Shown here piece after piece: positions 1 to 64,000 of a stretch of DNA of 64,000 nucleotides. Under the pieces are notes generated by a model that worked only from the letters and a program-made list of their open reading frames with translations, ran no database searches and was not told the DNA's origin. The position numbers and the translations under genes were made by a program. Origin of the DNA: Leucosporidium creatinivorum (taxonomy: Eukaryota; Basidiomycota; Microbotryomycetes; Leucosporidiales; Leucosporidiaceae); contig BCKL01000024.1 in NCBI GenBank assembly GCA_001600635.1, positions 235,395 to 299,394 of the forward strand, in the 5' to 3' direction. Position 1 is the stretch's first letter. Every line of letters starts with the position of its first letter.

Positions 1-507
1 AAAACCCGCCGGACTCGGAAGTCTCGCGGCGCGGGGGGAGAGAGGATGTAGGAGAGTAAAGCTCACTGAGTGCGATTGAACTCCTGCGCCAATTCCCTCG
101 TGCCTCCTCCAAAGGCGAAGCCGATCTTCAAGGAGGACTCGTTCAGCTCGACAGCTCGAAACGGACGGACGCTGTGCTGTGAGACGAGGAAAGCTTTCGC
201 TGCTGCTGTTCGGTGTAATAGATTGCTTGTGAAGGCGGGTAGTGCTGCTGAACATTCATTCGGCCAGCGGGAGCTGTAGGAGAGCAGCCGGTTGGCTGAG
301 AAGCGGCGCCAATGGAGAGCGAGGAGGGTCGAGCGCCTGTTGTGATGGGAGGGAGCAGTTCGGAGAGTGAAGCCGGGGCAGGGCGTGTGCACGATAGCAG
401 TAGACCCCGTCGAGAAGCTTTAGCTGACCACCGCACCTTCACCAAGCAGGCCGAAGCTACCCCTCTCCCTATCCTTCTCCGCCCCCCTTCGACCTCCCTC
501 CACCGAC
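1..507 (+). promoter_or_regulatory. 5' flank of F-box-like gene 1 (module A)
   Basis: No gene is seen here. The stretch resembles the DNA upstream of two other family members, at about 11440-11889 (plus) and 23970-24430 (minus). The piece near 130-190 recurs at 11541-11605, and the piece near 205-300 closely matches the reverse complement around 24120-24230. Just before the ATG, a branch-like GCTGAC near 423 followed by an AG near 449 suggests the end of a 5'-UTR intron, as in the other members. The upstream boundary lies outside the window. Confidence 0.5.
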
Positions 508-1625
508 ATGGCCGTCATCCAGGACCTACCATTCGAGCTACTCGAAAGGATCCTCGAACTCTTGGGCGAGGATGACAAGCCCCGCTCCAGCCTGAAGCGC
601 GCGTCGCTAGTTGCGCGAGTGTGGAGACGCCGAGCGCAACAGCTTCTTCGCTCGTTAGCGGGAGCTGAGGACGTCTTGGACATGAGTCGCGCGGTGATGA
701 CGCTTCTGGCTGGCTGTACGCTCCGTCGAGTCGATTTTGATGAGCTCGACTGTTTCGATGAGCCGAGGAAGGTTCTCAAAAAGCTTCGCAAGCACAATGT
801 TGCAGTCCATAAGCTGTCTGGTCGAATCGATGCGACTTATATAGACCGACGTCTGCTGAGTGGGGCGTGCACGGCGGAGCCTTTGGAGATGCTCGGCGCT
901 GACCATCGGATTCGGCAGGCGCCAAGTCACTGAAGATCTCGGACCCTTGGACGGGAGATTTCGACTCAGCGGTCGGATCAGAACGACAGCTCGAAGCTCT
1001 CTCCCCCTCCTCCCTCTACTCACCCGACTCCATGCTCGACTCCCTCCTCGGCGCAGCCCCCTTCCTCACTCACCTGAATCTCGCGCACATAGGTGGGCGG
1101 CCTGCCCTCTTACACCACCTCACCACTCCCCTACAAACAATCTCTACACGACTGCGACACCTCACCATCTCTGGCGATCCCTGGTCCAGTCTCAGCCTCC
1201 CCTCGTCGACTCGGCCTCAAGAGCTCGACCTCCTGGACTTTGTCTCTTCCTGCACCTCTCTGGTGTCGCTCGAGCTCCGCAAGCTTAGAGTCGATCCAGC
1301 TCTACTCCTTTGCCGTGCGGTGCGCGCGCCCTTATCACTCTTCACCACCCAGCTCTTCCACCCGAGCCAATGTCGATCTGGAGATGGTCCAGCTCCTCTC
1401 GGCGCTTGAGCTTCCTGCTTTCGCGACCCTCAGACGTTGGAGATCCCTACGTCACAAATGCATCCGAACCTTCTGGGATGCCGGAAGGCAGGACACCTGG
1501 GAGCGCGCTTGTCGAGCTCGCGGAATCGAGCCTCGCGACGAGCGCCGCTACTACACTGGTGGGTCTTCTTTCCTGCTACCGTCTCTTTGCAGCATTCAAA
1601 TGACACTTTTTCATCTCGTAGACTG
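508..1625 (+). pseudogene. F-box-like family protein 1, probably decayed
   Basis: The start MAVIQDLPFELLERILEL is the shared F-box-like N-terminus of this family. The end, ACRARGIEPRDERRYYTG, is the shared C-terminal tag. The middle carries weak leucine-rich repeats. The product would be a substrate adaptor for an SCF-type ubiquitin ligase, if active. Two defects are visible. The usual first intron donor is not a normal GT at the expected site (about 864-870), although a GTGCAC a few bases on might serve. The leucine-rich part (to about 1290) and the tag region (from about 1300) lie in different frames. After the last intron the reading frame closes immediately, so the usual short DYP-type tail is missing. 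A sequencing error could explain the frameshift but not all the defects. Confidence 0.6.
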
Positions 1626-1640
1626 ATCCCGATGCTTCGA

Positions 1641-2332
1641 GAGATCGAGAGACATAAGCTGGCGCCACTCTCGGCGCAACCATCGCCGAGAAGCAAGCTG
1701 ACTTGACCTCTAAGCTCGCAGGTCGGCTCGGGAGGGAGGAGAGCGCAGGAGGTGGAGTAATGTCCTGGTACTTTCGCCCCAGCTTCTTTTCTGTAAGCTG
1801 ACCCCCCGCTCTTGCAGGCGTCGGAGCTCGGTCTCGGATGTCGAAGAGAGTGGAGGTGCACTCGGTAGCTTGCAGTCGAAATCACCGCTTGCCTTTCGCT
1901 ATGAGACCAACCCACATCGCTATGTAGCGAGCTGAACCCGACTCCGAGATTCGTCTCGCGCTCCACCTCGGCGATCGCAAATTGCAGAGCCGAGTTGAAC
2001 TGAGCTGTCTGAGGATACCCAGACGAGTATAGGAAGCTCCCCGATGTACATACAGAGCACGAATGCAGCTCAAACAAGCTTGATACCCTTCAGCAGGCGA
2101 TCCCTTCGACCGAAGCGCCATGCCTTCGACGCGACTTGCTGCGAAGGCTTGGCCTTCCTGCTCTTCCTCCCTCCCTCTTCTTCCCTCGCTTAGCTCGACT
2201 CGTAGGACGAACTGTACCACAACCTACAGCCCACCACACTCGCTTCCACACTCGCTTCAACTCGGCCGCGTTACCACCCACCTTCATTTACAATAGACGC
2301 GTCTGGCTGAGGCGCTTTGACCCCCCTACAAG
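1641..2332. other. Intergenic region, F-box gene 1 to fucosyltransferase-like gene
   Basis: I see no gene. The last 130 bases are pyrimidine-rich and probably hold the promoter and 5' UTR of the gene starting at 2333. There is no clear TATA box and no repeat shared with the other F-box cassettes. Confidence 0.4.
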
Positions 2333-4519
2333 ATGTCGCACGTCCGCCGCCGAAGCGAGACTCAGATCTCATTACCCTCCTCACCGGTGCATCACATCCC
2401 CGCCTCACCTTCCTCCCAACGTCGAGCAGCACCAACAGCAGCGCCCTACAAGCTCTCCTCCCCCTCCTTCCGCTCAAGATCACATCGCCGGTCGCTTTCA
2501 CTCCTCCTGGCAGCTCTCTCACTCATGATGGGGTGCATGGTCCTTTTCAATGTACTCTATCCAAGCGAGACCGAGCTGCTACAGGTCGACCACGCCGCAG
2601 GAGGAGCTGCTGAAAGAGCTGCCGCTGGACGCGTCGTTCCTGGGCTTCGACAGCAGGAGCAGGAGCAGCTCCAGCGACCACCACAGGCATCGGAGGAGCA
2701 GGAGGAGCAAGACAAGTGGAAGGTGGTGCAGCTGGAGAAGGAGCACGGCGCCAGAGAGATTGTCGAGGAGACCGAGGAGGATAGCAAGCGCCTCGAGGGA
2801 GACGCTTCGCAGCAGGATGCTGAGTTGCAGCAGAACGAGCCGGTAGCTGCCAAGGAGGAGAAGAACGCGGTCATATCTACGGGCAAGAAGGTACCGCCGT
2901 GCAAGCGTACCATGCTCTTCAAGATGGCGGGTGAGCCTTCTCAACTTCTCATCGCCGAGGGCGCTCCGGCTCACCTTCATGTCATTCACAGGCCTCCACG
3001 GCTTCGGCTCCGAGTTCAACCTTCTTATTCGCGCCGCTTCCCTCGCCCGCCGCTTCGACTACACCCTCCTCCCCGTGGACTCGAGCGCCTGGAACTACGG
3101 CGACCTTTCCTCCTTCTTCACGTCTCCTCCTCTCACCTGCCGACCACCACGCGACACGACCCGCCGGATGCCAATGACCTTCGACGACGAGGATGTCGAT
3201 GGAGATAACGACGATGGACTCTCGGGCGTCAACCTCAGCTGGACCAAGAGCGATCACGTCGTTTGGAGTCACCGCAACCTCGACGGACTGGACCGAGCGG
3301 TCGTGGGACTCTTCACCGACGAGGAAGCTGTCGGAGAGCTCCATCGCTGGGACCTCGAGAAGCTCTCGTTGGCGCATCAGCGGAAGGAGAAGAAGGAGGG
3401 TCACGCAGAGCTTCTCCCCGCCGACCAGACGGTGCCCGAGGCGTATCGCGAGGTGTTCAAGAGGCAGTCGCAGTTGGCGGGGAGTCTATGGAGGCCGACT
3501 GAGGAGATTCGCGCGATGACGAAGAAGGTGGAGAGCGAGTTGAAGCTCTCGGCGCTGGGGAGCAAGAAGAAGGAGGCGGGTGATTTGACGATTGGAGTGC
3601 ACGTTCGGTTCGTCGAGCTTTCTCCCGCTTTTGCTGAGTCTATCAAGACTCCGCTGATTCTGTAACTGACCCTGCTGTGCTCTCCCTCTCTCACTCAGAC
3701 TCGGCGACAAGTACATGGAAGCCGCTCACATCGGCCCTCAAGCCTACGCCAAGGACGTGGTCCCCGAACCCATCGTCACCTCCACCCCTGGTCTCCACTC
3801 CGACGCCCTCACTTCCTACCTCACCGCCGCGACCGAGCTCGTCTTCTCCATCCTCACCACCTCGCTCGACCACTCCTCCTCGGCCGCCTCTCCCAACGCA
3901 TGGAAGGGCGAACCCACTCTCGTCATCATGAGCGATGATGGAGGTGCTTGGAAGGCTTTTGCTGAGCATAAGCTGGGGAAGAGGTTCAGGGTCGTTGGAA
4001 CGCCGGTGGCTAAGGTGGAGGGGGATTTCGAGCTGGCGAAGGTGAAGGGAAAGAAGATGGTCAAGAAGACGAAGAAGCTGGTCAAGAGGCAGCAGGAGAA
4101 GGGAGTCGACCCGCTGGCGAAGGATGGTGGATTTGTAAGTCCTTGCGCTGCGCCGAAGCTGAACCGAGCTGACCTCAGCTCCCTCCTCCTTCTCTTGCAC
4201 CCTCGCCACCTTCTGTCCTGCCCTCGCTCCCACAGAACGAGATCTCCTTCAACTCGATGGCCCTGCCCGCTCGCGTCGCCCTGACCAAGACCTTCGTCCG
4301 CGACATCTCTCTCCTCGCCGAGCATGCCGACGGACTCGTTCTCACCGCCTCAAGCAACGTCGGCCGACTGCTACTACTTCTCGCCGGCGAAGAGAAAGTG
4401 CTGGATGGTCGAGTGAGGAGTCTGGATACTCGGTGAGTCTTGCCGATGAGCTGGAGAGCGAGCTCGGCGCTGATTCATTCCCCTCTCGCAGATGGTTCCC
4501 GACGAGCCAGTTTTACTAG
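2333..4519 (+). CDS. Fucosyltransferase-like type II membrane glycosyltransferase
   Basis: Five exons (2333-2930, 2992-3607, 3699-4134, 4236-4432, 4492-4519) splice in frame to 624 residues. A basic, proline/serine-rich tail of about 50 residues is followed by one membrane segment (residues about 51-70), then a charged glutamine/glutamate stem, as in Golgi type II enzymes. The catalytic part has GLHGFGSEFN, IGVHVRLGDKYMEA and SSNVGRL. These resemble the donor-binding motifs of GT23 alpha-1,6-fucosyltransferases and related O-fucosyltransferase folds, where the arginine of HVR contacts GDP-fucose. The exact linkage and acceptor cannot be told. A long lysine-rich insert sits between the HVR motif and the C-terminal SSNVGRL block. 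Every junction has a GT donor and AG acceptor. I am confident of the fold class and less sure of the substrate. Confidence 0.65.
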
Positions 4520-4696
4520 ACGATGTAGATAGATTTGCATACCCTTATTCGTGCTGATACCTGTTGCTTTACCCTCTTATTCCCCTTCTTTGCAATGCTC
4601 GGTCTGTTTTGATGACGACGAAGGGCGACGAGGAGGCCCGCCAAGTCGAAGCGGGGAGGAAGCGAAGGTTGAGGTCTCGCCAAATTGTTTGTCATC

Positions 4697-7080
4697 ATGA
4701 CCAGCTACTACATCGGAGTAGACGTGTGAGCTACGGCTGAGCTGCTACAGCTCTGCAGACCTACAGCTGACCCTGCTCGTCAACAGCGGCTCAGGCTCAG
4801 CTCGTGCTGCTCTCGTGTCGGAAACAGGCGACATTGTAGCGGAATCGACTCACGAGACCCTCACCCGTCGAGATGACCACGACAGCAACATCTTCGAACA
4901 GAGTACAGATCAGAGTAAGTCCCTACAGCTTGGCTTCGGATCGAGTGGGGGAGCTGACAACTAGCTCGCTCGCAGTCTGGGATTGCATCTCCAAGGCGTG
5001 CAAGGCTGTACTACAGGAATCCGGCATCCCCAACACAAGCGTCAAGGGTATCGGCTTCGATGCTACTTGCTCACTCGCGGTTGCTAGCATGGACGACGGC
5101 TCGCCCATCTCGGTGTCTAAGGACTCGTGGGGAGCAGAGCATCAGCACGACGACGGGCGGGTGTGGAATGTCATCCTCTGGGCTGGTGAGTAGTCTCTCT
5201 GCTTCCTTGCCGCACCTTCGCTACGCCAAAGCAAGCTGACCTCGACCTCGCCGAACAGACCACCGCGCCTCGGCCGAAGCCAAGCTCATCAACTCGACAG
5301 GCTCCATGGTCCTCAAATACGTCGGCGGTACCATGTCCCTCGAGATGGAAGCGCCCAAGATGCTGTGGCTCAAGCGCCACATGCCCGCCGAGACGTTCAA
5401 GAGCTCCATGTTCTTCGACCTGCCCGACTTCCTCACCTACAAAGCTACGGGAGATCTCGCGAGGTCCAACTGCTCCCTCGCTTGCAAGTGCTCGTATGTA
5501 CCGCCGGGAGTCGTAGGCTCGAAAGGGTGGAACGACGAGTTCTTTACCAAGATTGGCCTTGAGGAGTTCGTGAGTCGTTTCGACCGTCTCGCACAAGCTT
5601 TAGCTGACTCTTCTTTCTGCTACAACAGCCCAAAAGCGCCTACAAGCAAGTCGGCGGCACCCCCGGTCACTCGGGGCTCATCCTCACAGCAGGTCAGCCC
5701 GTCGGCAAGGGCATCTCGGCCCAAGCAGCCTCGGAACTCGGTCTGCTCGAGGGCACACCAGTCGGGTCCGCCGTCATCGACGCCTACGCTGGATGGGTGG
5801 GAACCGTCGCTGCACCCATGGAAGGACAGAGCACGACCAACCTCGACGATTCGAAGCACCGTCTCGCCGCTATCGCTGGAACGAGTACTTGCCATATCGT
5901 GCAGAGTCCCGAGGCTGTCTTTGTACCAGGAGTCTGGGGTCCTTACAAGCACGCCATCTTCCCTGGATGTGAGTCTGCGCCGTCTCCTCTGATCAGCACC
6001 GAAAGCTGACCCCTCGGCGCTCCTTGCTTTGCAGACTGGATGAACGAAGGCGGCCAGTCGTCGACGGGACAGCTCCTCGACTTCATGATCGACACTCATC
6101 CCGCCTCGGCCAAGCTCAAGCAACTCGCAAAGGAGCAGGGCACCAATCACTTCTCCCTTCTGACCGAGATCCTCGAGAAGATGGCCAAGGATCGCAAGGT
6201 CCCCTTCATGTCGTACCTCACCAAAGACATCCAGCTTTATCCCGATCTTCATGGTGAGTACTTTGTCGTATCTTCCTCGTCCTACCTGCTCGGCGCTAAC
6301 TCGCTTGCTTCTGCTCGGCAGGGAACCGCTCACCCCTCGCCGACAACGACATGCGGGGCATGCTCATAGGCATGCAGCTCGACAAGAACGTCTCGGATCT
6401 TGCCCTTCGCTACTACGCTACCGCCGAGGCTATCGCTCTGCAGACGCGGCAGATCATCGACGAGATGAACAAGAATGGACACGAGGTTCGGTCAATCTTC
6501 ATGAGTGGAGGGTGAGCTCTGCTACATTAGCTCATTGGACCTTAGAGCTGGAGCTGACTTTCCGACTCGCTCTGCAGCCTCGTCAAGAACTCGTTCCTCA
6601 TGTCGTTCGTCTCGCGCTCAAGCTCGCGACGCGTCACCTCCAGCAAGCGGAACTGACTTCTTTCTCTTTTACAGCCTCATCGCCGACATCTGCAACGTCC
6701 CCGTCCAGCTGCCTTACTCTCACTCCGCCTCTGTCGTTCTCGGATCTGCCATGCTCGGCGCTGCTGCTGCGAGGGAAGCCGCCGACGGACCCATCATTAA
6801 AACACAAGAGCAGGCGGAGAAGGGTTCGTTCGAGATGAAGGATAGGCTGTGGGATATTATGGTGCGTTTCGCGGTCTCCTGCTCGCTCTCGCTCGCCGAG
6901 CTGACACTCCTCCCCATCCGCGCCCCGCAGATCAAGATGTCCAAGCCCGGAACAACAGTCAAGCCGTCAGCGTCGGAGAAAGAGCTCAGGCTACTCAAGG
7001 TCAAATACGAGACCTTCCTCGAGTGCATCGAGCTGCAGAGGAAGTGGAGGAAGAACGTGAGCGAGGCGCTCGAGGAGTAG
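4697..7080 (+). CDS. FGGY-family pentulose kinase (D-ribulokinase type)
   Basis: Ten exons splice in frame to 596 residues: 4697-4725, 4787-4914, 4976-5185, 5259-5569, 5629-5968, 6035-6253, 6322-6511, 6578-6604, 6675-6861 and 6931-7080. The N-terminus YYIGVDVGSGSARAALV is the phosphate-1 loop of the FGGY/actin fold. WADHRA, AGTSTCH and FMSGGLVKNSFLM are hallmark substrate and nucleotide motifs of the ribulokinase branch (yeast YDR109C, human FGGY). It should phosphorylate D-ribulose or a similar pentulose in the cytosol, feeding the pentose phosphate pathway or repairing stray sugars. The length fits the family. Exon 8 is only 27 nt, but the conserved LMSLIADICNVPVQ across its junction supports it. 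Confidence 0.88.
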
Positions 7081-7682
7081 AGTCGGAAATGTGATACAAG
7101 TGCAAATCAGTGAGTTCAGTGCCCATGCTACGCTATGCGCTGAGAGGCGACTGCGAGCAGGTCGTTTCTTCGCTCGGCCGGTCTTTCTGCTCGGCGCCGA
7201 ACTCCGACTTCGCCTGGCCTCTTAGCATCCTTCCCAGGCAAAGCTGGACTTCAGCTGTGGTACTCAACAAAGATCACGCTCACACGGCGCTGTGAGACCT
7301 CTCGACGTCTCCCTTTCTACTCGTCGCCCGTCGTTCGGCGCACGGCCCTCTTCGGACAAAGGGCTCGCGCACAGCCTCTCGCTCGTCTCTGACTTCGCCT
7401 AGCGCCACGAGGATAAAGGCTAGCTGTGCACGATCTGCGAGGTGGAAGGCTGACGAGGATTGATTTCCTGTCCACCACTGCTCGCTCTGTCTTTGCCGAC
7501 GTCGCTCTCCTTCCTCGCCTTTCGCTTTCCTCATCTTACTACAGCGCCGGTCGCTTCTTCCCTTTTCACAACTACCGCTAGTCGGTCTCCCCAGTAGTCC
7601 CAGTCGACTTACCCTTCGCCAGCGCCGCGCGCCATTCGCTTTCCACCTTTTCCATCTCACTGTCAGCCCACCTCGCCTCAAG
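7081..7682. other. 3' end of kinase gene and outer edge of the left duplication arm
   Basis: Bases 7081-7282 are unique and hold the 3' UTR of the kinase gene. From about 7283 the sequence matches, in reverse, the region ending near 28575. The rest is presumably the promoter of the gene starting at 7683, since it is the part best conserved between the arms. No gene is seen. Confidence 0.5.
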
Positions 7683-8992
7683 ATGGGCTTCCTCACCAAG
7701 TCCTCTCTCACCTTCTGCACACTCAACCTCCTTCGCCTGTTATCGGTTGTAGCTATTTTGCTGGCGCTCAGTGGCGAGATCGTCACCATGGTCTCGTGAG
7801 CCGAATCCCTTTCTTCTCGGCGCCGAGCNCNGAGCTCACNTTNTCCNNCTNTTACTTGCNCAGCGACCTCAAGGGCGTGCAAGCTGTCCATCTCGCACGG
7901 GCCACTACCTCTACCGCTGCCTCAGCCTCCACCTCTACGGCCAGCACCAAGCTCATNCGCCGAGNGTTTTTGCCCGACNCTCCCATCATCCTCGACGCCG
8001 GTTCAGCTGCCCTCTCCTCACCTACCGCCATGGCTACACTTGTACGGCGTAGTCAGATCAAGCGTGAGGTGCGCACCTCGTCCTCGGAAACGTCGACCAG
8101 GGCCGTGACCGNCGGTGCTCGGCCTTCGCCGTCGCCTACGCCCGTTTCGACCCCGGCGAGCCAGGAGACGACGACCTGCGCCTACATCGGAGAGACGAGC
8201 GTACCGAAGCAGGTCGGTGGCATCCTGTTCTCTACATTGGAGAGGATCTTTTGTGGTCAGTCTGACTCCAAAGCTCGGTGCCATTTGCTGGAGCTGATCG
8301 CCGAACTTCGCTTCTCCCATCCCCTCTCGTCCTTCACTCCCTCACCCTTCACAGCCATCATCCTCATTTTTGCCCTCCTCGCCGAGCTCCCGCCTCACTC
8401 AAGATTCACCCAGCGCTTCTGGACCTACGCTTTCCCGCCGTTCGGCGAGTCCTTCGGCACCGGCGTGCTCGGCGTCGTCCAGGTCTTTGTCGGCTGTTCG
8501 GCTTTGAGCCACTCGTGAGTAGCCCTTTTCAACGACTGCAGTTGCTTCCTGACCCATTTATTGTGAACTGACGTCCTCTTCTACCCTTCGAACAGAAACC
8601 AGCAGTTTCCGCTGGTCTCCTTCTGGTTTCTCTTCATCGTCGGCTTCCTCAACATTCTTTTTGTATGCCAGCGTTCTCAATCACGATAGAACTTTGCTGA
8701 CCTCCCTCTTCCCCCACAGGGCCTCGCATTCGGCGCCTCGCTCAAGCCACTTCGGTCGATCATGGCCTCTCCTTCCTCTCCGTCTCGACCCTCCGGTCTC
8801 AAGGCCCTTCGCACAAACGCCGCTCCCCATGCAGGAGCTGCATCTGCCTACTTCGGCTTCGATGGAGAAGGACCCGCTGCCCCTGCGCCAGTCGCCAGCA
8901 AGGGCAAGAAGGAGAGGAAGCCCATCTTCATCTCGCCGCCGATGGCTCAGGCCAGTGCGCCGCCTGTGTACCATGGCGAGGGTAGGGAGTAG
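7683..8992 (+). CDS. Four-TM membrane protein, basidiomycete DUF7598-like (left copy)
   Basis: Five exons (7683-7795, 7864-8255, 8355-8514, 8596-8662, 8720-8992) splice in frame to about 334 residues. Membrane segments are predicted at residues about 12-34, then AIILIFALLAEL, then GVLGVVQVFVGCSALSHS, then FPLVSFWFLFIVGFLNILF. The layout of a first helix ending in a MV..D motif, a serine/threonine-rich loop, and a conserved LE/R..FG..LG..Q block resembles the uncharacterised basidiomycete DUF7598 family; I recall this resemblance and did not search it. The C-terminal tail is cytosol-like and lysine/proline-rich. Function is unknown. Twelve N bases lie in intron 1 and exon 2, so a few residues are undetermined. 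The right-arm copy is at 26875-28189. Confidence 0.72.
7829..8112. other. Cluster of ambiguous bases (left arm)
   Basis: Twelve N positions occur at 7829, 7831, 7840, 7843, 7847, 7848, 7851, 7860, 7957, 7965, 7979 and 8112. The first eight are in intron 1 of the four-TM gene and the rest are in exon 2. The right arm has exactly twelve Ns at the mirrored spacings. Confidence 0.95.
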
Positions 8993-9869
8993 CTGTACGA
9001 TACGTTAAACTAGTGCTATGGACACGTTTTTTGTTGCATCAGTGAGAGATCGGAGAGTGAAGGGTCATCGCCGAGAAGAGGCCCGAGGGCGACACGGCTT
9101 ATTGCAGGTGCCAGAGGGAGGTGCAAGAAGCGCTTAAGAGGGGTGTCTGCTTTGTCTATAAGCTGGCGATTGATACGAGTGGGGCGCGCGAGAAGCAGCG
9201 CGGGCGAACGAGCTCGGCGATGGGTCGGCTGAGGATGGCGCAAGCTGTGAGGCGTTGATGTAGCGTGTCTGCTACGAAGAGCCTTAGTACAATGCGCAGA
9301 CAGCACTCGCCACTTCTGCGACAGCCACCTCGATAGCTCGACCCCTCTCCAGCGCGCATCCGTTCCCTCCCCGCTCTCTGCCTTGCCCTCTCCCGCTTCA
9401 CTCGTCTCAGCTCGTCGTCTCATCTTCGCCCGCTAGTCGTCTGGAAATCTACAGGAAAAAGCTCTACTCGACTGCTACACGCCTACTCGCCCGCTGCACC
9501 TCAATACGACCTCGAGAGGACGCTTTGCTGGAAGCTGCTGAGATTGAGCGCGTTCGCTGAATATTGACGTTGAATCGAAGGTTGCTGGACGGTGGGATCG
9601 AAGGCTGAGGGTGTACGAGCTGCTGCTGCTGTTGCTACTGGGACTGGGAGCGGGGAACAGCAGCTGGGGAGGATGGCGGCCGTGTTGAGCGATGCTGCTG
9701 ACTGTTCGCCACTACAAAGCTGCAGCCGGGACGGCTGCGAGGCTGCGAAGAGAAGCAGTGTACAGCGACTCGAAAGACTGTGAAGCTGAACCTCGTCGTC
9801 CTTCACCCGCAGTGCTCCTCCCCTTCCCCTCCTTCGCCGACCCTCCCCCGAATCGCTCGCTCGCTCGGT
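8993..9869 (+). promoter_or_regulatory. 3' end of four-TM gene and module B flank of F-box-like gene 2
   Basis: No gene is seen. The part from about 9040 to 9560 matches the right arm (about 26320-26850) in reverse. The part from about 9340 to 9560 also resembles the stretch upstream of F-box-like gene 6 (about 50480-50700), including a shared GGACGCTTTGCTGGAAGCTG. A branch-like GCTGAAC near 9783 followed by a CAG near 9812 suggests a 5'-UTR intron ending about 60 bases before the ATG at 9870. Confidence 0.5.
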
Positions 9870-11036
9870 ATGGCAGTCATCCAGGATCTACCACCCGAGC
9901 TGCTCAGAAAGATACTTGAGCTTGTCGAAACCGAGGACGATCCCTTGACGCGAAGCACTCTCTGTAGCGCTTCGCTCGTGGCCCGAGCCTGGACACACCC
10001 TTCGCAGCAAGTCTTGCTCGCCAGCATGGTACAAGGAGCACGTAGAGGCGGCTGGCGCCGCAGCGCACTTCGCCTCGCCGCCGGCTACCCCATCAGCGTT
10101 GTGCACTGCGGCGGGGAGGGCTCTCAAGCACTGTTGGACTGTATCAAGAAGTACGATGTTGGCGTTGAGACGTTGTCGATGCAGTACCCCGGGTCAAAGA
10201 GTGTCGATTGGAGCAGAATGGGCCTCAAACTACTCAGCGGTGAGCGCTACGAACCAATCCGCCTGCGCGTTGGCAGCGAAGCTAATGCCCTCTCCCTCCC
10301 AGGCCTCAAGACCCTTGATGTCTACGGGGTATTCGTAGGGCAGCCTCGTATCCCACCAAAGACCGTGCTCGAGCTAAGGACGCTCCGACTGCTTTCGGTG
10401 TCCCCTGAAATCTCTCGCTCGTTCTTACCCTCCCCAAGCTTCCTCGGCACCCTCCTCAGCGCGGCGCCTTTCTTAACTCGCCTCGACCTCGGGGTAGTCG
10501 ATGACGCCCAGTCACTCTCCCAAGAGTACGACGCAGTGTTTCAATCCGTAGCTCACCAGCTTCGCCACATCACCATGCCGGCCAATGCAATCGTCGACTC
10601 GCGGGGACCGACCTCGTTCGGCTTCCCTCGCTTCCTCGCCGCCTGCACCTCCCTCACTTCCCTGTGTCTGTACTCGGCGACCCCGAGCTTGATCAACAGT
10701 ACTCTTGATGCTTTGAACTCGCCTCTACTCCTTTTGGAGACCTCCCTGATCCCGTGGGAGGAGCATGGGTTCGACGAGCGAGGCCGCGCCCTCAGTGCCC
10801 TTCTAGCCCACCCTGTCCTAGGCACGTTGCGACGCTGGAGGATGCCTAGGATCACTCTCGCTCCGCCTGCGCTGACTGGGGGAGAAAGGATGCGCTGGGC
10901 CGCCGCCTGCCGAGCGAGGGGGGTCGAGCCTCGCAACGAGCACCGCTTCTTCACTGGTGAGTTCCTACCGTCTCTCTGAGCTCATTCAACGCGGAGCTAA
11001 CCTCCTGCTCTTCTCACAGACTACACCGTCGAGTAG
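9870..11036 (+). CDS. F-box-like/LRR family protein 2 (left arm, middle gene)
   Basis: Three exons (9870-10239, 10303-10956, 11020-11036) give 346 residues with no break. The start MAVIQDLPPELLRKILELVE is an F-box-like motif. The central part has leucine-rich stretches such as LKTLDVYGVF and FLTRLDLGVV. The end has a conserved LRRWRMP, then ACRARGVEPRNEHRFFTG, then the tiny last exon encoding DYTVE. By family, it would act as a ubiquitin-ligase adaptor with the LRR part choosing the target, but no target can be named. The first intron is 63 nt and in frame, so a read-through form would also be open. The equivalent gene in the right arm (24832-26008) is strongly diverged. Confidence 0.75.
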
Positions 11037-11889
11037 TTCGACCGGCGAGTCAAAACGTAGGATCCATCTCCGCCTTCTCGCTGACCTTCTTTCGCTTCGC
11101 AAATAGGTGGACGTGCTTGCTCCGAGACGACGAGATAGGATACGCTGGATACGAGAATCTCGATGAACCTGCTTTGCTTTCCGTCAGCTTCGAGGTCGAG
11201 CGAGTTGAGTGAGAGCGAGAGAGGAGAAGGCGGCTCGGCGCTGGCAAAGGGAGGCGATGGAGTGGTGCAGAAGGCTGCAGACGCCTCGCAGAGAGAGGAG
11301 AAGTGCTGTGGTAGAACACACTTCAGCCCCCCTTCGTTCACCTACAGCTCGACCTCCTCTCGCGCAGCTCCCTCTCCCTCAGCCGAGAGTCGAAAGCGAA
11401 CTTCGAGCGAGCGTCTCTTTCCCTCCCGCTTCTCGCTCGACTTTGCTTCTCTCACCCGCTCGACAGCTCTCAGCTCGGATAGGAAGCTCTACTACACCTC
11501 TACTACACCTCGACTACACCTCCCTCGCCCGCTCGTCGACGAGGACTCGCTCAGCTCAAAACCTCGAAACGGACGGACGCTGTGCGCTGAGACGAGGAAA
11601 GCTGGTTCGCTGCTGCTCCTGGGTGTGCTAGAGTACTCGAACAAGGTGAGTAGTGCGGTTGAATAGTAACTGGGTTAGTGCGTGCTGTAGGAGAGCGCTG
11701 GACTCAGAGAAGAGCGGCGCCGAGGGAGAGCGAGGAGGGTCGAGCGTCTGTTGTGGTGGGGAGCGGAGGGCGGTGGGGGAGCAGAAGTCGTACCGAATAG
11801 CAGAGATGCCTGGCAAAGACCGTAGCTAATCACAGCCTTTCCATCAATCAGGCCGCAGCTCGCCTTCTCTCCCGCCTCCCTCGGTCGAC
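11037..11889 (+). promoter_or_regulatory. 3' flank of F-box-like gene 2 and module A flank of gene 3
   Basis: No gene is seen. The 3' part of the cassette (about 11100-11300) recurs in reverse at 24540-24780 and again at 63370-63600 near the seventh family member. From about 11340 the module A flank starts, similar to 70-500 and to the reverse of 23970-24480. A GCTAATCAC near 11824 and a CAG near 11852 look like the end of a 5'-UTR intron. Two family cassettes therefore lie tail to head here. Confidence 0.5.
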
Positions 11890-13065
11890 ATGGCGGTCAT
11901 CCAGGACCTACCGCTCGAGCTGATCAGGAGAATCCTCGAGCTACTCACCGAACAGTACCAGAGCCGAGATGCTGCCCAAAACCTATGCTGCACCTCCCTC
12001 GTCAACGGAGCCTGGCGCGATCTCTCGCAAGCGCTTCTCTTCACCGAAACGGATCTCGAAGGCTGGGGCTGGGAGAGTCGTTTCCCCATCTGCCGCTCCG
12101 TCATGCGCTCGAATGCGCGCTGAACTCTTCGCAGGGTCGAGCTTAACGCTCAACACGCCCAGGAAGCGCTCCAAGTGCTGGAAGAGCAGGAGATCGCCGT
12201 CGAGAGCTTCGTGTTGCTCTTCGGAGAATACGGCCCCTATGACGGGGATGAGTTCGACATGAGTAGGGTTAGTGTTAGGCTACTTGCAGGTGCGCCCGTA
12301 GACGCCATTGCTCGCGCCGCTCCTCACTTCCTCCAACTTGCAGGCCTCAAGTCGCTCTGGATCGCAGGGAACTTCACAGGATGCCCCAAGATTCCCTCGG
12401 ACACCAAGCTGGCGCTCGCCTGTCTTGCTTTCGACCCATTCTACCTGCCATCGGTCTCCTTTCTCGACTCAATCCTTCCCGCCGCGCCCTATCTCACCTG
12501 CCTCGAGTTTGAAGTGACGGAAGACGGAGATTGGCTGCCCGGGGACTACACCCTGCGTCTACAACCCCTCCTCCATCGACTTCATCGCCTCGCAATACGC
12601 CCCTTCTCAGAGTGTCACCCAACTGCCCGAGCGCCCCTCGATGTCACTCGCTTCGTCTCCTCCTGCACCTTCCTCAGGTCACTGAAGCTGGACGGTTGTA
12701 GTACGACCTTTGTCAAGGACGTTATTACTGCATCGCGTGCATCTCTGGCTGTTTTGGAGACCTACCTCACGGGGGGAAGGGAGGACGGCCGAGGAAGCGT
12801 TGAGGTCGCCGAGCTCCTCGTCATTCTCAAACTCCCGGCGATGATGAAGCTTAGACGCTGGAGGATCCACGATCAGGACGAGGCTTTTGGTGGGAAACTT
12901 GGTCAGGCGGGGAAGACCCAGTGGGAAGACGCCTGTCGAGCTCCAGGAGTGGAGCCTCGCGACGAGGTGCGGTTCTTCACTGGTGAGTCGCCATTCGTTT
13001 GTCCACTGCTCCCCGAATACAGCGCTGACACCCTCACCTATCGAACAGACTATCCCGGGTCATGA
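11890..13065 (+). pseudogene. F-box-like family protein 3 (left arm, inner gene), interrupted
   Basis: The start MAVIQDLPLELIRRILEL is the family F-box. Leucine-rich parts follow, then ACRAPGVEPRDEVRFFTG and a last exon (13049-13065) encoding DYPGS. Introns lie at 12290-12343 and 12983-13048. A TGA at 12121-12123 stands where the right-arm copy has TGC and gene 1 also has a cysteine codon, so this copy is cut after about 77 residues unless translation restarts. The downstream part stays open (from the ATG at 12175) and would lack the F-box. The TGA sits in a branch-like GCTGAAC before a TTCGCAG, but no upstream donor restores the frame, so I do not favour an intron. The right copy (22787-23967) carries different lesions. 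Confidence 0.7.
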
Positions 13066-13560
13066 TTGTAGAAGCGCGCTGGATGGTGAACCGCTCGCGA
13101 GGCTGGCTTTCATCGCCGAGCTCGCGCTGACTCGCTTGCTTTCGCAGATGAGCTATCACATACGATAGGGATGACCAAAACTCGAGTGTTAATAAGAGCT
13201 CTGCTACAGGATGAACGGCGTCACGCACTCCGAGAGCTTGCCCGACTTCTGCGAGCAGCGAGTCCGAGTTTCCGGCTTTCCTCTTCGATTTGCTACAACT
13301 CATCATCAACCAGAACACACTTTTCTGCCCTGTCACGCGTTTTGCTCGACGTGTCAAAGCGCAGAGAGCTCTATCCGAAGTTCAGCTCGCCACTCGGCGA
13401 ACGTGACAAGGAAGTACGAACGACGATTGCGCGAGTAATGCATTCGACAACATGAGCCAAGGAAATTGCTAGAACGAGTAAGAGAGAGTTGGTCGTCGTG
13501 TGTGGGGTGTACTGCTGCGATAGTGTTGCTTGATGCCGAACGAGCTCGTCTCGAGCCTCC
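13066..13560. other. Inner edge of the left arm and 3' side of sepH
   Basis: Bases 13066-13205 still match the right arm (reverse of 22642-22786). Beyond about 13205 the sequence is unique and leads to the stop of sepH at 13561. No gene or terminator-like signal is recognised. Confidence 0.4.
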
Positions 13561-16500
13561 TCATGCTCCTCGCCCGAACATGTTCCCCTGCCTCCTCACC
13601 GACCCCGCTCCTCCAGGTGAAGCCGGGACTGCTCCCACCACTCCACCAGCTCCCACGACTCCACCCTCCGACGCCGCCCTCCTCAGCACCCTCTTCTGTA
13701 CTTCCCTCCTCCCTCCCTCCCTGACCCTCCCAAACTCCCGCTTCAGCTCCTTCGCCAACTCCTTGACCAAGATCGCGGGATCTTCCTCGGCCAATCGACC
13801 AACCGGAAGAAGGAGGATCTTGACTACCTTGTCGCGCTGCGAGAGAGGGAGGGCGTCGAAGACAGTCTTGGTGATTCGAAGGAGGTTGAGGCGGGTGACG
13901 GCTTTGCCCGAGACGGAGGTGCGGCTGAGACGATCGATGATGCGCTTGAAGAAAGAAGAGGAGGATGCGAGGCGGATGGAGACGGCGGGCGAGGTTCGGA
14001 GGAGCTGCGACGAGGGAGGGTCAGCTTCGGCGAGTGGAAGAAGCTAGCGCAGACGACTCACCTTGTGGAAAGGCTCGAGTAGACTTTCAAAGGTAGCGCT
14101 CTTCGTCTTGCAGAAGACACGCAGTAGAGACTCGAGCGCCGTCGCTTCGAGAAGGCAGTCCTCGACTCGGGCGGTCTCGTCCTGGAGCCTGATCGCAAGC
14201 GGGAAGTCATCGGCGAGGTCGGCGAGCGTAGCAGGGACACACTTACCATGAGAGGATAGCCTCGAGTGCCGGGTTGGCCCAGAAGCTGTCGCGCAGGAGG
14301 GTGAGGTAGAAGCTGAGGCCGTCGTGCTTCCAAAGCCTGCGCGAGAACAAGTCGTTAGCACTGACTCGACTCCTGCGACCCCGTCTCGACTTACAGCTTC
14401 CTGCAAGTCTTGCTCGCATGCGCAAAGTCGCAAAGGATCGGGAGAGCAAACTGCTTGAGAGGCGAGCTGCCTGAGACGATCTCTTGGAGGATGGGGATGG
14501 CGCCAGCGATGGCAGCCTCTTCTTGTCGGACCGAGCTGAGTCGACAGAGGTTGAAGAGGGCGTTGACGACGTGGTTTTGGATCTCCTGTCGAGGGAAGGA
14601 GAGTCAGCGCCGAGCGGGAGATAACAGGCCGTAAGAACGCACAGCGCCGAGTTTGCCTTCGCACGGTTCGGCGAGAATGCCGACGAGGATCTCGATGGCG
14701 TTGGCGTTCTGGAGGACCTCGAGCGCCGAAGGGAGCATGGTGAGGTTCTTGATCGTCTTGAGTAGGGGAGCGAGGAGGTCGGGCGTGAGCATGCGAAGGG
14801 CTTTGACGAGGCCTGTAGATCACCAAGAGTCAGCATTGTACTCTTCTATCAGGCCACAGAGCGGGAACGGCAACCTACGGAGCACGATGGTCCGCCTCGC
14901 CATCGCTTCCTTGACCTTGCGATCCGACTGAGAGAAGAGAAGGAAGATGCCGATGATCTTGGCTTTGGCGCTCTCGGCCAGATCGTCGTCGTCCACTGCG
15001 ACGCTGATCAAAGCGCTGGACAGAGGTTCTAGTAGACCTTCGTGGCTGAAGATGCGGCAGAAGTCGTTGCGAGGAGTCGGGCCCTGCGGGGGGAGATGGC
15101 CGAGGGTCAGCGGCGAGAAGCAGGGCTAGGCTAGAGTAGTTCGGACTTACATGCATCTCGAAGACTCGGCTGATGCCGTCGACTGCCATCCAGACGAGAT
15201 CCTTGCGCTCAGCGTCTACGAGGGAAGAAGGAGATCAGCGTAAGCTCCCATCTCGGCAGCGTGAAGACCCACAATTCTCATCCATCATCTCGACCAACGT
15301 CTTCAATCCTCGGCAGCTGACGAACATCTGGAGCTGTTGATGCCGTCTCTGGTCAGCTCTCGGCGCAGCGGAGGTCAAGCACACGAGCCGACTCACCGTT
15401 AACAGCGAAGTTCTGCACATGCTCCCGATGAACAACGCCGCCTCGAGTCGAATCTCGCGAGAGAACTTGATGGAGGCAAAGCCCATGACGACGGGGCAGC
15501 CACCGACGAGCTGTCGGCGGGGTTTGAGGAGAGAGGTCAGCTCGGCGCGGAGGGAGTAGAAGAGAGGAGCGAAGGAGACGTACGCAGAGCTTCTCCAAGG
15601 TATCAGGGTCCTCGCCGACGATCTGATCGGTGGAAGAGGTTAGCTTCTGCTGCGCTCGACGGTCGAGGGAGCGAACGTACGAGGTTGACGACCCTCAGCA
15701 AGATGCTCAGGATCTCCCTACTCCTCGTGACCTGCAACACCTCAATCACCGCCAGCATGCCATGGGATTTGACAAAGTGAGGTTTCACTTCGGGCGAGAG
15801 TTCGAGAATGGTGATCTGTCGGCTCAGGGTCAGCTCGGCGCTCGCTCGATCAGTCAAGTCCAGGACTTACAAGCTCAAGACACCCCTCCCTGACTTCAAA
15901 CTCATCCTCCCCACCTCCTCCCAGTCGATCCACACACTCCTCCACATTCTTCTGCAACCTCGCCAACTTCTCCCTCGCGACGCTAGCCTCCAACTCGATC
16001 CCTCCTCCGCCGGATACATCGTCCAGGTCGCCGAGGGAGTTGGAGTCCTCGTCGTCGACTGCGGCGAATGGGTCGTCCTCGTCTGAGTCTTCGTCGCCGA
16101 GCTGCGAGGAGGGGGGAGGGTCAGCGAAAGCAGGGTGAGGGGAAGGAAGAGCGACGTACCCAGCTCTTGCTTGATAGCTTCGTGCTCAGCTGTAGACTCT
16201 GCAGGCTCCTCTCTGTGGAATAAAACATCGTCAACGCTTTCCTCGCCCTCGCGCTAAAGCCGAATCCGAACTTACCTTTCTCCTCCCCGTCCCCCTCCTT
16301 TGCTCTCCCCGCCGCGCCACCCAGCAGCACGACTCCACCGGACCCACCAAACACATCACTATAATCCTCCTCCTCTCCCTCCGCTTCCGAGTACTTGTCG
16401 ATGCCATGCTTACTCTTGCTGGCTGCTGGAGGTCGGAGAGTAGCGGTCGACGAGGGAGACTTGAGAGGGAGGGGAGCGAGGGGTTGACGAGGTGCAGGAG

Positions 16501-18973
16501 AGGGGGAGGAGAGCGAGGAGGACTTCAGAGACGGGCGATGGGTGGGAGTGAGGGTGCGGAGAGAGGCGGGTGAGGAGGGAGCGGAAGAGGTGGAGGTGAA
16601 GGAGTCGGAGGCGAGGTCTTTGGGGTGCAGCAGGCGCGGGCGGGAGAGGTTGGCTTCCTGCTCAGTCGGTATCGTCAGCTTCCATCGCTCTGCAGAAGTA
16701 GCACAAAGCCCAGTATTCACCCTCAGCCTCCTCACTTTGCCCTCGAACCCCTCCTCGCCGTCCTCCACTAGATCCGAGTAGTCCTCCACGACGGGGGTCA
16801 TCGGCGTTGGCGCCTTCTTGGCGATGGGAGAGAGCACATTCGATGGCCGGATCGTACCGTCTTGGTCCTCGTCTGACCCGTCTGAGTCGGGGTCCGAGTC
16901 GGAGGAAGCCGAGGGCGACGAATCGGCGCGATCGAGGGCTGTTCGCGCGAGAGAGGAGTAAGTAAGCGAGCCGACAGGGGGAGAAAAGCAACGAAGACGA
17001 CCCGCCAGCAATCTTGCTCATCGAGATCCCCTCCTCAAAGTCCTCATCCCAATTATCCCCTTCCCCCTCGTGCTCGACCTCCGCTGCTCCTGCTGCCGTT
17101 CCAAGCTCGGGAACCGCCTGCCCAAGCTTCATCATCATCGCCTTGCCCGCCGCTCGACTCCTACTGCCCGCCCTACCCAACCCGCCCCCACCGATCGTGC
17201 CCTCCCTCGCTCGTTTCGGACTGAGCACAGGCGCCTTGCTCCCGACTACCAGGGCTAGACCGACGGCACGGCTGTTGGATGATGTTGAGAGAGTTGAGGG
17301 TGTTGAGCTGATGGAGGAGGATTTTGGTGGAGGAGCGGGGTGGAGAGCGAGCGCTGAGGCGAGCTCGGCGGATGGGCGGCGGAGGAGGCGAGGGGAGAGG
17401 GAAGGGGAAGGGGCGAGGGAGGAGGGGGAGGGGAGCGGTGGTGGGTTGGCTATGCGTTTGGAGAAGGTTAGCAAGTGAGCCATCGAGCACAAAGGAGAGA
17501 GGACGTACCCCGAATCGCCTCGTTCCACTCCTGCACCCTCTGAACTCCATCATCATACACGCTCTTCGGTCTCGCTCCAATCCCCGTAGCACCACCCTGC
17601 ACACCACTCCCTCTCGCCCTCGCACCACCTCCCGCACCCGCACTAGCCTCCCTCTCCTCGACCCCCCTCCTCGCCGCCACCATCCACGGATGCCTCAACA
17701 GCCTCCTCGCCCCCACCCTCAACATCCCATCCTTCTGAAAACAGTACCCCAAAAAGTCCCTCACGACCGCACTAGCCCCCTCTGGAATCGGGGGGCCCTC
17801 CGGATCATTGACGATGCGAAAGAGAGCGGGCATAGGGTCGAGGTGGTGGTAGGGGGGTTTGCCGGTGAGGAGTTCGATGACGAGGGCGCCGAGGGACCAG
17901 ATGTCTGAGGAGGTGGTGGCGCCCGTTTGGTCGACGATTTCGGGGGCCATCCAGTAGGGGGAGCCTACTACGGCGGAGGTGGAGAGGGAGGAGGTGTGCG
18001 TTGCGACGCCGAAGTCGGCCACTGGTGTTGGGCAGGACGAGGAAGCAAAGGAGTTGGTGAAAGGAGGAGGGAGATGATGAAAAGTCGGAGAAAGGGAGAA
18101 GGAGGGAGTGAGAACGGAGAGAGTCAGCGCAGAACTGAGCCAGTGAGCCTGATGAGGTCTTCAAATGGCCCCGAATGCCCTCGCCAAGGCATTCCTCATC
18201 CCTCAAGATACCTCTCTCGCTCCCTTCTCCAGCTCCGCTGCCCGCCTCTTAGAATCCAATCGCTCCCATTCCCATCGCCGAACCCTCAAACCCGAATATC
18301 ACACTCACATTTGATCCCCCCCTCCTTATTCGCCAGAATATTGCTCCCCTTGATATCTCTATGAATCACTCCCTGATCGTGTAAATAAACGAGACCCTGC
18401 AAGACCTGCAGCACATAGAGGGCGACGAGGGATTCGGGGAAGCGGCCAAACTTCTTGACGATGGCGTGGAGGGAGCCGTTCTCGCAGTACTCGAGGATGA
18501 TGTAGAGGTGAGTTGAGTTGGCTTGGTAGCCTCGGTATTGAACGATGTTGGGGTCTGTCCAAAGGGGAAGGGGTCAGCGCGCGCGCGAGAGCCGAACGGG
18601 GAGAGAGAAACGGACGGTTGAGGTTCTTGAGTAGGTCGATTTCACTCTGCGTGTAGTTGTATAGCATTAGCTGCTGCTCCGCCATCGCACTAGACGACAG
18701 ACGCACCATGATGTCGGGTAAGTCGCTCTTTGGAATGTTGGCCAACCCGATTTGCTTGACGGCGACCGTTTCGCCTGTAGTCCAATTGAGGGCGCGGTAG
18801 ACTGAGCCGAACGAGCCTTGTCCAAGCTTCTCGCCTAGTTTCTGTAGGATTTGAAGCGAGTTAGTAGACCTCTCGAAACACGCAGAGACGCGGTCTGAGC
18901 GGGTGAGCTGAGCTGTACTTGCATAGTGAGGGAGAGGCTGATCCATCGAGTGGGGTGACTCGAGGGCAGCCAT
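13561..18973 (-). CDS. sepH: Septation initiation network kinase (SepH / S. pombe Cdc7 type)
   Basis: A multi-exon gene of roughly 1,200 residues starting [17 protein letters not shown]. The N-terminal kinase domain has the glycine loop [11 protein letters not shown], the lysine in [26 protein letters not shown] and [10 protein letters not shown] proline/serine-rich linker follows with DNWDEDF, a phrase typical of this family. The long C-terminal half is ARM-like, for example [18 protein letters not shown] and [19 protein letters not shown]. The protein ends in a basic tail with NMFGRGA. The family acts at the spindle pole body, downstream of the Spg1 GTPase and upstream of Sid1/Sid2, to start septation. 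The intron between the GGIK and LADFG parts (about 18022-18308) is 287 nt, long for this window. The start is supported by a TACTAAC branch and in-frame splicing just after residue 17. Not to be confused with the replication kinase also called Cdc7. Confidence 0.88.
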
Positions 18974-19138
18974 CTACCCGAGAAAGCTGTAAGGCGATAC
19001 GAAGCAGTGCGAGATGTAGGGAGACGAAGAGAGACGGGTCGCGTCTGTCCTGTCTCCCCTTGCTTGGCCCGAGAGGGAAATCGGACTTAGAAACGGCGGG
19101 CCTCTCTCAGCTCTCTCCCTCTCCCACCTCTTCGAAAA

Positions 19139-22100
19139 ATGGCCTCAGCTGCTGTCGCTGCACCTGTTCGACCTCGTGCTCGGTTGGGAAAGAAGGAGAA
19201 GCAGCAATTACGCCAAGATGTACAGCCTACAGAGCTACAGCCTGCTGCTACTCCCCTCACCACCACCTCGGCAGACGCAAACTCCTCCGCTTTGCTCGAC
19301 CATTTCTTGCTCGCTCAGCCCCAATCTTCCAGCTGTCCGGTCGTGTTCACCAAGGACAACGTGTAAGCTACCATACTAGTCTCTGCAGCGATCTAGTACA
19401 ACCCTCGGCGAGTTACAAAAAGCTCACAGTTGTTTTCTCGCTCTCTTCGCCGCGCCAACAGCTACGCCCTCCTCACTTCGGGCTCCTCGGTCCTAATCTA
19501 CTCTGTAGCAACCGCTCAGCTCATCTCGACCCTCTCACCACTCGCCTTCGACTCGCCTACATCCCCCGCCCCTTCCACTTCGACCTCTCGCAAAGTCTCG
19601 TCCCTGCTCATCAACCCTCACAACCACCTCCAACTCATCGTAGCTCACTTGGACGGCACGATTCGCGTATGGGACTACAACGAGGGCAAGCTCCTCCGCA
19701 CGCTCGACCTGGCCGCCCCCGTCCTCTTCGCAACGGGCCATGAATCCCTCCCCGACCAGCTCTTTGTCGCGCTCGCCGGACCGGCAAAGGACGACGCCAA
19801 GACGACTGCAAAGGACAAGAAGGAGTCGACTCCTACCGCTGGGATCTACGCCATCTCCCTGCGCGCTTCGACGACCGCTCCCGCCTCTTCGGCGGCAGGC
19901 TCGGCGCTCGCTTCCACCCCTCGCCCTCCCTCCCGTCGCATGCGCCTCGCCCNCCCCCGCCCCATCGTCGCGCTCCAACTCTCTCCCTCCGGAAAGCACC
20001 TCATCTCCGTCACCCCCACCTCTTTGCACATCCTGCAAACCGCCCACCTCTCTCGCGGGTTCGCCGAGACGCTCGAGTCGGAGGAGAAGTTGACGAGCCT
20101 CGCGTTCCACCCTAGTGAGGATTACTTTGCTACTGGTGATGTGAGGGGAAGGATCCGGTTCTGGTACGGAGCGTTGGAGGGCGATGAGGAGGCCGAGAAG
20201 GAGAAGAAGGAGGCAGGGGGAAGGCCCGCGACGGCCATCTTTCATTGGCATGCCCACGCCGTTTCGTCCCTCGCTTTCACGCCGAATGGAGCGTACCTCC
20301 TTTCGGGAGGAGAAGAGGCCGTCATGGTCCTTTGGCAGCTGCACACGGGTCACCAGGAGTACGTGCCCCGTCTAGGAGCGCCGATCCTCTCCCTCGCGAT
20401 TACGGGAGAGCAGCGCGCCGATGGTGGAGAGCAAGTTGTTGCTGCTAGGTTGAGGGACGGCACGACCGTCTTGATTGGAGTGCAGAAGTTAAAGATCTCG
20501 AGGACCATCGCCGGTGTCAAGGCTGGTGCGTTGCTCTCTCTCTCTCTCTCGCTTTCTTATCCTTGCACCTCGCTGATCTCTTCCTCACCACCAGATCCTC
20601 CCATTTCGGCTCCCCGCCCCTCCTCTTCGAACCTCACCCCCCTCGCCCTCCTCCCCAGCACCTCCTCCTCCACCTCCTCCACGACGCTCGTCCTCCCTTC
20701 CTCCCACCCCTCCTCCCTCCAATTCTACCAACCCTCAACCGACACGCAACTCCTCGAACTCGAAATCTCGCCTTCCAATCGCGTCTCAGCGGCCGGGAGC
20801 AAGGCGCTCGAACCGACGAGGGTGCAGCTTGTGGCTTTCAGTCAGCCGGAGGAAAAGAGGGGAAACGGGGGGTATTGGATGGCTACGGTCGATTCGTGGC
20901 AGAATGGAGGGTTCAAGGAGCAGCAGAGGTTGAAGTTTTGGTGGAAGAAGAGTGGCGAGGAGACTAGGTGCGTTGCTCGCTCGCTCGGCGCTTCTGTTCT
21001 TTCGTTCTCGGTCATTCGCTGACTTATCTCGCTCGACCATCCTACAGCTTCTCTCTCACCACCCGCATCGACTCTCCCCACTCCTCGCCCATCACCTCCC
21101 TCTCCTTCTCCCCTTCCACATCCACCTCTTCCCCCCTCCTCCTCACCACCTCCCTCGACGGGCTCATCAAGCTGTGGTCGCTCCTCTCCCCCTCCTCCTC
21201 CTCCTCCGCCTCCTCCTCCTGGGCCTGCCGCTCCTCCCTCTCCTACCGCTCCTTCGTGCCCCTCTCCTCCTCCTGGTCCGCCGATGGGTCCATGTTCGCC
21301 ATCGCTCATTCGAGGAGCGTGACGCTGTGGAGTACGAGGGAGTTGAGCTTGATCAAGGCGTTTGCGTGTGAGAGTGTGAAGCCTGTTACGAAGGTTGCTT
21401 TTGGAGGGGAGGAGGGGGAAACCTTGTTGGCGGGTGGGGAGCATGGTGTGATGGGGTGGGGGTTGTTGGACTTTGAGGGTGAGTTTGAGCCTTCTCGATA
21501 GTGCACTTGCATACGCCGAGCGAGCCCCAAGAGCAGCTCCAGCGGCGAGCGACTTTAGCTCGGAGCTTTCGCTGACCTTTCCCGTCGTCTCCCTCGCCCA
21601 TTCATCACGCATCAAACTCAACAGAGTCCTTCTCCCTCTCCTTCCCCGTCGCCTCCCTCACCTCCAAGCCCAACTCGTCGACCATCATCGCCACCGAGAA
21701 GCCCATCTACACCGCATCCTCCCCCTCTTCCGCCGCTTCCTCCTCGCCCTCAACTTCCAACGAAGGCGCCTCGACCTCCACGGCATTCATCATCCACGCT
21801 CCTTCCGCCTCCTCTTCTACCTCTGCCGCCGACAGCAAGCCGAGCGTCACGACCCGCCCTCTCCCCTTCCCCGTCACCCAATCGCTCTGGCTCCCTGTCC
21901 CTCCCTCCACCTCTTCGACCGCCGACGAAGAGCTCTCCCTCGCAGCCCTCTCCCCGAACGGCACCGTCTCCCTCCTCGGCGCGGCCGCTCGCGTCGGTTC
22001 CGCCATTCTCCCTACTCGCCTCCCCACCGCCGTGCAGAGGGGCAAGGGCATGTCCCGTCTATTCGATGAGATCTTTGGTGCGGAGGAGGAGGCTACCAAG

Positions 22101-22530
22101 GTCCGTATGGTGAAGGAGGAAGCCAAGGTCGATGGCAAGGGCAAGAAGCCCGAGTCGGCGCTTAGTCTGCTCGAAGAGACGCCCGCCCACGTGCTGCCTC
22201 CCGTCAGGATGCTGTGGAGGGAGATGCTCGGAGGGTTCAAGGTTGCCTCTACGCCTTCGGTCGCCGTCGAGAAGGTGGTCGTTGGCGAGGGAGAGGGAGA
22301 CGCCAAGATGGTGGAGCAGGAGGAGGCTTCCGATATCGTCTTCGCACCGAGTCAGGCGGACGAGTTGAGCAAGGTGTTTGGCGAGCGGTTGTTGCTGTGT
22401 GGGTTGTCTCCTCCCCTCGCGTCTCGACGAGCTCGGTGCTGACCTTCATCCCTCATCAGCCTCGCCCAAAAAGTCGCCCACCAAGCAGCTAAGCGGTACG
22501 CCCAAGAGTGGGAAGAAGGGGAAGCATTAG
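19139..22530 (+). CDS. UTP17: WD40 U3 processome (t-UTP) subunit, WDR75/NAN1-like
   Basis: Six exons (19139-19362, 19462-20525, 20595-20967, 21048-21478, 21625 to about 22399, about 22460-22530) encode about 980 residues. WD-type repeats include DGTIRVWDYNEGKLLRTL, GRIRFWYG, EEAVMVLWQLHTG, LTTSLDGLIKLW and RSVTLWSTRE. These form the double propeller of Utp17/WDR75, which joins the t-UTP complex at 35S pre-rRNA in the nucleolus. The N-terminus is basic (RLGKKEKQQLRQ), and the C-terminus ends in SPKKSPTKQ and a lysine tail. One N at 19953 leaves a codon undetermined. The last intron junction (phase 1 at about 22399) was chosen to keep the lysine-rich tail in frame. The gene is divergent from sepH, with only 165 bases between the two starts. 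Confidence 0.85.
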
Positions 22531-22786
22531 ATTGGTCGCAGCTGGTATCATTCGGCGAGGACTGAGAACGACACGATCTCATACTTTGCGATTCGCCGGA
22601 GCCGAGTCGACCGAAAGTCTTGGAAATCGCACAGCAGCTTCCACATGTGACACAGCTCTTATCGACACTCAAGTTGATCATCCCTGTCGTATGTGACAGC
22701 TCATCTGCGAAGAGTAACGAGTCAGCGCGAGCTCGGCGATAGAAGCCATCCTCGCAAGCGGTTCACCTTGCAGCGCGCGTCCACAA

Positions 22787-23967
22787 TCATGACGCCGGCC
22801 AATCTGTTCGATAGGCGAGGGTATCAGCGCTGTATTCGGGGAGCAGCGGACCAACGAATGGCGACTCACCGGTAAAGAACCGCACCTCGTCGCGAGGCTC
22901 CACTCCTCGAGCTCGACAGGCGTCTTCCCACTGGGTCTTCCCCGCCTGACCAAGTTTCCCACCAAAAGCCTCGTCCTGATCGTGGATCCTCCAGCGTCTA
23001 AGCTTCATCATCGCCGGGAGGTTGAGAATGACGAGGAGCTCGGCGACCTCAACGCTTCCTCGGCCGTCCTCCCTTCCCCCCGTGAGGTAGGTCTCCAAAA
23101 CAGCCAGAGATGCACGCGATGCAGTAATAACGTCCTTGACAAAGGTCGTACTACAACCGTCCAGCTCCAGTGACCTGAGGAAGGTGCAGGAGGAGACGAA
23201 GCGAGTGACATCGAGTGGCGCTCGGGCAGTTGGGTGACACTCTGAGAAGGGGCGTGCGAGAATTGCGAGGCGATGAAGTCGATGGAGGAGGGGTTGTAGA
23301 CGCAGGGTGTAGTCCCCGGGCAGCCAATCTCCGTCTTCCGTCACTTCAAACTCGAGGCAGGTGAGATAGGGCGCGGCGGGAAGGATTGAGTCGAGAAAGG
23401 AGACCGATGGCAGGTAGAATGGGTCGAAAGCAAGACAGGCGAGCGCCAGCTTGGTGTCCGAGGGAATCTTGGGGCATCCTGTGAAGTTCCCTGCGATCCA
23501 GAGCGACTTGAGGCCTGCAAGTTGGAGGAAGTGAGGAGCGGCGCGAGCAATGGCATCTACGGGCGCACCTGCAAGTAGCCTAACACTGACCCTACTCATG
23601 TTGAACTCATCCCCGTCATAGGGGCCGTATTCTCCGCAGAGCAACACGAAGCTCTCGACGGCGATCTCCTGCTCTTCCAGTACTTGGAGCGCTTCCTGGG
23701 CGTGTTGAGCGTTAAGCTCGACCCTGCGAAGAGTGCAGCGCGCATTCGAGCGCCTTTGGAGCGGCAGATGGGGAAACGACTCTCCCAGCCCCAGCCTTCG
23801 AGATCCGTTTCGGTGAAGAGAAGCGCTTGCGAGAGATCGCGCCAGGCTCCGTTGACGAGGGAGGTGCAGCATAGGTTTTGGGCAGCATCTCGGCTCTGGT
23901 ACTGTTCGGTGAGTAGCTCGAGGATTCTCCTGATCAGCTCGAGCGGTAGGTCCTGGATGACCGCCGT
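22787..23967 (-). pseudogene. F-box-like family protein 5 (right arm, inner gene), broken
   Basis: Nearly identical to the left-arm gene at 11890-13065, including the intron sites and tag (ACRARGVEPRDEVRFFTG, last exon DWPAS). Two lesions differ from the left copy. The start codon reads ACG at 23967-23965, where the left copy has ATG. A one-base length difference near 23750-23762 puts the F-box part out of frame with the rest. The TGA that interrupts the left copy is TGC here. A two-codon insertion in the leucine-rich part (LHRLAILARPF against LHRLAIRPF) is in frame. I therefore read it as a pseudogene, although a shorter open frame covers the LRR and tag. Confidence 0.75.
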
Positions 23968-24831
23968 GTCGACCGAGGGAGGCGGGAGAGAAGGCGAGCT
24001 GCGGCCTGATTGATGGAAAGGCTGTGGTTAGCTACGGTCTTTGCCAGGCATCTCTGCTATTCGGTACGACTTCTGCTCCCCCCCCGCCCTCCGCTCCCCA
24101 CCACAACAGACGCTCGACCCTCCTCGCTCTCCCTCGGCGCCACTTCTCTGCCAGTCCGCTGGTCTCCTACAGCTCCCGCTGGCCGAATGACTGTTCAGCA
24201 TCACTACTCGCCTTTTCAAGCAATCTATCACACCCAGCAGCAGCACCGAACCAGCTTCCTCTTCTCAGCGCACTGCGTCCGTCCGTTTCGAGCTTTCGAG
24301 CTGAACGAGTCCCCGTCGGAGAGCGGGCGAGCGAGGGAGGTGTAGTCGAGGGGTAGTCGAGGAGTAGTACAGAGCTTCCTGTCCGAGTCGAGAGCTGTCG
24401 AAGGGGCGAGTGAAGCAACGTCGAGCGAGACGCGGGAGAGAAAGAGACGCTCGCTGGAAGTTGGCTCTCGACTCTCGGCTGGGGCTGCGCGAGAGGAGTT
24501 GGAGTTGTAGGTCGATGGAGGGTTCTAAGTTGGAGTGTGTTCTACCACAGCACTTATCGTCTCTCTGCGAGTCGGCTCTAGCCTTCTGCACCACTCCATC
24601 ACCTGCCTTCGCCAGCGCCGAGCAGCCCTCTCCCCTCTCGCCTCACTCAACTCGCTCGACCTCGACGCTGACGGAGAGCAAAGCAGGTTCATCAACATTA
24701 TCGCATCCAGCGACTCTCCCTTATCGTCTCGGAGCAAGCACGTCCACCTCTGCGAGATGAGAGAAGGTCAGCGGGGCTCGGCGGAAGGGAGAAGGCTGCG
24801 AAGGAGCTCACCTCTCGACTCGTCATTCTGA
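23968..24831 (-). promoter_or_regulatory. Module A flank of pseudogene 5 and 3' flank of F-box-like gene 4
   Basis: No gene is seen. The part next to 23968 is module A in reverse. Its stretch 24120-24230 resembles the flank at the start of the window (205-300) more closely than the equivalent part of the left arm (11640-11720). The part 24540-24780 is the shared 3' flank, also seen at 11100-11300 and 63370-63600. Confidence 0.5.
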
Positions 24832-26008
24832 CTACTCGGCAGGGTAGTCTGGGGGGGTGAGAGAGCGTCAGCATCCCTCCTCGAGGTTGAGAACAGCGTC
24901 GGGAAAGCTCACCGGTGAAGAAGCGGCGTTCGTCGCGAGCTTCGATCCCTCGCTCCTGACACATCTGGCTCCACACCCTCAGAACTTCCTCCCTCTCGCG
25001 CGCTTTCTCGGCACGGGGGAGTATATACATCCTCCAGCGCTTCAACTTCGACAAGGTAGGAAGCTCGAAAGCTTGCTCCACCCAACGCTTGGGCATCCGC
25101 TCCTCTTCGTGAGCGAGCTCGGTCGTCAAGAGCTGCACGGTGCTGCTCAGGAAGCGAAGGCGCGTGTAGACATAGCTCGTGTACATGACGTTGATTTGGA
25201 ACGAGCGAAGAGCGGTGCAGGCGCGCAGGAAGGTGGGGAGAAAGCCGTCGTCCTCGTCCTCGCAGTAGGGAGCCTCGGCCGAATCGACGAGGCTAAGATG
25301 GCGAAGTCTGGGGCCGAGATTGAGCCACAGGTCTTCTTCTTCACTCAGAGAGCTGCGGTCCGCCGCCATGTACATGCAATTCAAGGTGAGGCTGGTGAGA
25401 TGGTCGGCGGCGAGCAAAAGAGGGCGAAGGATGGGGGAGGGCGGCAGGTGAATGGTGTGCAACACGAGTTGTTCGAGAGGAAGGGGACCGGGAAGGGGGG
25501 AAGGAAGCACTCCTTCGAGGTCGCTGCTCACTTCTAAGCGCTTGAATTTAAGATCTGTGTGGAGCCGGGAGCTCTGTCAGCCTTCGAGCGTGGCGAGTTC
25601 AGCGGGAAGCTACGCACCGACGAGCAGCTTTGGGTAGAGGGCATCCACCGTGAGCTCCCTTCGTACGTCTCGAAACGAGAAGCTGTCCACCTCCTCTACC
25701 AGCTCGCAGAAGAGCGCGAGCGCCTCCACACATTCTGGCTGAAACGAGCGCAGAGCCAGCCTCTTCAGCGAAGGACGACTCTTGATGTTGAGGATGTGTC
25801 GCAGAAGAGCCACGGCGTTCTTCGAATCAATCTCGATGTCCTCCAGCATCAGCCGCTGAGCTTGTGCAGTCCACGCCCGAGCGACGAGGGAAGCCGTGCG
25901 GAGTGGTGCTTTGGGCGAGATGGGCGAGCCGTAAAAGTTAAGAGCGGGCTCAATCAGCTCGAAGATACGGTGGAGCAACTCGGGTGGTAGATCCTGGATG
26001 ACTGCCAT
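24832..26008 (-). CDS. F-box-like/LRR family protein 4 (right arm, middle gene)
   Basis: The start MAVIQDLPPELLHRIFELIE is the family F-box. Leucine-rich stretches follow (LEQLVLHTIHL, LTSLTLNCMYM, LRHLSLVDS), then LSKLKRWRMY, then QERGIEARDERRFFTG and a last exon encoding DYPAE. The first intron runs between the parts ending LYPKLLVG and starting LKFKRLEV. I find no break, so it should be expressed as an SCF-type adaptor candidate. It occupies the same place as gene 2 of the left arm, but its sequence between the F-box and the tag is largely different. Its last exon and 3' flank look more like those of the seventh member at the window end than like gene 2. Confidence 0.75.
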
Positions 26009-26874
26009 GTCGAGCGAGCGAGCGAATCGAGGGGGAGTCGGCGAGGGAGAGAAGGGCGAGGAGCGCTGCGGGCGAAGGACGACGAGGTTCAGCTTCACAT
26101 TCTTACGAGTCGCTGTACACTGCTTCTCTTCGCAGCCTCGCAGCCGTCCCCGCTGCAGCTTAGCACTCAACAGCATCGCTCAACACGGCCGCCATCCTCC
26201 CCAGCTGCTGTTCCCCGCTCCCAGTCCCAGTAGCAACAGCAGCAGCAGCTCCTACACCCTCAGCCTTCGATCCCACCGTCCAGCAACCTTCGATTCACCT
26301 TCAATATTCAGCGAACGCGCTCAATCTAAGCAGCTTCCAGCAAAGCGTCCTTTCGAGCTCGTGATGAGGTGCAGCGGTCGAGTAGGCGTGTAGCAGTAGA
26401 GCAGAGCTTCTCCTGTAGCTTCCAGTCGAGTAGCGGGTGCGAAGATGAGAGGACGAGCTGAGACGAGTGGAGCGGGAGAGGGCAAGGGAGGAGAGAGTGG
26501 GGAGGGTGAGGGAGGAGATGGGAGATGGGAGAGGGGTCGATCTATTCGCAGAAGTGGCGAGTGCTGTCTGCGCATTGTACAAAGGCTCTTCGTAGCAGAC
26601 ACGCTACATCAACGCCTCACAGCTTGCGCCATCCTCAGCCGACCCATCGCCGAGCTCGTTCGCCCGCGCTGCTTCTCGCGAGCCCCATTCGTATCAATCG
26701 CCAGCTCATAGACAGAGCAGACACCCCTCGTAAGCGCTTCTTGCACCTCCCTCTGGCACCTGCAATAAGCCCTGTCTCCCTCGGGCCTCTTTTCGGCGAC
26801 GACCCTTCGCTCTCCGCTCTCTCACTGATGCAACAAGAAACGTGCACATGGCACTAGTCTATCGTATCATACAC
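26009..26874 (-). promoter_or_regulatory. Module B flank of F-box-like gene 4 and 3' end of four-TM gene
   Basis: No gene is seen. The stretch matches 8993-9869 in reverse, with small differences, and its part near 26320-26560 also resembles 50480-50700. It includes the likely promoter and a 5'-UTR intron end for the gene starting at 26008. Confidence 0.5.
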
Positions 26875-28189
26875 CTACTCCCTACCCTTGCCATGGTACA
26901 CAGGCGGCGCATTGGCCTGAGCCATCGGCGGCGAGATGAAGATGGCCTTCCTCTCCTTCTTGCCCTTGCTGGCAACTGGTGCAGGGGCAACGGGTCCTTC
27001 TCCATCGAAGACGAAATAGCTAGATGCAGCTCCTGCGTGGGGAGCGGCGTCGGTGCGGAGGGACTTGAGACCGGAGGGTCGAGACGGAGAGGAAGGAGAA
27101 GCCACGACCGACCGAAGCGACTTGAGCGAGGCGCCGAATGCAAGGCCCTGTTGGGAAAGAGGGAGGTCAGCAAAGTGCTTTAGTGATTGAGAACGCTGGC
27201 ATACAAAGAGAATGTTGAGGAAGCCGACGATGAAGAGGAACCAGAAGGAGACGAGCGGGAACTGCTGGTTTCTGTTCGAAGGGTAGAAGAGGGCGTCAGT
27301 CAGCGACAGATGCGGCAGAGATCGGCCTGAGGTGATTTCCAGATTAACTCACGAGTGGCTCAAAGCGGAGCAGCCGACAAAGACCTGGACCGCGCCGAGC
27401 ACGCCCGTGCCGAACGACTCGCCGAACGGTGGGAAGGCGTAGGTCCAGAACCGCTGGGTGAACCTCGAATGAGGAGGCAGCTCGGCGAGGAGGGCGAAGA
27501 TGAGGATGATGGCTTTGAGAGTGAGAGTGAGGGGAGCGAAGGAGGAGAGGAGATGGGAGAAGCGAAGTTCGGCGATCAGCTTCGGAGAAGGCAGCGTGCC
27601 CTGGAGTCAGACTGACCACAAAAGATCCTCTCCAATGTGGAGAACAGGATGCCACCGACCTGCTTCGGTACGCTCGTCTCTCCGATGTAGGCGCAGGTCG
27701 TCGTCTCCTGGCTCGCCGGGGTCGAAACGGGCGTAGGCGACGGCGAAGGCCGAGCACCGNCGGTCACGGCCCTGGTCGACGTTTCCGAGGACGAGGTGCG
27801 CACCTCACGCTTGATCTGACTACGCCGTACAAGTGTAGCCATGGCGGTAGGTGAGGAGAGGGCAGCTGAACCGGCGTCGAGGATGATGGGAGNGTCGGGC
27901 AAAAACNCTCGGCGNATGAGCTTGGTGCTGGCCGTCGAGGTGGAGGCTGAGGTAGCGGCGGAGGTAGCGGCCGGTGCGGAGCGGACAGCCTGCACGCCCT
28001 TGAGGTCGCTGNGCAAGTAANAGNNGGANAANGTGAGCTCNGNGCTCGGCGCCGAGAAGAAAGGGATTCGGCTCACGAGACCATGGTGACGATCTCGCCA
28101 CTGAGCGCCAGCAAAATAGCTACAACCGATAACAGGCGAAGGAGGTTGAGTGTGCAGAAGGTGAGAGAGGACTTGGTGAGGAAGCCCAT
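26875..28189 (-). CDS. Four-TM membrane protein, DUF7598-like (right copy)
   Basis: Same five-exon layout as 7683-8992, read from 28189 down to the stop at 26875-26877. The first helix (MGFLTKSSLTFCTLNLLRLL) is identical between copies. Differences cluster in the serine/threonine-rich loop (GVQAVRSAPAATS here) and the tail (GLKSLRTDAAPHAGAASSY here), and none breaks the frame. Exon 2 and intron 1 carry twelve Ns at mirrored positions to the left copy. Both copies therefore look functional. Function is unknown; membrane location is inferred from four hydrophobic segments. Confidence 0.72.
27760..28043. other. Cluster of ambiguous bases (right arm)
   Basis: Ns at 27760, 27893, 27907, 27915, 28012, 28021, 28024, 28025, 28029, 28032, 28041 and 28043. 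The spacings (2, 9, 3, 4, 1, 3, 9, 97, 8, 14, 133) are exactly those of the left arm read in reverse. Confidence 0.95.
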
Positions 28190-28719
28190 CTTGAGGCGAG
28201 GTGGGCTGACAGTGAGATGGAAAAGGTGGAAAGCGAATGGCGCGCGGCGCTGGCGAAGGGTAAGTCGACTGGGACTACTGGGGAGACCGACTAGCGGTAG
28301 TTGTGAAAAGGGAAGAAGCGACCGGCGCTGTAGTAAGATGAGGAAAGCGAAAGGCGAGGAAGGAGAGCGACGTCGGCAAAGAAAGAGCGAGCAGTGGTGG
28401 ACAGGAAATCAACCCTCGTCGGCCTTCCACTTCAGACTTGTGCACGGGTAGCCTTTATCTTCGTCGCATTGAGCAAATTCAGAGACGAGCGAGGCCGTGC
28501 GCAAGCCCTTTGTCCGAAGAGGGCCGTGCGCCGAACGACGAGCGACGAGTAGAAAGGGAGACGCCGAGACGTCTGGACAATGTCGAGGGCACCAGATCGC
28601 GTATATGCAGCTGCCTTTTGTCAGCGAAGCAGGTGAGGAGCAGCTCGCCTGTACCCAAGCCTCGCTCGCTGCCAGTTGCCATCGCCGAAAGCAAATCACA
28701 CCCTCAATCGCAAGCAAGT
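28190..28719. other. Outer edge of the right arm
   Basis: Bases 28190-28575 match the left arm and hold the upstream region of the four-TM gene. The remaining 145 bases are unique and are probably the 3' UTR of the LRR gene. No gene is seen. Confidence 0.4.
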
Positions 28720-30892
28720 TCAAGCCTCGTCATCACTGATCTCGACCTCATCAGCCACCACCACCACCTCATCACTACTCTGCTCCACAGCACCAACAAG
28801 CGTCGACACGCCATTCCATCTCGCCTGGGCCTTGCCGACCGTCGCGCCCTTCTCCTTCTCCTTCTCGGTCTTGCACATGAGCGCCGCCCTCTCGAGTACA
28901 TCGTGCTGACCTCCCATCTCGGTTGGCCAAGAGAGACGAGTGCGAGCTTCGATGCGGAGGCAGGCGTTGGCGAAGGGGAGGAAAGCCGAGGGGAAGATGG
29001 TGAGCGAGGAGATGGAGCCTTTGACGGCCTGTGAGGTGTGAAGGGTGAGCGCTGACCTTGCGCGAGAAAGCTAGTACGCACAGAAGTTTCTCCAGGTGGC
29101 AAGCGAACAGCGATGGCGAGGACCGAAAGGGCGTGGCGAATCTTCTGCGAGCTCGGCGAAGCAGGAGCGCTTCCGGCGGTGGGAGGATGGTCGGGGTCGG
29201 GCTTGAAGACGAGGTCTTGGATCGTCTTGAAGAGAGCGAAGGTGATGTGGTCGGAGCGAAGGTGAAGCGAGACGAGGTTGGGGCAGAGCTGTCGGGGACT
29301 ACGAGTCAGCCCAGCTCGACGCCGAAGCCAAGCGACGACTCACCTTGAGCACGTCGTCGAGGTAGCCGCGAGTCGAGAAGCCTTCGACGCCGACGAGAGT
29401 GAGAGCAGTGAGCTGACCTCCCCAGGACGCGGCGAAGGCGTGCAGGTCGAAAGGCTGCTGTCCCATCGGGCTCGAGTCGGCGAGGATCTTGACGCCCGTC
29501 TTGATGTGGAGGCTATAGCGAGGCGTCAGCTCTCCAATCATGCTCCGAAAGACGAGCCACACACCTCGTCAAACGAGGAGCGCAATCTTTGAGCCCTCGC
29601 AGCAACGAGACGGGGATTGAGCAGCCGGGGCCGAGGTAGAGATGACGAAGGCCGACGCCGAGCGCATCCGTCTGACGATGCTTCAAGCACGAATTGAGCT
29701 TGAGCACGAAGCTGAACCTCTTGGCGTACGCTTCGGTCAAGTTGAAGCCCTCGCCCATCACTCCCAGCTTCTCCAGGTTCGGCGCATGGTTGAGGAGGGA
29801 GAGAATCTGCTCGCAGCGGAGCGACAGATCCTCGTTCGTGCCGAGATAGGCGTGGTCGAGGGTACGGAGGGAGGGACCAGCAGTGTGCAGGACGATTGAG
29901 CTGAGCTGATTGGTCTTGAGGTGCTTGGAGGAGGAGAGCTCGATCTCGCGAAGCTTGGGGAGGTTAGGGAGCAGGCCGAGGAAGTAGGTGAGGCAGCTGT
30001 CGCAGGTGCCGACGGTGTACTTCTGGACGAAGTGGCCGAGGGGGACTTGAGGTTGAGGCTGTGACGAGGAAGGACCGTCTTCCATCGACGCCCTTGCGAC
30101 AGCGGCAGCAGCGGCGAGGCAGGCTTCGGCCTCGGCGCTGGTCGAGACGGGGACTCCGATGGCGGTGCTGGGATCGGACGCCTTGGGGACTTCGACCTTG
30201 GGCTCAGCGGGCTTATCGTCGCTGTAGAGGATGGCGCTGGTGGTGGAGAGGATGTTCTCGAGCCGGTGCTGAGCGCCGTACGAGTGCATCGTGCAGTGAC
30301 GAAAGTCGAGGTGCTGCCAGAAGCGGGGAGTGATAATCTTGTACCACTGCCTGCAGACCCCTTTGAGAGGGATCAGAGCAGCGTAGCGAGCTTTGGCGAG
30401 GTTGGCGCTGTGGGTGAAGTGAACGCCGAGGTCAGCTCTCATTACCCCGCCCTCCATCGCCGAGAGCCCAACTCACCCGACAGTCGTATCCTTGTCCTTC
30501 GACCAGCCCGTCTTCCTGATATCTTCCTCAGCAAACGAGTTCTCCGCCTTCCTAGTCTGCACCTCCAACGTCCACTCGAGCACCTTCTCGACGACATCGC
30601 GCGGCAGCGTCTTCCACGGGTCCTTGAGCTCCTTCTCGGGCTCCTTCATCTCTGCATCTCCTTCCTCAGGCTCGACGCTATTACGAGCAGACACTCCCAC
30701 TGAGCGGTAGGTCACCCCCTCGCGGGTGTGAGTCGCCGTCGCGCTGATGGAGAGCTCAGCTGCGTCCGCGTCCTGCTTCGGCTGTGCTGAGCCGTCGGTG
30801 AGCTTGGGCGACTTGGAAGAGGGTGCTCCTTCGGGTTCCTCCTCTGCTGGACGAAACCTGTCTTGCCCCTCTGCGAGTGAGCTCGACGACAT
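28720..30892 (-). CDS. F-box-like/leucine-rich repeat protein (not of the MAVIQ family)
   Basis: The first exon (from 30892) encodes an acidic, disordered N-terminus and then DPWKTLPRDVVEKVLEWTLE, an F-box-like helix. The next exon continues with LIPLKGVCRQWYKIITPRFWQHLDF, the second half of an F-box-like motif. Leucine-rich repeats follow: LTYFLGLLPNLPKLREIELS, LRTLDHAYLGTN, LNHAPNLEKLGVMGEG, LRHLYLGPGC and LTALTLVGVEGF. The last exon is acidic and ends VEISDDEA. Such proteins are common in basidiomycetes as putative SCF adaptors. It lacks the MAVIQ start and the RFFTG tag and is clearly separate from the repeated family. It runs in the same direction as RPB2. Confidence 0.72.
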
Positions 30893-31211
30893 GGCGGGAG
30901 AGGGAGAGACGAGTTGGTGGCGGTTGAGCGGCGCTGGAGGGGTGCAGAAGAGATGCAGGAGGTCAGCTGCGGTGTAAGTAGGTAGAGAAGAGTAGAATGA
31001 GAGCTCACACGAAGTTTCAAGCGACAGCGCTCTCGGAGCAGCGAGTTGAATTAGGATAAGAGTCGTCGCGCTCGGTCCCTCTCGACTTGGCCGCCCATCT
31101 CTCGCCTCGAGCTAGCTGCTAACAAAAGCGCGTTTCTCGTGTACAAGCCTACTACTCTGCAGCTACCAAGACAGGGGAGGGGTTCACTATCGTTTTGTAT
31201 CTCTTCTTCGA
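30893..31211. other. Gap between RPB2 and the LRR gene
   Basis: Holds the 3' UTR of RPB2 and the promoter of the minus-strand gene starting at 30892. A GTGAGCTC near 31008 and an acceptor-like AG nearer the start (both on the minus strand) could mark a 5'-UTR intron. No gene is seen. Confidence 0.35.
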
Positions 31212-34200
31212 CTACAGCACGGCGTTCTGCCTCGCCTCGTTCTCGGTGTTGTCCTCGTCGAATCCGAACCTGTCGAGTGGAGGAAGGGTCAGCGAAGGGA
31301 TCCACGCCGGCGAGGAGGGAGAGCGGAACTCACCGACAAGCGATGTTCATCGCCTGCAGCTCCTGGAAGAGCAGCTTGGCGGCGTACGGTAGCAGAACTT
31401 GCGAAACTGCGAGCAAAGGAAGGTCAGCGTCGAACGAGTAAGCTGTAGCTGACTAGACTCACTCTGCGTCTTGTTGCGACAACTCCTGCACTCGTACGAC
31501 TGCTTGCGCAAGTTGGCGATGGCGGTGAGACCACAGCTGCGAGAAGAAGAGGGCGAGGTCAGCGAGAGGTTCGGCGAGGTTTGGTGAAGCGAGGGAAAGG
31601 TAGAGCTGCGAAGAGTCAACGTACATGTCGCAGACGTGCAGACGGTAGGCATCGGAAGCCTCGAACATGCGCTCCTGTAAGAAAAGGAGGAGGGTCAGCG
31701 CTGCTCTCTCGACCGAGATTAGGCGCGCTCAAACTCACCTTCAAGAACCCAGCGACTCCATGACTCAGCATACAATCGCGCTCCATCTCTCCGAAGCGCA
31801 ATCCTCCATCCCTCGACCTTCCTTCCACCGGCTGCCTCGTCAAAATCTGGACCGGACCCCTCGCCCTCGAGTGAATCTTGTCGTTGACCATATGCTTGAG
31901 GCGCTGGTAGTACGTCGGTCCAAGGTAGACTTGCGCCTGGAGTTTCCGTCCCGTGTGGCCGTTGTACATGACTTCCAGCCCGCGCGAGTGATAGCCGTAG
32001 TCCTTGAGGAGCGCCGAGATGGCCTCGACGGTGACCTCGGAGAAGGGGGTGGCGTCTCCCTCGTTACCCGAGATGGTGGAGACCTTGGAGAGAAGACATT
32101 CGACGAGATGGCCGATGGTCATGCGAGAGGGAATGGCGTGAGGGTTGATGATGATGTCGGGGGTCGTTCCCTCGGCCGAGAAGGGCATGTCCTCGTGGCG
32201 GTAGGTGATTCCGATCGTTCCCTTCTGCCCGTGGCGGGAGGCGAACTTGTCTCCAATCTCGGGGATACGAGTCGAGCGCACGCGGATCTTGACAAACTTG
32301 AGGCCGTCCGAGTTGGTGGTGACGAGGACTTGGTCGACGATACCGTTCTCGGTCGACTTGAGGGGAGTCGAGACGTCGCGCTTCGAGTGGTTCTTGGTGC
32401 GTTGACCGAGCTCCTCCGAATCGGGAGGGATGGGCGCCGTCTTGCCGATGATGATATCCTCTCCTGCGACTCGTTCGCCGAGCCCGACGAGTCCATCCGC
32501 CTCCAGCTTCTCGTACGTCCCATGCTTCAGCCTCAGCGTCGTATCCCTCGTCGGCTTCTCGAACTCCTCCATCTGCACCGCTCCCGACTTCTTCTCCTGG
32601 TCCATGTAGGATCGGTAGTAAAGCGAGCGGAAGAGGCCTCGGTCGATGGACGACTGGTTGAGGATGACGGAATCTTCCTGGTTGTAGCCCGAGTAGCAGA
32701 GGATGGCGACGATGGCGTTCTGGCCGGCGGGCAGCTCGCGGAAGTGGAGGTACTCCATCGAGCGGGTGGTGGCGAGGGGCTTTTGAGGGTAGTAGAGAAT
32801 GTTGGCCATCGTGTCCATTCGGACCTGGTAGTTGGTGAGATAGACGCCCATTGCTTGCTTGCCCATGGCCGACTGGTAGGTGTTACGAGGAGACTGTTGG
32901 TGGTGAAGCGAGGTGAGGGCGAGAGCGAGTGTGGGCGCGAGGGCGAGGGTGAGGGCGAGAGAGGCGAAGGAGCGAGCGAAGAAGGGGAAGGGACGGGAAA
33001 GCGAAGTGAGGTCAGCGAGTTAGTTGAGGAGGAAGCGGCCGAAGAACGGCGATGCGAGAGGAGGAGATGGGAGAGGAGCGACCTCGAACCGAGAAGCTCA
33101 CCTGGTTGTGGTCGGGGAAAGGGATAATACTGGCGCAGATACCGAGAATCATACTCGGATGAATCTCGCAATGCGTCCAAGTATGGGTGTTCATCCCCAT
33201 CGTGCCCTTGACGGTCGCGCTCGGGTCAAAGGCATCGGCCTGAACCTGTCCCGTCTCCTGGAAGACTCGACTCGTCTCGAGGTCCTCGGGCGTCATACAA
33301 ATCATGACCGTCTCCTCCTCCTCGGCATCGAGGTACTCGACTACGCCCGTCTCTACCAACTCGCTCCACTTCATCTTCCTCTGCCCTCCGTCCTCCTCCT
33401 CGTCGCCCGTCTCCTCAATCTGCAGCGCAGTGACGTGGTCCTTGGTGAGGACCAATCGCTGGTCCTCGACGATGAAGAGTGGTCGACAGACCCGACCCGC
33501 GTCGGTGAAGATCCTCAACTCCTTCTCCCTGACGTCCCTTACGACCGACACCTCGTAGCTGATGTCGCCGCACCTCCTCAGCCGCTTGATCGTATCGACG
33601 AGCTGCGCTGGATCCCTATGCACTCCCTGCCACACTCCGTTGACGAACACCTTCGTTCCCTTGCTCATCTCCGAGCTAAACTCCTCCAAATTCTCCATTC
33701 CCCACTCCTCGAGGAACTCGACGATGGGCGCCGACGGGGATCCGACCGAGATGTACGACATGAGGGCGAGGTTCTTGACGAGTCCACAGGCCTGTCCTTC
33801 GGGCGTCTCGGCGGGGCAGACCATGCCCCAATGGGTGTTGTGGAGCTGACGAGGTTTGGCGATCTTGCCGTCTCGGCCGATGGGGGTGTTGCAGCGACGG
33901 AGATGGGAGAGGGTCGAGGCGAAGGTGTAGCGGTTGAGGACCTGGGAGACTCCCGCCTTGGCTTGCATCGCCTTCTTTTGGTCGCCCCAGTTGCCCGTGG
34001 CGAGCGAGTACTTGAGGCCGTTGGTGATGGTGTTGGACTTGACGGCGGTGTTGAGGTTGAAGGGCTTTTGGGTCTCGACGCACTGTTGTGTGAGGGAAGA
34101 CGAGAAGTCAGCGATCCGTCGCCGAGCTCGGCCCTCCTACCTCGTCTCCGCCCTCGACTCGACCACTCCAACGACCAAACGAAAGTCAAACTTACCTTCT

Positions 34201-36014
34201 GCAAATGCCTATACACATCCTTCGTCAACTTCCTGAACAACATCCTAAACAGCGCCGCGAGTAGAGGTCCTCCAAGATCCAACCGCTTCGCTCCGAAATG
34301 ATCACGATCGTCCAACTCCCTCCTCTCCAGCGCGGCGAGCAGTAGACGATGGACCATGTAGCCGAAGAAGTAGGCCTTCTTGGTGTTCTGCCCTTGCGCC
34401 ATCGAGACGTGAGGGAGCATCTCTTTTTGGAGGATCTCTTGCGCGTAGTTGATGCGGGCTTCGCGCGTGAGGGCGGCGACGGTTCCACGACGGCCGATGA
34501 AGTCGAGGGCGACCTATGAGCCAGCGAGCGAAGTCAGCTCTCCACTCTCTCGGCTCTCATCCTTCCACGCCGAGCACCTCCCCCCGAGACTCACATCGCG
34601 GTTTTGGATCGGGAAAGCGTCCTCCAAGCACGGCTTGAGCATCTCGAACATCTCCGAGTCGCTTCGGTCGTAGCAGATGTGGTCGAGGATGTCCTTGTCG
34701 GGGATGATGTCGAGCGCTCGGAAGACGACGACGATGGGGATGTCGTTGCGGATGTAGGGGAGGGAGGTCTTGATCGTTTGGCCGGACTGTTTGGTGGTAG
34801 ACGTACAAAGGTTAGCTAGCTGTACTCGCAGGAGCTGGAGGAAGGAGGGCGGAAGGCGAGGAAGACGCACCTGCTTCTCCGTTCTCCTCATCATCTTGAT
34901 CTGCATCGAACTGATCGTCTTGCCTCCCTTCTCGACGGCACTCCTAATCTCCGCGAGGAAGGTGACGGGCGAAGGCTGGGTCTTGGAGAAGACGTAAACG
35001 CGGTTGGCGGCCATGCGCTCTTGGGCGATGAGGACCTTCTCCGAGCCGTTGATGACGAAGTATCCTCCCTGTAGCGTCGTGAGAGCGTGAGCAGAGTAAT
35101 GAGTAAGAGTCGCGAGTAACGCACCTTGTCGTAAGGGCACTCCTTGAGGTCCAGCACGTCGGATTCGGCGAGGCCGTCGAGGATGCAGAACTGCGAGCGG
35201 AGCATGATGGGGACCTGTCGAGAGTACACCGCGTCAGCTTGACCGATCATAGCTCAGTCGTACCGCTCGGCGAAAGACCCACCTTGCCAATGTACACCTT
35301 CTCGTCCTCTCCCGTATCCCCTCCCTCATCCTTCTCCTCCGCCCAGCTCATCTCGCCGGTCTCCGGATCCGGCTCCTCCCCATCCTGAATCATGACCCTC
35401 TTCTTCATATCAATGTAGAGAGGAGCCGAGTAGCTGTGTCGAGATGCCTCGAGTTGTCAGCACGCGTTTCCTCAATAAAGCGGGCGCGGGCAAGCACGAC
35501 TAACGTGAGGTTCCGCAGGCGAGCTTCATTGGGAAACATGGGCGAGACGGTACCGTCCGCTTCGGTCATGGTCGGCTTGGAGAGGTAGATCTGACCGAAA
35601 TGCAGCTCGTAGCGTTTCTGTGGGCGAGAGGCGCGCCGCCAGTCAGCTTCGGCCCTCAGCTCTGCACCGCTCCCAGCTTGGCGAGACTTACAGTAACATC
35701 TCCAGCCTTTCCCGTGTGCTGCATGTTCTGGTCGAGGATCAAGCTCTGCCCCTCGTCGACAAGCTCCTGCATAGTGTTGTTGACGAACTCATTGAACGAG
35801 TCGATCTGCTGCGATACGAGGGTCTTGTCGGCAAAGTAGGAAGCGATGACGGCCCAGCTGTTACATCGTAGCGAAGCGCGGTCAGCTTAGAGGCTACAGA
35901 ACGAGCGAGAGAGCTTCGGAAGACGAACCAGTCCTCCTGGGTGATGAGTGAGTCGATTTCTGCATACTCGTCCTCATACCCTGTTTGCTGCGTTTGCGAG
36001 TAGTCGTACGACAT
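31212..36014 (-). CDS. RPB2: RNA polymerase II second largest subunit
   Basis: Many small exons encode about 1,200 residues, from [20 protein letters not shown] to [19 protein letters not shown]. Recognisable parts are the protrusion/lobe with [20 protein letters not shown], the fork/external regions with [19 protein letters not shown] and [20 protein letters not shown], the hybrid-binding site with [12 protein letters not shown], and the wall and anchor with [15 protein letters not shown] and [16 protein letters not shown]. The clamp follows with [20 protein letters not shown] and the zinc module with [10 protein letters not shown]. This is the catalytic-core partner of RPB1 in mRNA synthesis. 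The start is chosen as the first methionine in frame with the acidic N-terminus and is preceded by a pyrimidine-rich leader. Confidence 0.96.
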
Positions 36015-36494
36015 CGTTGCGAGCTGTAGGCGACTAGGGAGCGAGCAGAAAGAGCCGCGAAGGCCGGCGCGAGGTTGCTGACTTGTGGTCGGAGAGCGGG
36101 CTGAGAGAGAGGTGGCGAGAAGGTGGGGGGTAAAAGGGTACAGAAGAGGGGTGTCTGCTGTATTAGCTGCGAGCTGATGCGCTGCAGAGCCCGATTCGAC
36201 TGTCGGAGGCGGCGGAACGAGCTGGGAACGAGATGAGGGGAGGAGGGCAACCTCGAAGCTTGGTCGCGCCTGCCCCTTAGCCTCCGCCGACCCCTCGGCT
36301 TGCAGCTCCTTCGGCGGTTTCGGCTTCCGTATGAGATCCTTGACCTGCTCTCCCACCTGCTCGGCTACAGCCCTCCTGCCCGGACGCAGCGCGCTCCGCC
36401 AGAGCCCCTTCCGCCCACCTCCTGCTTTGTCTGCTCTTCGCCCATTTTCCGTCTCTCTCTTTCCTGCTTCTCGCTGCTCCAAATCAGTCTCGAG
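36015..36494. promoter_or_regulatory. Shared upstream region of RPB2 and the GPI-type protein gene
   Basis: The two genes start head to head, 480 bases apart. The stretch holds pyrimidine tracts on both strands and no open gene. A GTATTAGCTG near 36160 resembles a minus-strand intron branch region, so RPB2 may have a 5'-UTR intron; I cannot confirm it. Confidence 0.4.
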
Positions 36495-37100
36495 ATGCGC
36501 TCAGCTGTGCTTGCCATAGCTCTCGCCACCTGCCGTACGTCCTTCTCCCTCCTCCTCCTTCCTGCGCTCGCTGACCGAAGAAGAAACACAGACGTCGGCC
36601 TAACCTCCGCTCAAGAATCTCTCTCGACCGCACCCGCCCTCGAGTCCACTCCCACCATGTCCCCCGACCCTCTCGCCACACCCTCAGGCTACCACCTCGG
36701 CGGCACCCAAGGCGCTGCGATCCTCTCGGCCTGGGATGAAGCTCACCCGGAGGACGCCTACTGGGCTACACAGACGGGAACGGAGCTCAGAGATCCTAAG
36801 ACCGAGACTCCGGGGAGGGTGTGGATGGGAAGCACGGTCACGGCGGTGGAGCCTACGCCGGGACAGTTCACTTCGGAGGAGGAGAGCTCGGCGACGACGA
36901 CCGAAAGGACGACGACCAGCAAGACGACGGCGGCTCCAGCCTCGCAGAGCAGCGTGGATTCGAAGAACCAGGCCAACTCGACCACCATCAAAGATACTCC
37001 CGCCACCTCAGGCGCATCAATTCTCTCCCTCGGCGGCGTTGGGCGCTTGATCATGGCGCTCGTTTTCGGTCGAGCAGCATTCGCGATGGGAGATGTGTGA
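36495..37100 (+). CDS. Small secreted, probably GPI-anchored surface protein
   Basis: The first exon encodes MRSAVLAIALATC, and a 57-nt intron splits the codon before HVGLTSAQES. Together they form a signal peptide with cleavage likely after LTSA. The mature part of about 160 residues is rich in threonine and serine (SSATTTERTTTSKTTAAP) and has no recognised domain. The C-terminus has a serine/glycine-rich stretch (TSGASILSLGGVG) and then a hydrophobic end (LIMALVFGRAAFAM), as in GPI-anchor signals. Role in the wall or on the membrane is inferred only. The start fits the signal peptide; no other in-frame methionine precedes it. Confidence 0.65.
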   Translation: MRSAVLAIALATCRTSFSLLLLPALADRRRNTDVGLTSAQESLSTAPALESTPTMSPDPLATPSGYHLGGTQGAAILSAWDEAHPEDAYWATQTGTELRDPKTETPGRVWMGSTVTAVEPTPGQFTSEEESSATTTERTTTSKTTAAPASQSSVDSKNQANSTTIKDTPATSGASILSLGGVGRLIMALVFGRAAFAMGDV

Positions 37101-37169
37101 GGTTGTTCTGGTGGGTCGGAGAGCAGGAGAACAGGGTGGTGATAGCGTAGTATTCATGGTGGAAGGTGG

Positions 37170-37375
37170 GCGGTGCAAGACGAAGCGTTAGAGGAAGCGG
37201 CGCCAGTGCAAAGAGCGCCGAAGGGGAACTGCGATCGAGAGTTGTAGGTCAACATGAGCTCCGATCTGGTGGTTCTGTAGCTCATCAGAAATCCCAGAAA
37301 TGTAGCTTGAATATGGGCGGACTCACAGCCCCGGCAGTGATTCGATGATGTTCGAGTTGGAGCCGAGGAGCGCTG
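37170..37375 (-). pseudogene. Fragment of the MFS permease gene
   Basis: The reverse complement matches 43982-44190 of the permease gene at a high level over the intron (44043-44140) and the start of the next exon, with a short internal deletion in the upstream exon part. The intron is kept, so this is a DNA copy and not a processed one. It has no open frame of its own and is too short to be a gene. The source may be the neighbouring gene itself or a close paralogue elsewhere. Confidence 0.7.
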
Positions 37376-37494
37376 TTAAGCCGAATCATCCACTCTGTCT
37401 CGCAGCTCGCGGGGAGGGGCAGCAGCCTCACCAGCGGTCTCAAGCACTGCAGGCATCTGTGCCACGAGCACACCCATCTCGTCCCTCTGTTCGA

Positions 37495-37655
37495 AGGATC
37501 GAGGCGGGCGCGCGAGCCAAGCTCGGCGCGCAAGGAGAAAGCAAACGACGGACAGTTCTCCGCTGCTCGCGTAGCACATGCTATGTACAGCCACGAAGCG
37601 TCGTGTCCACGGCTGCCGACGACGAAGTACAGGCATAAGCACGCCATATCGCCTA
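37495..37655 (-). pseudogene. Fragment of a Zn2Cys6 transcription factor gene
   Basis: On the minus strand it encodes ACLCLYFVVGSRGHDASWLY, closely like ACLCLYLVGKRGHDGASWLY of the transcription factor at about 39790-39850. The match continues through CATR.AEN and into the following intron (source about 39690-39740). Similarity is clearly lower than for the transporter fragment beside it, so the two pieces may differ in age or source. It is a broken remnant of a host-type gene. Confidence 0.6.
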
Positions 37656-38005
37656 TAGGCCTGGAGCAACGTTTGAGAGTTGATTCAAGTCTTCGCCGAC
37701 GGTCGTGAAGCGGAGCTCTCCTCACACGCCTTGGCGCTATTCTGAGTTTGACTCGGTCACATATGAAGCAATGTACTGCAAGTCGAAGCGATGGAATGTA
37801 CAACACACACTCTCCTTGCCCTCTCCCTCTCCCTCCTCCTCCCAATCTGCTCGGCGCTCCCGACCGTCGACCCTCACCAAGGCAAGTTGCCATCAGGCAG
37901 ACCCGCGAAGGGATTGTTGGCGCTGCGAAAAGTGATGGCCAGTCAGCTACTGGCTCGAAATGGACCGAGAAGGGGAAGAGGCGAAGCCCGAGCGGACCGA
38001 GCGAC

Positions 38006-40987
38006 TCACAGCGTATTCATCGCGAACTCAAACTCGGTCGACGCAGGATCCTGGCCATAATCCCAGCTCGGGAACAGCCTTTCCGAGAACAACGGGAACG
38101 AGAGCGTCTGGTTCGAAGGCGTTTGCTGTCCCGTCGAAAGCCCTCCTCCTGCTCCACCCCCGCCGAGATGAGCGCCGAGTTGGTGTTGTTGCTGATCGTG
38201 CTGCTGCGCCAGAGCATGCTGCTGCAGCTGAGGATCGAGTGAGGGGAGGTCGAGGGGCGGCATGGAGAGCGTTTGGTGAGGTATTGATGCGGTAGGGTCG
38301 AGCAGGCCAGCGAGGGAGGAGGGGAGGGGCTCGGGGACGGTTGTGACGGTGAGAGGTGGGGTGCCAGGTGCTGTAGCGGGAGTTGCGAGGAGGGCTGTTA
38401 CCAATAAGAGAGGTGGGAAGGAGGCGATGGGCGGAGAAGTGCAGGACAAGGAGGGGAGAGAAAGTTAGCTCGGCTCGGTGCTGATCGCGCTCGAGGTCGC
38501 TCGAAGGGGCATCGCCCGAAGCTCGTTCGACGCTAGGCCCCTTGGAAGGAGCTCAAATCTGTCGAGTAGACCCCACTCACCCATCAACGTCTCAGCACTC
38601 CCCACCGCCGCACTCCAAGTCGCGCCCGCCTCCTTCAACGCCTGGATGACGACCTTCATATCCTTCCCTGCTTGCTGTTGACGCTGCAGATCTTGCGAAA
38701 GTGAAGGTGAGATACCCGTCTGCGAAGCCGAGAGGACGAGGATCGTTCCAGCGGCGAAGGCGGCGCTGCAAGTTCGGCGACTGGTCAGCGAGGGCGAGAA
38801 GAGAAGGGGCGTCGACGAACATACTGGGTGAAAGTAGGATGCACAAATCGGTACCCTTGACCTCGTTGTTGGACCTTGATGAGCCTGACGATGTGGGACG
38901 CGGCGAGGAGGCATTTTTCGGTCGAGTTGGGGAGGGCGGCGTCCGGAGTGTTGACGCGAGAGAAGAAGGGTCGATGGAGTTGTAGTAAGGTCAACCAATA
39001 GAGAAGATTCACTTCCCGATGAGCAAGAGATTAGCGCGTTTCGCCATACAGAAGAAGTAAGTGAACGAACCTGCGATTACGTGAGGATGAGGCGATTTGG
39101 TCGCATCGGCCGCCGAGACCTTGACATGTCCTGGAAGAGCGTGATACCTACAGCAAATCGTCGATTCAGCTGTGATGCACTGCTAAGCTCGAGCGCCAAC
39201 TCACCAACTCTGTAACTCAAGATGAAGCGCCGGAACGCACGCCCTCCTTGCGGCGAGTCCGATTCCTCGCTTGGCGTAGACGGCAGCCGAGATCTTGCAA
39301 GCGATGATGGCGAGTTTGGAAGACCAGTGGAAAGCTGAAGAGCGGTACATGGGAGCATCAAAATCGGCGATGGTGTCCACCTGCGAGCGCCGAGGTCGTC
39401 AGCTCTCGCTCCTCCCTTCCAGCTGAGGCCTGAGACTCACAGGAGGGACCTGCTGATCAAACTCATTTGGCCTGAATGTCCCTGTAGGCCTCGCCATGTG
39501 CATGCCGCAGAAGACCTCGACTCCAAAGATCGAGTAGAAGGCGTCTCGGCGAGCGGTGATCATGTCCTGGTCGACGACTCCAGGTGCTCCAGCGCCGAGG
39601 TGGTGGATACCAAGATGTAGGCCGACTGCGAGGAAAGAGCGAGAACGAGTGCAAAGAGATGCGGGTGTGATGACGAGTCAGTGAGCTGGCCGAAAGGGTT
39701 GAGGCGGGCGAGCAAAGCTCGGCGCCGCGAGCGGGAGTGCCGAAGACGTACAGTTCTCCGCTACGCGCGTAGCGCAACCCACGTAGAGCCAGCTCGCACC
39801 GTCGTGTCCACGCTTGCCGACGAGGTACAGGCATAGGCAGGCGAGAGCGCGAAGAGTCGAGATCTTGGCTGTGAGAGGAAGCCGGGTAAGCGAGCTGGCA
39901 TATAGGTCTACGAAAAGGAGAGGCGACATACGGAAGTTCCACTCCCTCTCCAGGTTGTACCTCGCAAAATTGATGAAGGCATCTCCCCTCGTCGCCGAGT
40001 CGTTCGGGTCGCCACAGACCTCTCGAGGGAAGGCCTCCGCTGGATCGAGATATCGACATCCGATGCCCAACAGCACGTTGAGCATGAAGGGCGAGTAGTG
40101 TTGCGTCCTCGCTGACGGATCTTGGATGAGTTGAGCGTAGAAGGCTCGCTCGTCGACGAGCTGGAAGCCGGCGAGAGCGAAGCCGAAGGCGTTGGAGAGG
40201 AGACGGGATTGGAGCTCCGGTGCGAGGACGGGTGGGGTAGGTGGAGGAGCGTAGTCGAACTCAGCTTGGGGAGCAGCGGCTTGGGTGAGAGCGGCATGCT
40301 GAGCTGCTCGAAGCGCCTCGGTCGACGCTGCTGCATCCGCTAAGACACTCATCGCCGAGCCAGGTCCGTAGAAGCGGACCTCGCCGTGCGCGTTGGTAGC
40401 TAGACCTCCATCGACGGGATCTTCAGAGTGTGGGAGAACGTAGGAGTCGGCCGAGGGAGGTGAAAGAGGTCCACTGCCGGCTGGCGAGAGGCCGCTCGTC
40501 GGTCCTGCTCCGTTGGTGTTGAGGGCGGCGAGTTGAGCTTCGAGCGAGACGATCTGCTGTTGTAGAGCTTCGACGACTTCTCGGGTGTAGGGTCTGCGCG
40601 ATGACCGAGGGAAGGTCAGCTGGGCGTCAAGTGTGCGGAGAGCTCGAGGTATGGCTGCTGCAGAGCAGTACGCACTTCCGCTTATCGCCCTCGAGGTTCC
40701 ATTCGCCTGCGGGAGGAGCTAATGAGCGTGCGAAAAGACGCAGAACGACCGAGAGACTCACAACTTCGGCCGTACTGAGCGCATCCTCCACACACAGGCA
40801 TCACGCCGTCGCATCGAATCCTCTTTCTGCGGCAAACTAAGCAAGCAGTGCTAGCTCGTGGTCTAAGTTGTGTACCGAGCGTGACATCAGCACCGGCAAG
40901 CAACAGAGCAGCAGACAGCTCACAACGAAGGAGATGAGGCGGGGCAGTGGACGCCCTGCGCGCCTGCTGCAAGATGGCAGGACTCAC
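38006..40987 (-). CDS. Zn2Cys6 fungal transcription factor
   Basis: The N-terminus has the binuclear cluster CLVCRRKRIRC followed by CGGCAQYGRSC, with the spacing CX2CX6CX6CX2CX6C. A short basic linker (EGDKRK) and a coiled segment (VVEALQQQIVSLEAQL) follow, as for dimerisation. The middle fits the fungal-specific regulatory domain (LLGIGCRYLDPAEAFPREVC, ALACLCLYLVGKRGHDGASW, ARRDAFYSIFGVEVFCGMHM). The C-terminus is glutamine/glycine-rich and ends FEFAMNTL. It probably regulates the neighbouring permease and decarboxylase, since it is divergent from the permease gene. The start is uncertain: the first methionine gives about 48 residues before the cluster, and the true start could be upstream of 40987 or internal. 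Confidence 0.82.
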
Positions 40988-41673
40988 TTCTTGACCAGCT
41001 TAGGCTTCGGTACATCTGGCATATCGACCTGCATCTGCTCTGTTGGTGGGGCTCCGATTCGACTCGCTGAAAAACGGCCGGAGGAGAAGAGCGGGAGGTC
41101 GACCCACTCGGCAAGCACTTGCGCGTTGGAGGGGAATGTGAACTCTTGAAATCGTGTTGGAGCGTCAAGGCAGTTCAGGAAACGTTGCCAGTTGATTTCC
41201 ACAGACTCAGCTCTGCACCAGAGTAGAGCCGGACCCCTATAAAGGGGGCCGAAGCCAGCGCCGAACTCGACCAGAGAGCTGCAGTGCATCGGACACCGTT
41301 GCCCCAGCGACGGGAAGCCTTACAGATCAGCGACGGCCGTATACTGCGGACCGCTGTAGTGCCAGCCGAAGCTCCAGGAGGGGTCCCCGAGCTTCCACTT
41401 GGCCCCGTTTCTCTCCCTTTTCTCCTTCCTTCCACATCTTCTCTGCGTCTTCGTCGCTTCTCTCGACACTCCAAGCTTTACAGCGCCTGTCCCTCGGCAC
41501 TCGACACCTACAGGACCACCTCCAGCCGTCGCAGCGCCTCCCCTCCGAGTTCCAATTCGCACTTCGGCCGCCACACTTTTCCACGACTCCCCAACACCTT
41601 TTGCCGACCTTAGTTATCCGCAGCCGTTCTTGAACTTTGACAAAGGCAACCTCTCACCATTCCATCTCATATC
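40988..41673. promoter_or_regulatory. Divergent promoter of the transcription factor and MFS permease
   Basis: No gene is seen. The last 200 bases are pyrimidine-rich and probably form the leader of the permease gene. Two pairs of opposed CGG half-sites lie together at 41334-41339 and 41347-41353 (see separate entry). Confidence 0.5.
41334..41353. promoter_or_regulatory. Possible Zn2Cys6 binding sites
   Basis: CGGCCG at 41334-41339 is followed eight bases later by CGGACCG at 41347-41353. Zinc-cluster dimers often bind paired CGG half-sites. Such hexamers also arise by chance in GC-rich DNA, so the assignment is tentative. Confidence 0.25.
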
Positions 41674-44600
41674 ATGTCCTCCAACACGTCCTTCAAGGGC
41701 GACGAGGGAATCCCCTCTGTCCCCAAGCGCGACGCCGATGTGCTCATCGAGGACCTCGCATCCAAGGGTCACGCTGTACCATTCAACATGGACTCGCTCG
41801 ACCCCAAGGCCGAAGCGCGTCTCGTCAGGTGAGCCTGAGTCTGCTCGGGCGCCGAGGGGCGGCATCGGCGAATGCAACGCCTGACGCTCAGCCTTCGTCC
41901 CCTTCCTCCTCTTCCTTCGTCGAGCAGGAAGATCGACTGGCATATTGTCCCCATCGTGGCTCTGCTATACCGTAGGTCGTCGGCTTGCAGCTCCAGTTGA
42001 ACCTTTGGCGCGCCGAGCTGACCTTTTTCTTTCTTTCCTCTTATTCCCCGCTGTCCTCTCCGCTCCTCAGTTTTCTGCTTCATCGGTCAGTCGCCTACAA
42101 CATGCTGTGCCGACGAGCGTCCCAGCTGACCTCCTTTGCTTTGCGCAGATGTGAGCGAGCTTCCCGTCGCTTGAACGTTTCGGCGGGATCCATTGGATCT
42201 CTTTATTGACGTATTTGGCGTTCTCAGCGCGCCAACATCGGGAATGCACGTCTTGCAGGTGAGTTCAAACTTCTTACCGGGTGCAAGGAGCACAGCACAG
42301 CGCGCTGAACTTCGCCTTTCCCCGCCTCCCATCGCCCTCGCCTCATGCCTGCTCTGCACCGTGCACCTTCTTCGCTCGGCAGGCTTAGAGAGGGATCTTG
42401 GCATGAAGGGCTACGATTACAACATCGCGCTGAGGTACGTACCATGCTCAGGCGACGCTCAGCGGTGACTCGCTCGGCGATTCCTTCGGCGATGCCCTGC
42501 GCGGGCCTCCAGCTCACTCCATCGCTTCCCACAGCTGCTTCTACTGCGCGTACATCGTCTTCGAAATCCCCAGTAATATAATGGCCAAGGTGGTCGGTCC
42601 TGGACGATGGCTACCGCTCCTCACCATTGCCTTTGGCATTCTGTCAATGTGCACCGCGTGGGTGAACAGCTACGGAGCCCTCATTGCCGTTCGTGAGTTG
42701 TGCGGTTAAGAGATTGCTCCAGACGCACTGCTGACCTAGCTCGGTGCTCGCAGGCTTTCTCCTCGGCGCCTTTGAAGCTGGTCTGCTTCCCGGCATCGCC
42801 TTCTACATGAGTCGCTTCTACCGCAAGAACGAGCGTGAGTCTCCTTCTTGAAGCCTCGAACCGCATATCTCGCATAACCTTCGGCTGACCCTATCGCCGG
42901 ACTGTTGAAATCCAGTCGTCTTTCGTCTGGCGCTCTACTTCGTCACCGCGCCGCTCGCTGGAGCCTTTGGAGGACTTCTCGCGTCGTAAGTATCGCTGCT
43001 GCCAAGAGAGAGGGCTTCAGCTCATTTCGTCGAGAAGAATTGCTGACTTCGGCGTTGCCCCTCCTCGTCTTTCCGCCCCTGCTCTCCTTGGCTCCTTCTA
43101 CTACAGAGGCATCCTCAAGCTCCCTCCCATCGGCAACATCCACTCGTGGCGTCTCATCTTCTTCATCGAGGGCATCGTAAGCAGCTTCTCTGACGAAAAC
43201 GATGCTCGGCTCGGCGCTGACCCTCTCCCTCCTCAGATCACCACCGGTCTCGGACTGATCGCATACTTCATCCTCACCGACCGCCCAGAGTCCGTACACG
43301 TTTCACTCCGCTTGCTTACCTCGTGCTGACCCACTCTCACGCTCGCAGGGTCGCGTCCTGGCTCTCGGTCGAGGAGAAGAGGCTCGCCGAGGCGCGTATC
43401 AAGAGCGAGAACGCCGGCAGTGTCGTCGCCGTTGAGAAGCTCAAGAAGAAAACCGTCCTAAGCGGTATCTTCTCGATCAACACGTGAGTCGTCTAGCCCT
43501 TGAGCTGCAGTGCGAGCATGAGCGCCGAGCTCGGCGGGTCAGCGGTTGCGGCTCACAGCTAACGCTATGGTGCTTCCGTTCTACTCTAGATGGCTTCTTT
43601 CACTCCAATTCCTCTGGGTGAATGTCACCGTGCAAGGCATTAGCGTCTTCATGGTGCGTCGCGCGGGTACAATTTCTGACGCCGAGCGAACCTGACCTTC
43701 TCTCGTCTCGAACAACCTACAGCCTACCATCATTTCGGCTCTCTACCCTAACCAGTCCGTTATCGCCCGTCAACTCAAGACCGTCCCTCCTTGTACGTCT
43801 ACAGCGTTCTCACATCGAGAAAAGTAACGCCGAGCTCATCTCCTCCTTTTTTGACGCCCTCAACAGACATCGTGGGCGCTGCCGTCAACGTCGCACTTCC
43901 CTACCTGGCCTTCAAGACCAAGCGCCGCTGCTACGCCATGTTTGCGGCCGCTCCTCTCATGATCATCGGCTTCGCAATGTTCCTCGGTTCCAACTCGAAC
44001 AATGTCAAATACGGAGCCACCTTTCTCGTCACTTCCGGGGCTGTGAGTCCACTCATATTCAAGCTACATTTCTGGGCTTTCTGATGAGCTACAGAACCGC
44101 GAGATCGGAGCTCATGTTGACCTACAACTCGCGATCGCAGTTCCCCTTCGGCGCTCTCTGCACTGGCGCCGCGTCCGCTAACGCTTCTCCTGATGGGGCA
44201 AGGGCTGCTGCTATCGGTACAGTGGTCATGATCGGCAACATTGGTGAGCTCCTACATTCCCCTACAGCGCCCTCCGAGATCCGGAGCTGACATTGGGGTT
44301 TCTCTTTAGGCGGTCTGATCTCCACCTGGACTTTCACCCCCAACTACGCGCCTCGCTACATTCCAGGCAACGCGGTCAACCTTACCGGTGGCATCATGAT
44401 CTTCCTGCTCACCGGTATCATGCTCGTAAGCCGACTTTCTTAATCGCCGAACTCGAGTTCGGCTGCTCACCATCCCCCTTCTCCTGTACCCTCTCATTCA
44501 TTCCCACACCCTCTAACACTCTCTCATCACTCTTCATCTTCCTCGCAACTCAGTTTTACCAAATGTGGGAGAACAAACAGCGCGACAAGGGGAAGCGCGA

Positions 44601-44679
44601 CCACCGTCTCGAGGGTCTGACGCACGAGGAGCAGTCCCTACTTGGCCACAAGCATCCTGCTTTCCGTTACAGTTACTAG
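41674..44679 (+). CDS. MFS anion permease of the DAL5/allantoate (ACS) type
   Basis: Eighteen exons splice in frame to 506 residues. Key parts are KIDWHIVPIVALLYLFCFID, RANIGNARLAGLERDLGM (motif of this family after TM1), FEIPSNIMAKVVGPGRWLP, GLLPGIAFYMSRFYRKNE and SWLSVEEKRLAEARIKSENA in the central loop, and a last loop ending HPAFRYSY. Twelve membrane segments are expected. Family members move allantoate, nicotinate, vitamins or aromatic/carboxylic acids with protons. Next to a salicylate-type decarboxylase, an aromatic carboxylate is plausible. Exon 3 (42071-42085) is 15 nt and exon 4 (42149-42150) only 2 nt; both are needed to read LFCFIDRANIG. Intron 15 (44043-44140) is partly copied at 37170-37375. 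Confidence 0.88.
42149..42150 (+). other. Two-nucleotide micro-exon in the MFS permease gene
   Basis: The bases AT lie directly between an acceptor (TTTGCGCAG) and a donor (GTGAGC). Upstream, intron 42086-42148 has donor GTCAGT and branch GCTGACC. Downstream, intron 42151-42227 ends TTCTCAG. Joining G + AT gives the aspartate of the family motif D-R-A-N-I-G; skipping the two bases shifts the frame. Confidence 0.75.
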
Positions 44680-45144
44680 ATTAATCTTCATCGACCCCTG
44701 GGAGTGATATGATATCGGATGGAATCCAGCTTCGAGTGTACGAGCCGAATTTCGGCAGCGCCGAGCATTCGAGCGAGATTGAGACCGCCACGAAGCCTTC
44801 GCAGGACGTCTCAGCTGCAGAGAGAGGTTCCAGCAGCTTTTTTGGAAGCGCTCAACTGCTCGATAGCACCTGGAGTTGCCTTCGGCGCCTGGCAGAGGCG
44901 AGCCACCGTCGCCGAGCCTTTTTCCGCTCGGCCAGAGACAACGAGAATCTCGGTGTCCTTGTGGTCCTTGGATTCGACGTGAAATCTATCTGAGTGCATC
45001 AACAGTGACGACAACAAAACCTGACCCGATTCGGCGCCTCCTTGCATCGCTCGACTCAAAGGGACAGCGCGTCGTTCGACGCTTCCCGGCTCTCCCTCCT
45101 CCCGCTACCTCGTTTGCTGATCCTCGACCTCGGGCGCCGTTCGG
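44680..45144. other. Intergenic region, permease to unknown gene
   Basis: No gene is recognised. It contains the 3' UTR of the permease and the upstream part of the gene at 45145. A pyrimidine-rich stretch close to 45090-45120 is a likely leader. Confidence 0.35.
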
Positions 45145-46197
45145 ATGAGAAAAGGCAAGCTCAAACAGCGCTCCGTTGTTCTTTGGCTGCAGCAGGCGAC
45201 CTGTGAGGCGGAGGTAACCGAGGTGAGTGGAGCCCGTTTGAGGAGCGCCTCCCGCTCCCCGCTGACCGGGAGCCTCTCGAAACTAGGTCTTGTCGGCGTA
45301 TGTGTACTGCAAGATGAGGGATGGAGCGACACCTGCTGGTGGTGAGCCCGCGGAGGAAGCTGAGCAAGTCCGAACTTGCTGACTCCTCTTTCGCCGAGCA
45401 GCTGGGAGCAAGCTTTACCATCTCATGTGCTACCTCCATGGCGTGTGAGTGTTTCCCTCAGCTCTGGAGTAGCGCAACAGCGATGCAGCGGCTACTTCAA
45501 CCCTGTAGCCCGCGCTAACGAGCCCTCTCCATCCCTCTCGCAGCGGTCTGGGCCACATCGTCAACACCTACAAGTACACCTTTGCGCTCCTAATATCCGA
45601 GTAAGTATATCAAACCTCCCAACCTCTCGTCCGAGGGCTGCTACTCCTGCTCGTAGGCCTCTCCCAGCCTGCTCGAAAACTGACCCATCGCCGAGCAGAC
45701 TCCAATACTACGACGGCGGTCTTGTCGGCGCCAACCCCACCACCTCCACGGTCGGCAACGATCTTTGGAACGAGGTCCGCCGCGGCAACCGCAAGAAAGC
45801 CAAAGCCTCCGCCAGCTCGCTCTCCCTCTCCCTCTTCCGAACCCGAACGGGCGAGTCGATCGAGCAACTGCCTGTGATTCGAGTGAGGGAAGGAGCAGTA
45901 GGAGACGGAAGAACGGAGATTAATGCGCATTGGGGAGCGGCGGGACCGGGGCCGGCGTTGCTGTTGAAGAGTGCAAGGATTACGGTGACGGAGACTTGGC
46001 CGGCGAGGGCGAGGAGGTGGATGAAGGGAGGGGAGAAGCCGACGATTGTGACGAGCACGTGAGTCGGTCGGTCTCTTGTACGAGTATTGAGCTGACGATC
46101 CTCATCTCGCAGCCTACCTGTATACGACCCGGGCAGGGCGCCGCCTCCTCGACAGGATTCGGCGCTGGAGGAGTTGCCGGATTATGCTAGGCATTGA
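45145..46197 (+). CDS. Uncharacterised protein, 225 residues
   Basis: Six exons (45145-45222, 45287-45341, 45402-45444, 45544-45600, 45699-46058, 46113-46197) join in frame. The N-terminus is basic (MRKGKLKQRSVVLWLQQ), then comes a compact, probably helical part (VLSAYVYCKMRD, SKLYHLMCYLHGVGLGHIVN) and an aromatic stretch (YKYTFALLISELQYYDGG). The centre has WNEVRRGNRKK and a serine run, and the C-terminal 60 residues are beta-like. The end has LPVYDPGRAPPPRQ and ELPDYARH, proline/tyrosine motifs like those bound by WW domains. There is no signal peptide and no clear membrane helix. I do not recognise the family. Its place between the permease and the decarboxylase may or may not mean a shared role. 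Confidence 0.6.
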
Positions 46198-46333
46198 GAG
46201 TATTCGGTGGAGCTGAGTAGAGCTGAGCGAGGAGCTTCATTTACATCCCTTTTTTTCGTATACACTTTCCCAATCGCGGCGAATGCGAAGCGAGCACAGC
46301 AAATGAGATGACCTCAGTTCGGCTTCTATACAT

Positions 46334-48046
46334 CTACAGCTTCAAGCCTAGCACCTCAATCGCCTTCCCCCTCGCAATGCTCTGCATCTGCTCCTCAGTG
46401 AATCCCGCCTCCTTGGCATCAATGCCATCGAACCACTCGCAAGCGAGCTCAAAAGTCTCGTACGGGTAGTCGACCGAGAACAGGATCCTATCGACGCCGA
46501 TCTCTGAAGCCACATATTTGAGGACGTTGGTGTTGAAGTCACCTGTCGAGGGGATGAGATGGGAAGAGTTAGCGGGGTGTCGAAAGGACCAGGCGAGGGA
46601 GGAGGGGGAGCGACGAACCGGATGTAGTGACCCAGATGTTGCGGGCAAAGTACTCGCGGACGCGGAGCTTCATCTTGGTGGCTCCACGCGGCTTGTGGAC
46701 GCTGTGGTGAGGCGCGAGATCAGCTTCGACGTCTTTTCGGCGCCCGCCTCAAGCTCGGCGAACGGGAGGAGAGAACAGCGCTACTCACTCGTTGAGCCAA
46801 TGGTCAATGCGCCACAGGTCAATAGGGATCTTCTCTCCCATGTGTCCTGTGCGCCGTAATGACAAGTTAGCTCCCGCTCACTGCCTCGTCGCCCGTCGAG
46901 CCTTGCCGCGCCTTCTCAATTTCGCGGCAACTTACCAATAATGACCTTGAGCTTAGGGAAGCGATCAAACACTCCATTGACGATCATGCCGAGCAAGTGA
47001 GCCGAGACGCCGTTGGCAAAGGACATGACGGGCCCGACGAGGCAGGAGCGCTTGGCCCAGTACTTGTCGAATTGATCGCCTTTGGGCGCGAGAGGGTGGA
47101 GGTAGAAGGGGACCTGCGTGAGGAGTGAGACGAGGTCAGCTTCCTGCACGTTGGAGAGCATCGACACCGAGGGGATCCCGCTTCCAGGCGAGCGCCGAGT
47201 TTGCTTGCCGAGCGGAAGAGCTGAGAGACGTTGACACACATTCAAGTCCTCGACAGTCTTCCAGAAGCAGTCCCACTCTTCTCCATCGTAGAAGATAGGC
47301 GTATCGCCTCCCGGTCCCGAACGCTGGTTGTCGTTGACGAGCGCGCCGAGGAATCCAAGCTCCTTGACACAGCGAGTCAGCTCATCGGCCGCTTGTTGAG
47401 GGTTGTGCATTGAGAGGGCGGCGAGACCTGTTCGGTGTAGGCAGGAGATGAGCACGGAGAACAGGACATTAGTAAGCAGAGGAGAGGCAGAAGACGAGCT
47501 CGACGCACCTCCGAAACGCTTGGGGTTGATCTTGATCTGAGCGGAGAGCCAGTCATTGGAAAGGGTAGCGTTCCTCTCAGCCTCGGCGACGTCGTCGAAG
47601 ACCTGTTGGAGAAGATCGGGGGTCAGCTTCTCATTTCTCGGCGCTTCGGCGAAGGCTGGGCGACGGGCGGAGCTCGCCTGGCGAGGTCGCTGTATTGCTA
47701 CAGACTCGACCCCACTCACCTGGATACCAGGAGCAGTCAAAGAAAGGATGTTGAACTCTACGCCCTGCTCATCCATCTTCTTGAGGCGAATGTCGTGGAT
47801 GTCGACGAGCTTCTGAGCGTGCTTGTCACCGTCTCCGTCGACGGTGAAGAGGGCGGCCTGGTACTTGGACATTTCGGCCCATTCGGGGAGGTTCTGTGAG
47901 GGTTGAAGGACGTTGTCGGAGGAGAGCCAGAGGTGGGAGCGGAGCGGAGGGCATTTCGGAGATGTCAATACAGCTCGGCCAGGGGTAGAAGAGCAGCAGC
48001 GACTTACGAAAGCCTCTTCCAGGATAATCTTAGAGTACTTGGGCAT
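46334..48046 (-). CDS. Amidohydrolase-type aromatic acid decarboxylase (salicylate/2,3-dihydroxybenzoate type)
   Basis: The first exon encodes MPKYSKIILEEAF, with the metal-binding glutamate in the EEAF form used by salicylate and 2,3-dihydroxybenzoate decarboxylases. A 110-nt intron then leads to NLPEWAEMSKY. Further on are ALSMHNPQQAADELTRCVKE, LGFLGALVNDNQRSGPGG, VPFYLHPLAPKGDQFDKYW (active-site histidine), [20 protein letters not shown] (metal histidine) and RILFSVDYPYETFELACEW (metal aspartate). The blocks closely follow the yeast salicylate decarboxylase that I know from Trichosporon. The enzyme would remove CO2 from an ortho-hydroxybenzoate without a cofactor other than metal. Substrate choice cannot be fixed from sequence. 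At least six introns are present. Confidence 0.85.
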
Positions 48047-48831
48047 GTTGGTCGAGTCGAAAGCGGCTGAGAGAGCTGAGAGCGAGCGGAATCAAGCTAG
48101 AAAGGGCGAAGAGAAGCTGTAGCTGTAGCTGGGCAGGAGAGCAGGCGCAAGGTATGTGAAGGAAGGAGAGAGTGTCCAACCTGCTGCAGGCTGCTTCAAG
48201 GGCCCCGCAGCGGTCCGCCAGCAGGCAGTGACCTCCTTCGGCTGGCGCTTTCCACGCTCGAGCGCTCGGCCGTCGAGTCCGTCGGCCTGGCGCTTTGCAA
48301 GCATGTGGGGCGCTCTGCGGCGATTTGAGCGGGTGTCCCGAAGTGCAGCGAGCGAAATCACGCCGAGCAGAGCCAGGGGAGAGGAGCAGATTTAAGGAGG
48401 CGAGCGGGAGGAGAGGAAGCCTTGACGGCGACGAAAGGGCTTGGACTTGACCACATCTGCTACTCATCTGCTCGTCTCGCCGCTTCGACACCCGGAGACC
48501 TACATAACGGCCGAGAACCCTCTGCACCTTAGCAGGTAAGCTTCTGCACCTTTACAGCCGGCTCGAACAGCTCTGACTCGCCACAACAAGCGCGAACGGC
48601 AAGCTGGAGCTGGCTGACTGTCTCACTGCATTCTGTAGCTTTTGCTGACTGGTCTTTGTACCCTACAGACTCGCCCAAACCACACCTCCTTCTCACTCGA
48701 ACACCTCTCCGCCCAGCGTTCGCCCTCGACCTCGAACGCTTGATCTCGCTCGCCGTTTCTCCCCAAGACTAGCTCAGTCGACCTCGACTCGTTCACCACA
48801 CTACTACCCAGCCTGAAGGCCTACATCCACC
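48047..48831 (+). promoter_or_regulatory. Divergent region between decarboxylase and CWC25, with a likely 5'-UTR intron
   Basis: No gene is seen. A GTAAGC donor at about 48537 and a CTACAG acceptor ending near 48669, with GCTGACT before it, look like an intron in the 5' leader of CWC25. A shorter form ending earlier is also possible. The part 48047-48400 is probably the promoter and leader of the decarboxylase. Confidence 0.45.
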
Positions 48832-50251
48832 ATGGGAGGAGGCGATCTCAACATGAAGAAGTCCTGGCACGTCGGGCTGCACTCGAACCAAGCCCGCGTG
48901 TGGGAAAAGGAGAAGGAGGCATTGGACGAGCGCAAGCGTACGCAAGAGTTGCAGAAGGAGTTGGCACAGGAGAGGGCAGTGCAGGAGCTGCAGCGATTGC
49001 AGCAGGAGGCGGGAGGCAAGAAGAGGGAGGAGAGGGTCGATTGGATGTACGCGGCGCCGGCGGAGGGGAATGGACCGAATGCGGAGGAGTTGGAGCAGTA
49101 CTTGTTGGGAAAGAAGAGGGTCGATAAGCTGCTCAAGGGTAACGAGGAGAAGGTGAGTCCTTGAGGCATCGCTGGCGGCTGTTGTTGCCTCTCGCTCGAG
49201 GGCAATCGCTGACCAGACTCCTACACAGATGCTCGCCGCCCCTTCCGCCGACGCCCCGGGAGGATCATTCACCTCCATCCAAAACGCCAACTCCGTCCGT
49301 GACACCGCCGCCAAGATCCGCGAGGACCCTCTCCTCGCCATCAAGCGTCAAGAGCAGCTTCAATACGAGAAGATGCTCAAGGACCCTCGCCGATTGAAGG
49401 AGCTTCGCGCTGCTCGCGAGGCCAGCACGCGTGGTCCGCCGGAGAAGAAGAGCAAGAAGGATGAGACGAAGGAGGAGCGGAGGGCGAGGAAGGAGGCTAA
49501 GCGGGCAGGAGAGAAGGGCGAGGACAGGGATGGAGGACACAAGAGGAGTCGTAGGGAGGATGAGGATCGCCATGGCAGCAGCAGCAGGCGTCGGTCTCGC
49601 TCGCCCGAGCCTCGCCGCCACGATGATCGCCGAGGCGGAGACGACCGAGATTCGAGGAGGGACGACTACCGCCGCTCCGAATCGCGCAGGGACGACTACC
49701 GACGAGACGATCGTCGAGACTCCCGCGATTACGACTCCCGACGCCCTCGTTCCCGCTCTCCCCCTCCTCCAGCTCGCGACTCCCGCCCTCGCTCTCGTTC
49801 ACCTCCTCCCGCTCCTCGCAACAACGGCGACTACGACCGCAAGCCCGACATCTCCTACGACCGCAAACCCGACATCTCACGCTACGACGCCCCTCGCTCA
49901 AACGGCTACGACCGATCCGCCCCTCCTCCTGCTCGGCGCGCACCAGCTCCCGTGCCTGCCCCTCCCTCAGCAGCAGACGAAGCCGCCCGGCGTGCCGAGA
50001 TTGAGCGTCGACTCGCCGCGATGCAGTCCAACGCTGCTACTCTCACTGCTTCGAGGGACGTTCGATTGGCGGAGAGGGAGAAGGTCGAGCAGGAGCAGTT
50101 GGCGAAGGAGAGGGCTATGAGGGAGCAGGGCAAGGATGTGGGACCCAAGTTCTTGAGGGAGCAGGAGAAGAAGGTGTTTGGGGGTGGGATGGATCTGGCC
50201 GAGAGGATGAAGAGGACGGGGAGGGTGGGGCTGGCGGGTGATAGGGACTGA
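48832..50251 (+). CDS. CWC25: Pre-mRNA splicing factor CWC25
   Basis: Two exons (48832-49152, 49229-50251) give 447 residues. The N-terminus [20 protein letters not shown] is the CIR_N domain of Cwc25, followed by a long coiled segment ([20 protein letters not shown]) and then RVDWMYAAP. The second exon has [17 protein letters not shown], a lysine-rich patch, and a long arginine/serine/aspartate-rich region ([12 protein letters not shown] and similar) longer than in yeast. The C-terminus has [14 protein letters not shown]. Cwc25 joins the Prp2-activated spliceosome and promotes the first transesterification step. The RS-like middle is expected in an intron-rich basidiomycete. Confidence 0.9.
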
Positions 50252-51023
50252 GGTGCGGTTATAGGGTAGCGACTATGTTTGACTGCTGCTGTATCTGATC
50301 AGCTATCCGAACCCCCGCTGTACGACCTGCGAAGCTCACATTTCGGTGCTGCTCGGCGAGTCGGCCTCGGCGAAAGGCGTTGGTCGAGAGCGATTTGCTG
50401 AGGTGCGGCAATCTTATAGCTCGAGAACCCCATAGTTCGAGAGCACTACAGAGCGAGTCGTGCTGCTCCCTCACCGATATACCAACACCCCTCTCCCAGG
50501 TCACCTCCCTCCCCCTCCCGTTCTCTCGTCCCTTGCCCTCTCCCGCTTCACTCGTCTCATCTCGTCTTCTCATCTTCGCCGTCGCCACGTGATTGGAAGC
50601 TACAGGATACAGCTCTACTCGACTGCTACACGCCCACTCGACCGCTGCACCTCAACACGAGCTTGAGAGGACGCTTTGCTGGAAGCTGCTGAGTGGGCGG
50701 GACGCGCGTTTGCTGGAGATTAAAGGTGAGTTCATGGTGGCTGGGCGGTGGGATCGAAGGCTGGAGGTGTAGCTGCTGCTGCTGCTGTTGCTGCTGGGAC
50801 CAGGATCGGCGAGCAGCAGCTGGGGAGGGCGCTCGTATTGAGCGATGCTGCTCAGTGCTTGAGACTACGAGGTCGCACAGGGAGGGCTACGAAATGGTGG
50901 AGTGCAGAAGTCTACACCGACTCGTGAGACTTCACGGCTGACCACCACCGTCCCCTCCCACAGAGCTGTTCCCCTTCCTCTGCTTCGCCGACTCCCTTCG
51001 ACTCGTTCGCTCGCTTGCTCGAC
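50252..51023 (+). promoter_or_regulatory. Module B flank of F-box-like gene 6
   Basis: No gene is seen. From about 50480 to 50700 it resembles the flanks of F-box-like genes 2 and 4, including ACTCGACTGCTACACGCC and a CTTTGCTGGAAGCTGCTGAG. A GCTGACC near 50938 and a CACAG near 50962 look like the end of a 5'-UTR intron about 60 bases before the ATG. Confidence 0.5.
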
Positions 51024-52173
51024 ATGGCCGTCATCCAAGACCTACCGGCCGAGCTCCTCCACCGGATCCTCGAGCTAGCCGCCGCCGCCGCCACCAATCT
51101 CACATATCGCGACAGCCAGACCCGGAGCAGTCTCCTCGGCGTAACCTCCCTCGTCGCATCGCCGTGGAGAGCCGCTTCGCAGCGATTGCTCTTCGCCGAT
51201 GTAACGCTATGCTCGAAGCAAGGAAGCAAAAGGCTCCTTGCCCATCTGAAAGGCCGCACCTCGCCGCCCACCATCGAGCGCCTCCTGGTGGAGGATGCGA
51301 GCCATATCCGGCAGGTCGTAGCTCAGTCGAAGGGTCTACGGGAGCTTGCGATACAGACGGGCACCAGGGGCGACTCGGGTGTCATCGATCTTGACGCCGC
51401 TTTGGTCTCCGGTACGTCGCCGTGCAGGCTCATCTCCCCCGCCGAACTGACTTCTCGTTCTCCAGGCCTTCGCTCTCTCAGCCTCAGCACGACCACACCC
51501 TTTTCTATCCCTCCTCTCCTTTCACCAATCCAGCTCACCCGCCTCAGCATCTCCTCCGCTCAGCCCTTCTTCCCGATGGCTCTCGAGTCACTCCTCCGCG
51601 CCTCCACCTCCCTGAAAGAGCTGCACTTGGACTGGGGTCGAGGCCAGGACTTCCCCTCCCCTCGGATAAAGTCGTTGGAGACCATCGCGCCGCAGCTTCA
51701 TACCTTGCAGCTCACCTGCGCCCCGGCTTCGGAACGCTGGCCGAGAACTGGCCATACCCTCTCGACTTTCCTTCTTCAATGCACGAACCTCAAGAGTCTA
51801 CACTTGGCCGACTGCCACCTCGAAGAGATGAAGCATCTCATTCAGCCGCTTCCTTCGAAGCTTCAGACCCTCGAGACGCGCCCAAGTATCAATGAGACGT
51901 ACTTGCTGGCGTCAATCCTCGACTCCTCCTCCCTTGACCTCATTGCTGCGACGAAGCTGCCGCCACTCTCCGAGCTGAAAAGGTGGAGGTGTGATTGGTC
52001 GGATTGGCTCCCGTATAAAGTGGATGTGCTGAGCTGGGAGGCGCTGCTAAGGGAGCGAGGAATTGAGCTTCGCGATCAGACTCGCTTCTTCACCGGTGAG
52101 GCGTGAAGGTCGCTCGCAGCTCAGAGCTTCACTGACCTGTCTCGTCACAGATTACCCGTCGACTTCATCATAG
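51024..52173 (+). CDS. F-box-like/LRR family protein 6
   Basis: Three exons (51024-51411, 51466-52095, 52151-52173) give 346 residues with no break. The start is MAVIQDLPAELLHRILELAA. Leucine-rich stretches follow (LRSLSLSTTTPF, LTRLSISSAQPF, LKELHLDWGRG, LHTLQLTCAP, LKSLHLADCHLEEM), giving the clearest LRR rhythm of the family. The end is SELKRWRCDWSDW, then RERGIELRDQTRFFTG and a last exon encoding DYPSTSS. The same three-exon layout as gene 2 and the same total length support one family. It stands between CWC25 and the formate/nitrite transporter, unlinked to other copies. Role as an SCF adaptor is by family resemblance only. Confidence 0.78.
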
Positions 52174-52742
52174 GTCAGTCCTCGCCTCACTCTTCTGCGC
52201 CGAGCGAGCCTGATCCTTCGGACCTCGCAGGTGGCGCCCATTTGCTGCGTAGCTACCCCTCGCTGTCTTCCTCACTAAATGCGTACATTTTCACCCATCA
52301 TTTTACCCTGGGAGCGCCTCACTCGTCCTCGCGAAAGCGCCCGCCTGCCCGCTCGGCGCAAAGAAGCGGCTCAGATTCCTCAGCGGCGCACGGCCGTAGC
52401 CTTCCACCCGCGCCGAGCCGACCCGCTACACTTTCCACCGGCGCTGTCATGTCGGACAGCGTGGTAGAAGTGCGGAGCCTCACAAAGAAGCTCTGGGGCG
52501 GCCATCGACTAGCGAAAGAAGCTTCCTCTCGCCCCTCGACGTCTGCTGGACCTCTGAGAGATGCTGCTGAGCTTCAACAGCGATATGGAGCGGCATGCGT
52601 GAGTTCGGTCGGGTTCAAGACAGCGAGATTGAGGTCGGGGTCGATCGCTTCTTGCAATCTTGGCAAATCGTGGACGGGGGGTTCCTTCCTTCTCCTTTCG
52701 CCGGTTTCTCTCGCTTTCAATCCTCGACGATAGGCTCACAAC
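52174..52742. other. Intergenic region before the formate/nitrite transporter
   Basis: No gene is recognised. A methionine near 52450 opens a frame with SDSVVEVRSLTKKL, but I could not link it convincingly to the transporter exons. The rest is likely promoter. Confidence 0.35.
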
Positions 52743-54270
52743 ATGCTCGAAGCACATTCACCACAGAGGACTACAGAGTTATGGCTAGCAGCAGCAGAGA
52801 AGAAGCAGGCAGATGGGCCATGGTTGGCGTTTCCCAAGGTCAGCTCCTTCTCAGCGCTCGAGCGAGCCGCGATCCCGACCGAGGTGGACGCTGATGCGGT
52901 TTATCTACCTACAGGCGGTGATGGGAGGTATCCTACTGTCGTTCGGCGCGATGGTGAGCACCCTTGACTCATTCTACAAGAAATCTTCCTCGGCGCTGAT
53001 ACGACTGCTCTATCATGCGATTAGGTCTCGTTGATGGTCGGTGGAGGATCCCATGGACTTGCTACCGACAATCCTGGCCTCAACAAGCTCATCACTGCAG
53101 CCAGTGAGTCTCATCGCTCGCTTGCACTCCTCGCCGAGCCTTTGATTGACCGGCTTCACCTCCAGTCTTTCCGATAGGACTCATCATGATCATCCTGACC
53201 GGAAGTGAACTTGTCACTGTAAGCTGGGCTCTCTCTCGCGTACGTCACACCCGCTGACCTACAACGATAGTCCAACATGGCTATCTTCCTCGTCTCAACT
53301 CTTCGGCGGCGCACTCCATGGTGGTCTTACCCCGCCAACATCGTTCCCGTCTTCTTGGGCAACCTATGTGGAAGTCTGCTAGTTGCTGGGCTATTTGCCA
53401 AGGTGAGTCTGAGCCATCTTTCCCTCGCCGAAAGTGCGGGAGCTCGGCTGAGTACCGTTTCGAGCTGCAGTCGTCGGGCATCTTTGACGCCGAGCCGTAT
53501 CGGTCGTATGTCATCAGCTTCGCTACTGCCAAGCTACATCCCAACTGGGGTCAGATCTTCGTCAAGGGCATCGCCTGCAACTTCGTGAGCCGAGGCGGCG
53601 TGGCCGGGTGGGAAAGGAAGCGCCGAGTTGACGGCGGCGTGGGAGAAAGCGCGCTGAGCTGACGTGTATCTGTTCTACCAGCTCGTTTGTGTTGCAGTCT
53701 TCCAGGCAACGGCGGCACGAGACCTCATTAGCAAGGTATGCGACTCGAGGCGGGCAAAACGACCTTGAATTTGCACCTGACAGCTATGCCTTTGCAGTGC
53801 GTCGCGGCGGAGTTGCCCGTCTTCGTCTTTGTCGCCTTGGGATACGATCACGTAGTGGCCAACATGCTGTACGTTTCGAGCTGTTGGAAGAGCGCCGAAT
53901 CGTGCGCCGAGCCGAGCGCCGAAGTTCGGATGAGCTGACTTCTCACTTCTGCAGCTTCATCCCGCTAGGCTTGATGTTAGGCGCCGAATTCGGTGCAGGC
54001 TACTACATCTGGAAGAGTATGATCCCCGCGTTCATCGGCAACGCACTGGGAGCCGCCCTCTTCGCTGTGCCATTAACGTGAGTTCTGCTCGCGCCCAAGT
54101 CATCGGAAACTCTCAGCTGACACGCTTTCATCTCCAGGCTATTCTTCTTGATGGGTCCGAACTCGTTACCCTCCGTCGGAGGTCTCCCACCACGAACCGA
54201 TGAGGAGGCGAGGGTCGACAGCTCGGCGGGGAGTTCGGTGCTGGGTTTGAACAAGGACGAGGCGCGATGA
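52743..54270 (+). CDS. Formate/nitrite transporter (FNT family)
   Basis: Ten exons (52743-52838, 52915-52953, 53025-53103, 53166-53218, 53271-53402, 53471-53584, 53682-53735, 53798-53868, 53955-54077, 54138-54270) give 297 residues in frame. The usual FNT blocks are present: AVMGGILLSFGAM, FPIGLIMIILTGSELVTSNM (the re-entrant loop region), LVAGLF, FVKGIACNFLVCVAVFQATA, VFVFVALGYDHVVANMLFIP (with the second loop), and IPAFIGNALGAALF. It should be a six-helix pentameric channel for formate or nitrite in the plasma membrane. The short N-terminus MLEAHSPQRTTELWLAAAEK fits the family's cytosolic start. No nitrate-assimilation gene is next to it. Confidence 0.88.
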
Positions 54271-54889
54271 AGCCAGATCTCGACTTGAGTAGATATCTAG
54301 AAAACTACACAACACAGTTAGACGATCTCAAAGTGCGATCTGGTTGATGAGCCAGCCGTGGAAATGAGCAAGAGCCTCTCCTAGCATCGCTCACCTCTCT
54401 CGCTCTTGCCACTACTTCCTCTTCTTCTCGCGCTTCGAAGATCTAGCTAAGATATGACTACAGCGATGTACCTTGTCAGCCTCAAAAGTCGCCTGCTCTT
54501 CTCCACCAAAGCAGCAAGTCTGGAGCACCCCGCGTCAGCAAGCACTCGCGATTAAACTCTCTGGTCGTCTGAACTTGGAGAGCAGACCTTTGCGCTACAG
54601 GGCAGCAGTAAACCAAAGGAGGACTTTCTGTTACAGCTCCGGCGCTGCACCAAAGCAGGGGACGATATCATGCTCGACCCCGGGTCGAGGCTCACTTCGC
54701 CGCGAAGGCGCGACCTTCGGCTTTCACTCCCTCGTCGCCCCTCGACTGGTGCGCTCGCGCCTGTAGCTCGTTACCAAACAGCAACTGACTCGTCTGACCA
54801 CCCACAGCTCGCTCCTCGCCCCTCCGCTCCCCTCGGCACTCTCCTCCAGCCCCCGACCCTCCTCAAACTTCCTCGAATTTGAACTAAAG
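54271..54889. other. Intergenic region before the CCCH gene
   Basis: No gene is seen. The last 120 bases are pyrimidine-rich. A GCTCG..ACTGACTCG..CCACAG pattern at about 54770-54808 could be the end of a 5'-UTR intron. Confidence 0.35.
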
Positions 54890-57759
54890 ATGGTCGCGGC
54901 ACCCGAGACTCAAGCGGCTCAAGCTGTCAACGCTGCTGCTACTTCGCCTGCTCCCGCTACCGGCAAGCAGCTCGTTAACGGGGCCTCCAAGACGGGAGAC
55001 GAGACGGAGCAACAGGGAGCTCACGGAGCTGGGGCTCGCGCTGCGTCTGGTGCGGAGACTGGAGGTGAGTTTTACGCTTCGGGGTCAAGCTGGACGATCG
55101 TTGAGGGCGTAGGAGTCTGCTCTGTAGCTCATTTGAGCTCGGCGCAGCATCGCTACCCGCGACGTTGTTGTCTCGGCGCAATTTTTTCGAAACCGGCGCA
55201 TGAGACTACAGGTCGAGGGTGCGCGCTGGCTATGAAGCTGCAGGGAGGAGAGACGGTCGGTCTGCACGCTGGTTGTCTGCTGGCGCCGTGGCCGGCCTTC
55301 GAGCTGGAGCCGGAGGCGGTGAGGCTTCGGAGAACAACACCGAGCCTTCGCAGGCGAGGAGCAGCGTGAGCGGAGGCTAGGTAGCTAGAGGCAGCTCTCT
55401 AGGAATATATCGCGTCCTCTGGATGTCTACATGACGAAGCTCGTTTGGCGGATCAGCATCTCGGCGTAGGGCTCAGCTGCCGAACATCAGCACTTCAAGC
55501 TCGAGGATTGAACAAGCTACTGACCTCTCTTCTCTACCTCTTCACTCGCAGCTCACGACTTGACTGCCGTGGACGCCCCCGCTCCCTCCGTCTCCCCCGC
55601 CGAATCGGACGTCAATCTCCCTCCTCGCGATGTCGCTCGCAACATTCCCTGCCGCTTCTTCCCCCTCGGCACCTGCAAGTACGGCGACCAGTGCGTCTTC
55701 TCGCACGGCATCCCTGGAATTGCCGGATCGCCCGGAGTCCCCTCGACTGCCGAGCTCCACCCCGCCCCCGAGCAACAGCAGCAGCAGCAGCTCCCCCAGC
55801 ACCCCGAGCAGCAGTTCATGCACCACCCCGAGGCCTACGGACAGGGAATGCCCATGTACTACCCTCCCATGGACCACGGAGCCGTCGAGTACGGCTACCA
55901 GCAGGCCTTCTCGCCCCAGCAGGGCTACTACCCCTTCCCTCCTCCTTTCGGCCACTACCAGCAGCACTTCCAGCACGGACACATGGCTCCTCAGTACTAC
56001 CAGCAGGCTCCTCCCCACCAGCAGGCGCCGCAGATGATGGCCGAAGCACCCGCTCCCGCCGTTTCGCCTTCGCCTGTGTCCTCGGAGGCCGTCCAGCAGC
56101 CGTCGAGCTCGCCCGAGGTGCACCGCGCCCTCTCTCCCTCCACCGTCAACGCCCCGCCTTTTGCCTCGCCTTCCGCTCCTCAGCACCTTCCTCTCTCCCC
56201 CCAATTCCTTCCTTACGGCGCCTTCCCCGGTCAGCCCGAGTTCGGCTTCGCTCCTCAAGCCACCTCGCCTCCCGCCGCCTTCGGCCCCGACGGTCTTCCC
56301 CTTCCTCTCCAGCGCCAGGAGCGCGCCCCTTCGCTCCACACCTTTTTCCAAACTGGAGCTCCCGCTTCCGCTGGCGCTCAGCAGCAGCAACAGCAGGCCG
56401 CCCCCGTCGCCGGCCCCAACGGCTTCCCCAAGGGCGCTCCTCGCGCTCCCGCCGCTGCTCGTCGCCCTGGACCTCCCATGGCCAACCTTCCCTTCCCCGG
56501 ACGTGGCAAGCCTCGTTACCCCATCGGAACTCCCAAGCCGCCATGCTCCTTCTTCGAGTCGAACCGCTGCCGAAACCGCGACAGCTGCCCCTTCCAGCAC
56601 CTCCTCCCCGACGGATCCGACGCTCGTCACCTCGGACAGAACATGGCTGGAGTGGACGGACGAACGGAGGGCCTCGAGGAGCGAGGTGGCCTGCCGCCTG
56701 CGTGGCTCGCCAACCCTCGCTACCCCAAGAACGCCTTCAAGAACGTCGGGCAGCTCAACTACAACGGTGGGTTCCCCATGAGGGAGCCTCGGCCACGGAG
56801 TCGTTTCGAGGAGGAGCAGCAGAGGTTGAGGATGGAGGCTCAGGCGCAGCAGGCTCAGGTCGCTCAGCCTGAGCAGGAGGGTGGAGAGGCAGCGCCCGCC
56901 GAGGGTGCCGTTGAGGGCGAGAAGCCCGCCGCTCCCCTCGCGCACCCTCTGCCCGCTCCTCCTCACGCTCGCGCCCAGTCGGAGCCTCGCCAGCCCTTCA
57001 ACAACGGCGCCATGAACGGTCGCCTTCCCCCCGGAAGCGCTCCTCAGCTCGTCGCCGCTATCAATGGCCTCACTCGTCGCATCCCTCCTGCCTCGGCCCC
57101 CAATGCCAACGGTGCCGCTCCCTCCGCCGCCACCCCTCCCGCCGCTCAGCAGTCCCAGCACAACCAGCGCGTTCCCTCCGGCGCCGACTTCCCCGCCCTC
57201 TCCTCTCCTTCGCTCGAGAAGGAGCCTTCCCGCCCCGCCTCGCCCTCCAACGAGGCCACCCCTACCGCTCCCGTCGCTGTCGAGTCGACCCCCGCCCCTG
57301 CTCCCGCCGCCGAGGAGCCCGCGTCCTCGACCACCATCCCCGCTCCTTCTCCCGCCATCGCCGCTTCCGAGACGTCGGAGACCGAGTTCGTCATGGTCAA
57401 CCACTCGGATGCGCCTGCCTCGGCTCCCGCCGCCGCGCCCGCCGCCCCTGCCCCTCGCATCATGGGCTCGTTCGCCTCGGCCGCTGCACGAGGAGCTTCC
57501 GTCGTCGTCCCCGAGAAGCCCAAGAAGGTGCGTTCTGCTGTCTCTCTCGCTCGCTTCAACAGAGCGCTGATCTTTCCACCTCGAACAGGTTCTCATCCCT
57601 CCACCGGCCAAGGCTGCCCCCTCCGCTACCGAGGGCGCCGAGTCCAAGGAGACCGCTTCCTCGAAGGAAGCGCCCGCCAAAAAGGAGGGCAACAAGAAGG
57701 GCAAGGGTGCCAAGAGGGCGCCTGCGTCTGCCTCTCCCGCCGTCAAGGCTTCCGCTTGA
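54890..57759 (+). CDS. Two-finger CCCH zinc-finger protein
   Basis: Three exons (54890-55064, 55552-57527, 57589-57759) give about 773 residues. Finger one, CRFFPLGTCKYGDQCVFSH, and finger two, CSFFESNRCRNRDSCPFQH, have the CX8CX5CX3H spacing of RNA-binding CCCH fingers. Between them is a long low-complexity part rich in proline, glutamine, alanine and tyrosine, and after finger two a glutamine/alanine/proline-rich tail ends in a lysine-rich stretch. Such proteins often act in mRNA control or granules; the exact homologue is not recognised. Intron 1 is 487 nt, far longer than most introns here, and holds no gene. Confidence 0.78.
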
Positions 57760-58445
57760 GTGAGGAGGAGAGAGGAGGAGCGCTCGATTCGAGGAGGAGG
57801 GTGTTGGGCGGGGGGTGACTTGTGCTTGTCTTGATAGGTGTTCCGACGTGTAGGGTAAAGATCTTCTAGTGTTACCTTCTCCGCCTTCTTTCCTTCATAC
57901 TCCCTTGCATTAATAACCGGTTGTATTTCCCTTTCCATCTTCGCCGAGCAGCAGGGAGCTGAAACGAGAGCCGAGAGAGTGAGATGAAGGCGCGCAAAGT
58001 CCTTCGCTGCTCGCTTGTCAAGTCTTGTGAGTGTAGCGTACAGTTTACAGACCATAAGCCAGCTACATACAGCACTATTGAGCTTCCCAGCTCGAGATGA
58101 GAGCTCGGAGTGGGGAGCGCCTGCCCTCCGTCGGAGAAAGCTGAGACTGACCTTGTGCAGCGTGATAGAGCAGTAGGAAAGTGTCTCTTAGTCCTGCGAG
58201 AGCGAATTTCCAAGTCGAAGTCGAGTCAGCTGTACAACGAGCAAAGGGTTAGGGCCAGCTTGGGGAGGGCGCAACAGCTTGAACCTCGACCACATCTTCG
58301 GCTCGCTTCTCGCCAGCCACAGCTACTCGGTGAGGACCTGCAGCGTCTGCCGGCTTTCCTACACAGCCCCGCTGATCTACTACCCTGCAGCTACAGTCTT
58401 ACGCTCCTCGAAAAAGCGTAAAGACCGCCTTCCTCGCCACCAGAC
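57760..58445. other. Intergenic region, CCCH gene to eIF5B
   Basis: No gene is seen. It contains the 3' UTR of the CCCH gene and the promoter and leader of eIF5B. Confidence 0.35.
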
Positions 58446-61400
58446 ATGGCTCCCAAGGGCAAGAAGGGCGGCAAAAAGGCTGCTCCCGACGATGATGCGC
58501 ATTGGTTCGTCCCTACTACCTGCCTACAGCAGCTTTCCTAGCTGCCTACACGCTGCCCCTTTTGTTTTCGCTGGCTCACGCTTCTCGCTGGTCATCTTCG
58601 CTCGCAGGGAGAAGCTCGCTAGCTCAGGAAAGGCCTCGCCAGCTATCGAAGCATCGGACGACGAAGGCAACGCTCCCTCCAAGCCCGCTGGCAAGTCGTT
58701 CGGCGCACTCGGATACGAGGATATGCTCGTCGACGAGGACGACGAGGAGGGCGGCTTGATGAGCCAGATCTCCAAGTCGTCCAAGAAGAAGGACAAGAAG
58801 AAGCCTAAAAAGGCCGCCGTTGAGGAGGACGAGGAGGAGACCAACGCCGAGCCAGCGGAGGATCTGTCTGCACCGAGGGGAGCTGTCGAAGCTGGGGCGG
58901 ACGACTGGATGGAGGAGGAGTTCGGAAGTGCCAAGGCCAAGAAGGGTGGCAAGAAGGGTGGCAAGAAGGGGAAAGCCGCTCGCGTTGAGGTAGATGAGGA
59001 GGACGAGGCCGTCGCGGAAGTTACTCAGGCGGTCGAGGAGGTCAAGATCGCCGAGCCCAAGCCTGCAGCTGTCGCTGAGCCCAAGGAGGAAGCCGGCGAG
59101 TCCGAGGAGCCTACTGGCGTGCTTTCCAAGAAGGAGAAGGAGCGCCTCAAGAAGGAGAAGGAGAAGGTGCGTGGAGTCTCGCATCCGAGCTTCGAGGCGA
59201 CCGCTGCCCGACCGCTGACCTCGATTCGCATCTCCAGGCCAAGAAGAAGGCTCAAGCTGCCGCCAAGAAGGCTGCTTCCGGGGGCGCACCCGCAGAGGCA
59301 GCACCCGCCGCCGCCGAGCCTACCCCTGCGGCACCTGCCGCCGAGGCCGCCGGAGACGACGAAGAGGGCGAGGAGGGAGGAGGAGACGCCGCCAAGAAGA
59401 ACAAGAAGAAGAAGAAGAAGGCTGCCGACAAGAAGGAGCCAGCACCGGCTCCCGCCAAGAAGCCGAATGCTAAGATCGCTGCTCTTCAGGTGCGTGTGAT
59501 TGCTTGGGCTTGTTCAAGCGCTCGCTAACCCTTGCTTTCTCTTCAGGCCCTCATGGAAGCCCAGAAGAAGGCGCAGGAGGAGGCCGAGGCTGAGGAGGCT
59601 GCCGAGCGCAAGTTAGTCGTCCTTCTCTTTGCGCTTTGAACGAGCTCGACGCTGACCTTCTTCCACTTGCAGGCGCATCGAGGACGAGGAGAAGCGTGTC
59701 GAGGAGGAGGAGGCTGCCAAGGCTGAGGAGAAGGCTCGCAAAAAGGAAAAGGAGAGGGTCAGTCTCGCCTGCCTTTGGTCTCGCTGCGGCCGTCCTCACC
59801 GAGATTCTCTTCGCCCTTCGCCCTTTGCTCATCGCTGACGCTTCTATACAACCACAGGCCAAGAAGGAGCAGCTGAGGAAGGAGGGCAAGCTCCTCACGC
59901 CCAAGCAGAAGGCCGAGAAGGCCGCCGCCGAAGCTCGTCGCGCCGCTCTCGTCGGCACCGAGGGACTCGTCGTCCCTGGACTGCAGAAGGAGGGCGCCGA
60001 CGCCGATGCTCCCAAGAAGGTGTCATACGGTAGCAAGAAGAAGCCCTTCAACAAGAAGGGACCCGCCGCCGCCGCCGCCGAGTCGGAATCGCCCAAGGAG
60101 CCCGAGCCCGTCGCTGCTCCCGTCGAGGAGAAGAAGGACGAGGAGGACGAGGACGTCAAGGATGATTGGGATGCAAGCGAGTCGGAGGATGAGAAGCCTG
60201 CCGCCAAGGCCGAGTCGATCAAGGACGATTGGGATGCCAGCAGCGACGAGGAGGACAAGGCCGCGCCTGCTCCCGAGCCCGTCAAGCCTACTCCTGCACC
60301 AGCAGCCAAGGGTGAGTTTACCGCCTGATCGAGTCGGCCTCTTCTTGCCAAGTTCGAGCGGGTCGCTGACCTCGCCGCTGCTTCCTGCTCGCAGCCAACG
60401 GCAAGGCTACTCCCAAGGCTGCCGCCAAGCCCCCCAGCAAGCAGCCCCCCGCTGTCAAGCCATCCGTTGCCTCCAAGGCGGCACCCGCCAAGCCCGCCGG
60501 CAAGGGAGGCAAGGCCGCTCCCCCTCCCGTCGAGGAGTCGAGCTCAGAGGAAGAGTCGGAGTCTGACGATGACGACGACGACGACGATTCAGACGACGAC
60601 TCGGACGACTCGGATGATGACTCGGACGACGATTCGGACGACGACTCGAGCGAGGACGAGCATGGCATGACGAGCACCGAGAGGCAGCTCGCTCAGCGCA
60701 AGGCCGAGGCCAAGGAGAGGCGATTGGCAAAGAACGCCGAGGCGCTCGCTGCCAGGAGCAAGGACAACATGCGCAGTCCTATCTGCGTTATTCTCGGTCA
60801 CGTCGATACCGGAAAGACCAAGCTGCTCGACAAGGTGGGTTCCTTCGCCGAGCGGTCGAGTCGTGGACCAAGCTGACCTCCTCCTTTTCTCCACTCGCAG
60901 ATTCGTCAAACCAACGTCCAGGAAGGCGAGGCTGGAGGTATCACCCAGCAGATCGGAGCTACCTACTTCCCCATGGAGGCCATTCGCTCCAAGACCGCTG
61001 TTCTTGGCGAGGTGAGCTTCGCCTTCCTTCCTCTGCCGCTACGGCGCTGACCCCGTTCCATCCCTGTAGGCCGACCTCAAGGAGTACAAGCTTCCTGGAC
61101 TCCTCGTCATCGACACCCCCGGCCACGAGTCCTTCACCAACCTCCGAACTCGTGGATCCTCGCTCTGTAACATCGCCATTCTCGTCGTCGACATCATGGT
61201 GAGTAACCAGCGCTCGCCTCTGCAAAAAGTGTCCGCTAACGCCCACCTCTCTGCAGCACGGTCTCGAGCCCCAAACCCTCGAGTCGCTTCGCCTCCTTCG
61301 TGACGGAAAGACCCCCTTCATCGTCGCTCTCAACAAGGTCCGTGATCGCCATCTATCTGCCTTCTTTCCGTACTCACACTTCTCGCCCTACAGATCGATC

Positions 61401-63225
61401 GTCTCTACGGCTGGAAGCCCATTCCCAACGGAGGATTCCAAGACTCGCTCGCCGCCCAGAACACCGCCGTCCAGCGCGAGTTCGAGAAGCGTCTTCAGGA
61501 CACCATCGTCGCCTTCGCCGAGCAGGGACTCAACTCGCTCCCCTACTACCAGAACAAGGACTTCAGCCGCGTCGTTTCGCTCGTTCCCACTTCGGCTCAC
61601 ACCGGCGAGGGAGTGCCCGACATGCTCATGCTCATCATCAAGCTCACCCAGGAGCGCATGGTCGAGCGTCTCATGTACCTCTCCACTCTCGAGTGCACGG
61701 TGCTCGAGGTCAAGGTCATCGAGGGTCTCGGAACGACGATTGATGTCGTCTTGTCGAACGGAGTGCTGCACGAGGGAGACAAGATTGTCGTCTGCGGTCT
61801 CAACGGCGCAATCACCACCCAGGTCAGGGCTCTGCTCACTCCTCAGCCGATGAAGGAGCTTCGCATCAAGGTTCGTTCGTCTCGTCTCGTCGATTCGACT
61901 CGGCTCTCGCTGACTCGCTCACTCGCGCGCAGGGCCAGTACGTCCATCACAAGGAGGTCAAGGCTTCGCTCGGTATCAAGATTGTCGCCCCCGATCTCGA
62001 GAAGGCCATCGCTGGATCCCGTCTGCTGGTCTGCGGCGAGGACGACGATGAGGACGAGCTGCGCGAGGAGGTCATGTCGGATCTTACCGACCTGATGAAC
62101 TCGGTCGACAAGAGTGGACGTGGAGTGTGTGTGCAGGCGTCGACTCTTGGATCGCTCGAGGCTCTGCTCGAGTTCCTGCGGACGAGCAAGATTCCCGTAA
62201 GTTCGCCTTCTGCCTTCGCCGAACGAGGTGATCGCTCACCTCCTTCATCTTGCAGGTCTCGGGCATCAACATCGGACCCGTTCACAAGAAGGACGTCATG
62301 CGTGCTTCTACCATGCTCGAGAAGGCCAAGGAGCTCGCCGTCATCCTCTGCTTCGACGTGCCCGTCGCGAAGGAGGCTGAGGCGCTCGCCGACGAGATTG
62401 GCATCAAGATCTTCAAGGGTGAGCTGACATCTCTTCTTGTCTGTGTCTCGCTTGCTGACCTATTCTACTCGCAGCCGACATCATCTACCACTTGTTTGAT
62501 CAGTTCACCGCCTACAACTCGGTCATGATGGAGGCGAAGCGCGCCGACTCGGCTCCCAAGGCTGTCTGGCCCTGCAAGCTCAAGATTATCGCCTGCTTCG
62601 CTAAGCGTGATCGTACGTAGCCTCGCTCTGTCTTGCTTCTCGCCGCACGAGCTCATCCTCGCTCTCTTGCAGCCATCATCGTCGGTTGCGACATCAACGA
62701 CGGAAGTCTGCGAGTCGGTACACCGCTCTGTGTCATCCGAACAGACCCCGAGACCAAGAAGAAGGAGATCATCTCGCTCGGCAAGGTGTACGTACTCTCT
62801 CAGACCGTGTCGCTCGATTCTCGCTGATCTCGTCGGGCTCGCTCCCACAGCACCTCGCTCGAGATCAACCACAAGGTTAAGGACGTGATCAAGAAGCACG
62901 AGGCTGGAGGAGGAGTCGCTGTCAAGATTGAGCACGCTTCGTACGAGAGCGCGAAGCAATACGGTCGTCACTGTGAGTAGCCGGACGCCGTCGAGCTGTG
63001 CGCCGAGGCTGACTGTTCGCGTTCCACAGTCGACGAAAACGATGAGCTGGTCTCGATGATCTCGCGTACCTCCATCGACACTCTCAAGGAGCACTTCCGT
63101 GATGATGTGTGAGTTTCCTCGCTTTGTCGCTTAGCGCTCGGCCGCTCACCTTTTCTCCTTGACGCAGCACGAAGGAAGACTGGATCCTCATCAAGCAGCT
63201 CAAGACCAAGCTCGATATTGTCTAG
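58446..63225 (+). CDS. FUN12: Translation initiation factor eIF5B
   Basis: About eighteen exons encode roughly 1,200 residues. The N-terminal 480 residues are lysine, alanine and glutamate-rich with long coiled and acidic runs ([12 protein letters not shown], a serine/aspartate run near 60580-60660), as usual for the eIF5B N-terminus. The GTPase domain has GHVDTGKT (G1), [10 protein letters not shown] (G2), [11 protein letters not shown] (G3) and NKIDRLYGW (G4). Domain II follows ([19 protein letters not shown]), then domain III ([18 protein letters not shown]) and domain IV ([20 protein letters not shown]). The end is [17 protein letters not shown]. The factor joins the ribosomal subunits and hydrolyses GTP in the last step of initiation. 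The start [14 protein letters not shown] is typical. Confidence 0.95.
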
Positions 63226-63647
63226 GAAGTAGTTTACTGTAGTGTGTTTGTAGTCGTGGAACAGAGCCTCTTTGCATAGAAAGCGGAGCGGCTCGGCGCA
63301 GGCTCATCCTTCTCTCGCAGCTTGTCTCTCTGAGTCGATATGCACAGCACATAGTCATCAGTAAGCTCTTCTCGGCTCTTTGCGAGTCGTCCTTAGCCGT
63401 CTGCACCACTCCATCACCTCCCTCCGCCAGCGCCGAGCCGCCTTCTCCTCTCTCGCTCTCAATTCGCTCGACCTCGAAGTTGACGGAAAGCAAAGCAGGT
63501 TCATCAAGATCATCGTATCCAGCGCATCTCCCTCTCTCGTCTCGAAGCAAGCACGACTACCTCCCTGCGAAGCGACAGAAGGTCAGCGAGGCTCGGCGGA
63601 GAGTGAAAGGGCTGCCAAGGAGCTCACCTATCGACTCTTCGGTCCAG
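63226..63647. other. 3' flank shared by F-box-like cassettes
   Basis: No gene is seen. After the eIF5B 3' UTR, 63370-63600 matches the 3' flanks at 24540-24780 (same strand) and 11100-11300 (reverse). Confidence 0.5.
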
Positions 63648-64000
63648 CTACTCGGCAGGGTAGTCTGTGAGAGAGAGAAGACGTCAGTGATGGTCGGAGT
63701 GGGCTCAGGGAGAAGCTCAGAAACCTCACCGGTGAAGAAGCGGCGGTCGTCGCGAGGCTCAATTCCTCGAGCTCGGCAAGCTTTGGCCCACTGGTCACCC
63801 TCCGCAGGTGCCAGGGTAGAAGAGTTGACATCGCTCTTCCACACTCGCCAGCGCTTCAGGCTTCCCAACGCAGGGAGCTCGAGCGCCGCAATGAGCTCGG
63901 CAGCACGGAACTCGTCGTCGAAAAGTACCTGGGTCGCCAGAACATCGAGGTGGGCATTCAAGTGTTCGAGGAGCTCCAAGACGATGTGCGTGCGCATCCA
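63648..64000 (-). CDS. F-box-like/LRR family protein 7 (C-terminal part; gene continues past the window)
   Basis: The visible part encodes LELPALGSLKRWRVWKSD, then ACRARGIEPRDDRRFFTG, an intron (about 63664-63727), and the last exon encoding DYPAE with its stop at 63648-63650. The tag and last exon match gene 4 in the right arm most closely. The F-box end would lie beyond base 64000. The visible exon end shows no break. Confidence 0.72.

Follow-up and report, generated by a model that had tools for sequence, protein, structure and literature searches.

An inverted duplication of a three-gene block with strongly diverged F-box/LRR-like middle genes in Leucosporidium creatinivorum

Two inverted arms around a single-copy segment

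We analysed a window of 64,000 nucleotides (the whole stretch of DNA under study) in which two arms of ~5.9 kb lie in opposite orientation around a single-copy segment of 9.4 kb. This arrangement, proposed in a first-pass annotation, was borne out by self-BLASTN of the window, which returned an outer inverted match (25973-28574 against 9905-7295, 91.2%) and an inner one (22651-24955 against 13203-10912, 89.6%), and by segmentation of the arm alignment. A repeat search of the window found 13 inverted repeat pairs over the arm span. Each arm carries one three-gene block, consisting of a TM gene, a middle F-box/LRR-like gene and an inner F-box/LRR-like gene, and the arms are collinear end to end, with gene order, orientation and intergenic DNA all in correspondence.

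7295..13203, forward strand: arm A (self-BLASTN and segmentation of the arm alignment)
22651..28574, reverse strand: arm B (self-BLASTN and segmentation of the arm alignment)
13204..22650, no strand: spacer between the arms, 9.4 kb, single copy (no second copy in self-BLASTN of the window)
18359-18973, reverse strand: partial protein-kinase match in the spacer (sub-threshold Pfam match)
19430-21022, forward strand: UTP17/WDR75 ORF in the spacer (Pfam and PDB sequence matches)
7683..8992, forward strand: arm A TM gene (DUF7598) with five exons encoding 334 aa (gene model; Pfam DUF7598 E 3.2e-6)
26875..28189, reverse strand: arm B TM gene with five exons encoding 334 aa (gene model)
9870..11036, forward strand: A-mid, middle gene of F-box/LRR-like type with three exons encoding 346 aa (gene model)
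24832..26008, reverse strand: B-mid, middle gene of F-box/LRR-like type with three exons encoding 349 aa (gene model)
11890..13065, forward strand: A-in, inner F-box/LRR-like gene, with an in-frame TGA at 12121
22787..23967, reverse strand: B-in, inner F-box/LRR-like gene, with ACG at the start place

The coordinates first given for the two middle genes fit the spliced gene models exactly. Of the two labels originally attached to the spacer, UTP17 is upheld by Pfam and PDB matches, whereas sepH is not, the only support being a partial protein-kinase match that, at 27 bits, falls short of the 31.7 cut-off. A flip of the spacer between the arms is possible in principle. Both ends of arm A and of arm B lead into unlike DNA, and on this ground the idea that two haplotypes had been falsely joined head to head was dropped. 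Across the window, no Rfam match at the gathering threshold and no tRNA gene (ARAGORN) was found. Pfam searches of 20 further ORFs (10 at E <= 0.001 and 10 at E <= 0.01) gave a match for three, namely an amidohydrolase, CWC25 and, with a score under its cut-off, a further F-box-like gene separate from those in the arms.

Uneven similarity along the arms

The identity profile was obtained by segmenting the alignment of arm A with arm B, with coordinates given on A. From an outer edge of 85.8% (7295-7459), identity rises to 99.8% (7460-7881) and 99.7% (7937-8270), with an island of 80% between; scoring Ns as differences lowers these two values to 97.9% and 98.5%. There follow segments of 86.7% (8271-8520), 91.9% (8567-9186) and 92.8% (9381-9905), separated by short islands at 41, 99 and 73%. 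Similarity then breaks sharply at 9905/9906, which is codon 12 of the middle gene, and 9906-11078 is 48.8% identical to B 25972-24774, the background just outside the arms being 41 and 47%. Further in, 11079-11715 stands at 84.7%, 11716-12977 at 98.6 and 99.0% plus a 6-base gap, and the inner edge of the arms at 86.4%. The middle genes are more diverged than the rest of the arms.

7460..8270 (mirror 28412-27602), forward strand: near-identical patch 1, containing the 12 Ns of arm A
11716..12977 (mirror 24141-22875), forward strand: near-identical patch 2, without Ns
9906..11078, forward strand: diverged stretch of arm A (segmentation)
24774..25972, reverse strand: diverged stretch of arm B (segmentation)
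11079..11715, forward strand: sequence lying 3' of the diverged block, 84.7% to arm B (segmentation and site patterns)

The patches combine near-identity and sharp edges, and lie beside more diverged sequence. The TM genes had been described as highly similar; at silent sites they are near-identical in exons 1-2, where 105/108 fourfold sites agree between the arms, but less so in exons 3-5 (77/94). The arm A TM gene contains four Ns in exon 2 and eight in intron 1, with those of arm B at mirrored places, such that 24 of the 25 Ns in the window form 12 mirrored pairs (7829-8112 / 27760-28043). Patch 1 was therefore not resolved separately for each arm; it may be, at least partly, a pooled consensus, with part of its near-identity artefactual. 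The inner genes are alike, as had also been noted, but both bear lesions: beside the in-frame stop of A-in, ACG replaces ATG at 23967-23965 in B-in, which also has a one-base gap near 23757.

The middle genes and their family

A-mid and B-mid share 32.7% protein identity, and sequence comparison marks them as distantly related paralogues within a single F-box/LRR-like family. In their cores only 19/55 fourfold sites are identical, against a chance expectation of 0.30-0.32, and silent sites are thus saturated, whereas all six fourfold sites in codons 1-12 are identical. Fast change of amino acids alone is inadequate to explain the middle genes, because their silent core sites are saturated while TM exons 3-5 retain 77/94. 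The family is dense, with seven members in the window, and the contrast between a conserved flank and a saturated core recurs in other members there.

508..1626, forward strand: U1, family member whose 5' flank is of inner type (match 121-560; sequence comparison)
51024..52173, forward strand: U5, family member, 346 aa, open model (gene model; middle-type 5' flank 50487-51023)
63648..64000, reverse strand: U6, another member, truncated at the end of the window so that only its 3' portion is present (flank of middle type on the 3' side, 63364-63647)

The reading frame of U1 shifts between 1355 and 1378, and its 3' end was read by eye. In U5, a middle-type 3' flank is not detectable.

Predicted function rests on motif and fold. 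A-mid matches the Pfam F-box-like family at E 1.2e-4 (22.2 bits, under the curated cut-off of 24.3) and B-mid at E 0.0031 (17.7 bits, also under the curated cut-off); U5 has no F-box match at E <= 1, and an LRR_R13L1 match (E 0.0014) that is under cut-off. The predicted model of A-mid (mean pLDDT 65.4) has strands alternating with helices, and eight of its ten Foldseek matches at E <= 0.001 are F-box/LRR SCF complex entries (TIR1, D3, SKP2 and COI1), with low query-normalised TM-scores of 0.33-0.45 for the F-box entries at that threshold. For the exon-2 model of B-mid (pLDDT 79.2) a SKP2 entry came first at E 3.4e-3, with no fold match at E <= 0.001. The weak motif and predicted fold suggest that both proteins could be SCF-type substrate receptors in which the LRR part chooses the target. 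They resemble the FBXL receptors of SCF ubiquitin ligases (TIR1, COI1, D3/MAX2 and SKP2) in the weak N-terminal F-box-like match of both proteins and in the fold matches of A-mid, and differ from them in the sub-cut-off Pfam scores, the missing F-box match of U5, the low TM-scores and the best E value of B-mid.

Kinship among the cores was assessed by tblastn and by trees, the latter with few rows and long branches. The best non-self match of A-mid in the window is A-in (141 bits), with B-mid at 92 bits. B-mid itself matches A-mid best (99 bits), followed by A-in (81) and U5 (79), which counts against a replacement. The favoured core tree is (B-mid,U5) | (U1,(A-mid,A-in)), with support of 90/92 and 85/84, and would place A-mid in the lineage of the inner genes and B-mid beside U5; this placement is favoured but not decisive, since in the same analysis a clade of A-mid and B-mid is not rejected at 0.05 (AU p 0.070 and 0.138). 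Other core trees, built on exon 2, gave AU p 0.113 and 0.258 for that clade, and a six-row tree that omits U6 gave 0.283.

The two flanks of the middle genes behave differently when compared with third copies (Fisher p 1.1e-4). In the 5' flank, 78 sites unite A with B against U5, the other pairings having 18 and 22; in the 3' flank, the site patterns with U6 are 21, 19 and 20, so that the two arms are as close to U6 as they are to one another. Over 11622-11714, U1 sides with B against A at 24 sites and with A against B at two. Within 11079..11715, kinship between A and B is no greater than to U6 (as far as 11307) or to U1 (11529-11714). The first-pass description of very different middle genes with matching DNA on both sides is hence accurate for the divergence and the 5' match, while the 3' match is no better than that to U6. 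Because the 3' side shows only family-level kinship between the arms, the exchanged tract is perhaps larger than the gene, and 11079..11715 is possibly an extension of it. The 3' side (15% divergence) is, however, diverged much like the arm ends (14%), and U6 may for that reason simply equal the duplication in age.

Origin of the diverged cores and its implications

On balance we think it probable that an inverted duplication was followed by replacement of the core of one arm's middle gene, more likely that of arm A, through recombination or conversion. A ~5.9-kb block of TM gene and two F-box/LRR-like genes would have been duplicated in inverted orientation around the 9.4-kb segment. Afterwards the middle gene of one arm would have received, by ectopic recombination or gene conversion, the coding core and possibly also the 3' flank of a different family member of ancient divergence in place of its own, with one homologous edge of the exchange at the conserved start of the gene. 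We infer the event, its direction and its mechanism from these comparisons. Replacement, one of the two explanations first suggested, is the best-supported reading because saturation at silent sites affects the core but not the neighbouring exons, the break on the 5' side is sharp and the favoured tree separates the cores, even though AU values of 0.07 and 0.14 are not decisive. The other, very fast diversification, is disfavoured as plain selection on amino acids since silent sites have diverged equally; long divergence of cores shielded from conversion could still account for them. No donor was found within the window or by pattern searches for family relatives, which gave 58 matches in viral contigs and 110 in genome contigs, none of them confirmed.

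The arms could instead be old, with conversion homogenising the flanks while the cores drifted from a single ancestor, with no foreign donor, owing to selection against conversion or to lost homology. The near-identical, sharp-edged patches in the outer and inner genes are what conversion would leave, a clade of the two cores is not rejected and B-mid matches A-mid best. Such peaks of divergence in duplicates under conversion are described (PMC3924837) for the opsin and RHCE/RHD genes, and as there high divergence is confined to one region with low divergence around it. The present case departs from those examples in that a whole coding core is silent-saturated and the tree leans to separate core origins. 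Saturation would moreover need very long shielding from conversion beside DNA at 85-93%, the favoured trees part the two cores, and patch 1 may reflect pooled consensus rather than conversion; we consider this account rather unlikely. Conversion between inverted repeats has a precedent in the hsp16 inverted repeat of C. elegans, as cited in PMC3966223. Opposite arms with near-identical patches recall that system, but here the spacer is 9.4 kb, one block is unhomogenised and the patch with mirrored Ns is unusable as evidence.

We give little credence to a stepwise assembly in which TM, middle and inner units were duplicated separately into a cluster of the family, with cores unlike from the outset and the shared parts of the arms made similar only by subsequent conversion. 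The density of the family would suit it, as would flank types that are not always paired, U5 having the middle-type flank only at its 5' side; a single duplication is simpler, given that gene order, orientation and intergenic DNA correspond throughout the arms. It is very unlikely that misassembly or pooled consensus produced an arm, both arms or the patches of near-identity. The mirrored N pairs, eight of which fall within TM intron 1, a place where mixed calls would be expected from diverged copies, and the abrupt rises to 99% identity speak for such an artefact, yet much of the arms differs by 7-15% with definite bases and every arm end enters unlike DNA. It could account for the patches, but hardly for the arms or the middle genes. 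Should the patches prove to be pooled consensus, they would be a warning against inferring conversion from such assemblies.

Among the literature matches listed, judged by title or the start of the abstract and with subscription papers mostly outside the search, this mirrored arrangement is undescribed. The F-box genes of the plant S locus and the F-box families of Caenorhabditis are clustered and fast-changing, and the family here, known from its sequence, is like them in both respects. If a core was indeed replaced, a new putative receptor would have come under a resident promoter. More speculatively, and rather improbably when all its parts are taken together, LRR cores might be repeatedly swapped among loci while the 5' and 3' flanks, the first ~12-18 codons and the last 20 codons stay alike; the products might be a set of ubiquitin-ligase receptors, interchangeable and driven by shared promoters, that perhaps recognise non-self, with the mirrored arms as one place that caught such a swap. 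If this were true, recombination between copies would contribute, in addition to point mutation, to the turnover of F-box receptor families, and the two arms would offer a natural before-and-after pair for testing it.

Arm architecture and the identity profile

Two arms of 5.9 kb each lie in opposite orientation around a 9.4-kb single-copy segment, which could possibly flip between them. Short introns and the gene content suggest a fungal source, probably a basidiomycete. Reading inwards, each arm carries a TM gene (DUF7598 match, E 3.2e-6), a middle gene and an inner gene, the latter two belonging to one F-box/LRR-like family with seven members in 64 kb.

7295-13203 (+), arm A
28574-22651 (-), arm B
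7683-8992 (+), TM gene, arm A
26875-28189 (-), TM gene, arm B
9870-11036 (+), A-mid, middle gene of arm A
24832-26008 (-), B-mid, middle gene of arm B
11890-13065 (+), A-in, inner gene of arm A
22787-23967 (-), B-in, inner gene of arm B
508-1626 (+), U1, family member outside the arms
51024-52173 (+), U5, family member outside the arms
63648-64000 (-), U6, family member outside the arms, truncated by the window end
29513-30457 (-), separate F-box-like gene adjoining arm B (19.4 bits, below cut-off); no match in tblastn with the family
37182-37340 and 44029-44187, 159-base inverted repeat pair, 93.7% identical; no Rfam match

With GT-AG splicing, the TM gene models have 334 aa in both arms and the middle genes 346 aa (A-mid) and 349 aa (B-mid), the latter two fitting the coordinates of the first-pass annotation exactly. 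Intron 1 of A-mid (10240-10302, 63 bases) is open in frame, so the ORF runs on unbroken if this intron is not spliced out.

The segmented arm alignment revealed a mosaic. Identity between the arms is about 86% at their outer and inner edges and 98.6-99.8% in two near-identical patches, A 7460-8270 (patch 1, broken at 7882-7936) and A 11716-12977 (patch 2). The longer stretches of A 8271-9905 are 87-93% identical, with short islands at 41, 99 and 73%, and A 11079-11715 is 84.7% identical. Identity falls at 9905/9906, codon 12 of the middle gene, to 48.8% over A 9906-11078, against 41 and 47% for sequence aligned just beyond the arms. The earlier picture of mirrored arms with strongly diverged middle genes holds, with four corrections. 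A small diverged island (8521-8566 / 27346-27301; 41% identity) occupies the 46 bases opening the third TM intron, the last part of which is nearly identical.

Of the 25 Ns in the window, 24 form 12 pairs at mirrored arm-alignment columns, eight of them in TM intron 1; the remaining N lies outside the arms, at 19953. For 12 Ns placed randomly over 5800 columns the chance of this is about 1e-36, a guide figure only because the Ns are clustered. Mixed evidence is the expected outcome when reads from several repeat copies are pooled (PMC4237348), and for this reason patch 1 does not count as independent support for conversion. No N falls in patch 2.

Origin and limits of the diverged core

The A-mid and B-mid proteins are 32.7% identical. 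Across codons 13-320, 19/55 fourfold sites are identical (composition alone expects 0.30-0.32), whereas all six match in codons 1-12, and the TM genes retain 105/108 in exons 1-2 and 77/94 in exons 3-5. Saturation is limited to the core, the coding stretch between the conserved gene ends, and on this basis rapid evolution of two copies is not enough to account for the middle genes, contrary to the idea of very fast diversification. The contrast of alike flanks and saturated core recurs within the family: U5 shares the middle-type 5' flank (78 and 79% identity with A and B), while its core matches at 16/46 fourfold sites against A-mid and 13/45 against B-mid. The inner-type 5' flank is common to U1 (72 and 78%) and the middle-type 3' flank to U6 (82 and 83%). 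At U5, a middle-type 3' flank was not detectable: the local scores of 22-25 fall below the 28-32 reached by the best of 200 shuffles. The two flanks therefore do not always travel together. Similarity between loci at the DNA level reaches some 12-18 codons into the gene from its 5' side; coming from the 3' side, it gives out roughly 20 codons upstream of the exon 2 end. In the 5' flank of U1 (121-507), the closeness to arm B holds as far as about 11745 (arm-A coordinates) and drops clearly past that point, a sign that U1 may also be a mosaic.

The best reading, which we consider probable, is that ectopic recombination or conversion would have replaced the core of one middle gene; the main rival, a peak-of-divergence model, appears rather unlikely. 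The favoured core tree, (B-mid,U5) vs (U1,(A-mid,A-in)), splits the genes with middle-type flanks and groups A-mid with inner-type genes (support 90/92 and 85/84; 79/87 and 71/81 when the final 26 exon-2 residues are dropped). Constraining A-mid with B-mid costs 8.28 log units (AU p 0.070), or 5.36 (p 0.138) without those residues; AU p is 0.113 for exon 2 with U6, 0.283 without U6 and 0.258 for exon 1 alone. In tblastn, the best non-self match of A-mid in the window is A-in (141 bits; B-mid 92), and that of B-mid is A-mid (99 bits; A-in 81, U5 79). Sequence comparison leans towards replacement in arm A, short of proof.

The 3' limit is less sharply placed. With U5 as the outside copy, sites of the middle-gene 5' flank split into 78 A=B, 18 A=outside and 22 B=outside; with U6 outside, the 3' flank gives 21, 19 and 20 (Fisher p 1.1e-4). 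Identity is also lower 3' (527/622 in 11079-11715) than 5' (476/513 in 9381-9905; p 2.4e-5). With U1 outside, the patterns are 8, 5 and 5 in three bins over 11529-11621, 9, 2 and 24 in three bins over 11622-11714, where A is the odd one, and 54, 1 and 1 from 11715 onward. The region lacking any particular A-B kinship may therefore extend from 9906 to about 11715. Against this extension, 3' divergence (15%) resembles that of the arm ends (14%), so U6 may simply equal the duplication in age, and the near-identity resuming at 11716 marks the edge of patch 2, which may be a consensus product in its own right. An exchange would therefore have its 3' end anywhere from the stop codon to 11715.

Possible family turnover and predicted protein role

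Within patch 2, A-in and B-in differ at few bases. A-in has an in-frame TGA at 12121; in B-in the start position reads ACG and a one-base gap lies near 23757; U1 shifts frame between 1355 and 1378. Provided these bases are correct, three of seven family members would be broken, as in birth-and-death turnover; the visible sequence of the remaining four is open.

For A-mid, the F-box-like match stays below threshold. Its structural model (mean pLDDT 65.4, including 21 residues of translated intron 1) gave 10 PDB matches at E <= 0.001, eight to F-box/LRR complexes (TIR1, D3, SKP2, COI1) and two to NLRP3, with low TM-scores. The B-mid exon-2 model had no PDB match at E <= 0.001, its top match being an SKP2 entry (E 3.4e-3). 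We infer that the middle genes encode putative SCF-ligase substrate receptors, with predicted Skp1 binding and an LRR core that would be the target-binding part.
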